Below are positions 1-47,915 of a stretch of DNA of 47,915 nt, piece after piece. The DNA lies in assembly GCA_902785605.1 (NCBI GenBank), contig CACZZL010000020.1, positions 1 to 47,915 of the forward strand. Reading direction: 5' to 3'. The notes under the pieces are model-generated. The model was not told the origin of the DNA. It ran no database searches and worked only from the letters and a program-made list of their open reading frames with translations. The translations under genes were made by a program, and so were the position numbers. How positions within the stretch are numbered: the stretch's first letter is position 1; the number at the start of each line of letters is the position of its first letter. The DNA comes from an uncultured Bacteroidales bacterium (lineage in GTDB: Bacteria; Bacteroidota; Bacteroidia; Bacteroidales; Paludibacteraceae).

Positions 1-1
1 C

Positions 2-265
2 TACAACATCAACAGCATTACGGCCTTGGCTGGCGGACCGCGGTCGATGTATATCGACTGGATACGTATCTATCAGCGCGGAGATGAAGGCGAGTCGTTC
101 CATTGCCCCTCGGCCTCCGACCCCATCGAGCCGGAAAATCCTCAAGGAATGGAAGAAATTAAAAATGAAGAATTAAATATTACGAATAAAATCCTGCGTG
201 ACGGGCAACTGCTGATCCGTCGTGGCGAGAATATCTATACGGTAACAGGTCAAATGGTGAAATGA
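2..265 (+). CDS. C-terminal end of a secreted GH16-type glucanase with T9SS-like tail (partial)
   Basis: Only the last 87 codons are in the window; the reading frame is open to the left edge. The segment SMYIDWIRIYQ is the usual last beta-strand of GH16 (laminarinase-type) beta-glucanases, and the next gene ends its GH16 domain with the similar MYVDYIRVYK. After an acidic linker comes a tail of the form KILRDGQLLI...YTVTGQ, which also ends two other secreted enzymes here (at 15088 and 15076). I read it as a short T9SS sorting signal. The linker before the tail is made of A-rich 7-bp repeats. The stop overlaps the next ATG (ATGATGA), so it is the upstream member of the glucan operon. The GH16 assignment rests on the C-terminus only. 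Confidence 0.6.
   Translation, partial: YNINSITALAGGPRSMYIDWIRIYQRGDEGESFHCPSASDPIEPENPQGMEEIKNEELNITNKILRDGQLLIRRGENIYTVTGQMVK
156..190 (+). repeat. Heptamer array, AT-rich (5 units)
   Basis: Units AAATTAA, AAATGAA, GAATTAA, ATATTAC, GAATAAA in exact 7-bp register. The array is translated as the linker between the enzyme body and the T9SS-like tail. Confidence 0.6.
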
Positions 266-1251
266 TGAAACAATTTACAATTCACAATTTACAATTCACA
301 ATTATTGCTTTGGCGGTTTGTGCATTCAGTTCATGCACCAAGCCTGAGTACGAGCTCGTATGGAGTGATGAGTTTGACGGCGAGAGTCTCAATACCGCGT
401 ATTGGAACGTGGAGGATAATGCCCGTGGAGGCGGCAATGCGGAGTTGCAGTACTATGCGCCGAAAAACATCACAATCGAGCGCCATCCCGTCACAGGCGA
501 GAGCTGTCTTGTGCTCAACGCCCAACGCGAAGACTACGGCAACCGTCCCTGTACCTCAGCCCGCCTGAACACGCAGGACAAGGTGACGGTTGAGTACGGA
601 AAAGTGGAAGCACGAATAGCTTTCCCCTATACAGCCAACGGTCTGTGGCCTGCGTTCTGGATGCTGGGCAACAACCTCGCAACCAACCTGGGCGATAACG
701 ATGATGTGGACAAACGGCTGGAGGAACTGGCCAAAGATGGCAGAGTAGTGTGGCCCAAGTGCGGCGAGATAGACATCTGCGAGATGGGACATCATCACGG
801 CATCGAGACCGGCACTCAGGACCGTTATTTCAACGGCGCATGTCATTGGGGCGAGTCGTTCAATAACGGCGCGTATCCCAACTATGGCCAGTTCAACACG
901 GCCGATTATCCGGTACAAGGCGATTTTCACCTGTTCACGCTCGAGTGGAGCGAGGACTCGATTGCCATGTATCTGGACAAAGATATCTACCCGGATGGGA
1001 CGCCGTACTTCGAGTTGTCGCTCCGCGGCAAGGACATCAACGAACCGGGTCATTACTTCAACCACCCGTTCTATCTGGTGCTCAACCTGTCGGTCGGCGG
1101 ATTCTTCCCCAACATGCCGGCAGCCGAGAAGTACCCGGAGCTAATCACGGCAGACGACCCGTCGTTCCAACAAGTAACGGCCCTGCCGGCAGACGGAACG
1201 CCCGTTAAGATGTATGTAGATTATATACGCGTATATAAGAAAAGGAGATAG
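262..1251 (+). CDS. GH16 endo-beta-glucanase lipoprotein (laminarinase-like)
   Basis: This 329-residue protein is probably an outer-membrane-anchored endo-beta-1,3(4)-glucanase. A signal peptide ends in the lipobox-like AFSSC at about residue 25. The GH16 domain starts at YELVWSDEFDG and carries the catalytic signature GEIDICEMG, with Glu169 as nucleophile and Glu174 as acid/base. The body ends with MYVDYIRVYK and there is no T9SS tail, unlike its upstream neighbour. The first 14 codons are built from five ACAATTY/ACAATTA heptamers, so the signal peptide N-region comes from a repeat. ATG at 262 overlaps the previous stop; a second ATG at 265 is possible. It is followed after 2 bases by the symporter. 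Beta-1,3 specificity is inferred from family and neighbours. Confidence 0.9.
   Translation: MMKQFTIHNLQFTIIALAVCAFSSCTKPEYELVWSDEFDGESLNTAYWNVEDNARGGGNAELQYYAPKNITIERHPVTGESCLVLNAQREDYGNRPCTSARLNTQDKVTVEYGKVEARIAFPYTANGLWPAFWMLGNNLATNLGDNDDVDKRLEELAKDGRVVWPKCGEIDICEMGHHHGIETGTQDRYFNGACHWGESFNNGAYPNYGQFNTADYPVQGDFHLFTLEWSEDSIAMYLDKDIYPDGTPYFELSLRGKDINEPGHYFNHPFYLVLNLSVGGFFPNMPAAEKYPELITADDPSFQQVTALPADGTPVKMYVDYIRVYKKRR
270..304 (+). repeat. Heptamer array ACAATTN (5 units) forming a signal-peptide start
   Basis: ACAATTT, ACAATTC, ACAATTT, ACAATTC, ACAATTA in perfect register. They encode the residues just after the start of the GH16 lipoprotein. Confidence 0.85.
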
Positions 1252-1253
1252 TT

Positions 1254-2687
1254 ATGAAGTTGTCGATTAAAGAGAAATTAGGCTACAGCCTGGGTGACAC
1301 CGCGTCGCACTTTGTGTGGGACCTGGTCAATTTCTGGTTGATTTTTTACTACACGGACGTGCTGGAGATCGATCCGTTGTGGGCATCGGTGATTGCCATC
1401 TTGGGAACCGTGATGGATGCCGTCATGGATCCGATTGTCGGTATCTGGGCAGACCGTACGAACACCCGTTGGGGTAAGTTCCGTCCGTTCCTGCTGTTCG
1501 GTTGTGTGCCGTTTGCGTTGTTTGCGTTCCTGGCCTTCTTCGGACCGGATCTGCAGGGAAATGCGCTTATCGGTTACATCCTGCCGATGTTCATCGGACT
1601 GCGTATCGTCTATGCGGTCGTCAATATCCCGTATTCATCGCTGGGTGCGGTCATGACGGACGATTCGATTGAGCGTGCCGGCCTGAACTCGTACCGTTTC
1701 GTGGCGGCGAACATAGGCCAACTCATCGTGTCGGGTTTTGCACTCTATATCGTGTATTACCTCGGTGCACGGGCAACCGGAATAGATTATACCATCATGT
1801 CGGACGATGCGGCACGTAAGGTGTTTGAGGACCAGGCGCTGGTCAACCAGACCTACATCATCGGTTTCCGGTATCTGGTCGGCATCTTCAGCTGCATCGG
1901 TATCCTGCTCTTCCTTATCACGTTCGCTACAACCAAGGAACGGGTCGCTCCGCCTAAACGGCAGGATGCGCACTTGGGACGTGACTTGAAATACCTGTTC
2001 AAGAACCGTCCGTGGGTGGTGCTGACCATCGTAGGAATCGTGTCGTTCATCATGTTCGCGATTCAGAATATTTCCGCGACTTATTACTTCAAATACTACC
2101 TCGATGCGGAGTCGAAGAGTCAGATATTCAATATGCTGGGCACGTTTGCGCTCATTATCGCAATCCCGATGACCAAACCGCTGGTAAAGCAATTCGGTGC
2201 CAAACAACTCTATATCGTTTGCTCACTCCTGTCGGGCTTGTTCTTCTGCCTGCTCTTCTTTGCGGGTAAGAACTTCGTGCTCATTAATGTATTCAACTGC
2301 TTGGGTAAGATCGCCTATGCGCCGGCTATCTCGTTGCTCTGGACGATGCTGGCAGACGCAGCCGACTACGGCGAGTGGAAGTTCCAACGTCGCACGACCG
2401 GTCTGTGTCTTTCGGCTGCCGTCTTTGCGCAGAAAATAGGTTGGTCTATCGGTGCCGCTATTTTCGGAGCCGTGATGAGTTACATCCAGTTTGACGGCGG
2501 CGCTCCCTTACTCGAAGTGCAAGCGAACGAGCAGATCATGAGCACGTTCCATTGGATGTTCGGTATCGTGCCGGGCGCGTTGTATGCGTCTTGTGCTATC
2601 TTCCTTGCCTTCTACAACCTGGACAAGAACACCATGGCGCAGATGAAAAACGAACTGGAGGCACAGCGATTGATGATTGAAGAATGA
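1254..2687 (+). CDS. GPH-family sugar:cation symporter (MFS)
   Basis: This 477-residue, about 12-helix inner-membrane protein belongs to the glycoside-pentoside-hexuronide:cation symporter family (MelB/XynP-like). The N-terminus LGYSLGDTASHFVWDL and the loop MDAVMDPIVGIWADRT with NTRWGKFRPFLL are family hallmarks; the Asp residues in helix 1 and the following loop are expected in the cation site. It lies 2 bases after the GH16 gene and overlaps the phosphorylase start by ATGA. This suggests import of the oligosaccharides released outside, for phosphorolysis inside. The substrate, probably beta-gluco-oligosaccharides, is inferred from neighbours. No susC/susD pair is visible in the part of the operon inside the window. 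Confidence 0.92.
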   Translation: MKLSIKEKLGYSLGDTASHFVWDLVNFWLIFYYTDVLEIDPLWASVIAILGTVMDAVMDPIVGIWADRTNTRWGKFRPFLLFGCVPFALFAFLAFFGPDLQGNALIGYILPMFIGLRIVYAVVNIPYSSLGAVMTDDSIERAGLNSYRFVAANIGQLIVSGFALYIVYYLGARATGIDYTIMSDDAARKVFEDQALVNQTYIIGFRYLVGIFSCIGILLFLITFATTKERVAPPKRQDAHLGRDLKYLFKNRPWVVLTIVGIVSFIMFAIQNISATYYFKYYLDAESKSQIFNMLGTFALIIAIPMTKPLVKQFGAKQLYIVCSLLSGLFFCLLFFAGKNFVLINVFNCLGKIAYAPAISLLWTMLADAADYGEWKFQRRTTGLCLSAAVFAQKIGWSIGAAIFGAVMSYIQFDGGAPLLEVQANEQIMSTFHWMFGIVPGALYASCAIFLAFYNLDKNTMAQMKNELEAQRLMIEE

Positions 2688-5662
2688 AATATAACAGAAG
2701 CTATATGAAAGACGTTAAGGGGCAATTCATAACGATTAACGGGGAGCGATTCTACGAGATCGCCAACTACGATGCGATGCAGCCGTTCTTTATCTCGCTG
2801 GCATCGGACACGGATCTGTGGATGTACTTATCCTCCACAGGTGGTTTGACCTGCGGTCGTCGCAGTCCGGGTGAGGCGCTGTTCCCGTACTACACGGATG
2901 ATAAGATCACCGAGAGTTACGAGTTCACCGGACCGCGTACGGAGATAAAGGCGAAGGGCGAAGGGTCTAATGGCGGGTGGTTGCCGTTCTCCAATCATCA
3001 ACAACCGGTCTATGATCTCTCGCGTAAGATTGCCAAATCGGCGGTAGGTAACCAGATCGTGTTCTGCGAAGAGAACCATACACTCGGACTCCGTTTTTCC
3101 TATATATGGGCACCGGCAGGCCAACACGGATGGGTACGTCGGGCAACCCTGGAGAACCTGAGTGGTCAGGCGCTGGAGATCGAACTGACGGACAGACTGC
3201 TTAACGTGCTGCCGGCTGGGGTAGAGCGTAAGACGCAGAATGAGTTCTCCACGCTTGTGGACGGATACAAGAAAACCGAACTGGTGCCAGGAACCCCATT
3301 GGCACTCTTCCGCATGGAGGCGATCCTTGTGGACCGGGCCGAACCGTCTGAGTCCCTGACTTGCAACACCATGTATTGTCTAGGATTACCTCGAGGGAGG
3401 TACGATAAGACTCCGTCTAAGGGAGTACGTGGAGCTTTTGTGGCTGAGGCTGACTTACAGTTGCCGGCTCATGGTTCGCAGACTTGGTACAACGTACTCG
3501 ACGTGAGCAAGGACGCCGTAGCGGTACACGACCTCATGCGTTTCATCGCCCGACCTGATGCGATCGAGCAGATCGAGCAGGCGATGCACGAATCGACCGA
3601 GACGCTCAAACGCATCGTGGCGCAGAACGACGGAATCCAACAGACCGGAGACGAGGCGAACGATGCACGTCATTTTGCGAACGTGCTGTTCAACACCATG
3701 CGCGGCGGTTACTACCTGACGTATCCGCCTACTTCCGACACGCAAGACCTGCCCCTGACCTTTGGTCGTCGGCACGGAGACCCCTCCCGTCCGTGGAACC
3801 TGTTCTGCATTCGTGTGCAGGACGAGAACGGCAAGCCGGTCGTAGCGTACCAGGGTAACTGGCGCGATATATTCCAGAACTGGGAAGCGCTCTCGTACAG
3901 CTATCCGCTGTTCATCAACCATATCATCGCGAAATTCCTCAACGCCACCACGGCAGACGGCTACAACCCCTACCGCATCTCCAACGAAGGAATAGACTAC
4001 GAGGTGATCGAACCCGAGAACCCATGGTCGAACATCGGTTATTGGGGAGACCATCAGATCATATACTTATTGAAACTGCTGGAACTCAGCGCCAAGCACG
4101 AGCCCGATAAACTGCAGTCTCTGCTTAACGAACGTCGTTTCGCGTTTGCGAACGTGCCGTACCGTTTGAAGAGTTATGCCGAGATCGTGGCTGACCCGAA
4201 GAACAGTATCCGCTTCGACGACGAGGAGCACAAACGGATCCAGGCCCTCATCCCGACCATGGGACCGGATGCCAAATTGCTGCTTGATACCAACGGTCAG
4301 ATCCGTCACACCACGATGGCAGACAAACTGCTCATCACCTTGCTGACTAAGTTGTCGAATTTCATTCCGAATGCCGGTATATGGATGAACACCTTACGGC
4401 CCGAATGGAACGATGCCAACAATGCCCTGGTGGGTTACGGCGCATCTATGGTCACGCTCTGTTACATGCGCCGCTACGTGGCGTTCCTGCAACAACTCAT
4501 TCAGACCGATGTGCAGATCGGTGCCGAGACTCTGGACTTCCTGCGGGCCATCCGTCACGCGTACCCGAATGGCAATGCCAAGCAGTTCATTAACATCGTC
4601 GGCACGGCCGGCGAGGCGTACCGTAACAAGGTCTATACCGGTCTCAGCGGCGAGATGCAGACGCTCGAGCAAGCCGAACTGCAGGAGTTCTGCGCCGCTA
4701 CGCTGCATAAGATCGACGATTCGATTCGCGCCAACAAACGGGCGGACGGATTGTACGAGGCATATAACCTCATCCGCTTCACGGACAACGATATCGAGAT
4801 CAGCCATCTGTACCAGATGCTGGAAGGTCAGGTAGCCGTGCTCTCGTCCGGTCTGTTGAGCGGCGAAGAAGCAGCCGACTTGCTGGATGCGATGCGTGCG
4901 TCCGACCTCTACCGTGAGGATCAACGCAGTTACATGCTTTACCCGAACCGACGTAGAAAGAGTTTCTTGGAACTCAACAACCTGCCCGATGAGGCGAAAA
5001 ACCTGCCCGTCGTGCAGAAACACCTCGGCACGATCCTCAAACAGGACTGCGACGGCGGTATTCATTTCGATGCCCGTTATCGTAATGCGAACGACCTGCC
5101 GGATGAACTGAAAGACCTGTACGAGCAGGTGTTCAACCACCACGCTTTCACAGGACGTAGCGGCACCTTCTATAAGTACGAAGGACTCGGATGTATCTAC
5201 TGGCATATGGTCTCCAAACTGCTGCTCGCAGTCGGAGAGAATATCGCTCGTGACGGTAATGCGCGTCTCAAAGCACAATACGCTGAGATACGTGAAGGAA
5301 TCGGTTCACACAAGAACCCGGCCGAGTATGGCGCGTTCCCGTTTGATCCGTATTCGCATACACCTTCGATGGCCGGTGTCCAACAACCCGGTATGACCGG
5401 ACAGGTAAAGGAAGATATCATCAGCCGCTGGTTCGAACTCGGCGTGTCCGTTACAAACGGACAGATCACCTTCTGCCCGACCATGCTCACCGAGAACGAT
5501 TTCACGAGCGGCGAGTTGCGCTTTACCTACTGCGGAACGGAGATTATTTATAAGAAATCATCCGTTACCGGTAACCCGTCACCCGTAACCCTTTCCAAAG
5601 AGCAATCAGCACATATCTTTGCCCGCGACGGCAAGATCCAACAAATAACCGTAGAAGTATGA
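2684..5662 (+). CDS. GH94-like (clan GH-Q) beta-glucan oligosaccharide phosphorylase
   Basis: A 992-residue protein without signal peptide, so cytoplasmic. The N-terminal part (FYEIANYDAMQPFFISLASD, then LTCGRRSPGEALFPYYTDDK) matches the cellobiose-phosphorylase type of fold; NIGYWGDHQIIYLLKLLE in the middle (about residues 450-467) lies in the expected (alpha/alpha)6 catalytic barrel. Related families are GH94, GH149 and GH161; the last two act on beta-1,3-gluco-oligosaccharides, which would suit GH16/GH30 neighbours, but I cannot choose between them by eye. Phosphorolysis would give glucose-1-phosphate without spending ATP. Near the C-terminus a four-unit CCCGTAA-type array encodes SVTGNPSPVT. 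Both ends overlap neighbours by ATGA. A start at codon 8 (2705) is possible. Confidence 0.75.
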   Translation: MKYNRSYMKDVKGQFITINGERFYEIANYDAMQPFFISLASDTDLWMYLSSTGGLTCGRRSPGEALFPYYTDDKITESYEFTGPRTEIKAKGEGSNGGWLPFSNHQQPVYDLSRKIAKSAVGNQIVFCEENHTLGLRFSYIWAPAGQHGWVRRATLENLSGQALEIELTDRLLNVLPAGVERKTQNEFSTLVDGYKKTELVPGTPLALFRMEAILVDRAEPSESLTCNTMYCLGLPRGRYDKTPSKGVRGAFVAEADLQLPAHGSQTWYNVLDVSKDAVAVHDLMRFIARPDAIEQIEQAMHESTETLKRIVAQNDGIQQTGDEANDARHFANVLFNTMRGGYYLTYPPTSDTQDLPLTFGRRHGDPSRPWNLFCIRVQDENGKPVVAYQGNWRDIFQNWEALSYSYPLFINHIIAKFLNATTADGYNPYRISNEGIDYEVIEPENPWSNIGYWGDHQIIYLLKLLELSAKHEPDKLQSLLNERRFAFANVPYRLKSYAEIVADPKNSIRFDDEEHKRIQALIPTMGPDAKLLLDTNGQIRHTTMADKLLITLLTKLSNFIPNAGIWMNTLRPEWNDANNALVGYGASMVTLCYMRRYVAFLQQLIQTDVQIGAETLDFLRAIRHAYPNGNAKQFINIVGTAGEAYRNKVYTGLSGEMQTLEQAELQEFCAATLHKIDDSIRANKRADGLYEAYNLIRFTDNDIEISHLYQMLEGQVAVLSSGLLSGEEAADLLDAMRASDLYREDQRSYMLYPNRRRKSFLELNNLPDEAKNLPVVQKHLGTILKQDCDGGIHFDARYRNANDLPDELKDLYEQVFNHHAFTGRSGTFYKYEGLGCIYWHMVSKLLLAVGENIARDGNARLKAQYAEIREGIGSHKNPAEYGAFPFDPYSHTPSMAGVQQPGMTGQVKEDIISRWFELGVSVTNGQITFCPTMLTENDFTSGELRFTYCGTEIIYKKSSVTGNPSPVTLSKEQSAHIFARDGKIQQITVEV
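5561..5591 (+). repeat. CCCGTAA-type heptamer cassette (4 units) inside the phosphorylase
   Basis: TCCGTTA, CCGGTAA, CCCGTCA, CCCGTAA, CCC. It encodes SVTGNPSPVT in the same frame as the cassettes at 7830, 35147, 39969 and 45183. Confidence 0.85.
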
Positions 5663-7287
5663 GACCAATCACCAATTACCAATTACCAATAACCATTCTT
5701 ATGGTCTTTGCCCTTATGGCATGCACTCCGCAGATCCAATCCTCCCACGTCTGGCTCACCTCCGAAGCCGGAGACAAGTGTGCCGAGAAAGAGGCGGTGG
5801 TTTTCCATAAGGGTGCCGTTGACGGCGCAATTAGCGTTGATCTCAACGACCGTAGGCAGCAGATCGACGGATTCGGCAATTCCATTACCGAGTCGTCTGT
5901 GTTCGTGTTGGCGTGTCTCACACCCGAGCAGCGTCACGCGGTATTGGAAGAGATGTACGGCGAGAACGGAGCGAACTTCTCCGCAAGCCGTACCGTGGTG
6001 GGTGCTTCGGACTTTGCGCTCAAAGGCCATTACTCTTACGACGATGTGGACGGAGATGAGGCCTTGGACCACTTCTCAATGGCCGTTCATCAAGACGGAT
6101 TCTCCAAAGACGAGTATCCGCAGATCAAGGACGAGTTCTTCGATATGTGGCAATGTCTCGATGAGATCAAGTGGATTAAGCTGAATCAGGCAGACCATGA
6201 GTGGCGTTTGGTCGCTTCGCCTTGGACCGCGCCGGCATGGATGAAAGACAACAAACAGTTCTTCGACAAACAGAACCGTTACGGCGGAGCGCTCCTGCCG
6301 GAGTATTACGATGCGTTCGCGCGCTATTTTGTCAAGTATCTGAAGGCCTATGAATTTGCCGGTATCCGCTTCTGGGCCATCACACCGGAGAACGAACCCA
6401 TGGGTAATGACGGTTCATGGGAATCCATGCACCTGTCTCCTGCCGCGGAGACTGCGCTCATAGGACAATACCTCGGCCCGGAGATGGAGAAGAACGGGTT
6501 CGGCGATGTGAAGATCCTCGGCTTTGACCAGAACACCTTCGAAGCGGCTCCTTATACTGCCGCTATCTACGGCGACTCGGCAGCTAATCATTACACGGAC
6601 GGAACGGCGCTCCATTGGTACGGCTCAACCGTCAGCTGTTTCCCCGAAGTGCTGGATTCGCTCCATGCGGCACACCCCGACAAACGACTCATTCATACCG
6701 AAGGCTGTGTGGATAACCTCGGTCGTGACGGTTGGCCCGGCGTATCGGACTACGAGGGATACAAAGAGTGCTGCTGGTTCAATAACGATGCGTTCTGGTG
6801 GACCCCGTCGGCTACCGATTGGGCTTATTCGACCCCCTGGTGGCCCGATTGGCATCCCAAGTACGCCGTTACTCACCGCTATGCGTCCTATATCATCGAC
6901 GGTCTCAACCATTGGCTGACCGGTTATATCGATTGGAATGCCGTGCTCGACTCCATTGGCGGTCCGACCCATGTGAACAACAACTGCGGCGCCATGCTCA
7001 TGGTGGACTACGAGAACGACGTCCTCTATTTTACACCGTATTACTATGTACTCAAGCAGTTCAGCCGCTCTATGCGCCCGGGGGATGTGGTGTTGGGAGT
7101 TCATTCGCCTTTCGCCGATAACCTTTCGCCTATTCATCTCTGCGCGGTAGCGAAGCAGGATGGTTCGTACGCGATCAATATCCTTAATACGGGCGAGGCG
7201 ATTCATTTCCCGCTGCAGATAGGCGAGTACATCGCCGATGTGGCTATGCCTGCCAATAGTGTAGAAACAATCATTGTGAAGTTATGA
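5659..7287 (+). CDS. GH30 glucanase lipoprotein (probable endo-beta-1,6-glucanase)
   Basis: A 542-residue lipoprotein; the signal peptide ends at LMVFALMAC. GH30 features are IDGFGNSITESS at the start of the barrel, the acid/base in TPENEPMG (Glu246) and the nucleophile in LIHTEGCVDN (Glu348). The family includes beta-1,6-glucanases and glucosylceramidases; beside GH16 and GH3 genes, removal of beta-1,6 branches from fungal or algal beta-glucan is the likely role. The first residues, RPITNYQLPIT, are encoded by five ACCAATN heptamers, so the signal-peptide N-region is repeat-derived. The start overlaps the previous stop (ATGA) and the stop overlaps the GH3 start, indicating translational coupling. 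Confidence 0.9.
   Translation: MRPITNYQLPITILMVFALMACTPQIQSSHVWLTSEAGDKCAEKEAVVFHKGAVDGAISVDLNDRRQQIDGFGNSITESSVFVLACLTPEQRHAVLEEMYGENGANFSASRTVVGASDFALKGHYSYDDVDGDEALDHFSMAVHQDGFSKDEYPQIKDEFFDMWQCLDEIKWIKLNQADHEWRLVASPWTAPAWMKDNKQFFDKQNRYGGALLPEYYDAFARYFVKYLKAYEFAGIRFWAITPENEPMGNDGSWESMHLSPAAETALIGQYLGPEMEKNGFGDVKILGFDQNTFEAAPYTAAIYGDSAANHYTDGTALHWYGSTVSCFPEVLDSLHAAHPDKRLIHTEGCVDNLGRDGWPGVSDYEGYKECCWFNNDAFWWTPSATDWAYSTPWWPDWHPKYAVTHRYASYIIDGLNHWLTGYIDWNAVLDSIGGPTHVNNNCGAMLMVDYENDVLYFTPYYYVLKQFSRSMRPGDVVLGVHSPFADNLSPIHLCAVAKQDGSYAINILNTGEAIHFPLQIGEYIADVAMPANSVETIIVKL
5664..5698 (+). repeat. ACCAATN heptamer array (5 units) forming a signal-peptide start
   Basis: ACCAATC, ACCAATT, ACCAATT, ACCAATA, ACCATTC in perfect register, two codons after the GH30 start codon. 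Confidence 0.85.
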
Positions 7288-9554
7288 AAAAATCCATCCT
7301 TTATGTGCTCTTGCTTGCTTTAGCCGTGTGCTCCTGCACGCACAAGACTGAAGAAGACCGTTTTGTAGATGACCTTCTCTCCCGCATGACCTTGGAGGAG
7401 AAGATCGGTCAGATGAACCAACTGGATCCCTCGTGGAACGCCGAAGAGAAAGAGGCGCTCATTCGCGAAGGCAAAGTGGGCTCGATCTTCAATATAGTGG
7501 GTGCGAAAGAGGTGAATCGTCTGCAACGGATGGCGGTGGAGGAAACCCGTCTGGGCATTCCGTTGGTGGCTGCGCGTGACGTCATTCACGGCTATAAAAC
7601 CATCTTTCCTATCCCCCTTGGTCAGGCGGCTACTTGGAATCCTGAACTGATCGAACAAGCCGCTCAGGCGACTGCGTTGGAGGCCTATCAGGACGGTATC
7701 CGTTGGGCATTCTCGCCCATGGTGGACGTGGCGCATGATCCCCGTTGGGGACGTGTAGCCGAAGGTTATGGCGAAGATCCGTATCTCACCTCCGTCATGG
7801 GCGCCGCTACTGTCCGTGGATACCAATCCCCCGTAACCCATAACCCATCCTCCGTAACCCCTCTCATGGCTGCCTGCGTCAAGCATTTTGCCGGCTATTC
7901 GGCTTCCGAAGGAGGACGCGACTACAACACTACCTGGATTCCCGAAACCCAATTCCGTGACATCTACCTGCCGCCATTTAAAGCCGCAGTAAAAGCCGGT
8001 GCCATGTCTTTTATGTGTTCGTTCAATGCCCTCAACGGACTCCCCTCTTCGGCGAACCATCACCTCAATGTGGATATTCTCCGCGACGAATGGCATTCTG
8101 ACGCACTCCTCGTCAGCGACTGGGGTTCCGGTTCCGACCTTGTGCCGCACGGGCTCTGTGCGGATAAGAAAGAGGCGGCGCTTCGCTGTATCAATGCTCG
8201 CATGGAGATGGATATGCAGGGAAACATCTACCATGACTATCTTGCGGAACTGGTAGCCGAAGGGAAAGTAAAAGAATCGCAGATAGATGAATGTGTCCGT
8301 TCGATCCTCCGTCTCAAATACCGTTTGGGCTTGTTCGATAACCCATACGTGCCGGAAGATACACCGGCTCCCGGAGATACCGAACTGGCTCGTCGCGTAG
8401 CCGAAGAATCCGCCGTCCTCCTCAAGAACAACGGCATCCTCCCGCTAAATGACGAAAAGGTGATTTTGATTACCGGCCCTTTGGCAGATCAGAAGAAAGA
8501 ACAATTAGGAACCTGGGTCTTTGATGGAGATACTTCCTTGAGTATCACGCCATTGGAAGCCTTTCAACTTTCCATACGGCGTCAGCAGATCGGAAGAACT
8601 TTCAACTTTCAACTTTTATATGAGCCCGGTCTCACGTACTCTCGCGATAAGAACCCGGCCGGCATAGCCAAAGCCGTTTCGGCGGCAAAGAAAGCCGATG
8701 TGATCCTTTTCTTCTGCGGCGAGGAAGCAATCCTTTCCGGAGAAGCTCGTTGCCGTGCGAACCTTGATCTGCCGGGCGCACAAGTGGAAATGATGGACGC
8801 ACTCATAGCCACCGGCAAACCCGTCGTCATGATTGTGATGGCTGGTCGTCCGCTGACTATCGGGCGCCAAGTCAATCAAGCTGCTGCTGTTCTCTATGCT
8901 TTCCATGGCGGAACGATGGCTGGACCGGCACTCTTCAATATCCTCACGGGTATCACGGTGCCTTCGGGAAAACTGCCGATGACCTTCCCCAAGATGGTCG
9001 GGCAGATTCCGCTGTACTATAACCGTCATAACACCGGTCGTCCGTCATACGACCCGCCGATGTTGATAGACTCCATTCCTATCGGCTGCCCACAGTTCTC
9101 CATCGGACAATCGTCCTATTGGCTCGAGACTCCCACCGAACCCCTTTTCCCCTTTGGCTACGGATTGACGTACACCACCTTCGAGTACGGCGAGACGACC
9201 GTAGAGGAGATACCGGAGCGACCGGGATGTTATAATGTGTCCTGTGTGATCACCAATACGGGCGGTCAGGATGCTTATGAGACGGCGCAACTCTATATCC
9301 ATCAGAAATCGGGCGATCTGGCACGACCGATAAGCGAACTGAAGGGCTTTGACAAAGTGCTCATTCCGGCCGGAGAAACCAAGACGGTGAAGTTTGTACT
9401 GATTGCGAAGGACTTCGGCTATTGGCATGAGCGTAAGAACGGATTGGATAGCCATGTATGGTTCGATGTCGATGAAGCGGACTTTGAGATATGGGTGGCG
9501 CCCCATGCTGAATGGCAAGGAAAACGCACGCTTATTCACCGTAAAAAAGGCTAA
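7284..9554 (+). CDS. bglX: GH3 beta-glucosidase lipoprotein (BglX-like)
   Basis: A 756-residue exported enzyme; the lipobox-like LALAVCSC ends the signal peptide. The order is the GH3 barrel (MTLEEKIGQMNQ onward, GIPLVAARDVIHGY, PRWGRVAEGYGEDPYL, KHFAGY), the nucleophile Asp279 in LLVSDWGSG, the alpha/beta sandwich and a C-terminal fibronectin-III-like domain (LFPFGYGLTYTTFEYG). It would release glucose from oligosaccharide ends. Two heptamer arrays sit in surface loops: 7830 encodes SPVTHNPSSVT before the barrel strand leading to KHFAGY, and 8596 encodes TFNFQL. It is the last gene of the glucan operon; no clear hairpin terminator follows, only A/T-rich sequence before the tRNA-Gln promoter. 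Confidence 0.92.
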   Translation: MKKSILYVLLLALAVCSCTHKTEEDRFVDDLLSRMTLEEKIGQMNQLDPSWNAEEKEALIREGKVGSIFNIVGAKEVNRLQRMAVEETRLGIPLVAARDVIHGYKTIFPIPLGQAATWNPELIEQAAQATALEAYQDGIRWAFSPMVDVAHDPRWGRVAEGYGEDPYLTSVMGAATVRGYQSPVTHNPSSVTPLMAACVKHFAGYSASEGGRDYNTTWIPETQFRDIYLPPFKAAVKAGAMSFMCSFNALNGLPSSANHHLNVDILRDEWHSDALLVSDWGSGSDLVPHGLCADKKEAALRCINARMEMDMQGNIYHDYLAELVAEGKVKESQIDECVRSILRLKYRLGLFDNPYVPEDTPAPGDTELARRVAEESAVLLKNNGILPLNDEKVILITGPLADQKKEQLGTWVFDGDTSLSITPLEAFQLSIRRQQIGRTFNFQLLYEPGLTYSRDKNPAGIAKAVSAAKKADVILFFCGEEAILSGEARCRANLDLPGAQVEMMDALIATGKPVVMIVMAGRPLTIGRQVNQAAAVLYAFHGGTMAGPALFNILTGITVPSGKLPMTFPKMVGQIPLYYNRHNTGRPSYDPPMLIDSIPIGCPQFSIGQSSYWLETPTEPLFPFGYGLTYTTFEYGETTVEEIPERPGCYNVSCVITNTGGQDAYETAQLYIHQKSGDLARPISELKGFDKVLIPAGETKTVKFVLIAKDFGYWHERKNGLDSHVWFDVDEADFEIWVAPHAEWQGKRTLIHRKKG
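7830..7860 (+). repeat. CCCGTAA-type heptamer cassette (4 units) inside GH3
   Basis: CCCGTAA, CCCATAA, CCCATCC, TCCGTAA, CCC; translated SPVTHNPSSVT. The third unit lacks the TAA that would have been an in-frame stop. Confidence 0.85.
8596..8616 (+). repeat. CAACTTT heptamer array (3 units) inside GH3
   Basis: GAACTTT, CAACTTT, CAACTTT; a further CAACTTT lies at 8565-8571. Same family as the array at 36511. Confidence 0.7.
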
Positions 9555-9591
9555 AAACAGAAAAAACGCACCCTAAACTGCATTTTTTTGC

Positions 9592-9642
9592 AAAAAAATT
9601 TGGTCAGTTCAAAAAAAAGCAGTACCTTTGCACCCGCTTTTG
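9592..9642 (+). repeat. 51-bp tRNA promoter cassette, copy 1
   Basis: This stretch, from the A-run before TTTGG to the G at 9642, recurs inverted at 37526-37576 in front of the tRNA-Arg remnant. The copies differ only at CAGTTC versus CATGTC (two positions). Confidence 0.9.
9599..9630 (+). promoter_or_regulatory. Promoter of tRNA-Gln
   Basis: TTTG at 9599-9602, a 20-base spacer and TACCTTTG at 9623-9630 match the Bacteroidota primary-sigma consensus. The mature tRNA starts 10 bases after the -7 box. Confidence 0.85.
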
Positions 9643-9711
9643 CTCAATGGTGTAATGGTAGCACTACAGATTCTGGTTCTGTCTGTCTGGGTTCGAGTCC
9701 TGGTTGAGCAA
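9641..9711 (+). tRNA. tRNA-Gln (anticodon CTG)
   Basis: A complete cloverleaf can be drawn. The acceptor arms TGCTCAA and TTGAGCA pair, the D arm is in GTGTAATGGTAGCAC, the anticodon stem is ACAGA/TCTGT with loop TTCTGGT (anticodon CTG, reading CAG), and the T arm is CTGGG-TTCGAGT-CCTGG. The discriminator is A9711 and CCA is not encoded. The U1-A72 pair is typical of tRNA-Gln. It has its own promoter and terminator. Confidence 0.95.
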
Positions 9712-9717
9712 CTAAAG

Positions 9718-9744
9718 AAGACATCCGAAAGGGTGTCTTTTTTT
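9718..9744 (+). terminator. Rho-independent terminator after tRNA-Gln
   Basis: Nine-base-pair stem AAGACATCC / GGGTGTCTT (one G-T pair) with a GAAA loop, followed by a run of seven T. Confidence 0.9.
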
Positions 9745-9820
9745 GTTTTATCGGGACGCTCACTCTGAGTCTAATCTCACAACGCTCAAACGATTATTTT
9801 AATAAAAAAATTATTAAAAT

Positions 9821-9852
9821 CTTGCACATGTCAAAAAAAAATAGTATCTTTG
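9821..9852 (+). promoter_or_regulatory. Promoter of frdCAB
   Basis: CTTG at 9821-9824, a 20-base spacer and TATCTTTG at 9845-9852. The transcript would have a leader of roughly 55 bases before the frdC ATG at 9914. The rest of 9745-9820 is A/T-rich without other recognisable signals. Confidence 0.8.
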
Positions 9853-9913
9853 CAGCCGATTTGGAGAAACACATTAATCAAACTTAAATAATTATCAAAA
9901 ACAAACAATTTCT

Positions 9914-10609
9914 ATGTGGTTAAAAGATTCATCTATTGGCCGTAAGTTCGTTATGAGCTTGACCGGCCTTGCCTTGGTCTTCTTCCTGTTGTTCCACGGC
10001 TGCATGAACCTCGTAGTAGTCTTCTCAGAGGAGTGGTACAACTTCATCTGCGAAGTGCTGGGTGCCAACTGGTATGCCCTCATCGGTACGATGGGCCTCG
10101 CATTCCTCGTGCTCGTGCATTTCTGCTACGCGTTCTATCTGACTATTCAGAACCGTGCTGCACGCGGTAAAGACCGTTATGCCGTTACCGGCAAGAAAGA
10201 GGGTGTTGATTGGGAGTCGGAGAACATGCTCGTTCTCGGTATCATCGTGATCTGCTTCCTGGTGCTCCACCTCTACAACTTCTGGTTCAGAATGCAGTTG
10301 GCAGAGATCACCGACGGCGCAACAGCCGGAGCGTTCAGCCCGACTGCCGGTGCTGCGTATGTGAAAGCATTGTTCGTTAACGGTTGGTGCGGTATCGTTT
10401 ACTGCTGCCTCTACCTCGTTTGGTTGGTTGCTCTCTGGTTCCACCTCCGCCATGGCGTTTGGTCGGCTCTGCACACACTCGGTATGAACAACCTCAAGTG
10501 GATGAAGCGCATCAAAGTGCTTGGCGTTTGCATCGCAACCCTCGTTGTCGCTCCGTTCACCATCGTGGTGCTCTTCTATCTGGGCATGGGAATTGGCAAT
10601 CTTTGCTAA
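9914..10609 (+). CDS. frdC: Fumarate reductase/succinate dehydrogenase cytochrome b subunit
   Basis: A 231-residue membrane anchor with about five hydrophobic helices. It carries the di-haem b cytochrome that passes electrons between menaquinol and the Fe-S subunit in the Bacteroidota fumarate reductase. The opening IGRKFVMSLTGLALVFFLLFH and later histidines in hydrophobic helices (LFHGCMNL, LVHFCYAF, LVLHLYNFW, LWFHLRHG) fit this family. It is the first gene of the operon after the TATCTTTG promoter, with frdA 36 bases downstream. In an anaerobic Bacteroidales the complex probably reduces fumarate to make succinate. Confidence 0.93.
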   Translation: MWLKDSSIGRKFVMSLTGLALVFFLLFHGCMNLVVVFSEEWYNFICEVLGANWYALIGTMGLAFLVLVHFCYAFYLTIQNRAARGKDRYAVTGKKEGVDWESENMLVLGIIVICFLVLHLYNFWFRMQLAEITDGATAGAFSPTAGAAYVKALFVNGWCGIVYCCLYLVWLVALWFHLRHGVWSALHTLGMNNLKWMKRIKVLGVCIATLVVAPFTIVVLFYLGMGIGNLC

Positions 10610-10645
10610 ATGAATGGTTAACACGCTAATGAAAGGAAAGTAATT

Positions 10646-12781
10646 ATGGCAAAGAAAGAAGATATTTTGGATGTTGCTAAGAAAGCAGCAGCAAAAGTGG
10701 CAGTAACGGCAGCAGAGGCTGCGTTGGAGGTAGCAGAAGCTGCAGTCAACAAAGTCGTAGAAGCTGCGGAAGAGAAAGCAGAACCTGCTAAAGCAAAAGC
10801 AGCTCCCAAGGCAGCTGCAGTCATCACGCCGGAAATGGCGAAGATCCCTGCAGGTCCGCTGGAGCTCAAATGGACCAACTATAAGAACCATCAGAAACTG
10901 GTGAACCCCGCCAACAAACGTCGTCTCGACGTGATCGTGATCGGTACGGGTCTGGCCGGTGCATCGGCAGCTGCTTCGCTGGCAGAGATGGGCTTCAACG
11001 TGCTCAACTTCTGTATTCAGGACAGTCCGCGTCGTGCGCACTCGATCGCAGCACAGGGCGGTATCAACGCAGCGAAGAACTACCAGAACGACGGTGACTC
11101 TGTTTATCGTCTCTACTATGATACGATCAAGGGTGGTGACTACCGCGCTCGTGAGGCCAACGTATATCGTCTGGCTGAGGTATCGAACAATATCATCGAC
11201 CAGTGTGTCGCTCAGGGCGTTCCGTTCGCACGTGAATACGGCGGTCTGTTGGATAACCGCTCGTTCGGTGGTGCACAGGTGAGCCGTACGTTCTACGCCA
11301 AGGGTCAGACCGGTCAGCAGCTGCTGCTCGGTGCTTACAGCGCTCTCAGCCGCCAGATTGGTAAGGGTAAGGTGAAGATGTACACCCGTTACGAGATGCT
11401 CGACATCGTGCTCATCGCAGATGAGAACGGCGAGAAGCGTGCACGCGGTATCATCGCACGTAACCTTGTGACCGGCCGCATCGAGCGTTTCTTCGCACAC
11501 GCTGTCGTTGTAGGTTCGGGTGGTTACGGAAACACGTTCTTCCTCTCGACTAACGCCATGGCATCCAACGGTTCGGCCGCTATGCAGATGTACCGCCACG
11601 GCGCATACTTCGCTAACCCCTGCTACGCACAGATTCACCCGACCTGTATCCCGAAGCACGGTGACTTCCAATCCAAACTGACCCTTATGTCCGAGTCGCT
11701 CCGTAACGACGGACGTATCTGGGTTCCGAAGAAACTGGAGGACGCAAAACGTCTCCAAGCCGGTGAGATCAAAGGTCGTGACATCCCCGAAGAGGATCGT
11801 GACTACTATCTCGAGCGTCGTTATCCGGCCTTCGGTAACCTCGTACCGCGTGACGTAGCTTCGCGTGCTGCAAAAGAGCGTTGCGACAAGGGCTACGGCG
11901 TGAACAACACCGGTCTCGCTGTCTTCCTTGACTTCTCGGATGCTATCCAGCGTTTGGGCAAGGATGTAGTGGCACAGAAATACGGTAACCTGTTCCAGAT
12001 GTATGAGAAGATCGTGGACGAGAACCCGTACGAGAACCCGATGATGATCTTCCCGGCTATCCACTACACCATGGGTGGTATCTGGGTTGACTACGAGCTC
12101 CAGACTTCCGTCAAGGGTCTGTTCTGTATCGGTGAGGCGAACTTCTCCGACCACGGTGCAAACCGCCTCGGTGCTTCGGCGCTGATGCAAGGTCTGGCAG
12201 ATGGTTACTTCGTACTGCCGTACACCATCCAGAACTACTTGAGCGACCAGATCGGCGTTCCTCGTATGTCGACCGACCTGCCCGAGTTCGCAGAGGCAGA
12301 GAAAGCCGTTCAGGACAAGATCAACAAACTGATGGCTATCCAAGGTAAACGCTCGGTTGACTCGATCCACAAAGAGCTCGGTCTCGTTATGTGGGACTTC
12401 GTCGGCATGGGTCGTACCGCTGAGGGCCTCAAGGAAGGTATCAAGAAGATCGATGCGATCAAGAAAGAGTTCTGGACCAACGTCTATATCCCGGGTGAGG
12501 CAAACGCACTCAACAACGAGCTCGAGAAAGCGCTCCGTCTGGCTGACTTCATTGAGATCGGTCGTCTGATGGCTGTGGATGCACTCCATCGTGAGGAGTC
12601 CTGCGGTGGTCACTTCCGTGAGGAGTACCAGACACCGGAAGGCGAGGCACTTCGTCAGGATGATAAGTTCGCGTATGTCGGCTGCTGGAAATACATGGGT
12701 GAGGACCAAGAGCCGGAACTCATCAAAGAGCCGCTCGACTATGAGTTCACCGAACGTAAAACCAGAAATTATAAGTCATAA
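10646..12781 (+). CDS. frdA: Fumarate reductase/succinate dehydrogenase flavoprotein subunit with Ala/Lys/Glu-rich N-terminal extension
   Basis: The catalytic FAD subunit, 711 residues. The Rossmann motif [17 protein letters not shown] is followed by [15 protein letters not shown], where His132 is the expected covalent FAD ligand. [15 protein letters not shown] and the C-terminal [15 protein letters not shown] are also family features. The usual start region of Bacteroidales homologues ([20 protein letters not shown]) begins only at about residue 66. The first 63 residues are a charged helical Ala/Lys/Glu stretch. AAAGGAAAG ahead of 10646 supports the long start, while the internal ATG at 10835 has no such sequence and would give a normal-length 648-residue protein. 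FrdB follows after an unusual 514-base gap holding a separate gene. Confidence 0.95.
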
Positions 12782-12788
12782 TTTCCAA

Positions 12789-12816
12789 GTTGAGAGTTTA
12801 GAGTTTAGGGTTGAGA
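12789..12816 (+). repeat. GTTGAGA/GTTTAGA heptamer array, left flank of IVP gene
   Basis: GTTGAGA, GTTTAGA, GTTTAGG, GTTGAGA in register. The 14-mer at 12802-12815 matches the reverse complement of 13269-13282 at 13 of 14 positions. Confidence 0.9.
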
Positions 12817-12846
12817 GAAGTAGAAAGTTTTAAGTAGATAGTAGTT

Positions 12847-13224
12847 ATGGAGTTTTTCGGTTATAGAAATTTAGTCGCGTATGTAAAGGCAAAAGAAGTT
12901 CGCCTACAGGTGTACCGTTTGCTAAAACGTTTCCCTAAGGAGGAACAATTTGCTCTATGTAATCAACTTAGACGTGCTGCTGTTTCTATAACTTCGAATA
13001 TTGCTGAAGGTATGACTCGTTTCTCTACCAAAGATAAGGTCCATTTCATTGAAATAGCTTATGGCTCTTTGATGGAAGTAATGAGTCAGTTGGAAGTTGC
13101 TCAAGAAGAAAATTATATTTCTATTGAAGAGTTCCATAACATGGAAACTTTAATTGCGGATACAGCTAGATTGTTATCTGGTTTACAGCGTAGTTTTCTT
13201 CCTACTGAAGACTTAAAACAATAA
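12847..13224 (+). CDS. Four-helix-bundle protein, 23S rRNA intervening-sequence protein (IVP/S23) family
   Basis: A 125-residue all-helical protein. The core FPKEEQFALCNQLRRAAVSI, then TSNIAEGMTRFSTKDKVHF and IAYGSLMEVMSQLEVA, is typical of the IVP/S23 family. This family was first seen encoded within intervening sequences of spirochaete 23S rRNA genes and is common as scattered single genes in Bacteroidota; its biochemical role is not settled. It sits between frdA and frdB, is visibly more A/T-rich than both, and is bordered on each side by heptamer arrays in inverted orientation. That suggests it arrived as a small mobile cassette. No rRNA, reverse transcriptase or transposase is next to it. 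Confidence 0.9.
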   Translation: MEFFGYRNLVAYVKAKEVRLQVYRLLKRFPKEEQFALCNQLRRAAVSITSNIAEGMTRFSTKDKVHFIEIAYGSLMEVMSQLEVAQEENYISIEEFHNMETLIADTARLLSGLQRSFLPTEDLKQ

Positions 13225-13282
13225 ACTACTATAAACTATAAACTCAAAACTACACTCAACACTAAACACTCAACACTAAACT
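13221..13282 (+). repeat. ATAAACT/ACTCAAC/ACTAAAC heptamer array, right flank of IVP gene
   Basis: ATAAACT units at 13221, 13231 and 13238, CAAAACT, then ACTCAAC, ACTAAAC, ACTCAAC, ACTAAAC at 13254-13281. The last four are the complement-family of the left array. The array begins at the stop codon of the IVP gene and runs to 14 bases before the frdB ATG. Confidence 0.85.
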
Positions 13283-13295
13283 AAATTAAAGCATT

Positions 13296-14051
13296 ATGGA
13301 TCAGTATATTGATATCAAAGTACGGGTATGGCGTCAAGCCGGCCCGAAGGCGCAAGGCCATTTCGAGACATATGATCTCAAGCACGTCTTCCAAGGTGCT
13401 TCGTTCTTGGAGATGATCGACATCCTTAACGAGCAGCTCATCGCAGAGCACAAAGACCCTGTTACCTACGATCACGACTGCCGTGAGGGTATCTGTGGTA
13501 TGTGCTCCATGTACGTCAACGGACACCCGCACGGACCTGACAGCGCCATCACGACCTGCCAGCTGCACATGCGTAAGTTCAAAAACGGCGAGACCATCAC
13601 CGTTGAGCCGTGGCGTAGCCGTGCGTTCCCTGTAATCAAGGACCTCATGGTCGATCGTCAGGCATACGACAAGATCATGCAGGCAGGTGGTTTCGTAAGT
13701 GTCAACACCGGTGGTGTACCTGACGCAAACGCCATTCCTATTCCGAAGCCGGTAGCCGACGAGGCTATGGACGCTGCTTCCTGTATCGGTTGTGGTGCTT
13801 GTGCTGCTGCTTGTAAGAACGGTTCGGCAATGCTCTTCGTTTCGGCTAAGGTTTCGCAACTCGCACTCCTGCCGCAAGGTAAGATCGAGGCTGCGGCTCG
13901 CGCCAAAGCGATGGTGGCTAAGATGGACGAACTCGGATTCGGTAACTGTACCAACACCGGTGCATGTGCCGCTGAGTGCCCGAAATCCGTTAGCCTCGCT
14001 AACATCGCCCGCCTCAACCGCGAGTTCCTCTGCGCTAAATTCAAAGACTAA
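13296..14051 (+). CDS. frdB: Fumarate reductase/succinate dehydrogenase iron-sulfur subunit
   Basis: The 251-residue electron-transfer subunit. The N-terminal ferredoxin domain carries the [2Fe-2S] ligands in [12 protein letters not shown] and the later TTCQLH. The C-terminal domain carries [12 protein letters not shown] and [15 protein letters not shown] for the [4Fe-4S] and [3Fe-4S] clusters. The short tail [13 protein letters not shown] closes the protein. Its ribosome-binding region lies at the edge of the right heptamer array, so the IVP insertion may have changed its translation or made its expression depend on read-through. The stop TAA shares a base with the ATG of the next gene (TAATG), which links a secreted protein to this operon. 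Confidence 0.95.
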
Positions 14052-15088
14052 TGAAGCGCAGACTATTGATATGGTTAGGTTTGGCGGCTGCACTCATCGT
14101 GCAAGCCGCCTTACCGACTGTACCGAACGTAGGAAACGCTCGCATCATCGTGTTGGCGAATAACCTGGAGAATTTTTATTATAACTACGACGAGTCCAGT
14201 CGCCCGTCGTATAGTGACGATGCCGGACGTGCCGCCAAGACGGCCAAGATCGTGCAGATGATGCTGACCTCAGGCGCCGACATATTCGCGTTCTGCGAAG
14301 TGGAAGCCAAGCCGATCACACTGGAGTACCTGGTGCAGGAACTCAATACCGCTGCCGGAGGGAACTACTATGCCGCCGTATCGGACGGTATCAACGTACA
14401 AACCGACAGTTACGACAACGCCATCAAGTCCGGCTTTGTCTATCGCATCGCTACCGTCGTTCCTTATGGTAGCGATTATGCAGCGACGAACGTGAGTTAC
14501 TACAGGAACACCATGCGTATTCAGGCGTGGGAAGAATTGGCGACCGGCGAACGTTTTACGCTCTCCATGAACCATTTCAAGGCTATGTCTGATGACGCGT
14601 CCAAAAACAAACGGGTGGATAACGCTAACTGGCTTATGAACGGCCTGTCCAACTCTTCCAAAGTGAAAGATCCGGATATCCTCATCATGGGTGATCTGAA
14701 TGCACAGATGGCTGAGAGCTGTATCACCATCATCGAGAATGGCGGTTACGAAGAGCAACTGCTGCTTTTTGACGAGAACGCGTATTCGTATATCTACAAA
14801 GGTACGCACGAACTGATTGACCATGCGTTCGCTAACTCCACCATGGAAGAGCAGATTACCGGTGCTGCTGTTTGGCATACCAATACTTTGCAGTCCTATA
14901 GCCAGCGTTATTCGGATCACGATGCCGTCATGGTGGGACTGCGTTTGGGAGAAGACGAACCGATTGATCCGTCGGATATAGATGTTATTGATGCTTCTGA
15001 GCCGACTGTACAAAAAATAATCCGCCACGGACAACTTATCATCATCCGAGGCGGAGTAGAATATACCATCACCGGTCAGAGACTCTGA
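14051..15088 (+). CDS. Secreted endonuclease/exonuclease/phosphatase (EEP) family protein with T9SS-like tail
   Basis: A 345-residue protein with a signal peptide ending near LIVQAALP. The EEP fold is shown by VLANNLENFY, by FCEVEAK (metal-binding Glu), by MNHFKAMSDDASK, by ILIMGDLNAQ (Asp/Asn pair) and by YSDHDAVMVGL (the terminal Asp-His). Such proteins cleave phosphodiester or phosphate-ester bonds; the substrate cannot be told. The C-terminus KIIRHGQLII...YTITGQRL matches the short sorting tail of the pectate lyase opposite. The start is fused to the frdB stop by one shared base, an odd partner for a respiratory operon. The 3' end overlaps the convergent pectate lyase gene by 13 bases. 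Confidence 0.85.
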   Translation: MKRRLLIWLGLAAALIVQAALPTVPNVGNARIIVLANNLENFYYNYDESSRPSYSDDAGRAAKTAKIVQMMLTSGADIFAFCEVEAKPITLEYLVQELNTAAGGNYYAAVSDGINVQTDSYDNAIKSGFVYRIATVVPYGSDYAATNVSYYRNTMRIQAWEELATGERFTLSMNHFKAMSDDASKNKRVDNANWLMNGLSNSSKVKDPDILIMGDLNAQMAESCITIIENGGYEEQLLLFDENAYSYIYKGTHELIDHAFANSTMEEQITGAAVWHTNTLQSYSQRYSDHDAVMVGLRLGEDEPIDPSDIDVIDASEPTVQKIIRHGQLIIIRGGVEYTITGQRL

Positions 15089-15090
15089 CC
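15074..15090. other. Perfect palindrome at the convergent gene ends
   Basis: GGTCAGAG-A-CTCTGACC, 8-bp arms with a one-base centre. Both genes encode the same TGQ motif here, so similarity continues imperfectly outward. It may fold in both transcripts as a 3'-end structure. Confidence 0.8.
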
Positions 15091-16677
15091 CGTTACGGTG
15101 TAGATTTTTCCATCGCGAAGGATAAGCAATTGTCCTTCGCGTATTATTTTCTGCGTATTGTTATCGGTCTGCTGCACAGTCTCTATTCCTGTGGTACTCC
15201 CTTGAATCTGAAAGCATACTTGCGAGATGCGGGTGCTGGTGCCAGCCGAACGTTGGATGGTGAACGATTTGGCATTGGCAGGAGCCGTTAACTGCACCGT
15301 CTCTTTGTTAGGACCGGCAATAGGGTAGGTGGTGTTATTGTCGCTGTTCCAATGGTAGGCTATGGTGTTCTTCGTCTCCTGCCAGTTCGGAATGGTCACA
15401 TCAAACTCCACCGCTTCGATGCTGGCTGCGTACGAGGAGAAATCGAAAGTGATATAGTCCGCGTTACCGCCCAGGTTCAGGAATCCCTGATCCCAGGTGC
15501 TCTTGCTCATGTTAGCCGTAACAGACAGCAAGGCAAAATCAGCCGGTATTCCCTCATTGGCGACCGTAGGGGCTTCGCCCAAAGAGAGGTCCACGCAGCA
15601 GTCTCCGCTCACGACGATCGTGTCGGCCGGGTCAACGGGTGTCGCGCTGTCGCAGCTGGAAGACACTTCGGCAGTGCTCGTTACCGTCAGCGTAGCACCT
15701 GCACCGCAGCTGCTGTTGATGATCATGTTCTTCGCCGTGGCAGCCGATACGGTCTCATACGCATAACTCGGAGCGGCTACCGTCCCGCTGTTAGCCGGCA
15801 GGTTACCCGTGCAGTTAACGAACGTGCAGTAATTGGTCGTGTTGTTGAACACATTCCATATCTTCGCGGCACTGTTCGCTTTGCCGGCAAACGTACAGCC
15901 TTCGAAATAGCACGATGCGTTCTCCGGACCTATGTAATAATCGGCTACCGAACTGTTCCAGTAACAATTGAGGAAATGCAGCAGGCAGTTGCGACACCGC
16001 GTCATGCGTTGCTTACATCCCTCGTCCCACCAGCAGAAACCGTAGGTGATGTTATACGTTCCGTCTTCCGGTTTGTCGTTACTTCCCGAACCGACCAGAT
16101 TGGAGAAACGGTGGTCGTCCGCACCGCCCGAACCGCCCGACTTCGGGGCTTTCAGGTAGCGGAAACGACACCATGTCACCGTGATATTGTCCGACTTGCC
16201 TTTGATATCGAAGTTACCGTCACAGCCGTCCTGAAAATCGCAATGGTCCACCCACACGTTGGTCGCTTTGTCCAGACACAGGTTGTCCCAACCGTCGCAG
16301 TCGTACGCTCCGGGACCCTCAAAAATCACATTGCGGATGATGATATTATTGCCTTTGAGGTACAGAATACCGGATTCGCTCTGGTTCTGCTTGTTCGAAA
16401 TGAGTTTCTTGCCGGGCAGGGCCATGATGGTCAGGTTCGACTTGTCCGAACTGATGTGGTTCGTGACCGTGATGTTCTGCGTAATGATGATGACGCTATT
16501 CTTCTTGTTCAGCGCGGTGGCTAACTCACTTTCGTTGGTCACCAAGGTCGGTGTGGCACTGCCGCCACCCGTTACGGACGAACCGGCATATCCCCAACTC
16601 TGAGGTGCACAATAGTTAACAGCCTGTACCGGCACCAGCACCAACGAACAAAGAAGTGTGAAAATGATCTTTTTCAT
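15076..16677 (-). CDS. Secreted pectate lyase, PL1 family, with T9SS-like tail
   Basis: A 533-residue protein with a cleaved signal peptide (LVLVPVQA). The right-handed beta-helix of PL1 shows IIIRNVIFEGPG, then WVDHCDFQDGCDGNFDIKG with the Ca-binding Asp residues, then ITVTWCRFRYL, DDHRFSNLVGSG and RMTRCRNCLLHFLNCYW with the catalytic-Arg region. About residues 350-500 form an extra beta-rich domain I do not recognise. The C-terminus KIIREGQLLI...YTVTGQSL is the short sorting tail. The enzyme would cleave polygalacturonan by beta-elimination outside the cell. It has its own promoter, which overlaps the terminator of the operon upstream on the same strand. The protein is rich in Cys and Asn. 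Confidence 0.9.
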   Translation of the reverse strand: MKKIIFTLLCSLVLVPVQAVNYCAPQSWGYAGSSVTGGGSATPTLVTNESELATALNKKNSVIIITQNITVTNHISSDKSNLTIMALPGKKLISNKQNQSESGILYLKGNNIIIRNVIFEGPGAYDCDGWDNLCLDKATNVWVDHCDFQDGCDGNFDIKGKSDNITVTWCRFRYLKAPKSGGSGGADDHRFSNLVGSGSNDKPEDGTYNITYGFCWWDEGCKQRMTRCRNCLLHFLNCYWNSSVADYYIGPENASCYFEGCTFAGKANSAAKIWNVFNNTTNYCTFVNCTGNLPANSGTVAAPSYAYETVSAATAKNMIINSSCGAGATLTVTSTAEVSSSCDSATPVDPADTIVVSGDCCVDLSLGEAPTVANEGIPADFALLSVTANMSKSTWDQGFLNLGGNADYITFDFSSYAASIEAVEFDVTIPNWQETKNTIAYHWNSDNNTTYPIAGPNKETVQLTAPANAKSFTIQRSAGTSTRISQVCFQIQGSTTGIETVQQTDNNTQKIIREGQLLILRDGKIYTVTGQSL

Positions 16678-16698
16678 AGCCTAATCTTTTTGTGGGCA

Positions 16699-16730
16699 CA
16701 AAAGTACTGCAAAAAAATGACATACGCAAA
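16699..16730 (-). promoter_or_regulatory. Promoter of the pectate lyase gene
   Basis: On the minus strand, TTTG (16727-16730), 20 bases, TACTTTTG (16699-16706); the -7 box is 21 bases from the ATG. The -33 element lies inside the hairpin at 16719-16740. Confidence 0.85.
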
Positions 16731-16740
16731 TGCGTATGCC
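16711..16740 (-). terminator. Terminator of the TonB/DUF4249 operon overlapping a promoter
   Basis: On the minus strand, the stem CATACGC / GCGTATG with loop ATTT, extended by further pairs at the base, is followed by a run of seven T. It lies 45 bases past the DUF4249 stop. It could also act as an operator for the pectate lyase promoter. Confidence 0.7.
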
Positions 16741-16784
16741 ACTTTTTTCTTTTTTTCTACACAAACCGCCAATTATTGCACGCT

Positions 16785-17813
16785 TTAGTCAAAATAGATC
16801 GTGTGAAGGTCCATACTTTGTGCTTCTATGTGTCCCAGACCGTTCTCCACGTTCGAATAGACCTGTTTGGGCTCTTGATCGCCTAACATGGATTGAATAG
16901 CCACCATGACCTGTTCCATGATATTTTCCTCATACGGAAGACCGGTTGGCGGCGGCAGCGCATCGTCGTAATAACTGCTACGCATCGATACCTCAAAGCG
17001 GTACGCGCTGTACGTAAATGCCGTTGCCTGAACCGTCAACTGCTTGGCCTCAACGGAATCGTATTGTCGTGCTCCTTGTAACTGGTATGTGTCCACAAAC
17101 AGCTGAATGCGTCTCGGTTCTTTCAATTCCGAGGCAGGGAAATAGAGATAGCCGGACGTGGCACCGAAGTAGCCTTGCGTCGAAGCATTCTCCGCTCCCG
17201 CAAACACAATGTCGTTCGAGTAGACAGTGTGGAGTTGGTACTCTTCGGTTTTGGTTTTTTGCGCCCCATATGTAGTGGTCCACGATCCTTCTATCACACC
17301 GTTCGCCAAGATGCCGATGACATCGTCCTCATTACCTTCGTACGCATCGAAATCCAGTTGGAACGCAATCTGATGATTCGGCATCAACTCCGTCTTACTC
17401 ACGGTGCAACGTATCTGTCCGGGCATGACCAGTTGCGCACGCACCGCTTGGTAGTCCGGATGACTTGCTGTGATTTCTACCGTGTCTCCTGCACGCAGTT
17501 GCGGCATCGAATAGTTCGCATAAGTGTTATTACTCTGCCAACTCAAGTCATGTGTCTGCCCGTTCACCCGCACGCTCACTTGTGCATCGTTGATCCAGTC
17601 GTCCTTGCGTTTGTCCGTTCGGTTGAAGAAGTACGAATGCGACACGAGGACAGTCGGTCGTCCGTTTAGCATCCAGCTACCGGTCACTACCAGCATCTCC
17701 GGCTCGGTCTCGCCTTGGAAATCCACTTCGCGGTAGAACATATCCTCGCAACCGGTCAGCGCTGTCAGTACGGTCAGCACCCATATAAGTCCATATAGAT
17801 ATCTCTTTCTCAT
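16785..17813 (-). CDS. DUF4249 family lipoprotein
   Basis: A 342-residue surface or periplasmic lipoprotein; the signal peptide ends LTALTGC. EPEMLVVTGSWMLNGRPTVL followed by VLVSHSYFFN, and DAQVSVRVNGQTHDL, match the DUF4249 pattern of a beta-sandwich domain. Such genes are regularly found directly after a TonB-dependent receptor, as here with a 4-base gap. A partner role in uptake or surface binding is therefore likely, but the ligand is unknown. It is followed by a hairpin terminator. Confidence 0.85.
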   Translation of the reverse strand: MRKRYLYGLIWVLTVLTALTGCEDMFYREVDFQGETEPEMLVVTGSWMLNGRPTVLVSHSYFFNRTDKRKDDWINDAQVSVRVNGQTHDLSWQSNNTYANYSMPQLRAGDTVEITASHPDYQAVRAQLVMPGQIRCTVSKTELMPNHQIAFQLDFDAYEGNEDDVIGILANGVIEGSWTTTYGAQKTKTEEYQLHTVYSNDIVFAGAENASTQGYFGATSGYLYFPASELKEPRRIQLFVDTYQLQGARQYDSVEAKQLTVQATAFTYSAYRFEVSMRSSYYDDALPPPTGLPYEENIMEQVMVAIQSMLGDQEPKQVYSNVENGLGHIEAQSMDLHTIYFD

Positions 17814-17817
17814 GCGC

Positions 17818-20250
17818 TTAGAATTTGAAATGGTAACTGATACTCGGCAGGATAGGGAAGATGCTGACTTGGTACAACTTGCCGTTGGAGGTGTCCGGTA
17901 CCACGAACATCGGGTTCATGCGGCAATACACATTATAACAGCTGATGTTCACAATATGTTCCGCGTTCTTGAGCCATCCGCCGCGACCGTAGTACCCGTC
18001 CTCTTTGCCTTTCTTGCCGTTCACGGAGTGCTTGTGCGGGACATGAAAATTGATCGCCAGGTCCAGTCGGTGATAATCCGGCATCATGTAGCCGTTGCGT
18101 TCGTGGAAGTACTCCACTTCGCGTCCGTTGTCGTAATAGACCTGCGTTGCCAGCGTACCGCGCATACCCGTTCCATAGACCCATGTGCCCGCCACATCGA
18201 CACGGGGCGTGATCTGGTACTGCAGCGTGATGCTCAAGTCGTGCTCCCGGTCGTACTTGGCATGGAACGGCTTGCCGTTATTGATATGCTCAAACTGCCG
18301 CATCGACCGGCTCCACGTATAACCAATCCATCCCGTCACCGGGCCTACCGTGCGCTGTAGCAGAAACTCCACGCCGTAACTCCATCCGTTACCAACCTCC
18401 ACCTGTTTCTGCCAGTCGTCCGTGTAACCCATGAACGATGCACCCTCTTTGTACTCCAGCAGGTTCAGACTGCGTTTGTAGTACCCCTCTACGCTCAATT
18501 CCACCTGGTTGCAGATGTTATAACTGATGCCCGCTGCCACCTGCATGGAGCGCATCGGAGGAATCTCCGTCGTCACCGGCACCCACAAGTCACTCGGCAG
18601 GGATACCAAACTGTTGCTGAGCAGGTGTACGTACTGCGACATGTACGAATAACTCATCTTGATCGCTACATCGCGGTGCGGCAGAAAACGCATGCCGATA
18701 CGCGGTTCTGCGGACGGATAGACCTTGCCGCGAATGCCGTACATGCTGAACCGCGCTCCGTAATTGAGCCGGAACCAATGACACGGAGTCCAAGTGTCCT
18801 CCACGAACGCCGCTACCTCATGTCCGTGCAGCACCTGACCGCCGATCGTTGTGTCCATGTTCATCGAGGTCTCCGATTCAGAGTACAGAAACTGGTTCTG
18901 CACCGACGGCTTGAAATAGTGATACGTGTACTCCAGACCCGCTGTCACCTTATGCTTTTGGCTCGGCGTGTACTCCAGTTGCGACCGCGCCGCTACATCG
19001 TTGATCATGCTGTTGTAACCCATCTCCTGGTCAAAACGGCCCGTTGTGCCATGATCACTCAAACCTTGTGCAACACGGCAGTAATAGCCGCTGTAATGAA
19101 CCTGTGTGTTGAGGAACAACTGGTGGTTGATCGTGTGCTGCCAATCGATTGCTGCCAGCGTGTTGCCCCAGGAGTACCGCATGTTCACGCTGTACTCATC
19201 GTTCTCGAACTTCTCTTTCATGCGCATGTACTCCACATCCGCACCGTTATAGATGCCGATGCTCAAACGATCCTTGTCCGAGAATGTGTGACACAACTTG
19301 GCATTGATGTCATAGAAATAGTACCCCGCCATCAGCGACATGCCGTCACCGTTGGCTGCCGTGACGGCTGCAATGACCGGTGCGGTCAACACATCGAAAT
19401 AAGTACGGCGGGCGGAGATATTAAACGTCGTCTTCGCGCGGGGTGTGTAACCTGCTTTGAGGCTGTCCAACTGCGCCTTGCTGAAGATAGGGCCTTCCAG
19501 ATTAAGCCGGGACGAGATGAGACCGACCGAGATGCCACCGTGCCAGAACGTGTTGTTACCCTCTTTCTGGCGCACGTCGATCACCGAACTGAGGCGGGAA
19601 CCGAAACGGGCAGGGAAATTACCTTTGTATAGTGTCACGTTCTTGATCGCGTCTGCATTGAACACGGAGAACATACCCATCGCGTGGTTAATGTTATACA
19701 GCGGTGCCCCGTCCAACATGACCAGGTTCTCGTCCGGTCCTCCGCCACGCACATAGATACCTGCGTTTCCTTCACCGGCCGCCTGCACGCCCGGCAGTAA
19801 CTGAATCGCCTTGAGCACATCCACCTCACCGCCAAGTGCCGGAATAGTCAAGATCTGCTGAACCGGCACCTCGATCGCGCTCATCTGCACGTTGTCCGGC
19901 GCAGAGATGGACTGATGACCCGTTACTGTTACTTCTTGCAAGGTATTGGCGCTGCCCAAGAAGAAATGGTGTGTCTGCGCGCTGTCTGCCTCAAACGGCA
20001 TGCTCGGTGCGTAGCCTACATAACTCGCTACCAGCACAGACGGCATGCCCTGTGGCAGTGTCAGCGTATAGAAACCCGCCGTGTTCGTCACAGCACCCTG
20101 ATGCGACACCGTGTCATACACCGCCGCACCGATCAGACGCTCGCCTGACTCCCTGTCCGTCACATATCCGCTCACCGTGTAACCCCGCTGCGCATACACC
20201 GTACACGCAAACAGCAGAAAAACAAGAATATGTGTTATCCGTATTCTCAT
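17818..20250 (-). CDS. TonB-dependent receptor with carboxypeptidase-like regulatory domain
   Basis: An 810-residue outer-membrane transporter. The start at 20250 (MRIRITHILVFLLFACTVYAQ) gives a normal signal peptide; an upstream in-frame ATG at 20307 is before the promoter -7 box and is excluded. After the signal peptide comes a CarboxypepD_reg-like domain (YTVSGYVTDRESGERLIGAA), then the plug (VLKAIQLLPGVQAAGEGNAG, IYVRGGGPDENLVMLDGAPLY), then a beta-barrel ending in SISYHFKF with the terminal aromatic residue. It pairs with the DUF4249 lipoprotein. There is no SusD partner, so it is not a classical glycan-utilisation receptor pair. The substrate is unknown. Confidence 0.92.
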   Translation of the reverse strand: MRIRITHILVFLLFACTVYAQRGYTVSGYVTDRESGERLIGAAVYDTVSHQGAVTNTAGFYTLTLPQGMPSVLVASYVGYAPSMPFEADSAQTHHFFLGSANTLQEVTVTGHQSISAPDNVQMSAIEVPVQQILTIPALGGEVDVLKAIQLLPGVQAAGEGNAGIYVRGGGPDENLVMLDGAPLYNINHAMGMFSVFNADAIKNVTLYKGNFPARFGSRLSSVIDVRQKEGNNTFWHGGISVGLISSRLNLEGPIFSKAQLDSLKAGYTPRAKTTFNISARRTYFDVLTAPVIAAVTAANGDGMSLMAGYYFYDINAKLCHTFSDKDRLSIGIYNGADVEYMRMKEKFENDEYSVNMRYSWGNTLAAIDWQHTINHQLFLNTQVHYSGYYCRVAQGLSDHGTTGRFDQEMGYNSMINDVAARSQLEYTPSQKHKVTAGLEYTYHYFKPSVQNQFLYSESETSMNMDTTIGGQVLHGHEVAAFVEDTWTPCHWFRLNYGARFSMYGIRGKVYPSAEPRIGMRFLPHRDVAIKMSYSYMSQYVHLLSNSLVSLPSDLWVPVTTEIPPMRSMQVAAGISYNICNQVELSVEGYYKRSLNLLEYKEGASFMGYTDDWQKQVEVGNGWSYGVEFLLQRTVGPVTGWIGYTWSRSMRQFEHINNGKPFHAKYDREHDLSITLQYQITPRVDVAGTWVYGTGMRGTLATQVYYDNGREVEYFHERNGYMMPDYHRLDLAINFHVPHKHSVNGKKGKEDGYYGRGGWLKNAEHIVNISCYNVYCRMNPMFVVPDTSNGKLYQVSIFPILPSISYHFKF

Positions 20251-20276
20251 ACAAGGAGCCAATGAATTTGACGCTG

Positions 20277-20308
20277 CAAAAGTACTAAATCTTGTTGAAC
20301 TGTGCAAA
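20277..20308 (-). promoter_or_regulatory. Promoter of the TonB receptor operon
   Basis: On the minus strand, TTTG (20305-20308), 20 bases, TACTTTTG (20277-20284); the start codon is 26 bases further. It fixes the receptor start at 20250. Confidence 0.85.
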
Positions 20309-20321
20309 TTTTATAGTTGGG

Positions 20322-20351
20322 AAAAAACTTGGGAAAGTGAAAATCACTTCC
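20322..20351 (-). terminator. Terminator of the ybeY operon
   Basis: On the minus strand, GGAAGTGA / TCACTTTCC forms a stem that contains the ybeY stop codon, followed after a few bases by a run of six T. Confidence 0.75.
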
Positions 20352-20757
20352 ATTTAGCCAGTGCTTTTTCTTCTTTCTCTGTCATTACGACCTTGGTCTC
20401 CGGCGTTTTGTCGCCTTGACCGGTCAGGTGCAACACGCCGTGGATGATGATTCGCAGCAACTCCTGCTCATACGCCACACCCACCATCTCGGCATTTGAT
20501 CGCACCGTGTCCAGCGAAATGAAGATGTCACCGTTCAGCGTGCCTGCCGTTGAGTAGTCAAATGTGATCACATCCGTGTAATAGTCGTGCCCGAGGAACT
20601 CGCGGTTGACTGCTAACTCCCGCTCGTCGGAGCAGAAGATGTAATTGATGTTCCCGACCACAAAACCATACTCCGCAGCAACTGCGCGTATCCATCTGCC
20701 TATTTTACGCTCATCCAGCGCAGGCATTTCTATACTATCAGAACCAAACCGAATCAT
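20344..20757 (-). CDS. ybeY: Endoribonuclease YbeY, rRNA maturation factor
   Basis: A 137-residue metal-dependent endoribonuclease acting in 16S rRNA 3'-end maturation and ribosome quality control. The sequence shows NYIFCSDERELAVNREFLGH, DVITFDYS and the metal-site helix HGVLHLTGQGDKTPE. Two histidines of the classical HxxxHxxGxxH motif are present; the third position is Asp-Lys, as I recall for other Bacteroidota, so I do not read it as inactive. It is downstream of the nucleoside-recognition protein with a 12-base gap, probably in one transcript. Its stop codon lies within the terminator hairpin. Confidence 0.92.
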   Translation of the reverse strand: MIRFGSDSIEMPALDERKIGRWIRAVAAEYGFVVGNINYIFCSDERELAVNREFLGHDYYTDVITFDYSTAGTLNGDIFISLDTVRSNAEMVGVAYEQELLRIIIHGVLHLTGQGDKTPETKVVMTEKEEKALAKWK

Positions 20758-20769
20758 GTGTTCATCGCT

Positions 20770-22002
20770 TTAACCAAAGAATATCGGTGCTATCGCAAAA
20801 GCCGCAATCGCTCCGGCTAAGTCTGCCAGCAGGCAGCAAGCCACCGCATGACGAGTATCCTTGATATTGACCGCACCGAAATAAACTGCCAGCACGTAGA
20901 ACGTTGTGTCGGTCGTGCCTTGCAGAATACAGCACAACCGTCCCACCAGACTATCTGCTCCGTGTGCTGTCATGGCTTCCAGCATCAGACCGCGCGCGCC
21001 GCCACCGCTCAGCGGTTTCATCAGCGCTGTCGGGACAGCACCTGCCAGATCCGGGTTAATACCGCACTGTGCAAAGCACCATGCGATACCGTGCTCCAGC
21101 AGATCCATCGCACCCGAAGCGCGGAACATACCGACCGCCACCAGAATAGCAATGAGGTAGGGGATAATACCTACGGCGGTCTTGAAACCGTCCTTCGCTC
21201 CGTCAATGAACGCATCATAGACGTTGATCTTCTTGCACATCGCCTGAATCACAAACCAGCAGATGACACCAAGCAGAATAATGGCCGCTGCGGCTGCCGA
21301 GACGGTGGCCAGTGTCTTGGGATCCAGCAATGTGGCTCCCCATACCAACAAACCGACCAGACCCGTCAGGCCCACTACCGTTCCCAGCACCACCGGGTCT
21401 GACAAACGGATCTTCTGCGCCAGACAAACACACAGGAATCCCACCAACGTGGCTACATAAGTAGCTATAAGAATAGGCAGGAACACATCGGCAGGATTCG
21501 CTGCGCCTAACTCGGCACGGTACGCCATGATGGTCGTCGGGATGAGCGTCAGACCGCTTGCGCCCAGCACCACGAACATGATCATCGCGTTGGATGCCTT
21601 GCTCTTGTCCTTATTCAACTCCTGCAACTCGCCCATCGCTTTCAGACCCATCGGCGTGGCCGCGTTGTCCAGACCCAGCATGTTCGCTGAGATGTTCATC
21701 AGCATGGTACCAAAAACAGGGTGACCCTTCGGTATCTCCGGAAAAATACGGCAGAAGAAAGGATTAATCGCCTTTCCCAGCGAATTAACCGCACCGGCGC
21801 GTTCACCGATCTTCATAATTCCCATCCACAGAGACAACACGCCGGTTAGACCCAATGACAACTCAAAGCCCGTTTTGGCATTACCGAAAGTGGAATTGAG
21901 AATCTCCGAAAAGATATCCACGTTCCCGTAACACGCGGCTTGTATAATGCCCATTATAATTGCTAAAATAATGAGCCCGATCCATATATAATTCAAAATC
22001 AT
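20770..22002 (-). CDS. Nucleoside-recognition domain membrane protein (SpmA-SpmB-like fusion)
   Basis: A 410-residue inner-membrane protein with about ten hydrophobic segments. Two Gate/nucleoside-recognition halves can be seen: the first with FELSLGLTGVLSLWMGIMKI and ANMLGLDNAATPMGLKAM, the second with GFKTAVGIIPYLIAILVAVG and ALMKPLSGGGARGLMLEAM. In spore formers these halves are the separate proteins SpmA and SpmB; in Bacteroidota they are commonly fused. The transported substrate is not known. The -7 box of its promoter ends only 4 bases before the ATG, so the mRNA is probably leaderless. The gene is divergent from the methyltransferase. Confidence 0.88.
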   Translation of the reverse strand: MILNYIWIGLIILAIIMGIIQAACYGNVDIFSEILNSTFGNAKTGFELSLGLTGVLSLWMGIMKIGERAGAVNSLGKAINPFFCRIFPEIPKGHPVFGTMLMNISANMLGLDNAATPMGLKAMGELQELNKDKSKASNAMIMFVVLGASGLTLIPTTIMAYRAELGAANPADVFLPILIATYVATLVGFLCVCLAQKIRLSDPVVLGTVVGLTGLVGLLVWGATLLDPKTLATVSAAAAAIILLGVICWFVIQAMCKKINVYDAFIDGAKDGFKTAVGIIPYLIAILVAVGMFRASGAMDLLEHGIAWCFAQCGINPDLAGAVPTALMKPLSGGGARGLMLEAMTAHGADSLVGRLCCILQGTTDTTFYVLAVYFGAVNIKDTRHAVACCLLADLAGAIAAFAIAPIFFG

Positions 22003-22006
22003 GCGA

Positions 22007-22038
22007 CAAAATTACAAAAAATTTTGGATATATGCAAA
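22007..22038 (-). promoter_or_regulatory. Promoter of the nucleoside-recognition/ybeY operon (leaderless)
   Basis: On the minus strand, TTTG (22035-22038), 20 bases, TAATTTTG (22007-22014). It overlaps the divergent promoter on the other strand. Confidence 0.8.
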
Positions 22039-22054
22039 AAAAATAGTAATTTTG
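22023..22054 (+). promoter_or_regulatory. Promoter of the methyltransferase/adenosyltransferase operon
   Basis: TTTG (22023-22026), 20 bases, TAATTTTG (22047-22054). The ATG at 22063 is 8 bases downstream, so the leader is about 0-3 bases. This excludes the upstream in-frame ATG at 22024, which lies in the promoter. Confidence 0.8.
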
Positions 22055-22062
22055 CAGTCCAA

Positions 22063-22875
22063 ATGGCCAAAAGTGGAACATTTCATAGGATTTTTGCGTT
22101 CATCCGTCACCACTTGGCGGCATGGAACACGTCCGGAGAGGGGATTCATTCTCCCTACCTGTTCCGGATCGTGCGCTTTGTGTTGCGCGACGAGAACAGC
22201 TTCTACTGCTTTGCCGATATCGAACGCCGCAGAGAGATGCTGGAGCACTGTGATGATATACTTGATGTGGTCGACTACGGTTCCGCGGGCAGCAAAGAGG
22301 GGACACTTGTCCAACGTCGTGTTTGCGACATCGCCAAACAGCACCTGGAGAGCCCGAGCGTAGGGCAGATGCTGTTCCGCCTCGTCAATTTCATGACACA
22401 GGAGCAGAAACGGCCGCTGCAGATACTCGAGTTGGGCACTTCGTTGGGTATCACAACCGCTTATCTCGCTGCCGTCGACAGCCGAAATCAAGTCGTGACA
22501 CTCGAGGGAAGCGGCGAAGCGCTGAAGGTCGCGCAAGGAGTGTGGCGGGTGCTCAAATTGGAGAATATCGAGTGGCACGAAGGGAACATAGACGACACCT
22601 TATATAAACACGCGCGCGAGAAAATCGATGTCGCCTACGTGGATGCGAATCATACCTACGAAGCCACCATGCGCTATGTCCGCTATCTGCTGCCGCGCTT
22701 GGATGAGAAAGGTATCATCGTACTGGACGATATCCATTATTCGGAAGGCATGGAGCGGGCGTGGACCGAACTCAAAGCCGATCCGCGCGTCACTACTACG
22801 ATGGATATGTACCACTGCGGCATCCTCTTCGTGGACCCGCATTACTTAAAACGGCATTATCGAATACGAATCTAG
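22063..22875 (+). CDS. Class I SAM-dependent methyltransferase (O-methyltransferase-like)
   Basis: A 270-residue cytosolic protein. GIHSPYLFRIVRFVL near the N-terminus is a recurrent start of this Bacteroidota family. LQILELGTSLGITTAYLAA is the SAM-binding loop, VVTLEGSGEALKVAQ the acidic strand after it, IDVAYVDANHTYEATMRY the third motif, and GIIVLDDIHYSEGMERAW the region that binds metal in catechol-type O-methyltransferases. The substrate is unknown. The chosen start (MAKSGTFHRIF) follows the promoter position. The adenosyltransferase gene starts 10 bases later. Confidence 0.85.
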   Translation: MAKSGTFHRIFAFIRHHLAAWNTSGEGIHSPYLFRIVRFVLRDENSFYCFADIERRREMLEHCDDILDVVDYGSAGSKEGTLVQRRVCDIAKQHLESPSVGQMLFRLVNFMTQEQKRPLQILELGTSLGITTAYLAAVDSRNQVVTLEGSGEALKVAQGVWRVLKLENIEWHEGNIDDTLYKHAREKIDVAYVDANHTYEATMRYVRYLLPRLDEKGIIVLDDIHYSEGMERAWTELKADPRVTTTMDMYHCGILFVDPHYLKRHYRIRI

Positions 22876-22885
22876 TTGAAAGAAT

Positions 22886-23431
22886 ATGGCTATATACACC
22901 AAAACAGGAGACAAAGGGACTACCTCTCTGGCCAACGGTCAGCGGGTTTCCAAGACCGACTTGCGCATCGAAGCATACGGTACCGTGGATGAACTCAACA
23001 GTTGGGTGGGACTGCTACGTGCTGCACTGATGACGCCCGACAAGCAAACGGATGACAGCGCACACCTTGCAACGGTTGATGCGCAGCTGGAGTGGATTCA
23101 GAACAAACTCTTCAACCTCGGTGCAGCACTCAGCGAAGCACCAGGAGAGTGGATTAAAGAGGAGGATGTGCACCAATTGGAACAATGGATCGACACCATG
23201 CAAATGGTCGTTCCTCCCCTTCGGGCGTTCGTCCTGCCGTCCGGTTCAGAGACCGTTTGTCGATGCCAAATATGCCGCACTATCTGCCGTCGTACAGAAC
23301 GAAAAATGATCAAAGCAAACAGTGCCGAAAACGAACTCAAATGGGTCAACCGATTGAGCGATTTTCTGTTCGTTTTGGCGCGTTATTTGGGATATAAAAA
23401 CGGAGAAAAAGAAGTGGTGTGGAAGCAGTAA
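22886..23431 (+). CDS. Cob(I)alamin adenosyltransferase, PduO type
   Basis: A 181-residue enzyme that transfers the adenosyl group of ATP to cob(I)alamin to make coenzyme B12. The ATP-binding N-terminus YTKTGDKGTTSLANGQRV, the motif EAYGTVDELNSWVGLL and the C-terminal CRTICRRTERKM with WVNRLSDFLFVLARY are diagnostic for the PduO family. It probably serves B12-dependent enzymes such as methylmalonyl-CoA mutase in a succinate/propionate metabolism; that link is inference. About 75 A/T-rich bases follow without a gene before the next promoter. Confidence 0.94.
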   Translation: MAIYTKTGDKGTTSLANGQRVSKTDLRIEAYGTVDELNSWVGLLRAALMTPDKQTDDSAHLATVDAQLEWIQNKLFNLGAALSEAPGEWIKEEDVHQLEQWIDTMQMVVPPLRAFVLPSGSETVCRCQICRTICRRTERKMIKANSAENELKWVNRLSDFLFVLARYLGYKNGEKEVVWKQ

Positions 23432-23506
23432 AAATTCGCAAAAGAACCAAAAAATGCGTCTTTTTGTGTAAAAAATGGCGAAAAATGTAAAATATTGCAA
23501 AAAATA

Positions 23507-23538
23507 TTTGCATAAATCGAAAGTTTTTACTACTTTTG
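23507..23538 (+). promoter_or_regulatory. Promoter upstream of DUF2795 and the T9SS genes
   Basis: TTTG (23507-23510), 20 bases, TACTTTTG (23531-23538). No other promoter of this form is seen before gldN, so it may drive porP-gldKLMN as well. Confidence 0.8.
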
Positions 23539-23557
23539 CACGATATTTTGAAACACT

Positions 23558-23590
23558 ATGCCCGTATTGGGTCAATTTGTGATGTACTAA
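23558..23590 (+). CDS. Possible 10-residue leader peptide ORF
   Basis: ATG about 13 bases after the expected transcription start opens MPVLGQFVMY and stops 4 bases before the DUF2795 ATG. The position suits translational coupling or a leader peptide, but an ORF this short can occur by chance. There is no direct sign of translation. Confidence 0.25.
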   Translation: MPVLGQFVMY

Positions 23591-23594
23591 AGCT

Positions 23595-23822
23595 ATGTAT
23601 TGGACACTTGAATTAGCTTCGAAATTAGAGGATGCTCCATGGCCTGCAACCAAGGATGAATTGCTCGATTATGCCAACCGAATCGGAGTACCGACGGAGG
23701 TAATTGAGAATTTGGAAGAATTGGAAGACGACGACGAGGAGCAGTACGAGAGCATATTGGATATATGGCCTGATTATCCGACTCAGGATGAGGACTTCTT
23801 CTTTGATGAAGAGGAGTACTAA
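23595..23822 (+). CDS. DUF2795 domain protein, acidic small protein
   Basis: A 75-residue, strongly acidic protein (MYWTLELASKLEDAPWPATK at the start, then NRIGVPTEVIENLEELEDDD, and WPDYPTQDEDFFFDEEEY at the end). The helical middle matches DUF2795 and the protein is widely conserved in Bacteroidota; its function is unknown. It is the first gene after the promoter and lies 34 bases before the porP start, so it is probably co-transcribed with the T9SS genes. Confidence 0.85.
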   Translation: MYWTLELASKLEDAPWPATKDELLDYANRIGVPTEVIENLEELEDDDEEQYESILDIWPDYPTQDEDFFFDEEEY

Positions 23823-23832
23823 TGAGTCGTAT

Positions 23833-23853
23833 GTTGAAAGTTGAAATTGAAAG
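23833..23853 (+). repeat. GTTGAAA heptamer array (short) in the porP leader
   Basis: GTTGAAA, GTTGAAA, TTGAAAG, followed by AAATTGAAA that contains the porP TTG start codon. The array is degenerate, and this is the weakest member of the set. Confidence 0.5.
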
Positions 23854-23856
23854 AAA

Positions 23857-24822
23857 TTGAAACGATATATTGTTCTTTTGTTATGGCTGATGGCCGTGGT
23901 GACTGCGTCTGCGCAGTTTGACCCGCAAATGGGACAATATATGTATTTGCCGACAGCCTATAATCCCGCAGCGGTGGGAGAAGGCGGATTGATGAAGGTG
24001 GCAGGTATGCATCGCATGCAGTTTGTGAACATTACCAACGCACCAATGAGCACTTGGTTCAGTTTCAGTTCTCCTTTCGTGATCGGCAAAACAAGTCACG
24101 GAGCAGGCGTCCGGTTCTTGAACGACCGGTACGGCTTGTTCACCAACCAGGCTTTTTACGCGCAATACGCGTACAGGCATAAGTTAGGAAAAGGCTATCT
24201 GAGTGCCGGTGTGGACCTTGGATTTGTGAACGTGGGCTTCAAAGGAGACTCCATCAACCTCAGCAAAATGGGGGATGATTATCACGAAGCCAACGATGAA
24301 GCCCTTCCGACGGGCAGTAAGTCGGATATGAAATTTGACATAGGTGTGGGGTTGTATTACAGCACCCCGACGTGGTGGGTAGGCGCCAGCTACAGCCACC
24401 TGACGCGTCCCGTGATGGACTGGAGTGACGGTACGGACGGAGCGAAGAAGGAAATGAGACTGGTCGGCACCATGTATATCGTGGGCGGATACCACTTCCG
24501 GTTGAAAAACTACCGGGATTGGATGCTGACCCCCAGCGCAATGGTGATGAGCGACTTCACCAGTTGGGATATCAACCTGACGCTAATGTGCGATTACAAG
24601 GACCGATACCGCTGGGGACTCGGCTACCGCATCGCTGGAAGTGTGAATATATTGTTGGGAATTGACATTATCTCCGGACTGCAGTTAGGATACAGTTGCG
24701 AACTGCCGACTAACAAACTGATGCTGGAGAGCTATGGAAGCCACGAGATATACTTGGCGTACGGATTTGATATCCTGAAGCCCAAACGAACGAATAAATA
24801 TAAATCAATACGATACTTGTAG
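23857..24822 (+). CDS. porP: PorP/SprF family T9SS outer-membrane protein (TTG start)
   Basis: A 321-residue outer-membrane beta-barrel protein. FDPQMGQYMYLPTAYNPAAV after the signal peptide (KRYIVLLLWLMAVVTASAQ) is typical; the barrel continues with alternating strands and ends in a Lys/Arg-rich tail. PorP/SprF proteins hold T9SS components or substrates at the outer membrane. The only usable start is TTG at 23857: an in-frame TGA lies at 23848 and no ATG follows before the signal peptide. The leader around it consists of GTTGAAA-like repeats. gldK begins 4 bases after the stop. Confidence 0.9.
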   Translation: MKRYIVLLLWLMAVVTASAQFDPQMGQYMYLPTAYNPAAVGEGGLMKVAGMHRMQFVNITNAPMSTWFSFSSPFVIGKTSHGAGVRFLNDRYGLFTNQAFYAQYAYRHKLGKGYLSAGVDLGFVNVGFKGDSINLSKMGDDYHEANDEALPTGSKSDMKFDIGVGLYYSTPTWWVGASYSHLTRPVMDWSDGTDGAKKEMRLVGTMYIVGGYHFRLKNYRDWMLTPSAMVMSDFTSWDINLTLMCDYKDRYRWGLGYRIAGSVNILLGIDIISGLQLGYSCELPTNKLMLESYGSHEIYLAYGFDILKPKRTNKYKSIRYL

Positions 24823-24826
24823 TATT

Positions 24827-26173
24827 ATGAAAGTAAAGAAACTTTTGCCATTAATCGCGTTGTCGATCATGGTAGCTAGTTGCAACAGACCGGCTGGTGA
24901 ACTCGTAGGCTCGTACAGAGCAACGAATTTTAGGGAAGCTAATCCCTATGGTATGTTGTTTATCAAGAAAGGTTCCTTCATGATGGGTGCCAACACGCAA
25001 TCCGCTGTCTTCGAGCAGCCGGATAACGTGCTGATGGTAACGGTGGATGCGTTCTGGATGGACGAGACCGAGATTACCAACAGTGAGTACCATCAGTTCG
25101 TAGACTGGGTTCGTGACTCGGTAGCAATGACTTACCTGGTTGCAGCCGGTATGACGGATTTTGCGATTCAACCGAAGGACGAGGATTTCGACGAAACGAA
25201 CTTTGCCCTGAACTGGAACAAGCGAGTTCCTTGGAAGAGCAAAGACGAGGAGGTTGTTGATGCATTGGCTCCGATGTACTATTCGGACGGTCAACTCAAC
25301 ACCAACCATCTCCATTATCGTTACTGCTGGGTGAATATGGACGAGGCTCTGCCGCAACGTAACAAGTTCGACGTGGCTACCAGTACCTATCCTCCCGGAG
25401 CAACAGCACGTGTAGATACGTTCTGGGTAAACGAGAACGGCGAGATCAAAGACTCGACGATTATTCGTCAGTTGAGAGAGCCGAAGGATCTGCTCACCAC
25501 CAAGATCATCTGTATCTATCCGGATACCTTGGTTTGGGCACGTGACTTCCAGTTCTCGTATAACGACCCGCTGCTGCACATGTATTTCAAGCACCCGGCC
25601 TACGGAGATTACCCTGTAGTAGGTGTGACTTGGGAGCAGGCTCATGCGTTCTGTAACTGGCGTACCGCATACTTCAACCGCTATGCAACCATGGAGGCAA
25701 ACGAATACCGTCTGCCGACAGAGGCACAGTGGGAGTACGCAGCCCGTGGCGGTCGTAAGATGGCGATGTATCCATGGGGTGGTAACTACGCACGTGATGG
25801 CAAAGGTTGTTTCTTTGCTAACTTCAAACCGTACCGTGGTGCATACAACGATGATACCGGTACGACCACTATGAAGGTAGCTCAGTTCCGTCCGAATGAC
25901 TTCGGTCTGTTTGATATGGCAGGTAACGTAGCAGAGTGGACCAACTCGGCTTATCAGCCGTCGGCTAATGCGTATGTACACGACCTCAACCCGGACTATA
26001 ACTACATGGCTCGTAAAGCCGATCCGGACATCTTGAAACGTAAAGTTGTTCGTGGCGGTAGCTGGAAAGATATCAGTTACTTCATGCAGTGTGGTGTTCG
26101 TACGTACGAGTATCAGTACGAGAGCCGTCCGTACATCGGATTCCGTTGCGTCCGCGCGTACATAGGCGATTAA
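24827..26173 (+). CDS. gldK: T9SS lipoprotein GldK/PorK
   Basis: A 448-residue lipoprotein (signal ending SIMVASC) that forms, with GldN, the periplasmic ring attached to the outer membrane. The fold is that of formylglycine-generating enzyme: GSFMMGANTQ, VDAFWMDETEITNSEYHQFV, YRLPTEAQWEYAARGG, DMAGNVAEWTNS, VVRGGSWKD and YIGFRCVRA. This domain is taken to be structural here. It lies between porP and gldL in the usual Bacteroidota order. Confidence 0.95.
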   Translation: MKVKKLLPLIALSIMVASCNRPAGELVGSYRATNFREANPYGMLFIKKGSFMMGANTQSAVFEQPDNVLMVTVDAFWMDETEITNSEYHQFVDWVRDSVAMTYLVAAGMTDFAIQPKDEDFDETNFALNWNKRVPWKSKDEEVVDALAPMYYSDGQLNTNHLHYRYCWVNMDEALPQRNKFDVATSTYPPGATARVDTFWVNENGEIKDSTIIRQLREPKDLLTTKIICIYPDTLVWARDFQFSYNDPLLHMYFKHPAYGDYPVVGVTWEQAHAFCNWRTAYFNRYATMEANEYRLPTEAQWEYAARGGRKMAMYPWGGNYARDGKGCFFANFKPYRGAYNDDTGTTTMKVAQFRPNDFGLFDMAGNVAEWTNSAYQPSANAYVHDLNPDYNYMARKADPDILKRKVVRGGSWKDISYFMQCGVRTYEYQYESRPYIGFRCVRAYIGD

Positions 26174-26220
26174 TATAGACAACAAACAATATTTACTCTA
26201 ACTATAAAGTTATAAAAATT

Positions 26221-27156
26221 ATGGCTACAGAAAAAGCTCCCAAAGGCCCTTGGGCAAAATTTATGCATTGGTATGGGTCCTACAATGGTAAAAACATCGT
26301 TAACATTATCTATTCCGTAGGTGCATCCGTCGTTATTATCGGTGCATTGTTTAAGATTCTTCACTGGCCGGGCGCAAGTACAGTGCTTATGATCGGTATG
26401 TTTACCGAGGCATTCTTGTTCATCATCGGTGCATTGGATCACCCGCATCCTGAGTTCCATTGGGAGAACGTATTCCCGCAATTGTTAGAGTTCGGTACAG
26501 AACCTGGATTGCTTGAGGAGAAATCGCATCAGGCTCGTCCTACTCTGTTAGGCGCAGGTGTCGCTGGTGGTGCTCCTTTGTCCGGTATCGCAGCTCCCGC
26601 AGCTCCCGCAGCTCCCGCTGCTGCTCCGGCTGAACCCGCTAAACTGCAGAGTCTCAAAGAAGATGAGATGAAGGCTCTCAAAGAGGGTATGGCTGAATTG
26701 GCTAAGACTGCTACGCAGTTTGCAGAATTGGGCAAGGTGGCTGACAAGGGCGTTAAACTGGGTGAGAAAATGGCTGCTGCTGAGCAGGCTGCTGAGATCT
26801 ATGCAAGCAAGATTTCTGCTGCCGGTACTGCAACGGATTCGTATGCTGCTGCAACCGCTAACCTGGCACAAAACTATGCATTGATCAGCAACGATATCGC
26901 CAATGTGGCAGAGCAGACTCGCGCATACAAGCAGAGTGTCAACGAAGTAGGTCAGAAACTGGCTTCGCTCAACTCTGTATATGAGCTGCAACTGCAGGCT
27001 GTAAACGCTCAGGTAGAGGCTCAGAAGCATGTAGCAGCAGCTACGAAAGAGGCAGCTGACGCTCAACTCGCTTTCGCTAATGGTGCTAAACAGCTCCAGA
27101 AACAGGTAACTGACCTGAACGGTATCTATGGTAACATGCTCAATGCGCTTGCATAA
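26221..27156 (+). CDS. gldL: T9SS/gliding motor inner-membrane subunit GldL/PorL
   Basis: A 311-residue inner-membrane protein. Two hydrophobic helices at about residues 26-44 and 52-72 carry Glu63 in FTEAFLFIIG, the position of the conserved membrane glutamate of the GldL-GldM proton-driven motor. ILHWPGAS between the helices is a family signature. An Ala/Pro-rich linker (AAPAAPAAPAAAPAEPA, near residue 125) leads to a long Ala-rich helical cytoplasmic tail. It works with GldM to power secretion. Confidence 0.95.
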   Translation: MATEKAPKGPWAKFMHWYGSYNGKNIVNIIYSVGASVVIIGALFKILHWPGASTVLMIGMFTEAFLFIIGALDHPHPEFHWENVFPQLLEFGTEPGLLEEKSHQARPTLLGAGVAGGAPLSGIAAPAAPAAPAAAPAEPAKLQSLKEDEMKALKEGMAELAKTATQFAELGKVADKGVKLGEKMAAAEQAAEIYASKISAAGTATDSYAAATANLAQNYALISNDIANVAEQTRAYKQSVNEVGQKLASLNSVYELQLQAVNAQVEAQKHVAAATKEAADAQLAFANGAKQLQKQVTDLNGIYGNMLNALA

Positions 27157-27206
27157 GCATTTGGTAATTAAGTAAATAAAGTAAAATCCTATAAAACACT
27201 TCAGAA

Positions 27207-28790
27207 ATGGGTGGAGCAAAAAACTGTCCGGAAACCCCGAGACAACGAATGATAGGTATGATGTACTTGGTGCTCACCGCCATGTTGGCGTTGAACGTCA
27301 GTACGGATATCTTGAAGGCCTTCGAACTGGTGGACAAGAGCTTACACACGACGATGGAAACAACGGAAGCGCGTAATAAGTCGATTTTGCACGACTTCCG
27401 CTTGGATAGCATCGACAACCCGGAGAAAAACGGTCCGTGGTATGTGAAAACGCTCGAGTTGATGTCGCAGTCTGACAGTTTGTACAATTACATTCAGGAC
27501 TTCAAGTATAATATTGCTTGCAAAACAGATGGTCAATCCACTGTAGATAAGCAGATTAAAGCGGATAGCGCTATTGTAACGAACTCCAAGGATATACGTA
27601 GTTTGAAAGGTAGTGACAACCGTGATGTGGCTACTCACTACGCATTACCCGATGGTGATAACAAGCCGGGTTTGGTGTTGAGAAGCAAAATCGAGGCATA
27701 TCGTGAGTACCTGATTAGTCTGGATACCACGAGACGTGCTGAGTTCTCGATGATGTTTACCACCGATACGGTGACGGAGAAAGATGGTGACAGAACTCCT
27801 TGGGAGGAGCAGATGTTCCATGACATGCCTTCCGGCGCATCGCTCGTATTGTTGACCAAACTGCAGAACGATATCCGTAATGCGGAGAACATTATGATTC
27901 AGCACCTCCGTCGTCAAACGGATGCCGGTGACTTGCGTGTAAACAAACTGAGCGCGTATGTCATCCCGAGTTCGAGAAACGTGGTGCGTGGTGGTAAATA
28001 CTCTGCACAGATCATCTTGGCTGCGATCGACTCAACGCAAACACCGGAGTACTATGTAAATGGTGAGCGTATCAACGATCAAGGTATCTACGAAGTAGCT
28101 GCTTCGAGTGAAGGTACGAAGAAGTACAATGGCTGGATTTCTTATCTCAACCCGGCTACGAACCAAATGGAAAAACTGCCTTTCGAAAGCGAGTATAGTG
28201 TGATGGCACCGTCTGTGACCATTTCGAATACCGAAATGAACGTTATGTACCGTGGTTATGACAACAAATTCTCGATTTCTGTACCGGGTGTAACACCGGA
28301 TAAAATCCGCGTGTCTGTGAATGGCGCTTCTACACGTCAGCAAGGCGGTCTGTGGCTCATCAAACCGGGTGACGCGAAGTCCGTAACGATTGCTGTATCG
28401 GCTGAGATTGATGGAAAGATGCAGTCCATGGGTTCGCAAACCTACGACGTAAGACCGTTGCCGAAACCGCGTGGTTCGCTGAAAGTGGGTGACAATGAGT
28501 ACAATGGTGAGAAGTCGATCCCGCGTAGTGCGCTGATGAATGCGAACGCTGTAGTACATGCATCGTATGGACAGGATCAAACGCTGAACTTGAAGTTTAC
28601 CGTAAACAGCTTTAGAGCAAACATCAATGGTATCATGACTTCGTCCAACGGTAACAAGTTCTCGAAAGATCAAATGGATCGTATCGGCAAGCTCAAACCG
28701 GGTATGGCTGTGATCCTCACGGATATCCGTGTAAAGGGCCCGGATGGTAAGGAAATACCATTGGCACCGGTATCTTTGATATTGAACTAA
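27207..28790 (+). CDS. gldM: T9SS/gliding motor subunit GldM/PorM
   Basis: A 527-residue protein with one N-terminal transmembrane helix (MMYLVLTAMLALNVSTDILK) and a large periplasmic part built of a helical bundle followed by beta-sandwich domains. The N-terminus NCPETPRQRMIGMMYLVLTA is characteristic. It spans the periplasm to transmit motor movement to the GldK/GldN ring. It is placed directly after gldL, with gldN 10 bases downstream. Confidence 0.96.
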   Translation: MGGAKNCPETPRQRMIGMMYLVLTAMLALNVSTDILKAFELVDKSLHTTMETTEARNKSILHDFRLDSIDNPEKNGPWYVKTLELMSQSDSLYNYIQDFKYNIACKTDGQSTVDKQIKADSAIVTNSKDIRSLKGSDNRDVATHYALPDGDNKPGLVLRSKIEAYREYLISLDTTRRAEFSMMFTTDTVTEKDGDRTPWEEQMFHDMPSGASLVLLTKLQNDIRNAENIMIQHLRRQTDAGDLRVNKLSAYVIPSSRNVVRGGKYSAQIILAAIDSTQTPEYYVNGERINDQGIYEVAASSEGTKKYNGWISYLNPATNQMEKLPFESEYSVMAPSVTISNTEMNVMYRGYDNKFSISVPGVTPDKIRVSVNGASTRQQGGLWLIKPGDAKSVTIAVSAEIDGKMQSMGSQTYDVRPLPKPRGSLKVGDNEYNGEKSIPRSALMNANAVVHASYGQDQTLNLKFTVNSFRANINGIMTSSNGNKFSKDQMDRIGKLKPGMAVILTDIRVKGPDGKEIPLAPVSLILN

Positions 28791-28800
28791 TGCAAATATT

Positions 28801-29766
28801 ATGATGAAGAAGCTTAGTATTATTGCTTGCGCATTGTTGTTTGTGTTGACAGCACAAGCGCAGCACAAAGTTATCTCATTCTTTGATGAGATGGGTACGG
28901 CTCGTATCCGCACGGAGGAGTTCTCGCAGGCGCATGATACGATAGTTATGGTGGATCACCGTATTGATGATATCATCTGGTCTCGCTATGTGTATCGTAT
29001 TATCGATATGCGTTACAAGCAGAACTATCAGCTGTATTTCCCGACGAAGGCAGATGATCCGGACTACCGTAACCTGTTCCAGGTGATTACGGACGCAGTG
29101 GTAGACGGTCTGGCTATCTATGAGAAGAATGTAGAGTCTATTAAGCCGGAGTTTAGAGATGCGGATAAGAATCCGAAACAACCGATTGAGCGTAAGTCCA
29201 TTCCGTTCTTGTTCATGATTGACGACCCGACGGAGGACCACTCGGATGACCTCACCTACAACGACATTTCGTCGTCTGACGCTATGTTGGTTCACTATGA
29301 TAGTGTGAATGATATCTTGTCGTCGCACTACTACAAGTTTGAGCCGACCGTTCGTAACCAACTGAAATATCTGATTCAAGAGGTGACGTTCTTCGACAAG
29401 CATACCTCTCGTATGCACACGAAGATCATGGCCATTGCGCCTTTGCATTCCGACAAGATCTCTTTGCGCGACAGTTCGAATGTGATCATGTCTCTGAACC
29501 AGTCCATCATGTTCTGGGTTCCGTTTGATGCATTGCGTCCGTATCTGGCTATGCAGTATATGATCCCGAACCGCAACGAGACCAAGCATGTGACCTTTGA
29601 CGAGTTCTTCCAGAAACGTTTGTTCTCTTCCTACATCGTAGGTGAAGGTAACATGTACAACCGTTGGATTCCGGACTACGAGGGTGATCCTGAAAAGATC
29701 AAGCAAGAGCAGGAACGAATAGCGACTGAATTGCTGAACTTCGAACAAGACCTCTGGGAATATTAA
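28801..29766 (+). CDS. gldN: T9SS ring protein GldN/PorN
   Basis: A 321-residue periplasmic protein with a cleaved signal peptide (CALLFVLTAQAQ). VDHRIDDIIWSRYVYRIIDM and FPTKADDPDYRNLFQVITD are GldN motifs, followed by a long segment ending YNRWIPDYEGDPEKIKQEQ. It partners GldK in the outer-membrane-associated ring. The stop codon is immediately followed by the ftsX ATG with no gap. Confidence 0.95.
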   Translation: MMKKLSIIACALLFVLTAQAQHKVISFFDEMGTARIRTEEFSQAHDTIVMVDHRIDDIIWSRYVYRIIDMRYKQNYQLYFPTKADDPDYRNLFQVITDAVVDGLAIYEKNVESIKPEFRDADKNPKQPIERKSIPFLFMIDDPTEDHSDDLTYNDISSSDAMLVHYDSVNDILSSHYYKFEPTVRNQLKYLIQEVTFFDKHTSRMHTKIMAIAPLHSDKISLRDSSNVIMSLNQSIMFWVPFDALRPYLAMQYMIPNRNETKHVTFDEFFQKRLFSSYIVGEGNMYNRWIPDYEGDPEKIKQEQERIATELLNFEQDLWEY

Positions 29767-30627
29767 ATGCGCAAACATCGATTTCGTAATTCCTATTTAA
29801 CAGCATCGGTGAGTGTGTCATTGGTGCTGTGCCTAATAGGCTTGGAATGTGTGCTCCTGCTGTCAGCAGGAGCGCTTCTTACGCGCATGCGTGAGAACAT
29901 GACCGTCACAGCTGTGCTGACGCAAGATGCGGACAGTACACAGTGTGCACGATTGGAGGCTGTGTTAGAAGCCGGAGGACACTGCAGCAGTTTTGCTTAT
30001 GTGTCGAAAGAGCAGGCTTTGCAGGAGCACATCGCTTCGTTAGGCGAGGACCCGAGTGCTTTCTTGGGTTATAACCCGCTTTCTGCCAGCTATGAGATTC
30101 ATCCGACCGATGCCTACAGCCATCCGGATAGTCTGGCTCTGTTGGCAGAGCAGTTAGAGAGCATGCCCTATGTCAGCGAAGTGATCTATCACCGCGATCT
30201 GGCGGACTTGATGAGTCGCAATGTGCATGACATCACGTTGGTGCTGCTCATCGTGGCCCTGGTGCTGCTGTTGGTGTCCATGGTACTGATCGTGAATACC
30301 ATTCGTCTGCAGATCTATTCGAAGCGTTTCATCATCAACACCATGACCCTGGTCGGCGCCACCTCTTGGGTTATTCGCCGTCCGTTCGTGTTGCGTAACA
30401 TGCTCATGGGCCTGATAGCCGGATTGGTGGCATTGGCGGTATTGAGCGGCGTGATCTACTACGTGGACTTCCAACTCGGTGTTCTTCTATTCCCGCTTAC
30501 GTGGCAGAACATCACGTTCGTATCGGCTGTGGTGCTGTGCTCCGGCTTGCTGATCACGCTGTTCGCTTCGCTGATCGCAACGGGTAAGTATATCCGCATG
30601 GATAACAATTCGCTGTACGAGATTTAA
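29767..30627 (+). CDS. ftsX: Cell division protein FtsX
   Basis: A 286-residue ABC-transporter-like membrane protein. One N-terminal helix, an extracytoplasmic domain (about residues 45-150, including ATLDA-like SKEQALQEHIASLGEDPSAF) and three C-terminal helices (VLLIVALVLLLVSMVLIVNT onward) give the FtsX layout. LVGATSWVIRRPFVLRNMLM matches the family's cytoplasmic loop. With FtsE it activates septal cell-wall hydrolases. It abuts gldN and precedes the DUF3098 gene, an arrangement common in Bacteroidota. Confidence 0.92.
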   Translation: MRKHRFRNSYLTASVSVSLVLCLIGLECVLLLSAGALLTRMRENMTVTAVLTQDADSTQCARLEAVLEAGGHCSSFAYVSKEQALQEHIASLGEDPSAFLGYNPLSASYEIHPTDAYSHPDSLALLAEQLESMPYVSEVIYHRDLADLMSRNVHDITLVLLIVALVLLLVSMVLIVNTIRLQIYSKRFIINTMTLVGATSWVIRRPFVLRNMLMGLIAGLVALAVLSGVIYYVDFQLGVLLFPLTWQNITFVSAVVLCSGLLITLFASLIATGKYIRMDNNSLYEI

Positions 30628-30642
30628 AATTTTCAATACAAA

Positions 30643-30858
30643 ATGAAACAGTTACCATTACTGAATATCATCCTCATCGCGGTGGCGTTCGTCATCATTA
30701 TTGTCGGTTTCGCATTAATGGTGGGTGAACCGTCCGGTGCTACGGAGTTCAATCCCGATATCTTCTCCTTCCGTCGAATCACGGTAGGGCCGATGATCTC
30801 GCTCTTCGGCTTTGTGTTCATGCTTTTTGCCATCCTTTTCCGTCGTAAGAAGAAATGA
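30643..30858 (+). CDS. DUF3098 small membrane protein
   Basis: A 71-residue protein with two hydrophobic helices ([18 protein letters not shown] and [15 protein letters not shown]) and a basic C-terminus [23 protein letters not shown] between them is the DUF3098 core. Its function is unknown; it regularly sits between ftsX and uppP in Bacteroidota. It overlaps uppP by ATGA. Confidence 0.9.
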
Positions 30859-31661
30859 GTTGGTACGAGGCATTGATATTAGGCATCGTGCAGGGACTGA
30901 CGGAGTTTCTGCCGGTTTCCTCGTCCGGTCACCTGGAGATCGGACAAGCCCTGTTGGGCACAGCAGGTGAGGAGAACCTGACCTTCGCTGTCATCGTGCA
31001 TGCAGCCACCGTGCTCTCCACACTGGTCATCCTGTGGTACGAGGTGGCGCGTCTGTTCAAAGGGACGTTTACTACGCTGCAGTGGAATGCAGAGAAGGAC
31101 TACGTAGCTAAGATCTTCGTGTCCATGATTCCGGTGTTCATCGTCGGTATGTTCTTCAAAGATCAGGTCGAGTCCTTCTTCGGCAACGGTTTGTTGTTAG
31201 TGGGTATCTGCCTGCTGATCACGGCCCTGTTACTCGCCTTGAGCGAATACCTGCAGAAGAAACGTCAGAACGCAGGCCATGAGGTGGGGTATAAGGATGC
31301 TATCATCATCGGTATTGCACAGGCTTGTGCTGTGCTGCCCGGTCTGAGCCGCTCCGGTACAACGATTGCTACCGGTCTGCTCTGCGGGGTGAAGAAGGAG
31401 AGCGTAGCACAGTTCTCGTTCCTCATGGTGCTGATTCCTATCATGGGCGAGGCCTTCCTCGATGTGCTCAAGTTCGCCAAAGGGGAAATGGTCAGCGACC
31501 TGGGTGTTGTGCCCGCATTAGTGGGGTTCTTCGCCGCTTTCCTGACCGGTTGTTTTGCTTGCCGTTTCATGATCGAGATCGTACGCCGTCAACGCTTGGT
31601 ATGGTTCGCTCTGTACTGCGCTATAGTCGGCTCGGTAGCTATTTTTGCGGAAGTGTTCTGA
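30855..31661 (+). CDS. uppP: Undecaprenyl-diphosphatase
   Basis: A 268-residue polytopic membrane enzyme that recycles undecaprenyl diphosphate to the monophosphate for cell-wall synthesis. The two active-site regions are present: [16 protein letters not shown] near the N-terminus and [15 protein letters not shown] in the second half. The length is normal. It lies within a tight run of housekeeping genes; truB starts 1 base after its stop. Confidence 0.96.
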
Positions 31662-31662
31662 T

Positions 31663-32373
31663 ATGTGGGATTTTGAGCAAGGGGAAGTACTGGCGTTTGA
31701 CAAACCGCTCCATTGGACATCGTTTGATGTGGTGGCCAAAGTGCGGTGGAATCTGTGCCAAAAGATAGGAAAGAAGAAACTGAAAGTCGGTCATACCGGC
31801 ACCTTGGATCCCTTGGCTACGGGCGTGGTGATCGTCTGTACCGGCAAGAAAACGAAACTGATAGACCAACTTCAGTACGATGTAAAGGAGTATATCGCGA
31901 CCTTGCAATTAGGCGCAACGACCCCTTCCTACGATCTGGAGAAAGAGATAGATGCGACCTATCCGACTGCGCATATAACGCGCGAACTAATTGAACAAAC
32001 GATTCCGCAGTTCCTGGGTGAACAATGGCAAGTGCCGCCTATGTTCTCCGCGGTGCAGATCAACGGCAAACGTGCCTATGAACTGGCCCGCAAAGGCGAA
32101 ACGGTGGAACTCAAACCTAAGCTGCTGCTGATTGATGAGATAGAGGTGCTGTCGTTCGATGCTGAGACCATGCAATTGACCATCCGCGTCGTGTGCTCCA
32201 AAGGGACTTACATCCGGGCCTTGGCACGTGACATCGGCGAACGACTGAACTCCGGGGCGCACCTGATCGCCCTCCGCCGAACACGAGTAGGCAACACCCG
32301 CGTGGAGGACTGCTTGACAATAGAACAATTTTTAGAGAAACTGAACGAATACAGATATGTACAAATCGAATGA
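31663..32373 (+). CDS. truB: tRNA pseudouridine(55) synthase
   Basis: A 236-residue enzyme that forms pseudouridine 55 in the tRNA T-loop. LAFDKPLHWTSFDVV, then KVGHTGTLDPLATGVVIV with catalytic Asp49, YIATLQLGATTPSYD and SKGTYIRALARDIGE are the TruB motifs. The start at 31663 (MWDFEQGEVLAFDKP) is chosen because it lies 1 base after the uppP stop; the frame is open further upstream. It is followed by queA after the same TGATATG pattern. Confidence 0.95.
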   Translation: MWDFEQGEVLAFDKPLHWTSFDVVAKVRWNLCQKIGKKKLKVGHTGTLDPLATGVVIVCTGKKTKLIDQLQYDVKEYIATLQLGATTPSYDLEKEIDATYPTAHITRELIEQTIPQFLGEQWQVPPMFSAVQINGKRAYELARKGETVELKPKLLLIDEIEVLSFDAETMQLTIRVVCSKGTYIRALARDIGERLNSGAHLIALRRTRVGNTRVEDCLTIEQFLEKLNEYRYVQIE

Positions 32374-32374
32374 T

Positions 32375-33478
32375 ATGAAACTCAGCCAGTTCAAGTTCGA
32401 ACTGCCTGAATCGCTGATTGCTCAATTCCCTGCCTCCTACCGTGACGAGGCACGACTGATGGTGCTCCATCGCAAGACGGGCGAAATAGAGCATAAGACT
32501 CTGCCGGAACTGGTGAACTACTTCGATGAAGGCGACCTGTTTGTTTTCAACGATTCGAAAGTGTTCCCGGCACGTCTGTGGGGCCACAAGGAGAAAACGA
32601 ATGCGCTCATTGAGGTGTTCCTGCTGCGCGAACTGAACCACCGTACCCGTTATTGGGACGTGCTGGTTGATCCGGCGCGTAAGATCCGTATCGGTAACAA
32701 GATCACGTTTGACGATGATCCGGCTATCGTGGCAGAGGTGATCGATAACACCACCAGCCGTGGACGTACATTCCGTTTCCTCACGGACTATGATAACGAA
32801 GAGTTCGTGCCCCGTCTCTATGCGCTCGGTAGCGCACCGCTGCCGTATTACATCCGTCGTCCGATGGACGAGGCCACCCAAGCCGAGTATGAGAAAGTGT
32901 TCCATGACCAGCCGGTTCGCGAGATGGATACAGAGCGCTATCAGACTATTTTTGCGGATAAGATCGGTGCAGTAGCTGTTCCGGCTTCGGGTCTGCATTT
33001 CTCGAAACAACTGCTCAAACGCATGGAGATTCACGGTATCGGAACTACGTTCATGACCAGCCATGTCTCGCTGGGAATCTTCAAAGATATTGATGTTGAG
33101 GACCTGACGAAGAACAAGATGGAGTCGGAGCAGATCATCCTGCCCGAATCCATGACCAAAGCGGTCAACGAAGCGCACGAGTCCATGCATCGTATCTGTG
33201 CGGTCGGTACGGAGATCATGCGCGCCATGGAGCACGTGGCCGGCACCAACGGATTGCTCAAACCCTATGACGGATGGACCAATAAGTTCATCTTCCCGCC
33301 GTACCGCTTCTCGGTGGCCAACAGTTTCTTTGTCAACTTCTACATGCCGATGTCGAGCCAGTTGCTCATGGTGGCTGCTTTTGCCGGCTACGAAGAGACG
33401 ATGAACGCATACGCTGAGGCTATCAAAGAAGGATACCGCTTCGGCGACTACGGTGACGCTATGCTGATTGTAGACTGA
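32375..33478 (+). CDS. queA: S-adenosylmethionine:tRNA ribosyltransferase-isomerase
   Basis: A 367-residue enzyme making epoxyqueuosine in tRNA. KLSQFKFELPESLIAQFP at the start, FVFNDSKVFPARLWG, PLPYYIRRPMDEATQ, ERYQTIFADKIGAVAVPASG, LHFSKQLL, and the C-terminal RFSVANSFFVNFYMP are QueA signatures. The start at 32375 is preferred over 32357 because it follows the truB stop by one base. Its stop overlaps the ung start (TGATG). Confidence 0.95.
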   Translation: MKLSQFKFELPESLIAQFPASYRDEARLMVLHRKTGEIEHKTLPELVNYFDEGDLFVFNDSKVFPARLWGHKEKTNALIEVFLLRELNHRTRYWDVLVDPARKIRIGNKITFDDDPAIVAEVIDNTTSRGRTFRFLTDYDNEEFVPRLYALGSAPLPYYIRRPMDEATQAEYEKVFHDQPVREMDTERYQTIFADKIGAVAVPASGLHFSKQLLKRMEIHGIGTTFMTSHVSLGIFKDIDVEDLTKNKMESEQIILPESMTKAVNEAHESMHRICAVGTEIMRAMEHVAGTNGLLKPYDGWTNKFIFPPYRFSVANSFFVNFYMPMSSQLLMVAAFAGYEETMNAYAEAIKEGYRFGDYGDAMLIVD

Positions 33479-34140
33479 TGAATGTACGAATAGACCCATC
33501 TTGGCAACGCGTATTGCAGACGGAGTTTGACAAGCCTTATTTCGAACTCCTCACCCAATATGTGCGCCAACAATATAAGACCTGTCGGTGTTTTCCTCCG
33601 GCAGGGCTTATTTTTAACGCCTTTGACTCGTGCCCGTTTGACAAGGTGCGCGTGGTCATCATCGGCCAGGACCCGTACCATGAGGAAGGGCAGGCCATGG
33701 GACTCTCTTTTTCCGTGCCTGAGGGTGTGCAGATACCCCCTTCGCTGGTGAATATCTACAAGGAGATCCATCGCGACCTGGGCACGCCTATCCCACAGAG
33801 CGGTGATCTGCGCCGATGGGCGGAACAGGGCGTACTGCTGCTCAACGCTACGCTGACGGTCGAGGCACACAAAGCCGGTAGCCATCAGGGCAAAGGATGG
33901 GAAGAACTGACCGACGCGGCGATTGCGGCACTCAACAAGGAACGCGAACATATCGTGTTCATGCTCTGGGGTTCGTACGCACAGCGTAAAGGGCAGTTCA
34001 TCGACCGTCGTAAGCACCTCGTACTCCAGACTTCGCACCCCTCTCCGCTCTCTGTCTATCGCGGATTTGACGGCTGCGGACACTTCAGCGCGGCCAATAA
34101 CTATCTGATTAAAAACGGCTTAGAGCCTATCCAATGGTAA
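33478..34140 (+). CDS. ung: Uracil-DNA glycosylase, family 1
   Basis: A 220-residue base-excision repair enzyme. The water-activating motif is VIIGQDPYHEEGQAMG with Asp65, and the second motif is HPSPLSVYRGFDGCGHFSAA. The central LLLNATLTVEAHKAGSH is also conserved. The length is normal for the family. It is coupled to queA by a one-base overlap and is followed after 1 base by polA, so two DNA repair genes lie together. Confidence 0.96.
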   Translation: MNVRIDPSWQRVLQTEFDKPYFELLTQYVRQQYKTCRCFPPAGLIFNAFDSCPFDKVRVVIIGQDPYHEEGQAMGLSFSVPEGVQIPPSLVNIYKEIHRDLGTPIPQSGDLRRWAEQGVLLLNATLTVEAHKAGSHQGKGWEELTDAAIAALNKEREHIVFMLWGSYAQRKGQFIDRRKHLVLQTSHPSPLSVYRGFDGCGHFSAANNYLIKNGLEPIQW

Positions 34141-34141
34141 T

Positions 34142-36505
34142 ATGAAAAACGAAGTTAATCGCGCCCTTGTGGCAGAGAAAAAACTGCTTCTTATTGACGC
34201 CTACGCGATGATCTTTCGCGCCTACTATGCCTTCATTCGTGCACCGCGCATGAACAGCAAAGGGGAGAACACCTCTGCTATCTTCGGCTTTGCCGTGACG
34301 CTGGAGGACTTGATCAAGAAAATCAACCCGACCCATGTGGGCGTGGCGTTCGACCCGGCCGGAGGTACCTTCCGTCACGAGGCCTATGAGCAGTACAAAG
34401 CGCAGCGTCCCGAGACACCGGAAGATATACGCAAAGCCGTACCGGTCATCAAACAGCTCTTACAAGCAATGAACATACCCGTGCTCGAAGTGCCTGGTTT
34501 TGAGGCAGATGATGTCATCGGTACGCTCTCACGACAAGGAGAACAAGCCGGATTTGAGGTCTATATGGCTACGCCCGACAAGGACTACGGTCAACTGGTG
34601 TCCGACCATGTGTTCATGTACCGGCCGCGTCATACCGGCGGGTTCGAACTGATGGGGCCCCAAGAGGTGTGCGACAAGTACGGACTGAACAACAAAGATC
34701 AGGTCATTGACCTGCTTGGTCTCATGGGCGATGCGTCTGATAACATCCCCGGCTGCAAAGGAGTAGGAGAGAAGACTGCGGTCGCCCTGCTGCAGCAGTT
34801 CGGCTCGATCGAGAACATGCTAGCCCACACCGATCAGATCAAAGGGGCACTGCGGCAGAAAGTGGAATCGCAGGTCGAAGAGATCCGTTTCTCCCGCTTC
34901 CTGGCTACCATCCGCACGGACGTGCCTATTACGCTGGACGAAGCGCTCCTAACCAAGAAAGAACCCAATATAGAAGCGCTCACCGCTCTCTATCGCGAAC
35001 TCGAGTTCAATACCCTGCTCAAGAAATTGCAGCCGGTGGCTTCGAGTCTACCTAGCCAACCTGGTACCCCTAGGAATCCTAGGACTCCTAGTAAGCCTAG
35101 TAACCCGAACCAACTCGACCTCTTTGGCTTCGGAGAGGAAGAACAACCCGTAACCGGCAACCCCTCACCCGTAACCTATGACACCGTCGAAAACCGCTTG
35201 TGCCAATACCTTCTCAACCCCGAGGTGGCATTCAATCCTTACAAGGAGCCCGATTGGAACGCACTCAAGGCAGATGCGGACCTGTGGAACCTCTACAACG
35301 AGGTCGAACTGCCGCTCGTGCAAGTGTTGCGCGAGATGGAAGCGGCGGGTGTGCGGATCGATGTGGATAAACTCAAACAGGCCGAAGCCTCGCTCAAACA
35401 AGAACTGGACGCCTTGGAACAGCATATATACACCTTGGCGGGGGAGACGTTCAACATCAACAGTCCGCGTCAAGTGGGCGAACTGCTATTCGACAAACTC
35501 AAACTCGACACTAAAGCCAAAAAATCCAAGACCGGACAGTACTCCACTTCCGAGGAAGTGCTGGTGGCGCTCAAGGACAAGCACGAAGTGGTCGGAGCAA
35601 TCCTCGACTACCGCGCCCTGAGCAAACTGATCTCGACCTATATAGCCACACTGCCGAGTTACATTGCAGCGGATGGTAAGATCCACACCACCTATAACCA
35701 GACCGTCACAGCCACGGGTCGTCTCAGCAGTTCGAACCCCAACCTGCAGAACCTGCCGATCCGTTCGGAGCGGGGACGTTTCATTCGCGAAGCGGTCATT
35801 CCCGACGACGGATGCCTGTTCCTCAGCGCCGACTACAGCCAGATTGAACTGCGTCTCATGGCCCATTTCAGTCAGGACGAACATATGTTAGCGGCTTTCC
35901 GCAGCGGACAGGATATCCATGCAGCCACAGCAGCCAAAATCTACGGGCTGCCGATCGAACAGGTGACCAAGGACCAGCGTCGGAAGGCCAAAACGGCCAA
36001 TTTCGGGATCATCTACGGTATCTCGGCTTTCGGTCTCGCGCAGCAACTGGACTGCAGCCGCACGGAGGCCAAGCAACTCATAGACGACTACTTCGCCGCT
36101 TTCCCGCGCGTGATCAGTTACATTGAGTCCCAGAAAGAACTGGCGCGTCAGCGCGGTTACGCTGAGACACTCTTCGGACGCAAACGGTACCTGCCGGATA
36201 TCCACTCGCAGAACGCCACCGTTCGTTCGTTCGCCGAACGTAATGCGGTGAACGCGCCTATCCAAGGCACTGCGGCCGATATCATCAAAATGGCCATGGT
36301 CTCCATTCACCGAAGACTCAAAGCCGAAGGACTCCAGGCGCAAATGACCATGCAGGTGCACGATGAACTCAACTTCAACGTGCCCGTAACCGAAGTGGAA
36401 CGCGTGCGTCAGATCGTGGTGTCCGAGATGCAGAACGCCGTCCATCTGTCTATCCCGCTCATCGCCGAATGCGGAGTAGGGGAGAACTGGCTGGAAGCCC
36501 ATTAA
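34142..36505 (+). CDS. polA: DNA polymerase I lacking the 3'-5' exonuclease domain
   Basis: A 787-residue enzyme; usual Bacteroidota Pol I is longer, above 900 residues. Residues 1-300 form the 5' nuclease (LLLIDAYAMIFRAYYAF, GFEADDVIGTLSRQGE, LMGDASDNIPGCKGVGEKTA). Residues about 395-787 form the polymerase (FNINSPRQVGELLFDKLKL; motif A DYSQIELR from Asp564; RRKAKTANFGIIYG; motif C VHDE at 739-742). Between them, where a proofreading domain of about 170 residues with its DxE site is expected, there is only a linker and a remnant (LCQYLLNPE). The linker holds 9-bp repeats, the perfect clamp-binding consensus QLDLF (324-328) and a CCCGTAA heptamer cassette. So the enzyme should lack proofreading. 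The start at 34142 follows ung after one base. Confidence 0.94.
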   Translation: MKNEVNRALVAEKKLLLIDAYAMIFRAYYAFIRAPRMNSKGENTSAIFGFAVTLEDLIKKINPTHVGVAFDPAGGTFRHEAYEQYKAQRPETPEDIRKAVPVIKQLLQAMNIPVLEVPGFEADDVIGTLSRQGEQAGFEVYMATPDKDYGQLVSDHVFMYRPRHTGGFELMGPQEVCDKYGLNNKDQVIDLLGLMGDASDNIPGCKGVGEKTAVALLQQFGSIENMLAHTDQIKGALRQKVESQVEEIRFSRFLATIRTDVPITLDEALLTKKEPNIEALTALYRELEFNTLLKKLQPVASSLPSQPGTPRNPRTPSKPSNPNQLDLFGFGEEEQPVTGNPSPVTYDTVENRLCQYLLNPEVAFNPYKEPDWNALKADADLWNLYNEVELPLVQVLREMEAAGVRIDVDKLKQAEASLKQELDALEQHIYTLAGETFNINSPRQVGELLFDKLKLDTKAKKSKTGQYSTSEEVLVALKDKHEVVGAILDYRALSKLISTYIATLPSYIAADGKIHTTYNQTVTATGRLSSSNPNLQNLPIRSERGRFIREAVIPDDGCLFLSADYSQIELRLMAHFSQDEHMLAAFRSGQDIHAATAAKIYGLPIEQVTKDQRRKAKTANFGIIYGISAFGLAQQLDCSRTEAKQLIDDYFAAFPRVISYIESQKELARQRGYAETLFGRKRYLPDIHSQNATVRSFAERNAVNAPIQGTAADIIKMAMVSIHRRLKAEGLQAQMTMQVHDELNFNVPVTEVERVRQIVVSEMQNAVHLSIPLIAECGVGENWLEAH
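35051..35104 (+). repeat. 9-bp tandem repeat CCTAGNANN (6 units) in the polA linker
   Basis: CCTAGCCAA, CCTGGTACC, CCTAGGAAT, CCTAGGACT, CCTAGTAAG, CCTAGTAAC. Nine bases keep the frame, giving a Pro-rich linker of PxxPxx type. It is a different period from the 7-bp arrays. Confidence 0.9.
35147..35176 (+). repeat. CCCGTAA heptamer cassette (4 units) in polA
   Basis: CCCGTAA, CCGGCAA, CCCCTCA, CCCGTAA, CC; translated PVTGNPSPVT. Confidence 0.9.
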
Positions 36506-36510
36506 AAAAA

Positions 36511-36563
36511 CTCTCAACTTTCAACTGTCGTGCTTCTTTCAACTCTCAACTTTCAACTCTCAA
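36511..36563 (+). repeat. CTTTCAA/CTCTCAA heptamer array spanning the DUF4886 gene start
   Basis: CTCTCAA, CTTTCAA, CTGTCGT, then after four bases CTTTCAA, CTCTCAA, CTTTCAA, CTCTCAA (36536-36563). It starts 5 bases after the polA stop and encodes the N-terminus of the next protein. Confidence 0.9.
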
Positions 36564-37342
36564 CTATATTGCTCGTCATTCGCATCCTGTGCATCGGCAA
36601 CTCGTTCTCGTGGGATGCGGTCGAGCAGGAACTCGTGCCGCTTTGTGCCGAACAAGGCATTGAGGTGGAGATTCATAACCTGTACTACGGCGGTTGCTCG
36701 TTGCAGCAACACGCTCAGTTCCTGCTCCAAGATACCGCTGCCTATTCGCATCGCGTCTGCACCAATGACCAATCACCAATGTCCAATCACCAATGTCGTG
36801 TCATCAAAGATACGATTACGCTTCGTCAAGCCCTGCTGAACGGCGAATACGATTACATATCGCTTCAACAGGCCAGCCATGACAGCGGTATCCGCAGCAC
36901 GTACGAACCCTGGCTCACCATGCTCATCGACACCGTCCGGGCCTACCAGCCGAACGCACAACTCTGTTGGATGCAGACTTGGGCCTATAGTCGCGATGCC
37001 AAGCATCCCGCTTATCCGCGTTACCATAACAACCAACAGGAGATGTGGGACAGCATCCAAGCCTGCACAAGAGCATTAACCATGAACCATTCGCCATTAG
37101 CCCTCATTCCTTGCGGCGATGCGATACAACGCGCAAGGAATACGAAGTTAGGCGACACCCTCTGCCGCGACGGCTACCATCTCAACTACGTCTATGGACG
37201 TTACACAGCCGCCTGCGTATGGTACGAGTTCCTCACCGGCAAAGATGTACGACGCAACCAATACAAGAATCCGCAAATGACCAATCAACAGCGTCGCTTG
37301 ACCCAAAAGTCAGCACACGCTGCAAACAAAAAGAGCCGCTAA
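36530..37342 (+). CDS. DUF4886 SGNH/GDSL-type hydrolase
   Basis: A 270-residue esterase-fold protein. IRILCIGNSFSWDAVEQELV carries the nucleophile Ser in the GNSFS block; YDYISLQQASHDSG is the second block and DGYHLNYVYGRYTAA the C-terminal Asp/His block. The N-terminus (LLSTLNFQLSTILL) is encoded by CTTTCAA-type heptamers; if translation starts at 36530 it gives a weak signal-like segment, but TTG at 36569 would give a cytoplasmic protein. Two more heptamer arrays lie inside (36761, translated TNDQSPMSNHQC; 37074, translated TMNHSPLA). The stop codon lies in the loop of the terminator. The substrate is unknown. Confidence 0.82.
   Translation: MLLSTLNFQLSTILLVIRILCIGNSFSWDAVEQELVPLCAEQGIEVEIHNLYYGGCSLQQHAQFLLQDTAAYSHRVCTNDQSPMSNHQCRVIKDTITLRQALLNGEYDYISLQQASHDSGIRSTYEPWLTMLIDTVRAYQPNAQLCWMQTWAYSRDAKHPAYPRYHNNQQEMWDSIQACTRALTMNHSPLALIPCGDAIQRARNTKLGDTLCRDGYHLNYVYGRYTAACVWYEFLTGKDVRRNQYKNPQMTNQQRRLTQKSAHAANKKSR
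36761..36795 (+). repeat. ACCAATN heptamer array (5 units) in the DUF4886 gene
   Basis: ACCAATG, ACCAATC, ACCAATG, TCCAATC, ACCAATG in register. Confidence 0.9.
37074..37101 (+). repeat. CATTNRC heptamer array (4 units) in the DUF4886 gene
   Basis: CATTAAC, CATGAAC, CATTCGC, CATTAGC in register. Confidence 0.75.
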
Positions 37343-37356
37343 TCAGCGACTCTTTT
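37329..37356 (+). terminator. Terminator after the DUF4886 gene (bidirectional)
   Basis: AAGAGCCGCT-AATC-AGCGACTCTT stem with A- and T-runs at the two sides. The TAA stop of the gene straddles the stem and loop. Confidence 0.85.
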
Positions 37357-37452
37357 GTGATTTTATCACGGATTTCTTCGTAATCCTTGTGATTTTATCA
37401 CGGATTTCTTCGTAATCCTTGTGATTTTATCACGGATTTCTTCGTAATCCTT
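37357..37452. repeat. Three perfect 32-bp tandem repeats
   Basis: Units at 37357-37388, 37389-37420 and 37421-37452 are identical. Each holds GTGAT-TTT-ATCAC and GGATT-TCTTCGT-AATCC, two small hairpins; the second has the 5-bp stem and 7-base loop of a tRNA T-arm but not its loop consensus. The array begins right after the terminator and ends exactly where the tRNA-Arg similarity breaks off. There are no spacers, so it is not a CRISPR. Confidence 0.97.
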
Positions 37453-37506
37453 GCTGCAACCCCCACATCCGTAGTGTGGTACTCTATTCAGTTGAGCTAA
37501 TGGACC
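37453..37506 (-). pseudogene. tRNA-Arg(ACG) remnant, 3' part missing
   Basis: On the minus strand from 37506: 5' acceptor GGTCCAT, TA, D arm GCTC-AACTGAATA-GAGT, anticodon arm CCACA-CTACGGA-TGTGG (anticodon ACG), then GGGTTGCAG. Everything to this point is a well-formed tRNA-Arg. The rest of the T arm and the 3' acceptor strand (ATGGACC expected) are absent; three 32-bp repeats follow instead. It cannot form an acceptor stem, so it is unlikely to work as a tRNA unless the assembly is wrong here. Its promoter is intact. Confidence 0.85.
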
Positions 37507-37525
37507 GCTTTTACTTTCGATTTCT

Positions 37526-37576
37526 CAAAAGCGGGTGCAAAGGTACTGCTTTTTTTTGACATGACCAAATTTTTTT
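37526..37576 (-). repeat. 51-bp tRNA promoter cassette, copy 2
   Basis: The inverted copy of 9592-9642, differing at two positions. Confidence 0.9.
37538..37569 (-). promoter_or_regulatory. Promoter of the tRNA-Arg remnant
   Basis: On the minus strand, TTTG (37566-37569), 20 bases, TACCTTTG (37538-37545). It still faces the broken tRNA. Confidence 0.85.
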
Positions 37577-37649
37577 GAAAGAAAAATCAAAAAAAATGCA
37601 TTTTTACTATATTTTGCTATATCTGGTGCACAAATAATGGGCTAAACAT

Positions 37650-37681
37650 ATTGTATATTCCAAAAAAAAGTTGTAACTTTG
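37650..37681 (+). promoter_or_regulatory. Promoter of the lipoprotein-rsbU-rsbV-NRPS operon
   Basis: ATTG (37650-37653), 20 bases, TAACTTTG (37674-37681); the first ATG is 29 bases downstream at 37711. The in-frame ATG at 37651 lies inside the promoter and is excluded. Confidence 0.8.
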
Positions 37682-37710
37682 CACGCGAATTGAATTCTGA
37701 TTTCGATAGA

Positions 37711-38643
37711 ATGAAACGAGTCTTGATCATCTTATCTGCCGTGCTGCTGTTAAACGCTTGCACCACGAGCGAAGAGCAACTCAAAGAACGTGCATCCGAG
37801 TTGTGTGCCTACATTCCCGATCATGAACTGCTGGAGCAATCCAAACACTACCTGACCGAGGATTTTTATGCCGTTTTGGACACCATGTTCTACCGCCTTC
37901 CGGAACATGAAGCGATGGACCATGAGTGGCTCTATTACTTCGTTACCGGCAACGGCGGCACAATCGCGGACTACGAAGTGCTCTCCGTCAACCAAACAGA
38001 CGATACGCATGCCGTAGCGACCATCCTCGTGCGCCAGAAATGGGAAGACGGATCCTTCGACGAAGAGACGGACGTGGAGGAGCACCGTTTATATATGGAA
38101 CGCGTGAATGGCGAATGGCTGCTATCGGATTTCGATGAGCACAAAGCCGACTGCATCCAATACATCGCCAACAACCGCATGGAGCAGGCGTGGCGCGATA
38201 TGATAAGCGACTACCTGATCACAGAGATCGCGCCTTATTATGCGCAAGGCGAACTGTGTATCCCCACGCTGATGCTGGTCGCGCAAAAAGACTGCGAGAC
38301 GGAGATAGCATGGGTATGGGGCGATTTTTGGATCTATTGGTATAACATCTCCGGTGACACGCTCAAGACTGTTTCCGGAGGTGACCATGCCGGTAAGATG
38401 CTCATCTGCGCAGGCGAGCCGGAATGGCGAGTATGCAGTTTTGAGCAAACGGTAGACGGCGCCGGCAATGACGCGAGCGCACGGCGTATCTTCGGCGAGC
38501 ACTACGACATCTATCAGAACATGCATTCGAACGAGACGGTTCGCGAAGCCGTACGTCAGTCTCAACTGCGCGACTACATCCGCCGGTACGGGCTGAAGAT
38601 ACGATACTATCAGGACTACGGCTGGCCGGCTGTGGAGTTGTAA
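37711..38643 (+). CDS. Lipoprotein of unknown function, head of the NRPS operon
   Basis: A 310-residue protein; the signal peptide ends LSAVLLLNAC, so it is lipid-anchored. I do not recognise the family. The first half, with a helix pair then YEVLSVNQTDDTHAVATILV and HRLYMERVNGEWLLSDFDEH, resembles an NTF2-like/DUF3828-type cone; the second half (DYLITEIAPYYAQGELCIPT, WVWGDFWIYWYNISGDTLKT) looks like a further beta-rich repeat of similar size. It is followed after 17 bases by the RsbU-like phosphatase with no promoter between, so it may belong to the same signalling unit. Confidence 0.75.
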   Translation: MKRVLIILSAVLLLNACTTSEEQLKERASELCAYIPDHELLEQSKHYLTEDFYAVLDTMFYRLPEHEAMDHEWLYYFVTGNGGTIADYEVLSVNQTDDTHAVATILVRQKWEDGSFDEETDVEEHRLYMERVNGEWLLSDFDEHKADCIQYIANNRMEQAWRDMISDYLITEIAPYYAQGELCIPTLMLVAQKDCETEIAWVWGDFWIYWYNISGDTLKTVSGGDHAGKMLICAGEPEWRVCSFEQTVDGAGNDASARRIFGEHYDIYQNMHSNETVREAVRQSQLRDYIRRYGLKIRYYQDYGWPAVEL

Positions 38644-38660
38644 AAAAGTGTACCATACCC

Positions 38661-40280
38661 ATGAAAAAGAAATCTCTTCCGATAGTTTGTGCGGCGTTTC
38701 TGATCATCGCGATGACGATTCAGTTCATCGTCTCCTATCGCCACGAGAAAGCCGATCTGATGCGGCAGATGGACTACAAGATGGAGTTGGCACAGAAAGA
38801 TTTCCTGTTCGAGATCTACGACATGCACGAAGCCACGGATGAGATCGCCCAATTCTTCACCGAGTTCAACACCGGCACGGAGGACCTGTGCGCCTTGCTA
38901 CAAACAGTGCTGTACGATTATCCGGACCTGTACTGCTGCTATTTGACGTTCCTGCCGGAGTGTTCGCCGAACCCCGGACAATGGTGCAGCCCGACCGCTT
39001 TTCGTGTGACGGCCGATTCGGTCATCGCCTACGATGCCAAGGATTGTATCCCCTATAAACAGCGTGACTGGTACACCGGTGCGCTCAAGAATGAAAAAAA
39101 CGAGGGGCACTGGAGCCTGCCGTACAAAGATGGCACCCACGAAGACCTCGTCTTTACCTACTCGCAGCAAGTGTACGACGAGCAGGATCAACTGGTCGCT
39201 ATCGCGGGTGCGGACTATACGCTGGCATGGACGGCGCGACTGTTGGAAGAGGTCAAACCCTATGACGATGCGGTCTGTCAACTGTTCAGCACCGACGGCA
39301 CCCTCATCGTCGGAAGCGGGGATGCGACCAAAGTGCGCGACCGGATCATGTTCGAGAAGACACTGTCTCCGACAGACATGCGCCTCGTGATCAGTGTGCC
39401 CAAGTCCCACATACGCCGGAGCATCACCGGCATCAGCCTCATTACCCTCACCGTCCTGCTGTCCGGAATCCTGATCCTCGGACTGCTGCTACGTCATATC
39501 AAGCAGGAACAAGACGCGTTCACCCGCGTAGAGACCGCTAACAAACTGATGGAGAAAGAGATGCAGATCGCCCATGACATCCAAATGGGCATCTTGAAGG
39601 GCAATAGTCTCAAGGCGCAAGGCGAACGGGCAGAGCTGCAGTTGGACGCAAGGCTGATACCGATGCGCGAAGTGGGAGGAGACCTGTATGACTATTACCT
39701 CGAAGCAGATAAACTGTGGTTCATCATCGGAGACGTGAGCGGCAAAGGAGTGCCGGCTGCTATGTTCATGAGCGCGGCCGTCAACCTCTTCCGGGCTGCA
39801 AGGGGGCGTGCGCATTCGCCCCGACAGATCATGGAAGAGATGAACGCGGTACTGAGCGAGAACAACCCCTCCATGACCTTCGTCACGGCTTTTATCGGCT
39901 GTCTGCACATCTCGACCGGTGAACTGATCTACTGCAATGCCGGGCATTGCGCGCCGCTGATATACTCTCCCGTAACCCGTAACCCCTCACCCGTAACCCT
40001 TACCCCCAACATACCCATCGGCTATGACGGCTTGTTCCAATTCACCGAGCAGCGTGCCCATTTAAACCCGGACGACACACTCGTGCTCTACACCGACGGC
40101 ATCACCGAGGCACGCAATGAACAACGCACGATGCTCGGAATGAAACGGTGGGCGGACATCGTGGAACGTGGACAGTGGAACGTCGACAGCCTGTTGAACG
40201 ACGTGCAAGCGTTCATGGGCGAAGCCGAACAAGCGGACGATGTGACACTGATGACCATTCATTTAACTAAAAATGCATAA
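38661..40280 (+). CDS. Membrane-bound PP2C/SpoIIE-type serine phosphatase with Cache sensor (RsbU-like)
   Basis: A 539-residue sensor phosphatase. A first helix (residues 7-26) is followed by a periplasmic Cache-like domain (about 30-250; RDWYTGALKNEKNEGHWSLP is typical), then a second helix (about 255-277). A short linker with MQIAHDIQMGIL leads to the SpoIIE-type PP2C domain (about 305-535). The metal ligands are in REVGGDLYDYY, IIGDVSGKGVPAAMFM, LYTDGITEARN and QADDVTLMTIH. It should dephosphorylate the STAS protein encoded 15 bases downstream. A CCCGTAA heptamer cassette adds SPVTRNPSPVT to a loop after HCAPLIY. Confidence 0.92.
   Translation: MKKKSLPIVCAAFLIIAMTIQFIVSYRHEKADLMRQMDYKMELAQKDFLFEIYDMHEATDEIAQFFTEFNTGTEDLCALLQTVLYDYPDLYCCYLTFLPECSPNPGQWCSPTAFRVTADSVIAYDAKDCIPYKQRDWYTGALKNEKNEGHWSLPYKDGTHEDLVFTYSQQVYDEQDQLVAIAGADYTLAWTARLLEEVKPYDDAVCQLFSTDGTLIVGSGDATKVRDRIMFEKTLSPTDMRLVISVPKSHIRRSITGISLITLTVLLSGILILGLLLRHIKQEQDAFTRVETANKLMEKEMQIAHDIQMGILKGNSLKAQGERAELQLDARLIPMREVGGDLYDYYLEADKLWFIIGDVSGKGVPAAMFMSAAVNLFRAARGRAHSPRQIMEEMNAVLSENNPSMTFVTAFIGCLHISTGELIYCNAGHCAPLIYSPVTRNPSPVTLTPNIPIGYDGLFQFTEQRAHLNPDDTLVLYTDGITEARNEQRTMLGMKRWADIVERGQWNVDSLLNDVQAFMGEAEQADDVTLMTIHLTKNA
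39969..39999 (+). repeat. CCCGTAA heptamer cassette (4 units) in the RsbU-like gene
   Basis: CCCGTAA, CCCGTAA, CCCCTCA, CCCGTAA, CCC; translated PVTRNPSPVT. It is the cleanest copy of this cassette. Confidence 0.92.
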
Positions 40281-40295
40281 AAAACACAATTGATC

Positions 40296-40601
40296 ATGAT
40301 AACGATTACTTTTGAAACACTGCCGGAGAAGACCTGTGTACGTTTATCCGGCGAACTGGACATCGCTGCCACCACCAACCAGGTGGACGAACTGCAACAA
40401 GTGCTGAACATCGCCGACAAGGCACTGCTGATCGATTGCAGCGAGCTGGAGTATATCTCTTCGGCCGGCCTGCGTTTCTTCATGCAACTCAAAAAAGAGA
40501 GCCAGGCCAAAGGCGGCTCCATCCGCATTGCACACCTCAACGAAGATGTGTCCGACATCTTCCGCATGAGCGGTTTTCATAACCTTTTTACAATAGAATA
40601 A
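40296..40601 (+). CDS. STAS-domain anti-sigma factor antagonist (RsbV/SpoIIAA-like)
   Basis: A 101-residue single STAS domain. VRLSGELDIAATTNQVDEL is the strand-helix start and DCSELEYISSAGLRFFMQLK holds the phospho-acceptor serine (Ser55/Ser56). In partner switching the dephosphorylated form binds an RsbW-type anti-sigma kinase. No RsbW-like gene or sigma factor is in the window, so the partner is elsewhere or different. The start at 40296 (MITITFETL) is chosen over TTG at 40290. The NRPS ATG follows the stop after one base, so the two are translationally close. Confidence 0.93.
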   Translation: MITITFETLPEKTCVRLSGELDIAATTNQVDELQQVLNIADKALLIDCSELEYISSAGLRFFMQLKKESQAKGGSIRIAHLNEDVSDIFRMSGFHNLFTIE

Positions 40602-40602
40602 G

Positions 40603-43600
40603 ATGAAACACTTAATCGAATACTTCAAAAAACACGTAGCCGAGCGTCCGAACGATATCTTCTGTATCGCATCAGACAAACGCATCACCTTCGCTGAGGC
40701 AGACCGTCTGTCGGATACGCTCGATCCGCAGTATGTCACCCGTTGCGGCGACAAAGTGGCAGCGTTTATCGTGCCTCGTAATGAACTGATGGTACTCGTA
40801 CCTCTTGCTATCGCCAAGGCAGGCTTGACCGCTATGCCGCTCGATGGCTCCTATCCCGAAGAACGACTGAAATACATGCGGGAAGATGCCGCCAAGTACG
40901 ACGGCGACGAGGCTTTTGTGCTGCTCTATACCTCCGGTACAACCGGCATCCCCAAGGGCGTCATGCTCAGCGAAGCGAACATCTTGGCATTCCTGGATTT
41001 TCATGTGCAGGCCATCGGCTTGACTCCGCAAAGCAAGTACGCCACCTACGCCGGTTACGGCTTCGATGCCTTCCAGATGGACCTGTGGTGCTGCGTCAAA
41101 GCAGGTGCGACCATCTGTATCGTAGGCGACGAGATCCGTTTTGATCTGGAGGGGCTCAACCAATATATCCAAGACGAGCACATTACCCACTGCTTTATGA
41201 CCACCCAGATGGCAACGCAGCTTGTGCTCAATTATCCGGACATCCCGGGCTTGCAGTGGCTCGGAACGGGCGGCGAGAAACTGATCAGCCTTGATCCGCC
41301 TTCGTACAAGTTGATGAACTGCTACGGCCCGACGGAGTGTACCATCTATGTCAGCAGTTTCTTCGTGACGCAGAACGAACCCAATATACCTATCGGCAAA
41401 GCCAATACGAACGGTACGCGACTCATCGTCGTGGGGCAGGACGGCAAAGAAGTACCGACCGGCACGGACGGCGAGCTCTATGTAGCCGGACCACAGGTGT
41501 CGCTCGGATACCTCAACCAACCCGAGAAGACCGCAGAAGTCTTCGTCGATTGGAACGGCTTGCGTTGCTACAAAACCGGCGACATCGTTCACTACCGCGA
41601 GGACGGCAACATCGAGTTCGTCGGCAGACGCGACGGACAGGTGAAGATCCGTGGTTTCCGTATCGAACTCAAAGAGGTGGAAGCTATCATCCGTGAGTTC
41701 CCCGGCATCAAGGATGCGACCGTACAGGCCTTCGATTACCCGGATGGCGGTAAGTTCATCGCTGCCTATGTCGTCAGCGACGAGAAGATCAATATTGACG
41801 AACTCAATACCTTCATCGCCGACAGCAAACCGCCGTACATGGTGCCCGCGGTAACAATGCAGATTGACGCTATACCGCTCAACCCGAACCAGAAAGTGGA
41901 TAAAAGAGCCCTGCCCAAACCCGGAGCGTCTCCCCGACGGAACGGGGAGAGCGGCCTCCGCCTAGAGGGGGAAGCTCCCCTCAATGTCCTCGAGCAGGAG
42001 CTACACGACATCATCGCGAAGATTGTCAACATGGAGGAGTTCGGCATCACCACCGACCTGCGCTACATGGGTCTCTCATCTATTGCCGCCATCAAGTTGG
42101 CAACCCAGATATTCAAGCGTTTCGGCGTCCAACTCGATGCCAAACAGATGACCAAAGGTATCACCCTCCAAGCCATCGAGAATGAGATACTCGCTGCGAT
42201 GTTAGGCGGTCATCAATCACCAATCACCAATGACCAATCACCAATTACCAATGACCAATCTCAAATGAGCGAAGCTCCCTTGAGCTTTGCTCAACTCGGC
42301 GTCTATTTCGAGTGCATGAAGAACCCGACCTCGACGCTATATAACGTGCCGATCTGTACTCAGATGCCTTTGGAAGTAGAGACGGAGGCGTTGCGGCAAG
42401 CGGTCCGCAAGGCAGTACTCAACCACTCCGAGCTCTTCGTCCATTTCGCTACACAAGAAGCGAATGTCATCCAGACCATCGACGAACAGATGATGAACGA
42501 GGCGCATATCGACGTGCCCGAGAAAGCACTCGAAGAGGCGCAGATGGACGATTTCAAGCATGAGTTCGTACAGCCGTTCAATCTGCAGAAAGACCTGCTT
42601 TTCCGTTTCTTCATCGTGCGCACGGAGAAGAACCTGTATCTGTTGAGCGACATTCACCACCTCGTTTGTGACGGTGCATCGTACGACCTCTTCATCCATG
42701 AGATCTGCGACTTGCTGGAAGGCAAAGAGATAGAACCCGAGATGTGCTCGTATCCGCAGTTCGTGGCGGAGCAGAAAGCCGCTGAAAATGGCGAGTCCTT
42801 CAAAGCCGCTAAGGATTTCTTCGCCGAGCGTCTCACTGGCATCGAGAGCGTCACCGAGATCCAACCCGACCTCACCAACGCCCTGCCACAAGGCGAGAAC
42901 GGACGCGTGTGCGTACCTTTTGATATGCAGACAGCGGAGAAATACGCTGCGCAGTTAGGCGTGACGCCGGCAGCTGTGCTCCTTAGCGCCGTCTATTATT
43001 CCTTGGCACGTTTTGCAGGAACGGACGATGTGTGCATCACCACCATCTCCAACGGACGAAGCAACCTGCGGGTGAACAACACCATGGGAATGTTCGTCAA
43101 CACCCTCGCGCTGACTACGAAGATAGCGAACCAGACGGTTGAGGAGTTCGTCCGCGAGAACGCGCAGTCCTTCGAGCAAACGCTCGCACACGAGGATTAT
43201 CCCTTTGCACGCGTTGCGGCGGATTATGACCTGAAGGCGGAGATCATGTTCGCTTACCAGATGGGCGTGCTGAGCAACTACTCCGTCTTCGGCAAGCCTG
43301 TTTTTGCGGACGAGACCATGGAACAGAACGTGCCGAAATTCAAGATTGCGTTCTATATCATGCCGATGGACGGTGTGCCGTCTATCGCCGTCGAGTACGA
43401 CAACGGATGGTACAGCGAAGCGCTGATTACCAACCTCGCGCAGTCGGTAGCGAACGCCGTGCTGGCTTTTGCAGCGAACGCTGACGCTCCTTTGCGTGCT
43501 ATATCGCTTCTTAATGAAGCACAGACAGCGGTGCTCGACTCGTTCAATCAGACTGAGGTGCCTTATGACGACACCCAGACCATCGTCTCGCTCTTCCGTA

Positions 43601-44886
43601 AGCAAGCAGCCGAGACGCCCGATAACCTCGCCGTCGTTTATCACGACGTCCGCCTGACCTACAAAGAGGTCGATGAGCAGACGGACGCCATCGCTGCACG
43701 GATCATAGAGGTCATTGGCAACGATACGAAAGAGAAAGTTGTTTCTATCCTCATCAACCGTTCCGAATGGATGGTAGTCGCTTCGTTGGCTGCCCTCAAA
43801 GCCGGTTGCGCTTATCAACCGCTCGATCCGTCTTATCCGGCAGAGCGTCTGAACTTTATGATGAAGGATGCCAACGCATCCCTCCTCATTGCGGATGAAG
43901 ACCTCCGTCCCATCGTTAACGAATACGAGGGCCCGGTTCTGCTGACCAAGGAGTTAGGGAAATTACAAATCACCAATCACAAATCACAAATCACAAATAT
44001 AAATCCCTCGGATTTATTCATCCTCCTTTATACTTCGGGTTCTACCGGCGTGCCGAAAGGTTGCCAGCTGGAGCATCGCAACCTTGTGGCGTTCTGTCAT
44101 TGGTACCATCGTTACTACGAGCTGCATGCCGGAGACAAAGTGGCAGCATATGCTTCGTTCGGTTTCGATGCGAACATGATGGACATGTACCCCGCGCTCA
44201 CTTGCGGTGCAGCAGTCTATATCATCGGCGAAGATATTCGTCTGAACCTGCCGGATCTGAATCATTACTTCGAGGCCGAAGGCATCACCCATTCGTTCAT
44301 GACGACCCAGGTGGGCTATCAGTTTGCGCAGAACTGCGATAACCACTCCCTCAAGCACTTGTCTGTGGGAGGAGAAAAACTCGCGACTATCGCGCCGCCG
44401 GCTAACTACCTGCTTCATAACGGGTACGGTCCGACCGAGTGTACGATCTTCACGACCACTTACCCGATACATGAGCAGGAGAAGAATATCCCTATCGGCA
44501 AACCGCTGGATAACTTCCGGCTCTTCATCGTTGATAAGGACCTGCACCGTGTGCCTGTAGGTGCTACAGGCCGTGGCTACCTCAACCGTCCTGACAAAAC
44601 GGCTGAAACGTATATCGACTGGAATGGTCTTCGCTGCTACAGAACAGGCGACGTCGTGCGTTACCTGGAGGACGGAAACATTCAGTTTGTCGGAAGACAG
44701 GACGGTCAGGTGAAGATCCGCGGTTTCCGTATCGAACTCAAAGAGGTCGAGGCGGTCATCCGTGAGTTCCCGGGCATCAACGATGCTACCGTACAGGCCT
44801 TTGATTACCCCAACGGAGGTAAGTTCATCGCGGCATATATCGTCAGCGACAGCAAGATTGACATCCAGGCACTCAATTCCCGCTGA
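40603..44886 (+). CDS. Nonribosomal peptide synthetase, modules A-PCP-C-A (5' part, ends at a frameshift)
   Basis: 1427 residues read before a premature stop. A1 occupies 1-440 (LLYTSGTTGIPKG from about 107, NCYGPTECTIY, YKTGDIV, NQKVDKRALP). PCP1 is about 462-530 with Ser493 in MGLSSI. The C domain is about 550-970 with active HHLVCDG at 685-691. A2 is about 990-1427 (LLYTSGSTGVPKG near 1143, NGYGPTECTIF, YRTGDVV). A1 reaches its A3 motif about 45 residues early, so part of its N-subdomain is missing. A2 lacks the GELYVAGPQ stretch (near 44570) and then runs to a stop where its last 20 or so residues are missing. Residues at the specificity positions read D-A-M-F-G-G-C-I-Y for A1 and D-A-M-F-S-G-G-I-F for A2; I do not assign amino acids. 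Repeat inserts lie in three linkers. Confidence 0.88.
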   Translation: MKHLIEYFKKHVAERPNDIFCIASDKRITFAEADRLSDTLDPQYVTRCGDKVAAFIVPRNELMVLVPLAIAKAGLTAMPLDGSYPEERLKYMREDAAKYDGDEAFVLLYTSGTTGIPKGVMLSEANILAFLDFHVQAIGLTPQSKYATYAGYGFDAFQMDLWCCVKAGATICIVGDEIRFDLEGLNQYIQDEHITHCFMTTQMATQLVLNYPDIPGLQWLGTGGEKLISLDPPSYKLMNCYGPTECTIYVSSFFVTQNEPNIPIGKANTNGTRLIVVGQDGKEVPTGTDGELYVAGPQVSLGYLNQPEKTAEVFVDWNGLRCYKTGDIVHYREDGNIEFVGRRDGQVKIRGFRIELKEVEAIIREFPGIKDATVQAFDYPDGGKFIAAYVVSDEKINIDELNTFIADSKPPYMVPAVTMQIDAIPLNPNQKVDKRALPKPGASPRRNGESGLRLEGEAPLNVLEQELHDIIAKIVNMEEFGITTDLRYMGLSSIAAIKLATQIFKRFGVQLDAKQMTKGITLQAIENEILAAMLGGHQSPITNDQSPITNDQSQMSEAPLSFAQLGVYFECMKNPTSTLYNVPICTQMPLEVETEALRQAVRKAVLNHSELFVHFATQEANVIQTIDEQMMNEAHIDVPEKALEEAQMDDFKHEFVQPFNLQKDLLFRFFIVRTEKNLYLLSDIHHLVCDGASYDLFIHEICDLLEGKEIEPEMCSYPQFVAEQKAAENGESFKAAKDFFAERLTGIESVTEIQPDLTNALPQGENGRVCVPFDMQTAEKYAAQLGVTPAAVLLSAVYYSLARFAGTDDVCITTISNGRSNLRVNNTMGMFVNTLALTTKIANQTVEEFVRENAQSFEQTLAHEDYPFARVAADYDLKAEIMFAYQMGVLSNYSVFGKPVFADETMEQNVPKFKIAFYIMPMDGVPSIAVEYDNGWYSEALITNLAQSVANAVLAFAANADAPLRAISLLNEAQTAVLDSFNQTEVPYDDTQTIVSLFRKQAAETPDNLAVVYHDVRLTYKEVDEQTDAIAARIIEVIGNDTKEKVVSILINRSEWMVVASLAALKAGCAYQPLDPSYPAERLNFMMKDANASLLIADEDLRPIVNEYEGPVLLTKELGKLQITNHKSQITNINPSDLFILLYTSGSTGVPKGCQLEHRNLVAFCHWYHRYYELHAGDKVAAYASFGFDANMMDMYPALTCGAAVYIIGEDIRLNLPDLNHYFEAEGITHSFMTTQVGYQFAQNCDNHSLKHLSVGGEKLATIAPPANYLLHNGYGPTECTIFTTTYPIHEQEKNIPIGKPLDNFRLFIVDKDLHRVPVGATGRGYLNRPDKTAETYIDWNGLRCYRTGDVVRYLEDGNIQFVGRQDGQVKIRGFRIELKEVEAVIREFPGINDATVQAFDYPNGGKFIAAYIVSDSKIDIQALNSR
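41930..41982 (+). repeat. GC-rich palindromic insert in the A1-PCP1 linker
   Basis: Two hairpins, CTCCCCG-ACGGAA-CGGGGAG (41930-41949) and GAGGGG-GAAGCT-CCCCTC (41965-41982), joined by 15 bases. Translated in frame as the Arg/Gly-rich linker SPRRNGESGLRLEGEAPL, unlike the sequence on either side. It resembles repetitive palindromic elements that insert within coding sequences. Confidence 0.7.
42214..42262 (+). repeat. CAATNAC heptamer array (7 units) in the PCP1-C linker
   Basis: CAATCAC, CAATCAC, CAATGAC, CAATCAC, CAATTAC, CAATGAC, CAATCTC. Translated as a heptapeptide repeat HQSPITNDQSPITNDQSQMS. Confidence 0.95.
43966..44000 (+). repeat. CAAATCA heptamer array (5 units) in the A2 domain
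   Basis: CAAATCA, CCAATCA, CAAATCA, CAAATCA, CAAATAT. Translated QITNHKSQITNI, just ahead of the A3 motif of the second adenylation domain. Confidence 0.92.
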
Positions 44887-44900
44887 ACCAGAACCAGAAA

Positions 44901-46421
44901 GTGAACAAACGTGCCCTTCCTGCTCCGCAACTCACCGACACCGACCGCGACTACGTGGAGCCGGCTAACGACAACGAGAAACTCTTCTGCGACATCTTCG
45001 CGTCCATCCTAAATCAGGACAAGATAGGTGCTACGGATAACTTCTTTGAACTCGGCGGTACGTCGCTCATGGTTACGCGTGTTATCATCGAAGCGGACAA
45101 AGCCGGAAAGCATGTCGCTTACGGTGATATCTTCACCCATCCGACGCCGCGTCTCCTGTCTCAGTTCCTCTCAGGAGAAGCACCCGTAACCGGTAACCCC
45201 TCACCCGTAGCCGATGAAAATAACTTTGATTACTCAGGCATTGATGCCATTCTGCAACGCAATAATCTCAATACGTTCCTGCGCGGAGAGCGTCAGGAGT
45301 TAGGCAATGTACTGCTCACCGGTGCTACCGGTTATCTCGGCATCCATGTCCTGCGCGAACTGATTGATTCGGACGCCAAGACCATCACTTGTCTTGTTCG
45401 CGGAAAAGACCAGCACGATGCGCAACGACGTCTGCGTAACTTGCTCTTCTACTATTTCGACCGGCGTTTTGATGAACTCTTCGGCACCCGTCTCTTCGTT
45501 GTCAATGGCGATGTGACAAACGACATAAATGACCAAATGTCAAATGGCAAATCTCAAATTTCAAATATAACCACCGTCTTCAACTGTGCAGCGAACGTCA
45601 AGCACTTCTCCAAGACCGACGACATTGAGCAAGTGAATATCGGTGGCGCGGAGCGTTGTGTGGAGTTCTGTCTGAAGACCGGCGCACGGCTTGTACATAT
45701 ATCCACTACCTCTGTCGGAGAGATATGGGTAGATCGCGGTGACGGCAAGGCAGTACCCGAACTGTCGGAACGCTTGTTGTACTTCGGTCAGTTCCTTGAT
45801 AACCGCTATATGCGGTCGAAGTTCCTCGCTGAACGAGTCATCCTCGAAGCGGTCGCTCGTCATGGGCTGAACGCTAAGGTCATGCGTGTCGGTAACCTCG
45901 CAGCCCGTAGCTACGACGGAGAATTCCAGGCGAACTTCCAGACAAACAGTTACATGGGACGACTCAAAGTGTTCTCCACGCTCGGCTGCTGTCCGATAGA
46001 CGAATACGATTCGCTGGCGGAGTTCTCACCGGTGAACGAGACCGCAAAGGCTGTCGTGCTACTTGCATCTACGCCGAAGGAGTGTAATGTCTTCCAGCCC
46101 TTCAACAACCATACCGACCTCTTGGGCGATATCCTCGCGGGCTTTGAGAAGATAGGCAAGTCTATCCGTTACGTGGAGGAAGACGAGTTCCAGAAAGCGA
46201 TTCTCGAGGCCAGCAAAGACCCGAAGAAAGCCAGCCTCATGTCCGCTCTCTTGGCATACCAAGACATGACGCATGGACAGAAAGCAGTCACCATCGAGCG
46301 GGATAACCGCTATACCTCCGCTGTCCTGCTCCGTTTGGGATTCCATTGGTCTGCACCGGATAGCGCGTATGTCAATCGTATGCTAACTGCTATCAGCCAA
46401 TTAGGATTCTTTGATGTATAA
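44901..46421 (+). CDS. NRPS 3' part: PCP and thioester reductase domain (same gene, after the frameshift)
   Basis: 506 residues read from GTG at 44901, but this is almost certainly the continuation of the upstream gene. It opens with NKRALPAPQ, the last motif of an adenylation domain (compare NQKVDKRALPKPG of A1). PCP2 follows with Ser55 in LGGTSLMV. After a heptamer-coded linker comes the reductase domain: NAD(P)-binding GATGYLG at 141-147, ISTTSVGE and Tyr303-Lys307 in YMRSK. Such domains release the peptidyl thioester as an aldehyde or alcohol. A-T-C-A-T-R is the order of the aureusimine synthetase and of gut-bacterial dipeptide-aldehyde synthetases. No phosphopantetheinyl transferase is seen nearby. 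Confidence 0.85.
   Translation: MNKRALPAPQLTDTDRDYVEPANDNEKLFCDIFASILNQDKIGATDNFFELGGTSLMVTRVIIEADKAGKHVAYGDIFTHPTPRLLSQFLSGEAPVTGNPSPVADENNFDYSGIDAILQRNNLNTFLRGERQELGNVLLTGATGYLGIHVLRELIDSDAKTITCLVRGKDQHDAQRRLRNLLFYYFDRRFDELFGTRLFVVNGDVTNDINDQMSNGKSQISNITTVFNCAANVKHFSKTDDIEQVNIGGAERCVEFCLKTGARLVHISTTSVGEIWVDRGDGKAVPELSERLLYFGQFLDNRYMRSKFLAERVILEAVARHGLNAKVMRVGNLAARSYDGEFQANFQTNSYMGRLKVFSTLGCCPIDEYDSLAEFSPVNETAKAVVLLASTPKECNVFQPFNNHTDLLGDILAGFEKIGKSIRYVEEDEFQKAILEASKDPKKASLMSALLAYQDMTHGQKAVTIERDNRYTSAVLLRLGFHWSAPDSAYVNRMLTAISQLGFFDV
45183..45210 (+). repeat. CCCGTAA heptamer cassette (4 units) in the PCP2-reductase linker
   Basis: CCCGTAA, CCGGTAA, CCCCTCA, CCCGTAG; translated PVTGNPSPVA. 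Confidence 0.9.
45534..45568 (+). repeat. CAAATNN heptamer array (5 units) in the reductase domain
   Basis: CAAATGT, CAAATGG, CAAATCT, CAAATTT, CAAATAT. Translated NDQMSNGKSQISNI, between FVVNGDV and TTVFNCAANV of the Rossmann fold. Confidence 0.92.
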
Positions 46422-46451
46422 ATGAGAAAGATGAAAATCATTAATTTTTTG

Positions 46452-46459
46452 TACTTTTG
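46452..46459 (+). promoter_or_regulatory. Promoter -7 box of the deiminase gene
   Basis: TACTTTTG, 19 bases before the ATG at 46479. No TTTG is found at the 20-base spacing upstream, so the -33 element is weak or absent. Confidence 0.6.
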
Positions 46460-46478
46460 CAGGCAAAATCGCATATAT

Positions 46479-47738
46479 ATGACAAAGCATTTTTTATCGG
46501 CACTCCTCTGTGCCTCGCTGATCCTGACCGGATGCACAATGCAGCGTCAGCAAGAACAAGTATCCATGGACTATCCTCGGGCAGAGTGGGATAGAGCAGG
46601 AGTGATCTTGATGCATACACCCGGACAGGAGTTGTTCGATGGGGTCATTCATCCCTCGGCAGGTCTGTTTGAACACTATTTCGATGTGGACAAAGCAGCG
46701 GAAGAGCATTGCACTTACATTCGCCTGTTGGAGGCGAACGGCATCCGTGTCTATACCGTAACTGGTATCCTGAACGAAGTGTCGATGGACACCTTGCGGA
46801 TGTTGGCAGACCAGGAACTGACATACGACATCAACGCTATGCCGGATGCTGATAAAGCCGATGCTGAGGCTTATCGGCAGGAGATTCTCTCCCAAATGAG
46901 CCGTGCAGACCTGATACGCTGTATTTTGCTCCGTCCTGCGGTCAGACTCTTGCCTGCGGATAACAACACCGGCGTGGAGGCGGAGTATGTGCATGAACCC
47001 TTGATGAACCTCTATTTTACGCGTGACCAGAGTATCACTACGCCTCGCGGACATATCATCTGCCGCATGAACTCCCCGCAAAGGGCTGCGGAAACCGCTA
47101 TCATTGACCTATGTTATCGGCATTTAGGACTGACGCCTGTGCTGCGAATCGAAGGAAACGGACGGCTCGAAGGGGGCGATTATATTCCCGCAGGAACAGT
47201 TGCGTTTATCGGTTGCGGTATGCGTACCAACGAAGAGGGAATCCGTCAGATCATGGACGCGGACGCTTTCGGACATGACACGATCGTCGTGGTACGTGAC
47301 CATAAACGCTGGCAGATGCAGATGCACCTTGATACACATTTTAACATCATCGACCGCGATCTGTGTACCATGGTTAGCAGTCGTCTGAATGCCAAGCCGG
47401 GAGAGCCGGAATTTAACACCTGCGACATCTATGCACGCGAACCCGGTACAAAGCCGTACAGCTTGCTGCAGAAAGACTTGCCGTTCGTGGACTACATGCG
47501 CGGACGAGGGTTTGAGATCATCCCTATTGATCAGGAGGACGAGATGCACTATGCCAATAACTATCTCACTATCGCACCCCGGCATATTATGGCGGTAGCA
47601 GGGCAGAGCAAAGCGTATCAGCAGCGTCTGGCGGATGCCGGAGTGACCGTGGAATGGATTCCATTGGAGAGCCTTATTGACGGCTACGGAGCTGCCCATT
47701 GTATGACGCAAGTACTCAAACGCACTTCCAATCCCTAA
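46479..47738 (+). CDS. Arginine deiminase-family lipoprotein
   Basis: A 419-residue protein of the guanidino-group-modifying (amidinotransferase) superfamily. The signal peptide LLCASLILTGC shows it is an exported lipoprotein, unlike the usual cytoplasmic arginine deiminase. Family features are MNLYFTRDQSITTPRGHIIC, IEGNGRLEGGDYI, LDTHFNIIDRD (His-Asp) and the C-terminal GYGAAHCMTQ with the catalytic Cys408. It could convert arginine, or an arginine-containing peptide or other guanidine, to the citrulline-type product outside the cytoplasm. The start at 46479 is set by the promoter box; an in-frame ATG at 46422 is upstream of it. It is convergent with the HxlR-type gene. Confidence 0.88.
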   Translation: MTKHFLSALLCASLILTGCTMQRQQEQVSMDYPRAEWDRAGVILMHTPGQELFDGVIHPSAGLFEHYFDVDKAAEEHCTYIRLLEANGIRVYTVTGILNEVSMDTLRMLADQELTYDINAMPDADKADAEAYRQEILSQMSRADLIRCILLRPAVRLLPADNNTGVEAEYVHEPLMNLYFTRDQSITTPRGHIICRMNSPQRAAETAIIDLCYRHLGLTPVLRIEGNGRLEGGDYIPAGTVAFIGCGMRTNEEGIRQIMDADAFGHDTIVVVRDHKRWQMQMHLDTHFNIIDRDLCTMVSSRLNAKPGEPEFNTCDIYAREPGTKPYSLLQKDLPFVDYMRGRGFEIIPIDQEDEMHYANNYLTIAPRHIMAVAGQSKAYQQRLADAGVTVEWIPLESLIDGYGAAHCMTQVLKRTSNP

Positions 47739-47750
47739 CGCGGGAAAAGC

Positions 47751-47915
47751 TTACACCTCGAACTGCTGACGATGCTCCATGATCGTCGGCAAGTTCTTGG
47801 ATGCCCATGCCGTCAGTTCCTGCACAATAGGCACCAGTTCCTTGCCCATCGGCGAGAGGCTGTACTCCACGCGAGGAGGAATCTCCGGATAAACTTTGCG
47901 GACGATGAGGTCATC
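47751..47915 (-). CDS. HxlR-family transcriptional regulator, C-terminal part (partial)
   Basis: The last 54 residues of a gene entering from the right edge. [34 protein letters not shown] is the wing and final helix of the HxlR-type winged-helix domain. These regulators often respond to redox or reactive aldehydes. The target is unknown; the gene that would diverge from it lies outside the window. Confidence 0.88.

What the first reader, a model, noticed from the sequence alone, without database searches (positions are those of the whole stretch)
156..45568. Dispersed 7-bp tandem repeats invade genes and spacers across the whole window
I find 18 arrays with strict 7-bp period: 156, 270, 5561, 5664, 7830, 8596, 12789, 13221, 23833, 35147, 36511, 36761, 37074, 39969, 42214, 43966, 45183 and 45534. 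They fall into a few families (CCCGTAA; CCAATNA/CAAATNN; CTTTCAA/CTCTCAA and its complement GTTGAGA/GTTTAGA). About 15 lie wholly or mostly in coding sequence. They are concentrated in accessory or linker regions and absent from gldKLMN, frdC, frdA, frdB, truB and ung. Heptamer STRR sequences are known in filamentous cyanobacteria; here a Bacteroidota chromosome seems to have an analogous but protein-invading system. Because 7 is not a multiple of 3, each array cycles through all frames and gives a heptapeptide repeat every 21 bp. How they spread (slippage, gene conversion, or a mobile agent) is open.
Basis: partly seen in the sequence, partly recalled or inferred. Interest (0 to 1): 0.88.

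Follow-up and report, generated by a model that had tools for sequence, protein, structure and literature searches.

The report
Heptamer repeats shared with S23 elements
A bacterium related to uncultured rumen Bacteroidales is peppered with tandem 7-base repeats in gene spacers and in loose joints of its proteins, and the same kind of repeat forms matching inverted arms around a small gene known from split ribosomal RNA, which hints at where such repeats may come from.

Summary
Period 7 dominates: 67 arrays in 448 kb of this genome (nearest named relatives: uncultured Bacteroidales MAGs), against 0-6 for the other unit lengths from 2 to 13 bases and none in simulated sequence. The window is unusually rich in coding arrays; in the sample 30 of 80 are coding, 10 partly, 40 intergenic.

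Further results. (1) Related species use different heptamers ("dialects"): mostly CTTTCAA here, CTTTCGA in G022 and G007, CTTTCAC in G046. Unlinked arrays thus share sequence within a genome, which slippage at each locus alone does not explain. (2) At five sites of the NRPS and reductase genes, relatives hold different repeats with the frame kept; PolA and GH3 show the same turnover. (3) Genes for the S23/IVP protein, one of them here between frdA and frdB, have inverted flanks (16/30 and 19/40 loci, against 5/340 ordinary genes). Where these are heptamer arrays, they tend to match the dispersed arrays of the same genome.

Best reading: the arrays belong to a copied pool that also forms the stem arms of S23 intervening elements. 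The source role is unproven: element number does not track array number, S23 remnants are nearly absent from solo arrays, and phylum-wide the S23 flanks are inverted but not clearly heptameric.

The parts
12788..12817 (+). left heptamer arm (GTTGAGA/GTTTAGA) of the S23/IVP element, just after the frdA stop
   Evidence: pairs with the right arm in the predicted RNA fold
12847..13224 (+). S23/IVP four-helix-bundle protein gene, 125 aa
   Evidence: Pfam PF05635 E 5.9e-34; NCBIfam TIGR02436 E 1e-31; PDB 2gsc E 1.2e-16
13228..13281 (+). right heptamer arm (ACTCAAA/ACACTCAAC/ACACTAA), inverted relative to the left arm, 14 bp before the frdB start
270..303 (+). ACAATTY array coding the signal-peptide start of a GH16 protein
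   Evidence: gene 262-1251; signal peptide read by eye
5562..5591 (+). CCCGTAA-type array near the 3' end of the GH149 beta-1,3-glucan phosphorylase gene
5664..5695 (+). CCAATNA array coding the signal-peptide start of a GH30 protein
   Evidence: signal peptide read by eye
7830..7848 (+). degenerate CCCATAA array in a GH3 loop; loop short or differently filled in relatives
8597..8616 (+). CTTTCAA array in a second GH3 loop; palindromic G+C-rich repeat there in G022 (L161)
23833..23862 (+). weak GTTGAAA array at the start of the PorP/SprF-like gene
35147..35176 (+). degenerate CCCGTAA array in PolA, between the 5'-3' exonuclease and polymerase domains; other repeats at this point in some relatives
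   Evidence: sequence; domains; relatives
36509..36565 (+). CTYTCAA array over the polA/DUF4886 junction and the DUF4886 signal-peptide start
   Evidence: signal peptide read by eye
36761..36797 (+). CCAATNA array in the DUF4886 gene
37074..37102 (+). weak CCATTAR-type array in the DUF4886 gene
39969..40007 (+). CCCGTAA array in the SpoIIE-type phosphatase gene
42210..42260 (+). CCAATNA array in an inter-domain linker of the NRPS gene; different fillings in relatives, frame kept
43960..44005 (+). CAAATCA array in a second NRPS linker; different fillings in relatives
45182..45209 (+). CCCGTAA array in the reductase gene downstream of the NRPS gene
45534..45566 (+). CAAATNN array in the same reductase gene

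Best explanation
The arrays are copies drawn from a genome-specific pool of short heptamer sequences. The same pool forms many of the inverted arms of S23/IVP intervening elements. Such an element is a small gene for a four-helix-bundle S23 protein enclosed by two inverted flanks, often heptamer arrays in this genus, which in RNA would pair into a long stem with the gene in the loop, as in the intervening sequences of 23S rRNA. Shown: the arrays, the dialects, the loop turnover, the inverted arms, the match of heptamer arms to dispersed arrays pooled over genomes, one predicted RNA stem, and third-position-biased change in one pair of S23 genes. Inferred: that the elements are the main carriers; that arms and solo arrays exchange sequence by copying of short tracts (template switching or gene conversion) followed by slippage; and that selection then keeps only copies that fall in spacers, signal peptides, loops or linkers and stay in frame.
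For: Dialects: arrays of one genome share their commonest heptamer in 196/4387 pairs, against 510/42206 between genomes; label permutation (all pairs) 0.048 vs mean 0.018, max 0.029 of 1000. Exact matches for CTTTCAA/CTTTCGA/CTTTCAC repeats: G000 14/0/2, G022 3/33/0, G007 2/29/0, G046 8/2/25; merged by hand into places, the leading type makes 9, 20, 18 and 9 places in these four. S23 flanks: inverted match >=20 in 16/30 and 19/40 loci vs 5/340 control genes with intergenic flanks (Fisher p 6e-16 and 8e-17). Phylum: 8/30 vs 0/30 for places 700 bp further out. Arm heptamers match own dispersed arrays in 106/1060 pairs vs 221/8620 in other genomes; none of 1000 permutations reach this, though pairs are not independent. 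Own arms match 28/73 dispersed arrays in G000, 17/38 in G015, 7/10 in G006. Window element: RNA fold z -3.97, 0 of 100 shuffles as good. frdA-frdB junction, 30 loci sorted by eye: 15 bare, 7 repeat-like spacers, 2 full elements, 1 decayed element, 1 other gene, 4 with another arrangement. S23 pair G000/G014: codon-position differences 26/21/71 of 125. [quoted passage not shown]
Against: S23 gene number does not track array density: G014 has 7 matches and 0 arrays (score >=13) in 80 kb; G003 has 0 and 10 per 100 kb. A search of 3.3 Mb for S23 pieces (E<=1e-3) found 7 places, all near full length; the decayed element in G012 is a single case. Unit-order shuffling shows little excess of shared strings (G000: 92 vs 95 at >=18 bases, 47 vs 33 at >=21; G022 1 vs 2 at >=21). 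Arms in G022 match only 2 of 25 own arrays, fewer than those of G006 do (5); in G051 own 5 of 14 vs 6 for G015's arms; G051's arms match 24 of 73 G000 arrays, nearly as many as G000's own 28. Many arms are not heptameric, and 35 of the 70 genus loci lack an inverted match >=20. Direct matches are also somewhat raised in the second set (7/40 vs 18/340; 2/30 in the first). Phylum-wide, period-7 arrays are not clearly enriched in S23 flanks (4 of 60 vs 4 of 120 control parts; period 14: 8 of 60 vs 2 of 120). Of the 7 repeat-like frd spacers only 2 reach score 11 at period 7; one more does at 14, one at 8, three are weak. No transposition event was seen.
Confidence: 0.4

Rival explanations
1. No special agent: arrays arise by slippage (7-base loops escape mismatch repair), spread by ectopic template switching between arrays, and accumulate wherever selection tolerates them. 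S23 elements merely build their stems from this local material because they need inverted arms.
For: Ten-fold higher density in intergenic DNA (0.78 vs 0.078 per kb in G000); loops and linkers hold many unrelated repeats; array-bearing genomes with no S23 match such as G003; no S23 remnants found at solo arrays in 3.3 Mb.
Against: Nearby related arrays are usually direct (58 direct vs 18 inverted pairs within 1.6 kb, the 18 including S23 elements), so inverted arms around S23 genes need a separate cause. Escape from mismatch repair is recalled knowledge, not tested.
Confidence: 0.38
2. Independent slippage at each locus, an ordinary microsatellite load with nothing shared between loci.
For: Heptanucleotide repeats are the commonest long-unit class in most genomes of a survey (Mrazek 2007 as cited in PMC4679880, passages read); unit-order shuffling gives little excess; G015 mixes dialects (18/10/18).
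Against: Genome-specific dialects that differ by one base at many unlinked places; the irregular string CCCCTCACCCGTA at six places of the G000 sample with different flanks.
Confidence: 0.08
3. A resident reverse transcriptase writes the repeats, telomerase-like (as DRT10) or through an Avd-type retroelement.
For: S23 is a distant relative of Avd (NCBIfam NF033474 E 5e-9, below cut-off); DRT10 makes tandem-repeat DNA (PMC12632851, abstract and outline seen); G015, the densest sampled genome, has an RVT_1 match.
Against: RVT_1 was not found in G000, G006, G007, G022 and G051, all with arrays; 10 of 41 genomes have a match. Many heptamers per genome do not fit one template. G000 is only 83.5% complete.
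Confidence: 0.05
4. The arrays are binding sites for an RNA- or DNA-binding protein and are kept by selection, as suggested for TAACTGA repeats in Beggiatoaceae.
For: Some arrays fill the stop-to-start gap in operons; in co-directional spacers the purine-rich strand is the coding strand in 52 of 79 cases (25 pyrimidine-rich, 2 equal).
Against: Many different heptamers per genome, arrays inside enzymes, different fillings between species, 15 bare frdA-frdB junctions of 30.
Confidence: 0.07

Closest known systems
Heptanucleotide direct repeats of bacteria (STRR of cyanobacteria; TAACTGA repeats of Beggiatoaceae, Cyanobacteria and some Bacteroidetes, PMC4679880)
   Same: Tandem heptamers dispersed over the genome, mostly few copies, strain-specific placement.
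   Different: Here many heptamer families per genome, species dialects within one genus, frequent coding insertion, and a statistical link to S23 genes, which the passages I read do not mention. That STRR2 (TTGGTCA) is the complement of CCAATGA is recalled, from no call.
23S rRNA intervening sequences with S23p gene (Coxiella, Leptospira and others; PMC4990558)
   Same: S23 protein gene enclosed by inverted repeats predicted to form a stem; heptamers before the S23 gene in Coxiella; decay states.
   Different: The window's element lies between protein genes of an operon, not in rRNA; its arms are heptamer arrays; the S23 pair compared looks conserved at the protein level. RNase III excision untested.
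Rickettsia palindromic elements (recalled)
   Same: Small repeats that insert in frame in protein-coding genes.
   Different: Heptamer arrays are tandem, not palindromic; several unrelated repeat types use the same site.
MITE-like non-autonomous elements (recalled)
   Same: Many short copies beside few gene-bearing copies with related ends.
   Different: No target duplication or transposase shown; solo arrays are single arms, not arm pairs.

Membership tests
Heptanucleotide tandem repeats (STRR/LSSR) | tandem 7-base units far above chance | tested here: met
   67 vs 0-6 at the other periods from 2 to 13, 0 simulated
Heptanucleotide tandem repeats (STRR/LSSR) | mostly intergenic | tested here: inconclusive
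   G000 sample: 40 intergenic, 30 coding, 10 partly, of 80
S23p intervening sequence (IVS) | S23/IVP protein gene | tested here: met
   PF05635 above cut-off; TIGR02436
S23p intervening sequence (IVS) | terminal inverted repeats forming a stem around the gene | tested here: met
   window element L240: inverted score 27, direct 11; RNA fold z -3.97
S23p intervening sequence (IVS) | located in a 23S rRNA helix | tested here: not met
   the window's element lies between frdA and frdB
S23p intervening sequence (IVS) | excised from the transcript by RNase III | not testable with these tools
   needs RNA
Rickettsia-type protein-invading palindromic elements | in-frame presence/absence in orthologous genes | tested here: met
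   window plus 13 relatives: all 14 lengths at 42192-42290 are multiples of 3; GH3 and PolA
Rickettsia-type protein-invading palindromic elements | palindromic unit | tested here: not met
   heptamer arrays are direct repeats; palindromic repeats occur at the same sites in some relatives
DRT10/telomerase-like repeat synthesis | resident reverse transcriptase | tested here: not met
   no RVT_1 match in G000 (83.5% complete) or in G006, G007, G022, G051

The most novel reading that the evidence does not exclude
S23 intervening elements with repeat-built inverted arms are a widespread mobile family of Bacteroidota, inserting between genes of operons as RNA-loop passengers; their arms are released as solo arrays and are the main source of dialect-specific heptamer repeats that invade spacers, signal peptides and protein linkers, and perhaps of heptamer repeats in other phyla too.
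Probability: 0.25. Interest if true: 0.85.

Novelty: new variant of a known kind. Interest (0 to 1): 0.65.

Why it matters
Heptamer repeats have been listed in bacteria for a long time without an accepted origin that I know of, and S23 proteins have no known function (PMC4990558, passages). The inverted heptamer arms join the two puzzles and make both testable. The dialects show that unlinked short arrays share sequence across a genome, and the loop turnover shows repeat DNA rewriting linkers of core enzymes such as DNA polymerase I with the frame kept.

Tried and rejected
PolA truncation as cause: no 3'-5' exonuclease domain was found in the window's PolA (787 aa), but G014 and G017 also have the short form and show 0 arrays at score >=13 (one each at >=11) in 80 kb each. 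Resident reverse transcriptase: not found in G000 and four other array-bearing genomes, though present in G015. S23 copy number versus array density: no obvious relation by eye, no coefficient computed. Whole-array copying judged by unit order: little excess. S23 remnants at solo arrays: none in 3.3 Mb. A first control with random places (1/300) was replaced by real genes with intergenic flanks (5/340), because random places lie mostly in coding DNA. The reversed-pattern control of the genome search is useless for CTTTCAA, whose reverse is a rotation of itself, and for CCAATNA in some genomes, where it hits another heptamer family.

Literature: nine searches showed me no paper linking heptamer arrays to S23 genes in Bacteroidota; for nearly all hits only titles and starts of abstracts were seen, and most subscription journals are not held. 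Seen: PMC4679880 abstract, outline and passages; PMC4990558 passages; PMC12632851 abstract and outline; PMC5524665 passages.

Rows dropped: one search used 35 S23 loci (one below the family cut-off, four with cut flanks whose hit place was therefore mis-set); searches used 30 of these 35, leaving out those five. One search used 40 further places chosen from the list; the remaining listed places were not fetched. Sorting of the frdA-frdB junction and of loop fillings was by eye; one search scored the seven repeat-like junctions afterwards and only L279 and L283 pass at period 7. In one search several PolA rows were read on the wrong strand; one search repeats this correctly.
Full report
Observation. 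The 7-base arrays are real and specific to period 7. The window is a whole contig of an unnamed 2.08-Mb genome, 83.5% complete, in 28 contigs. The closest named relatives of its NRPS gene are MAGs titled uncultured Bacteroidales (RUG and SRR isolates); more distant ones are titled Paludibacteraceae, Prevotellaceae and others, many from ruminants. In 448 kb, 67 arrays have period 7 (score >=13), that is 15 per 100 kb. Across 15 sampled genomes of the genus (60-448 kb each) the density runs from 0 (G014, G017) to 25.8 per 100 kb (G015). In 56 loci around the NRPS homologue of more distant named MAGs, period 7 also leads (151 vs 21 for period 8 in 1.19 Mb).

Dialects. Each array was reduced to its commonest heptamer, counted without regard to rotation or strand. 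Two arrays from one genome share it in 196 of 4387 pairs, two arrays from different genomes in 510 of 42,206; shuffling genome labels never reached the observed value in 1000 trials. Exact whole-genome counts show one-base dialects: CTTTCAA, CTTTCGA and CTTTCAC repeats are matched 14, 0 and 2 times in G000; 3, 33 and 0 in G022; 2, 29 and 0 in G007; 16, 1 and 0 in G006; 8, 2 and 25 in G046; G015 is mixed (18, 10, 18), and the three types are found in 20, 15 and 11 of 41 genomes (overlapping matches in one array are counted apart). G022 is closer to G000 than G007 is (PolA identity), so the dialect does not simply follow descent. The CCAATNA family was found in 15 of 41 genomes, all in the window's genus; a short CCAATNA-like array also occurs in a locus of a MAG titled Bacteroidales UBA3843 (L089).

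Site turnover in proteins. Fourteen relatives were compared at five sites of the NRPS and reductase genes. At the linker around 42,214, thirteen gave sequence and none matched the window: CAAATNN or CCAATNN-type heptamers, an 8-base ATATCGA type, G+C-rich palindromes, and others; all 14 lengths, window included, are multiples of 3. At the other four sites the length differences are also multiples of 3. At PolA 35,147 the point is filled by CCCGTAA arrays in G000, G006 and G018, a CCAATNA array in G021, a G+C-rich palindrome in G022, and no clear repeat in several others. The GH3 loops at 7,830 and 8,597 are short or differently filled in relatives. Sense strands of coding arrays are open in all three frames in 38 of 85 cases, antisense in 15 of 85.

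S23 link. The arrays at 12,788 and 13,228 are an inverted pair around a 125-aa S23/IVP gene between frdA and frdB. In the genus, 9 of 35 S23 loci have period-7 arrays on both sides within 300 bp. Inverted similarity of the 150-bp flanks reaches 20 in 16 of 30 and 19 of 40 S23 loci, against 5 of 340 ordinary genes with intergenic flanks; direct similarity does so in 2 of 30, 7 of 40 and 18 of 340. Across the phylum, where 116 of 148 genomes have a match to the family, it is 8 of 30 inverted, against 0 of 30 for places 700 bp further out, but period-7 arrays themselves are not clearly enriched there (4 of 60 flank parts vs 4 of 120; period 14: 8 of 60 vs 2 of 120). Arms vary from element to element. 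Heptamers in the arms match the same genome's dispersed arrays about four times more often than other genomes' arrays (106/1060 vs 221/8620); this rests mainly on G000, G015 and G006, and fails in G022 and G051 when arms of other genomes are compared. Non-heptamer arms of the GACAGACCGC and AAAGACCGC types resemble fillings of the NRPS linkers of relatives, and short patterns for them are also met elsewhere in the samples (a reversed control was run for the first pattern only). The window element folds as RNA with z -3.97 and the heptamer arms form the closing stem (only this one element was folded).

A natural series. At the frdA-frdB junction, 30 loci sorted by eye show 15 bare gaps of 2-6 bases, 7 repeat-like spacers, 2 full S23 elements (G000, G014), 1 decayed element with an S23 start and inverted arms (G012), 1 other small gene, and 4 with another arrangement upstream of frdB. 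Of the 7 spacers, 2 reach score 11 at period 7, one at period 14, one at period 8, and three are weak. On a frdB tree the three S23 states lie in three different parts; several forks are poorly supported and the bootstrap had not settled. The S23 proteins of G000 and G014 are 88/125 identical, with differences mostly at third positions (26/21/71), so the protein seems to be kept.

Against. Element number does not follow array density; solo arrays show no S23 remnants in 3.3 Mb apart from seven near full-length genes; unit order is little more shared than after shuffling; half of the 70 S23 loci in the genus sets have no inverted match >=20; arms of another genome sometimes match as well as own arms. 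The source role of the elements is therefore an inference, and a pool of copied short repeats from which S23 elements also build their stems stays nearly as likely.

Known relatives. [quoted passage not shown] Heptamer TAACTGA repeats are described in Beggiatoaceae, Cyanobacteria and five Bacteroidetes, with no mechanism of transfer evident (PMC4679880, abstract and passages). A tandem-repeat-writing reverse transcriptase, DRT10, is known (PMC12632851, abstract), but no RVT_1 match was found in this genome.

Noticed in passing
34142-36505: PolA has 787 aa and no 3'-5' exonuclease domain was found by Pfam; other members of the genus have longer forms with a fuller middle part.
   Followed up: partly
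44850-44930: The window lacks 64 bases found in each of the 12 of 14 relatives that aligned there, and the coding region is split into 40603-44886 and 44901-46421 here; copies without this gap exist in relatives.
   Followed up: partly
37355-37453: A perfect 32-bp unit repeated 3.1 times, containing two small inverted repeats (read by eye).
   Followed up: no
L082, L084, L085, L131 (NRPS linker); L054 (PolA); L161 (GH3): G+C-rich palindromic repeats (CCTCCC...GGGAGG type) sit in the same protein loops that hold heptamer arrays in other species.
   Followed up: partly
G018:C81:35142-36838: An Avd/S23-like gene lies beside a reverse transcriptase gene, possibly a diversity-generating retroelement.
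   Followed up: no
152-260: A C-terminal tail (ILRDGQLLIRRGDKTYNLLGQEV) follows a short repeat linker; similar tails after repeats seem to recur in the genome sample (L044, L049).
   Followed up: no
1-9554: A likely beta-1,3-glucan use cluster: GH16, MFS transporter, GH149 phosphorylase, GH30, GH3.
   Followed up: no
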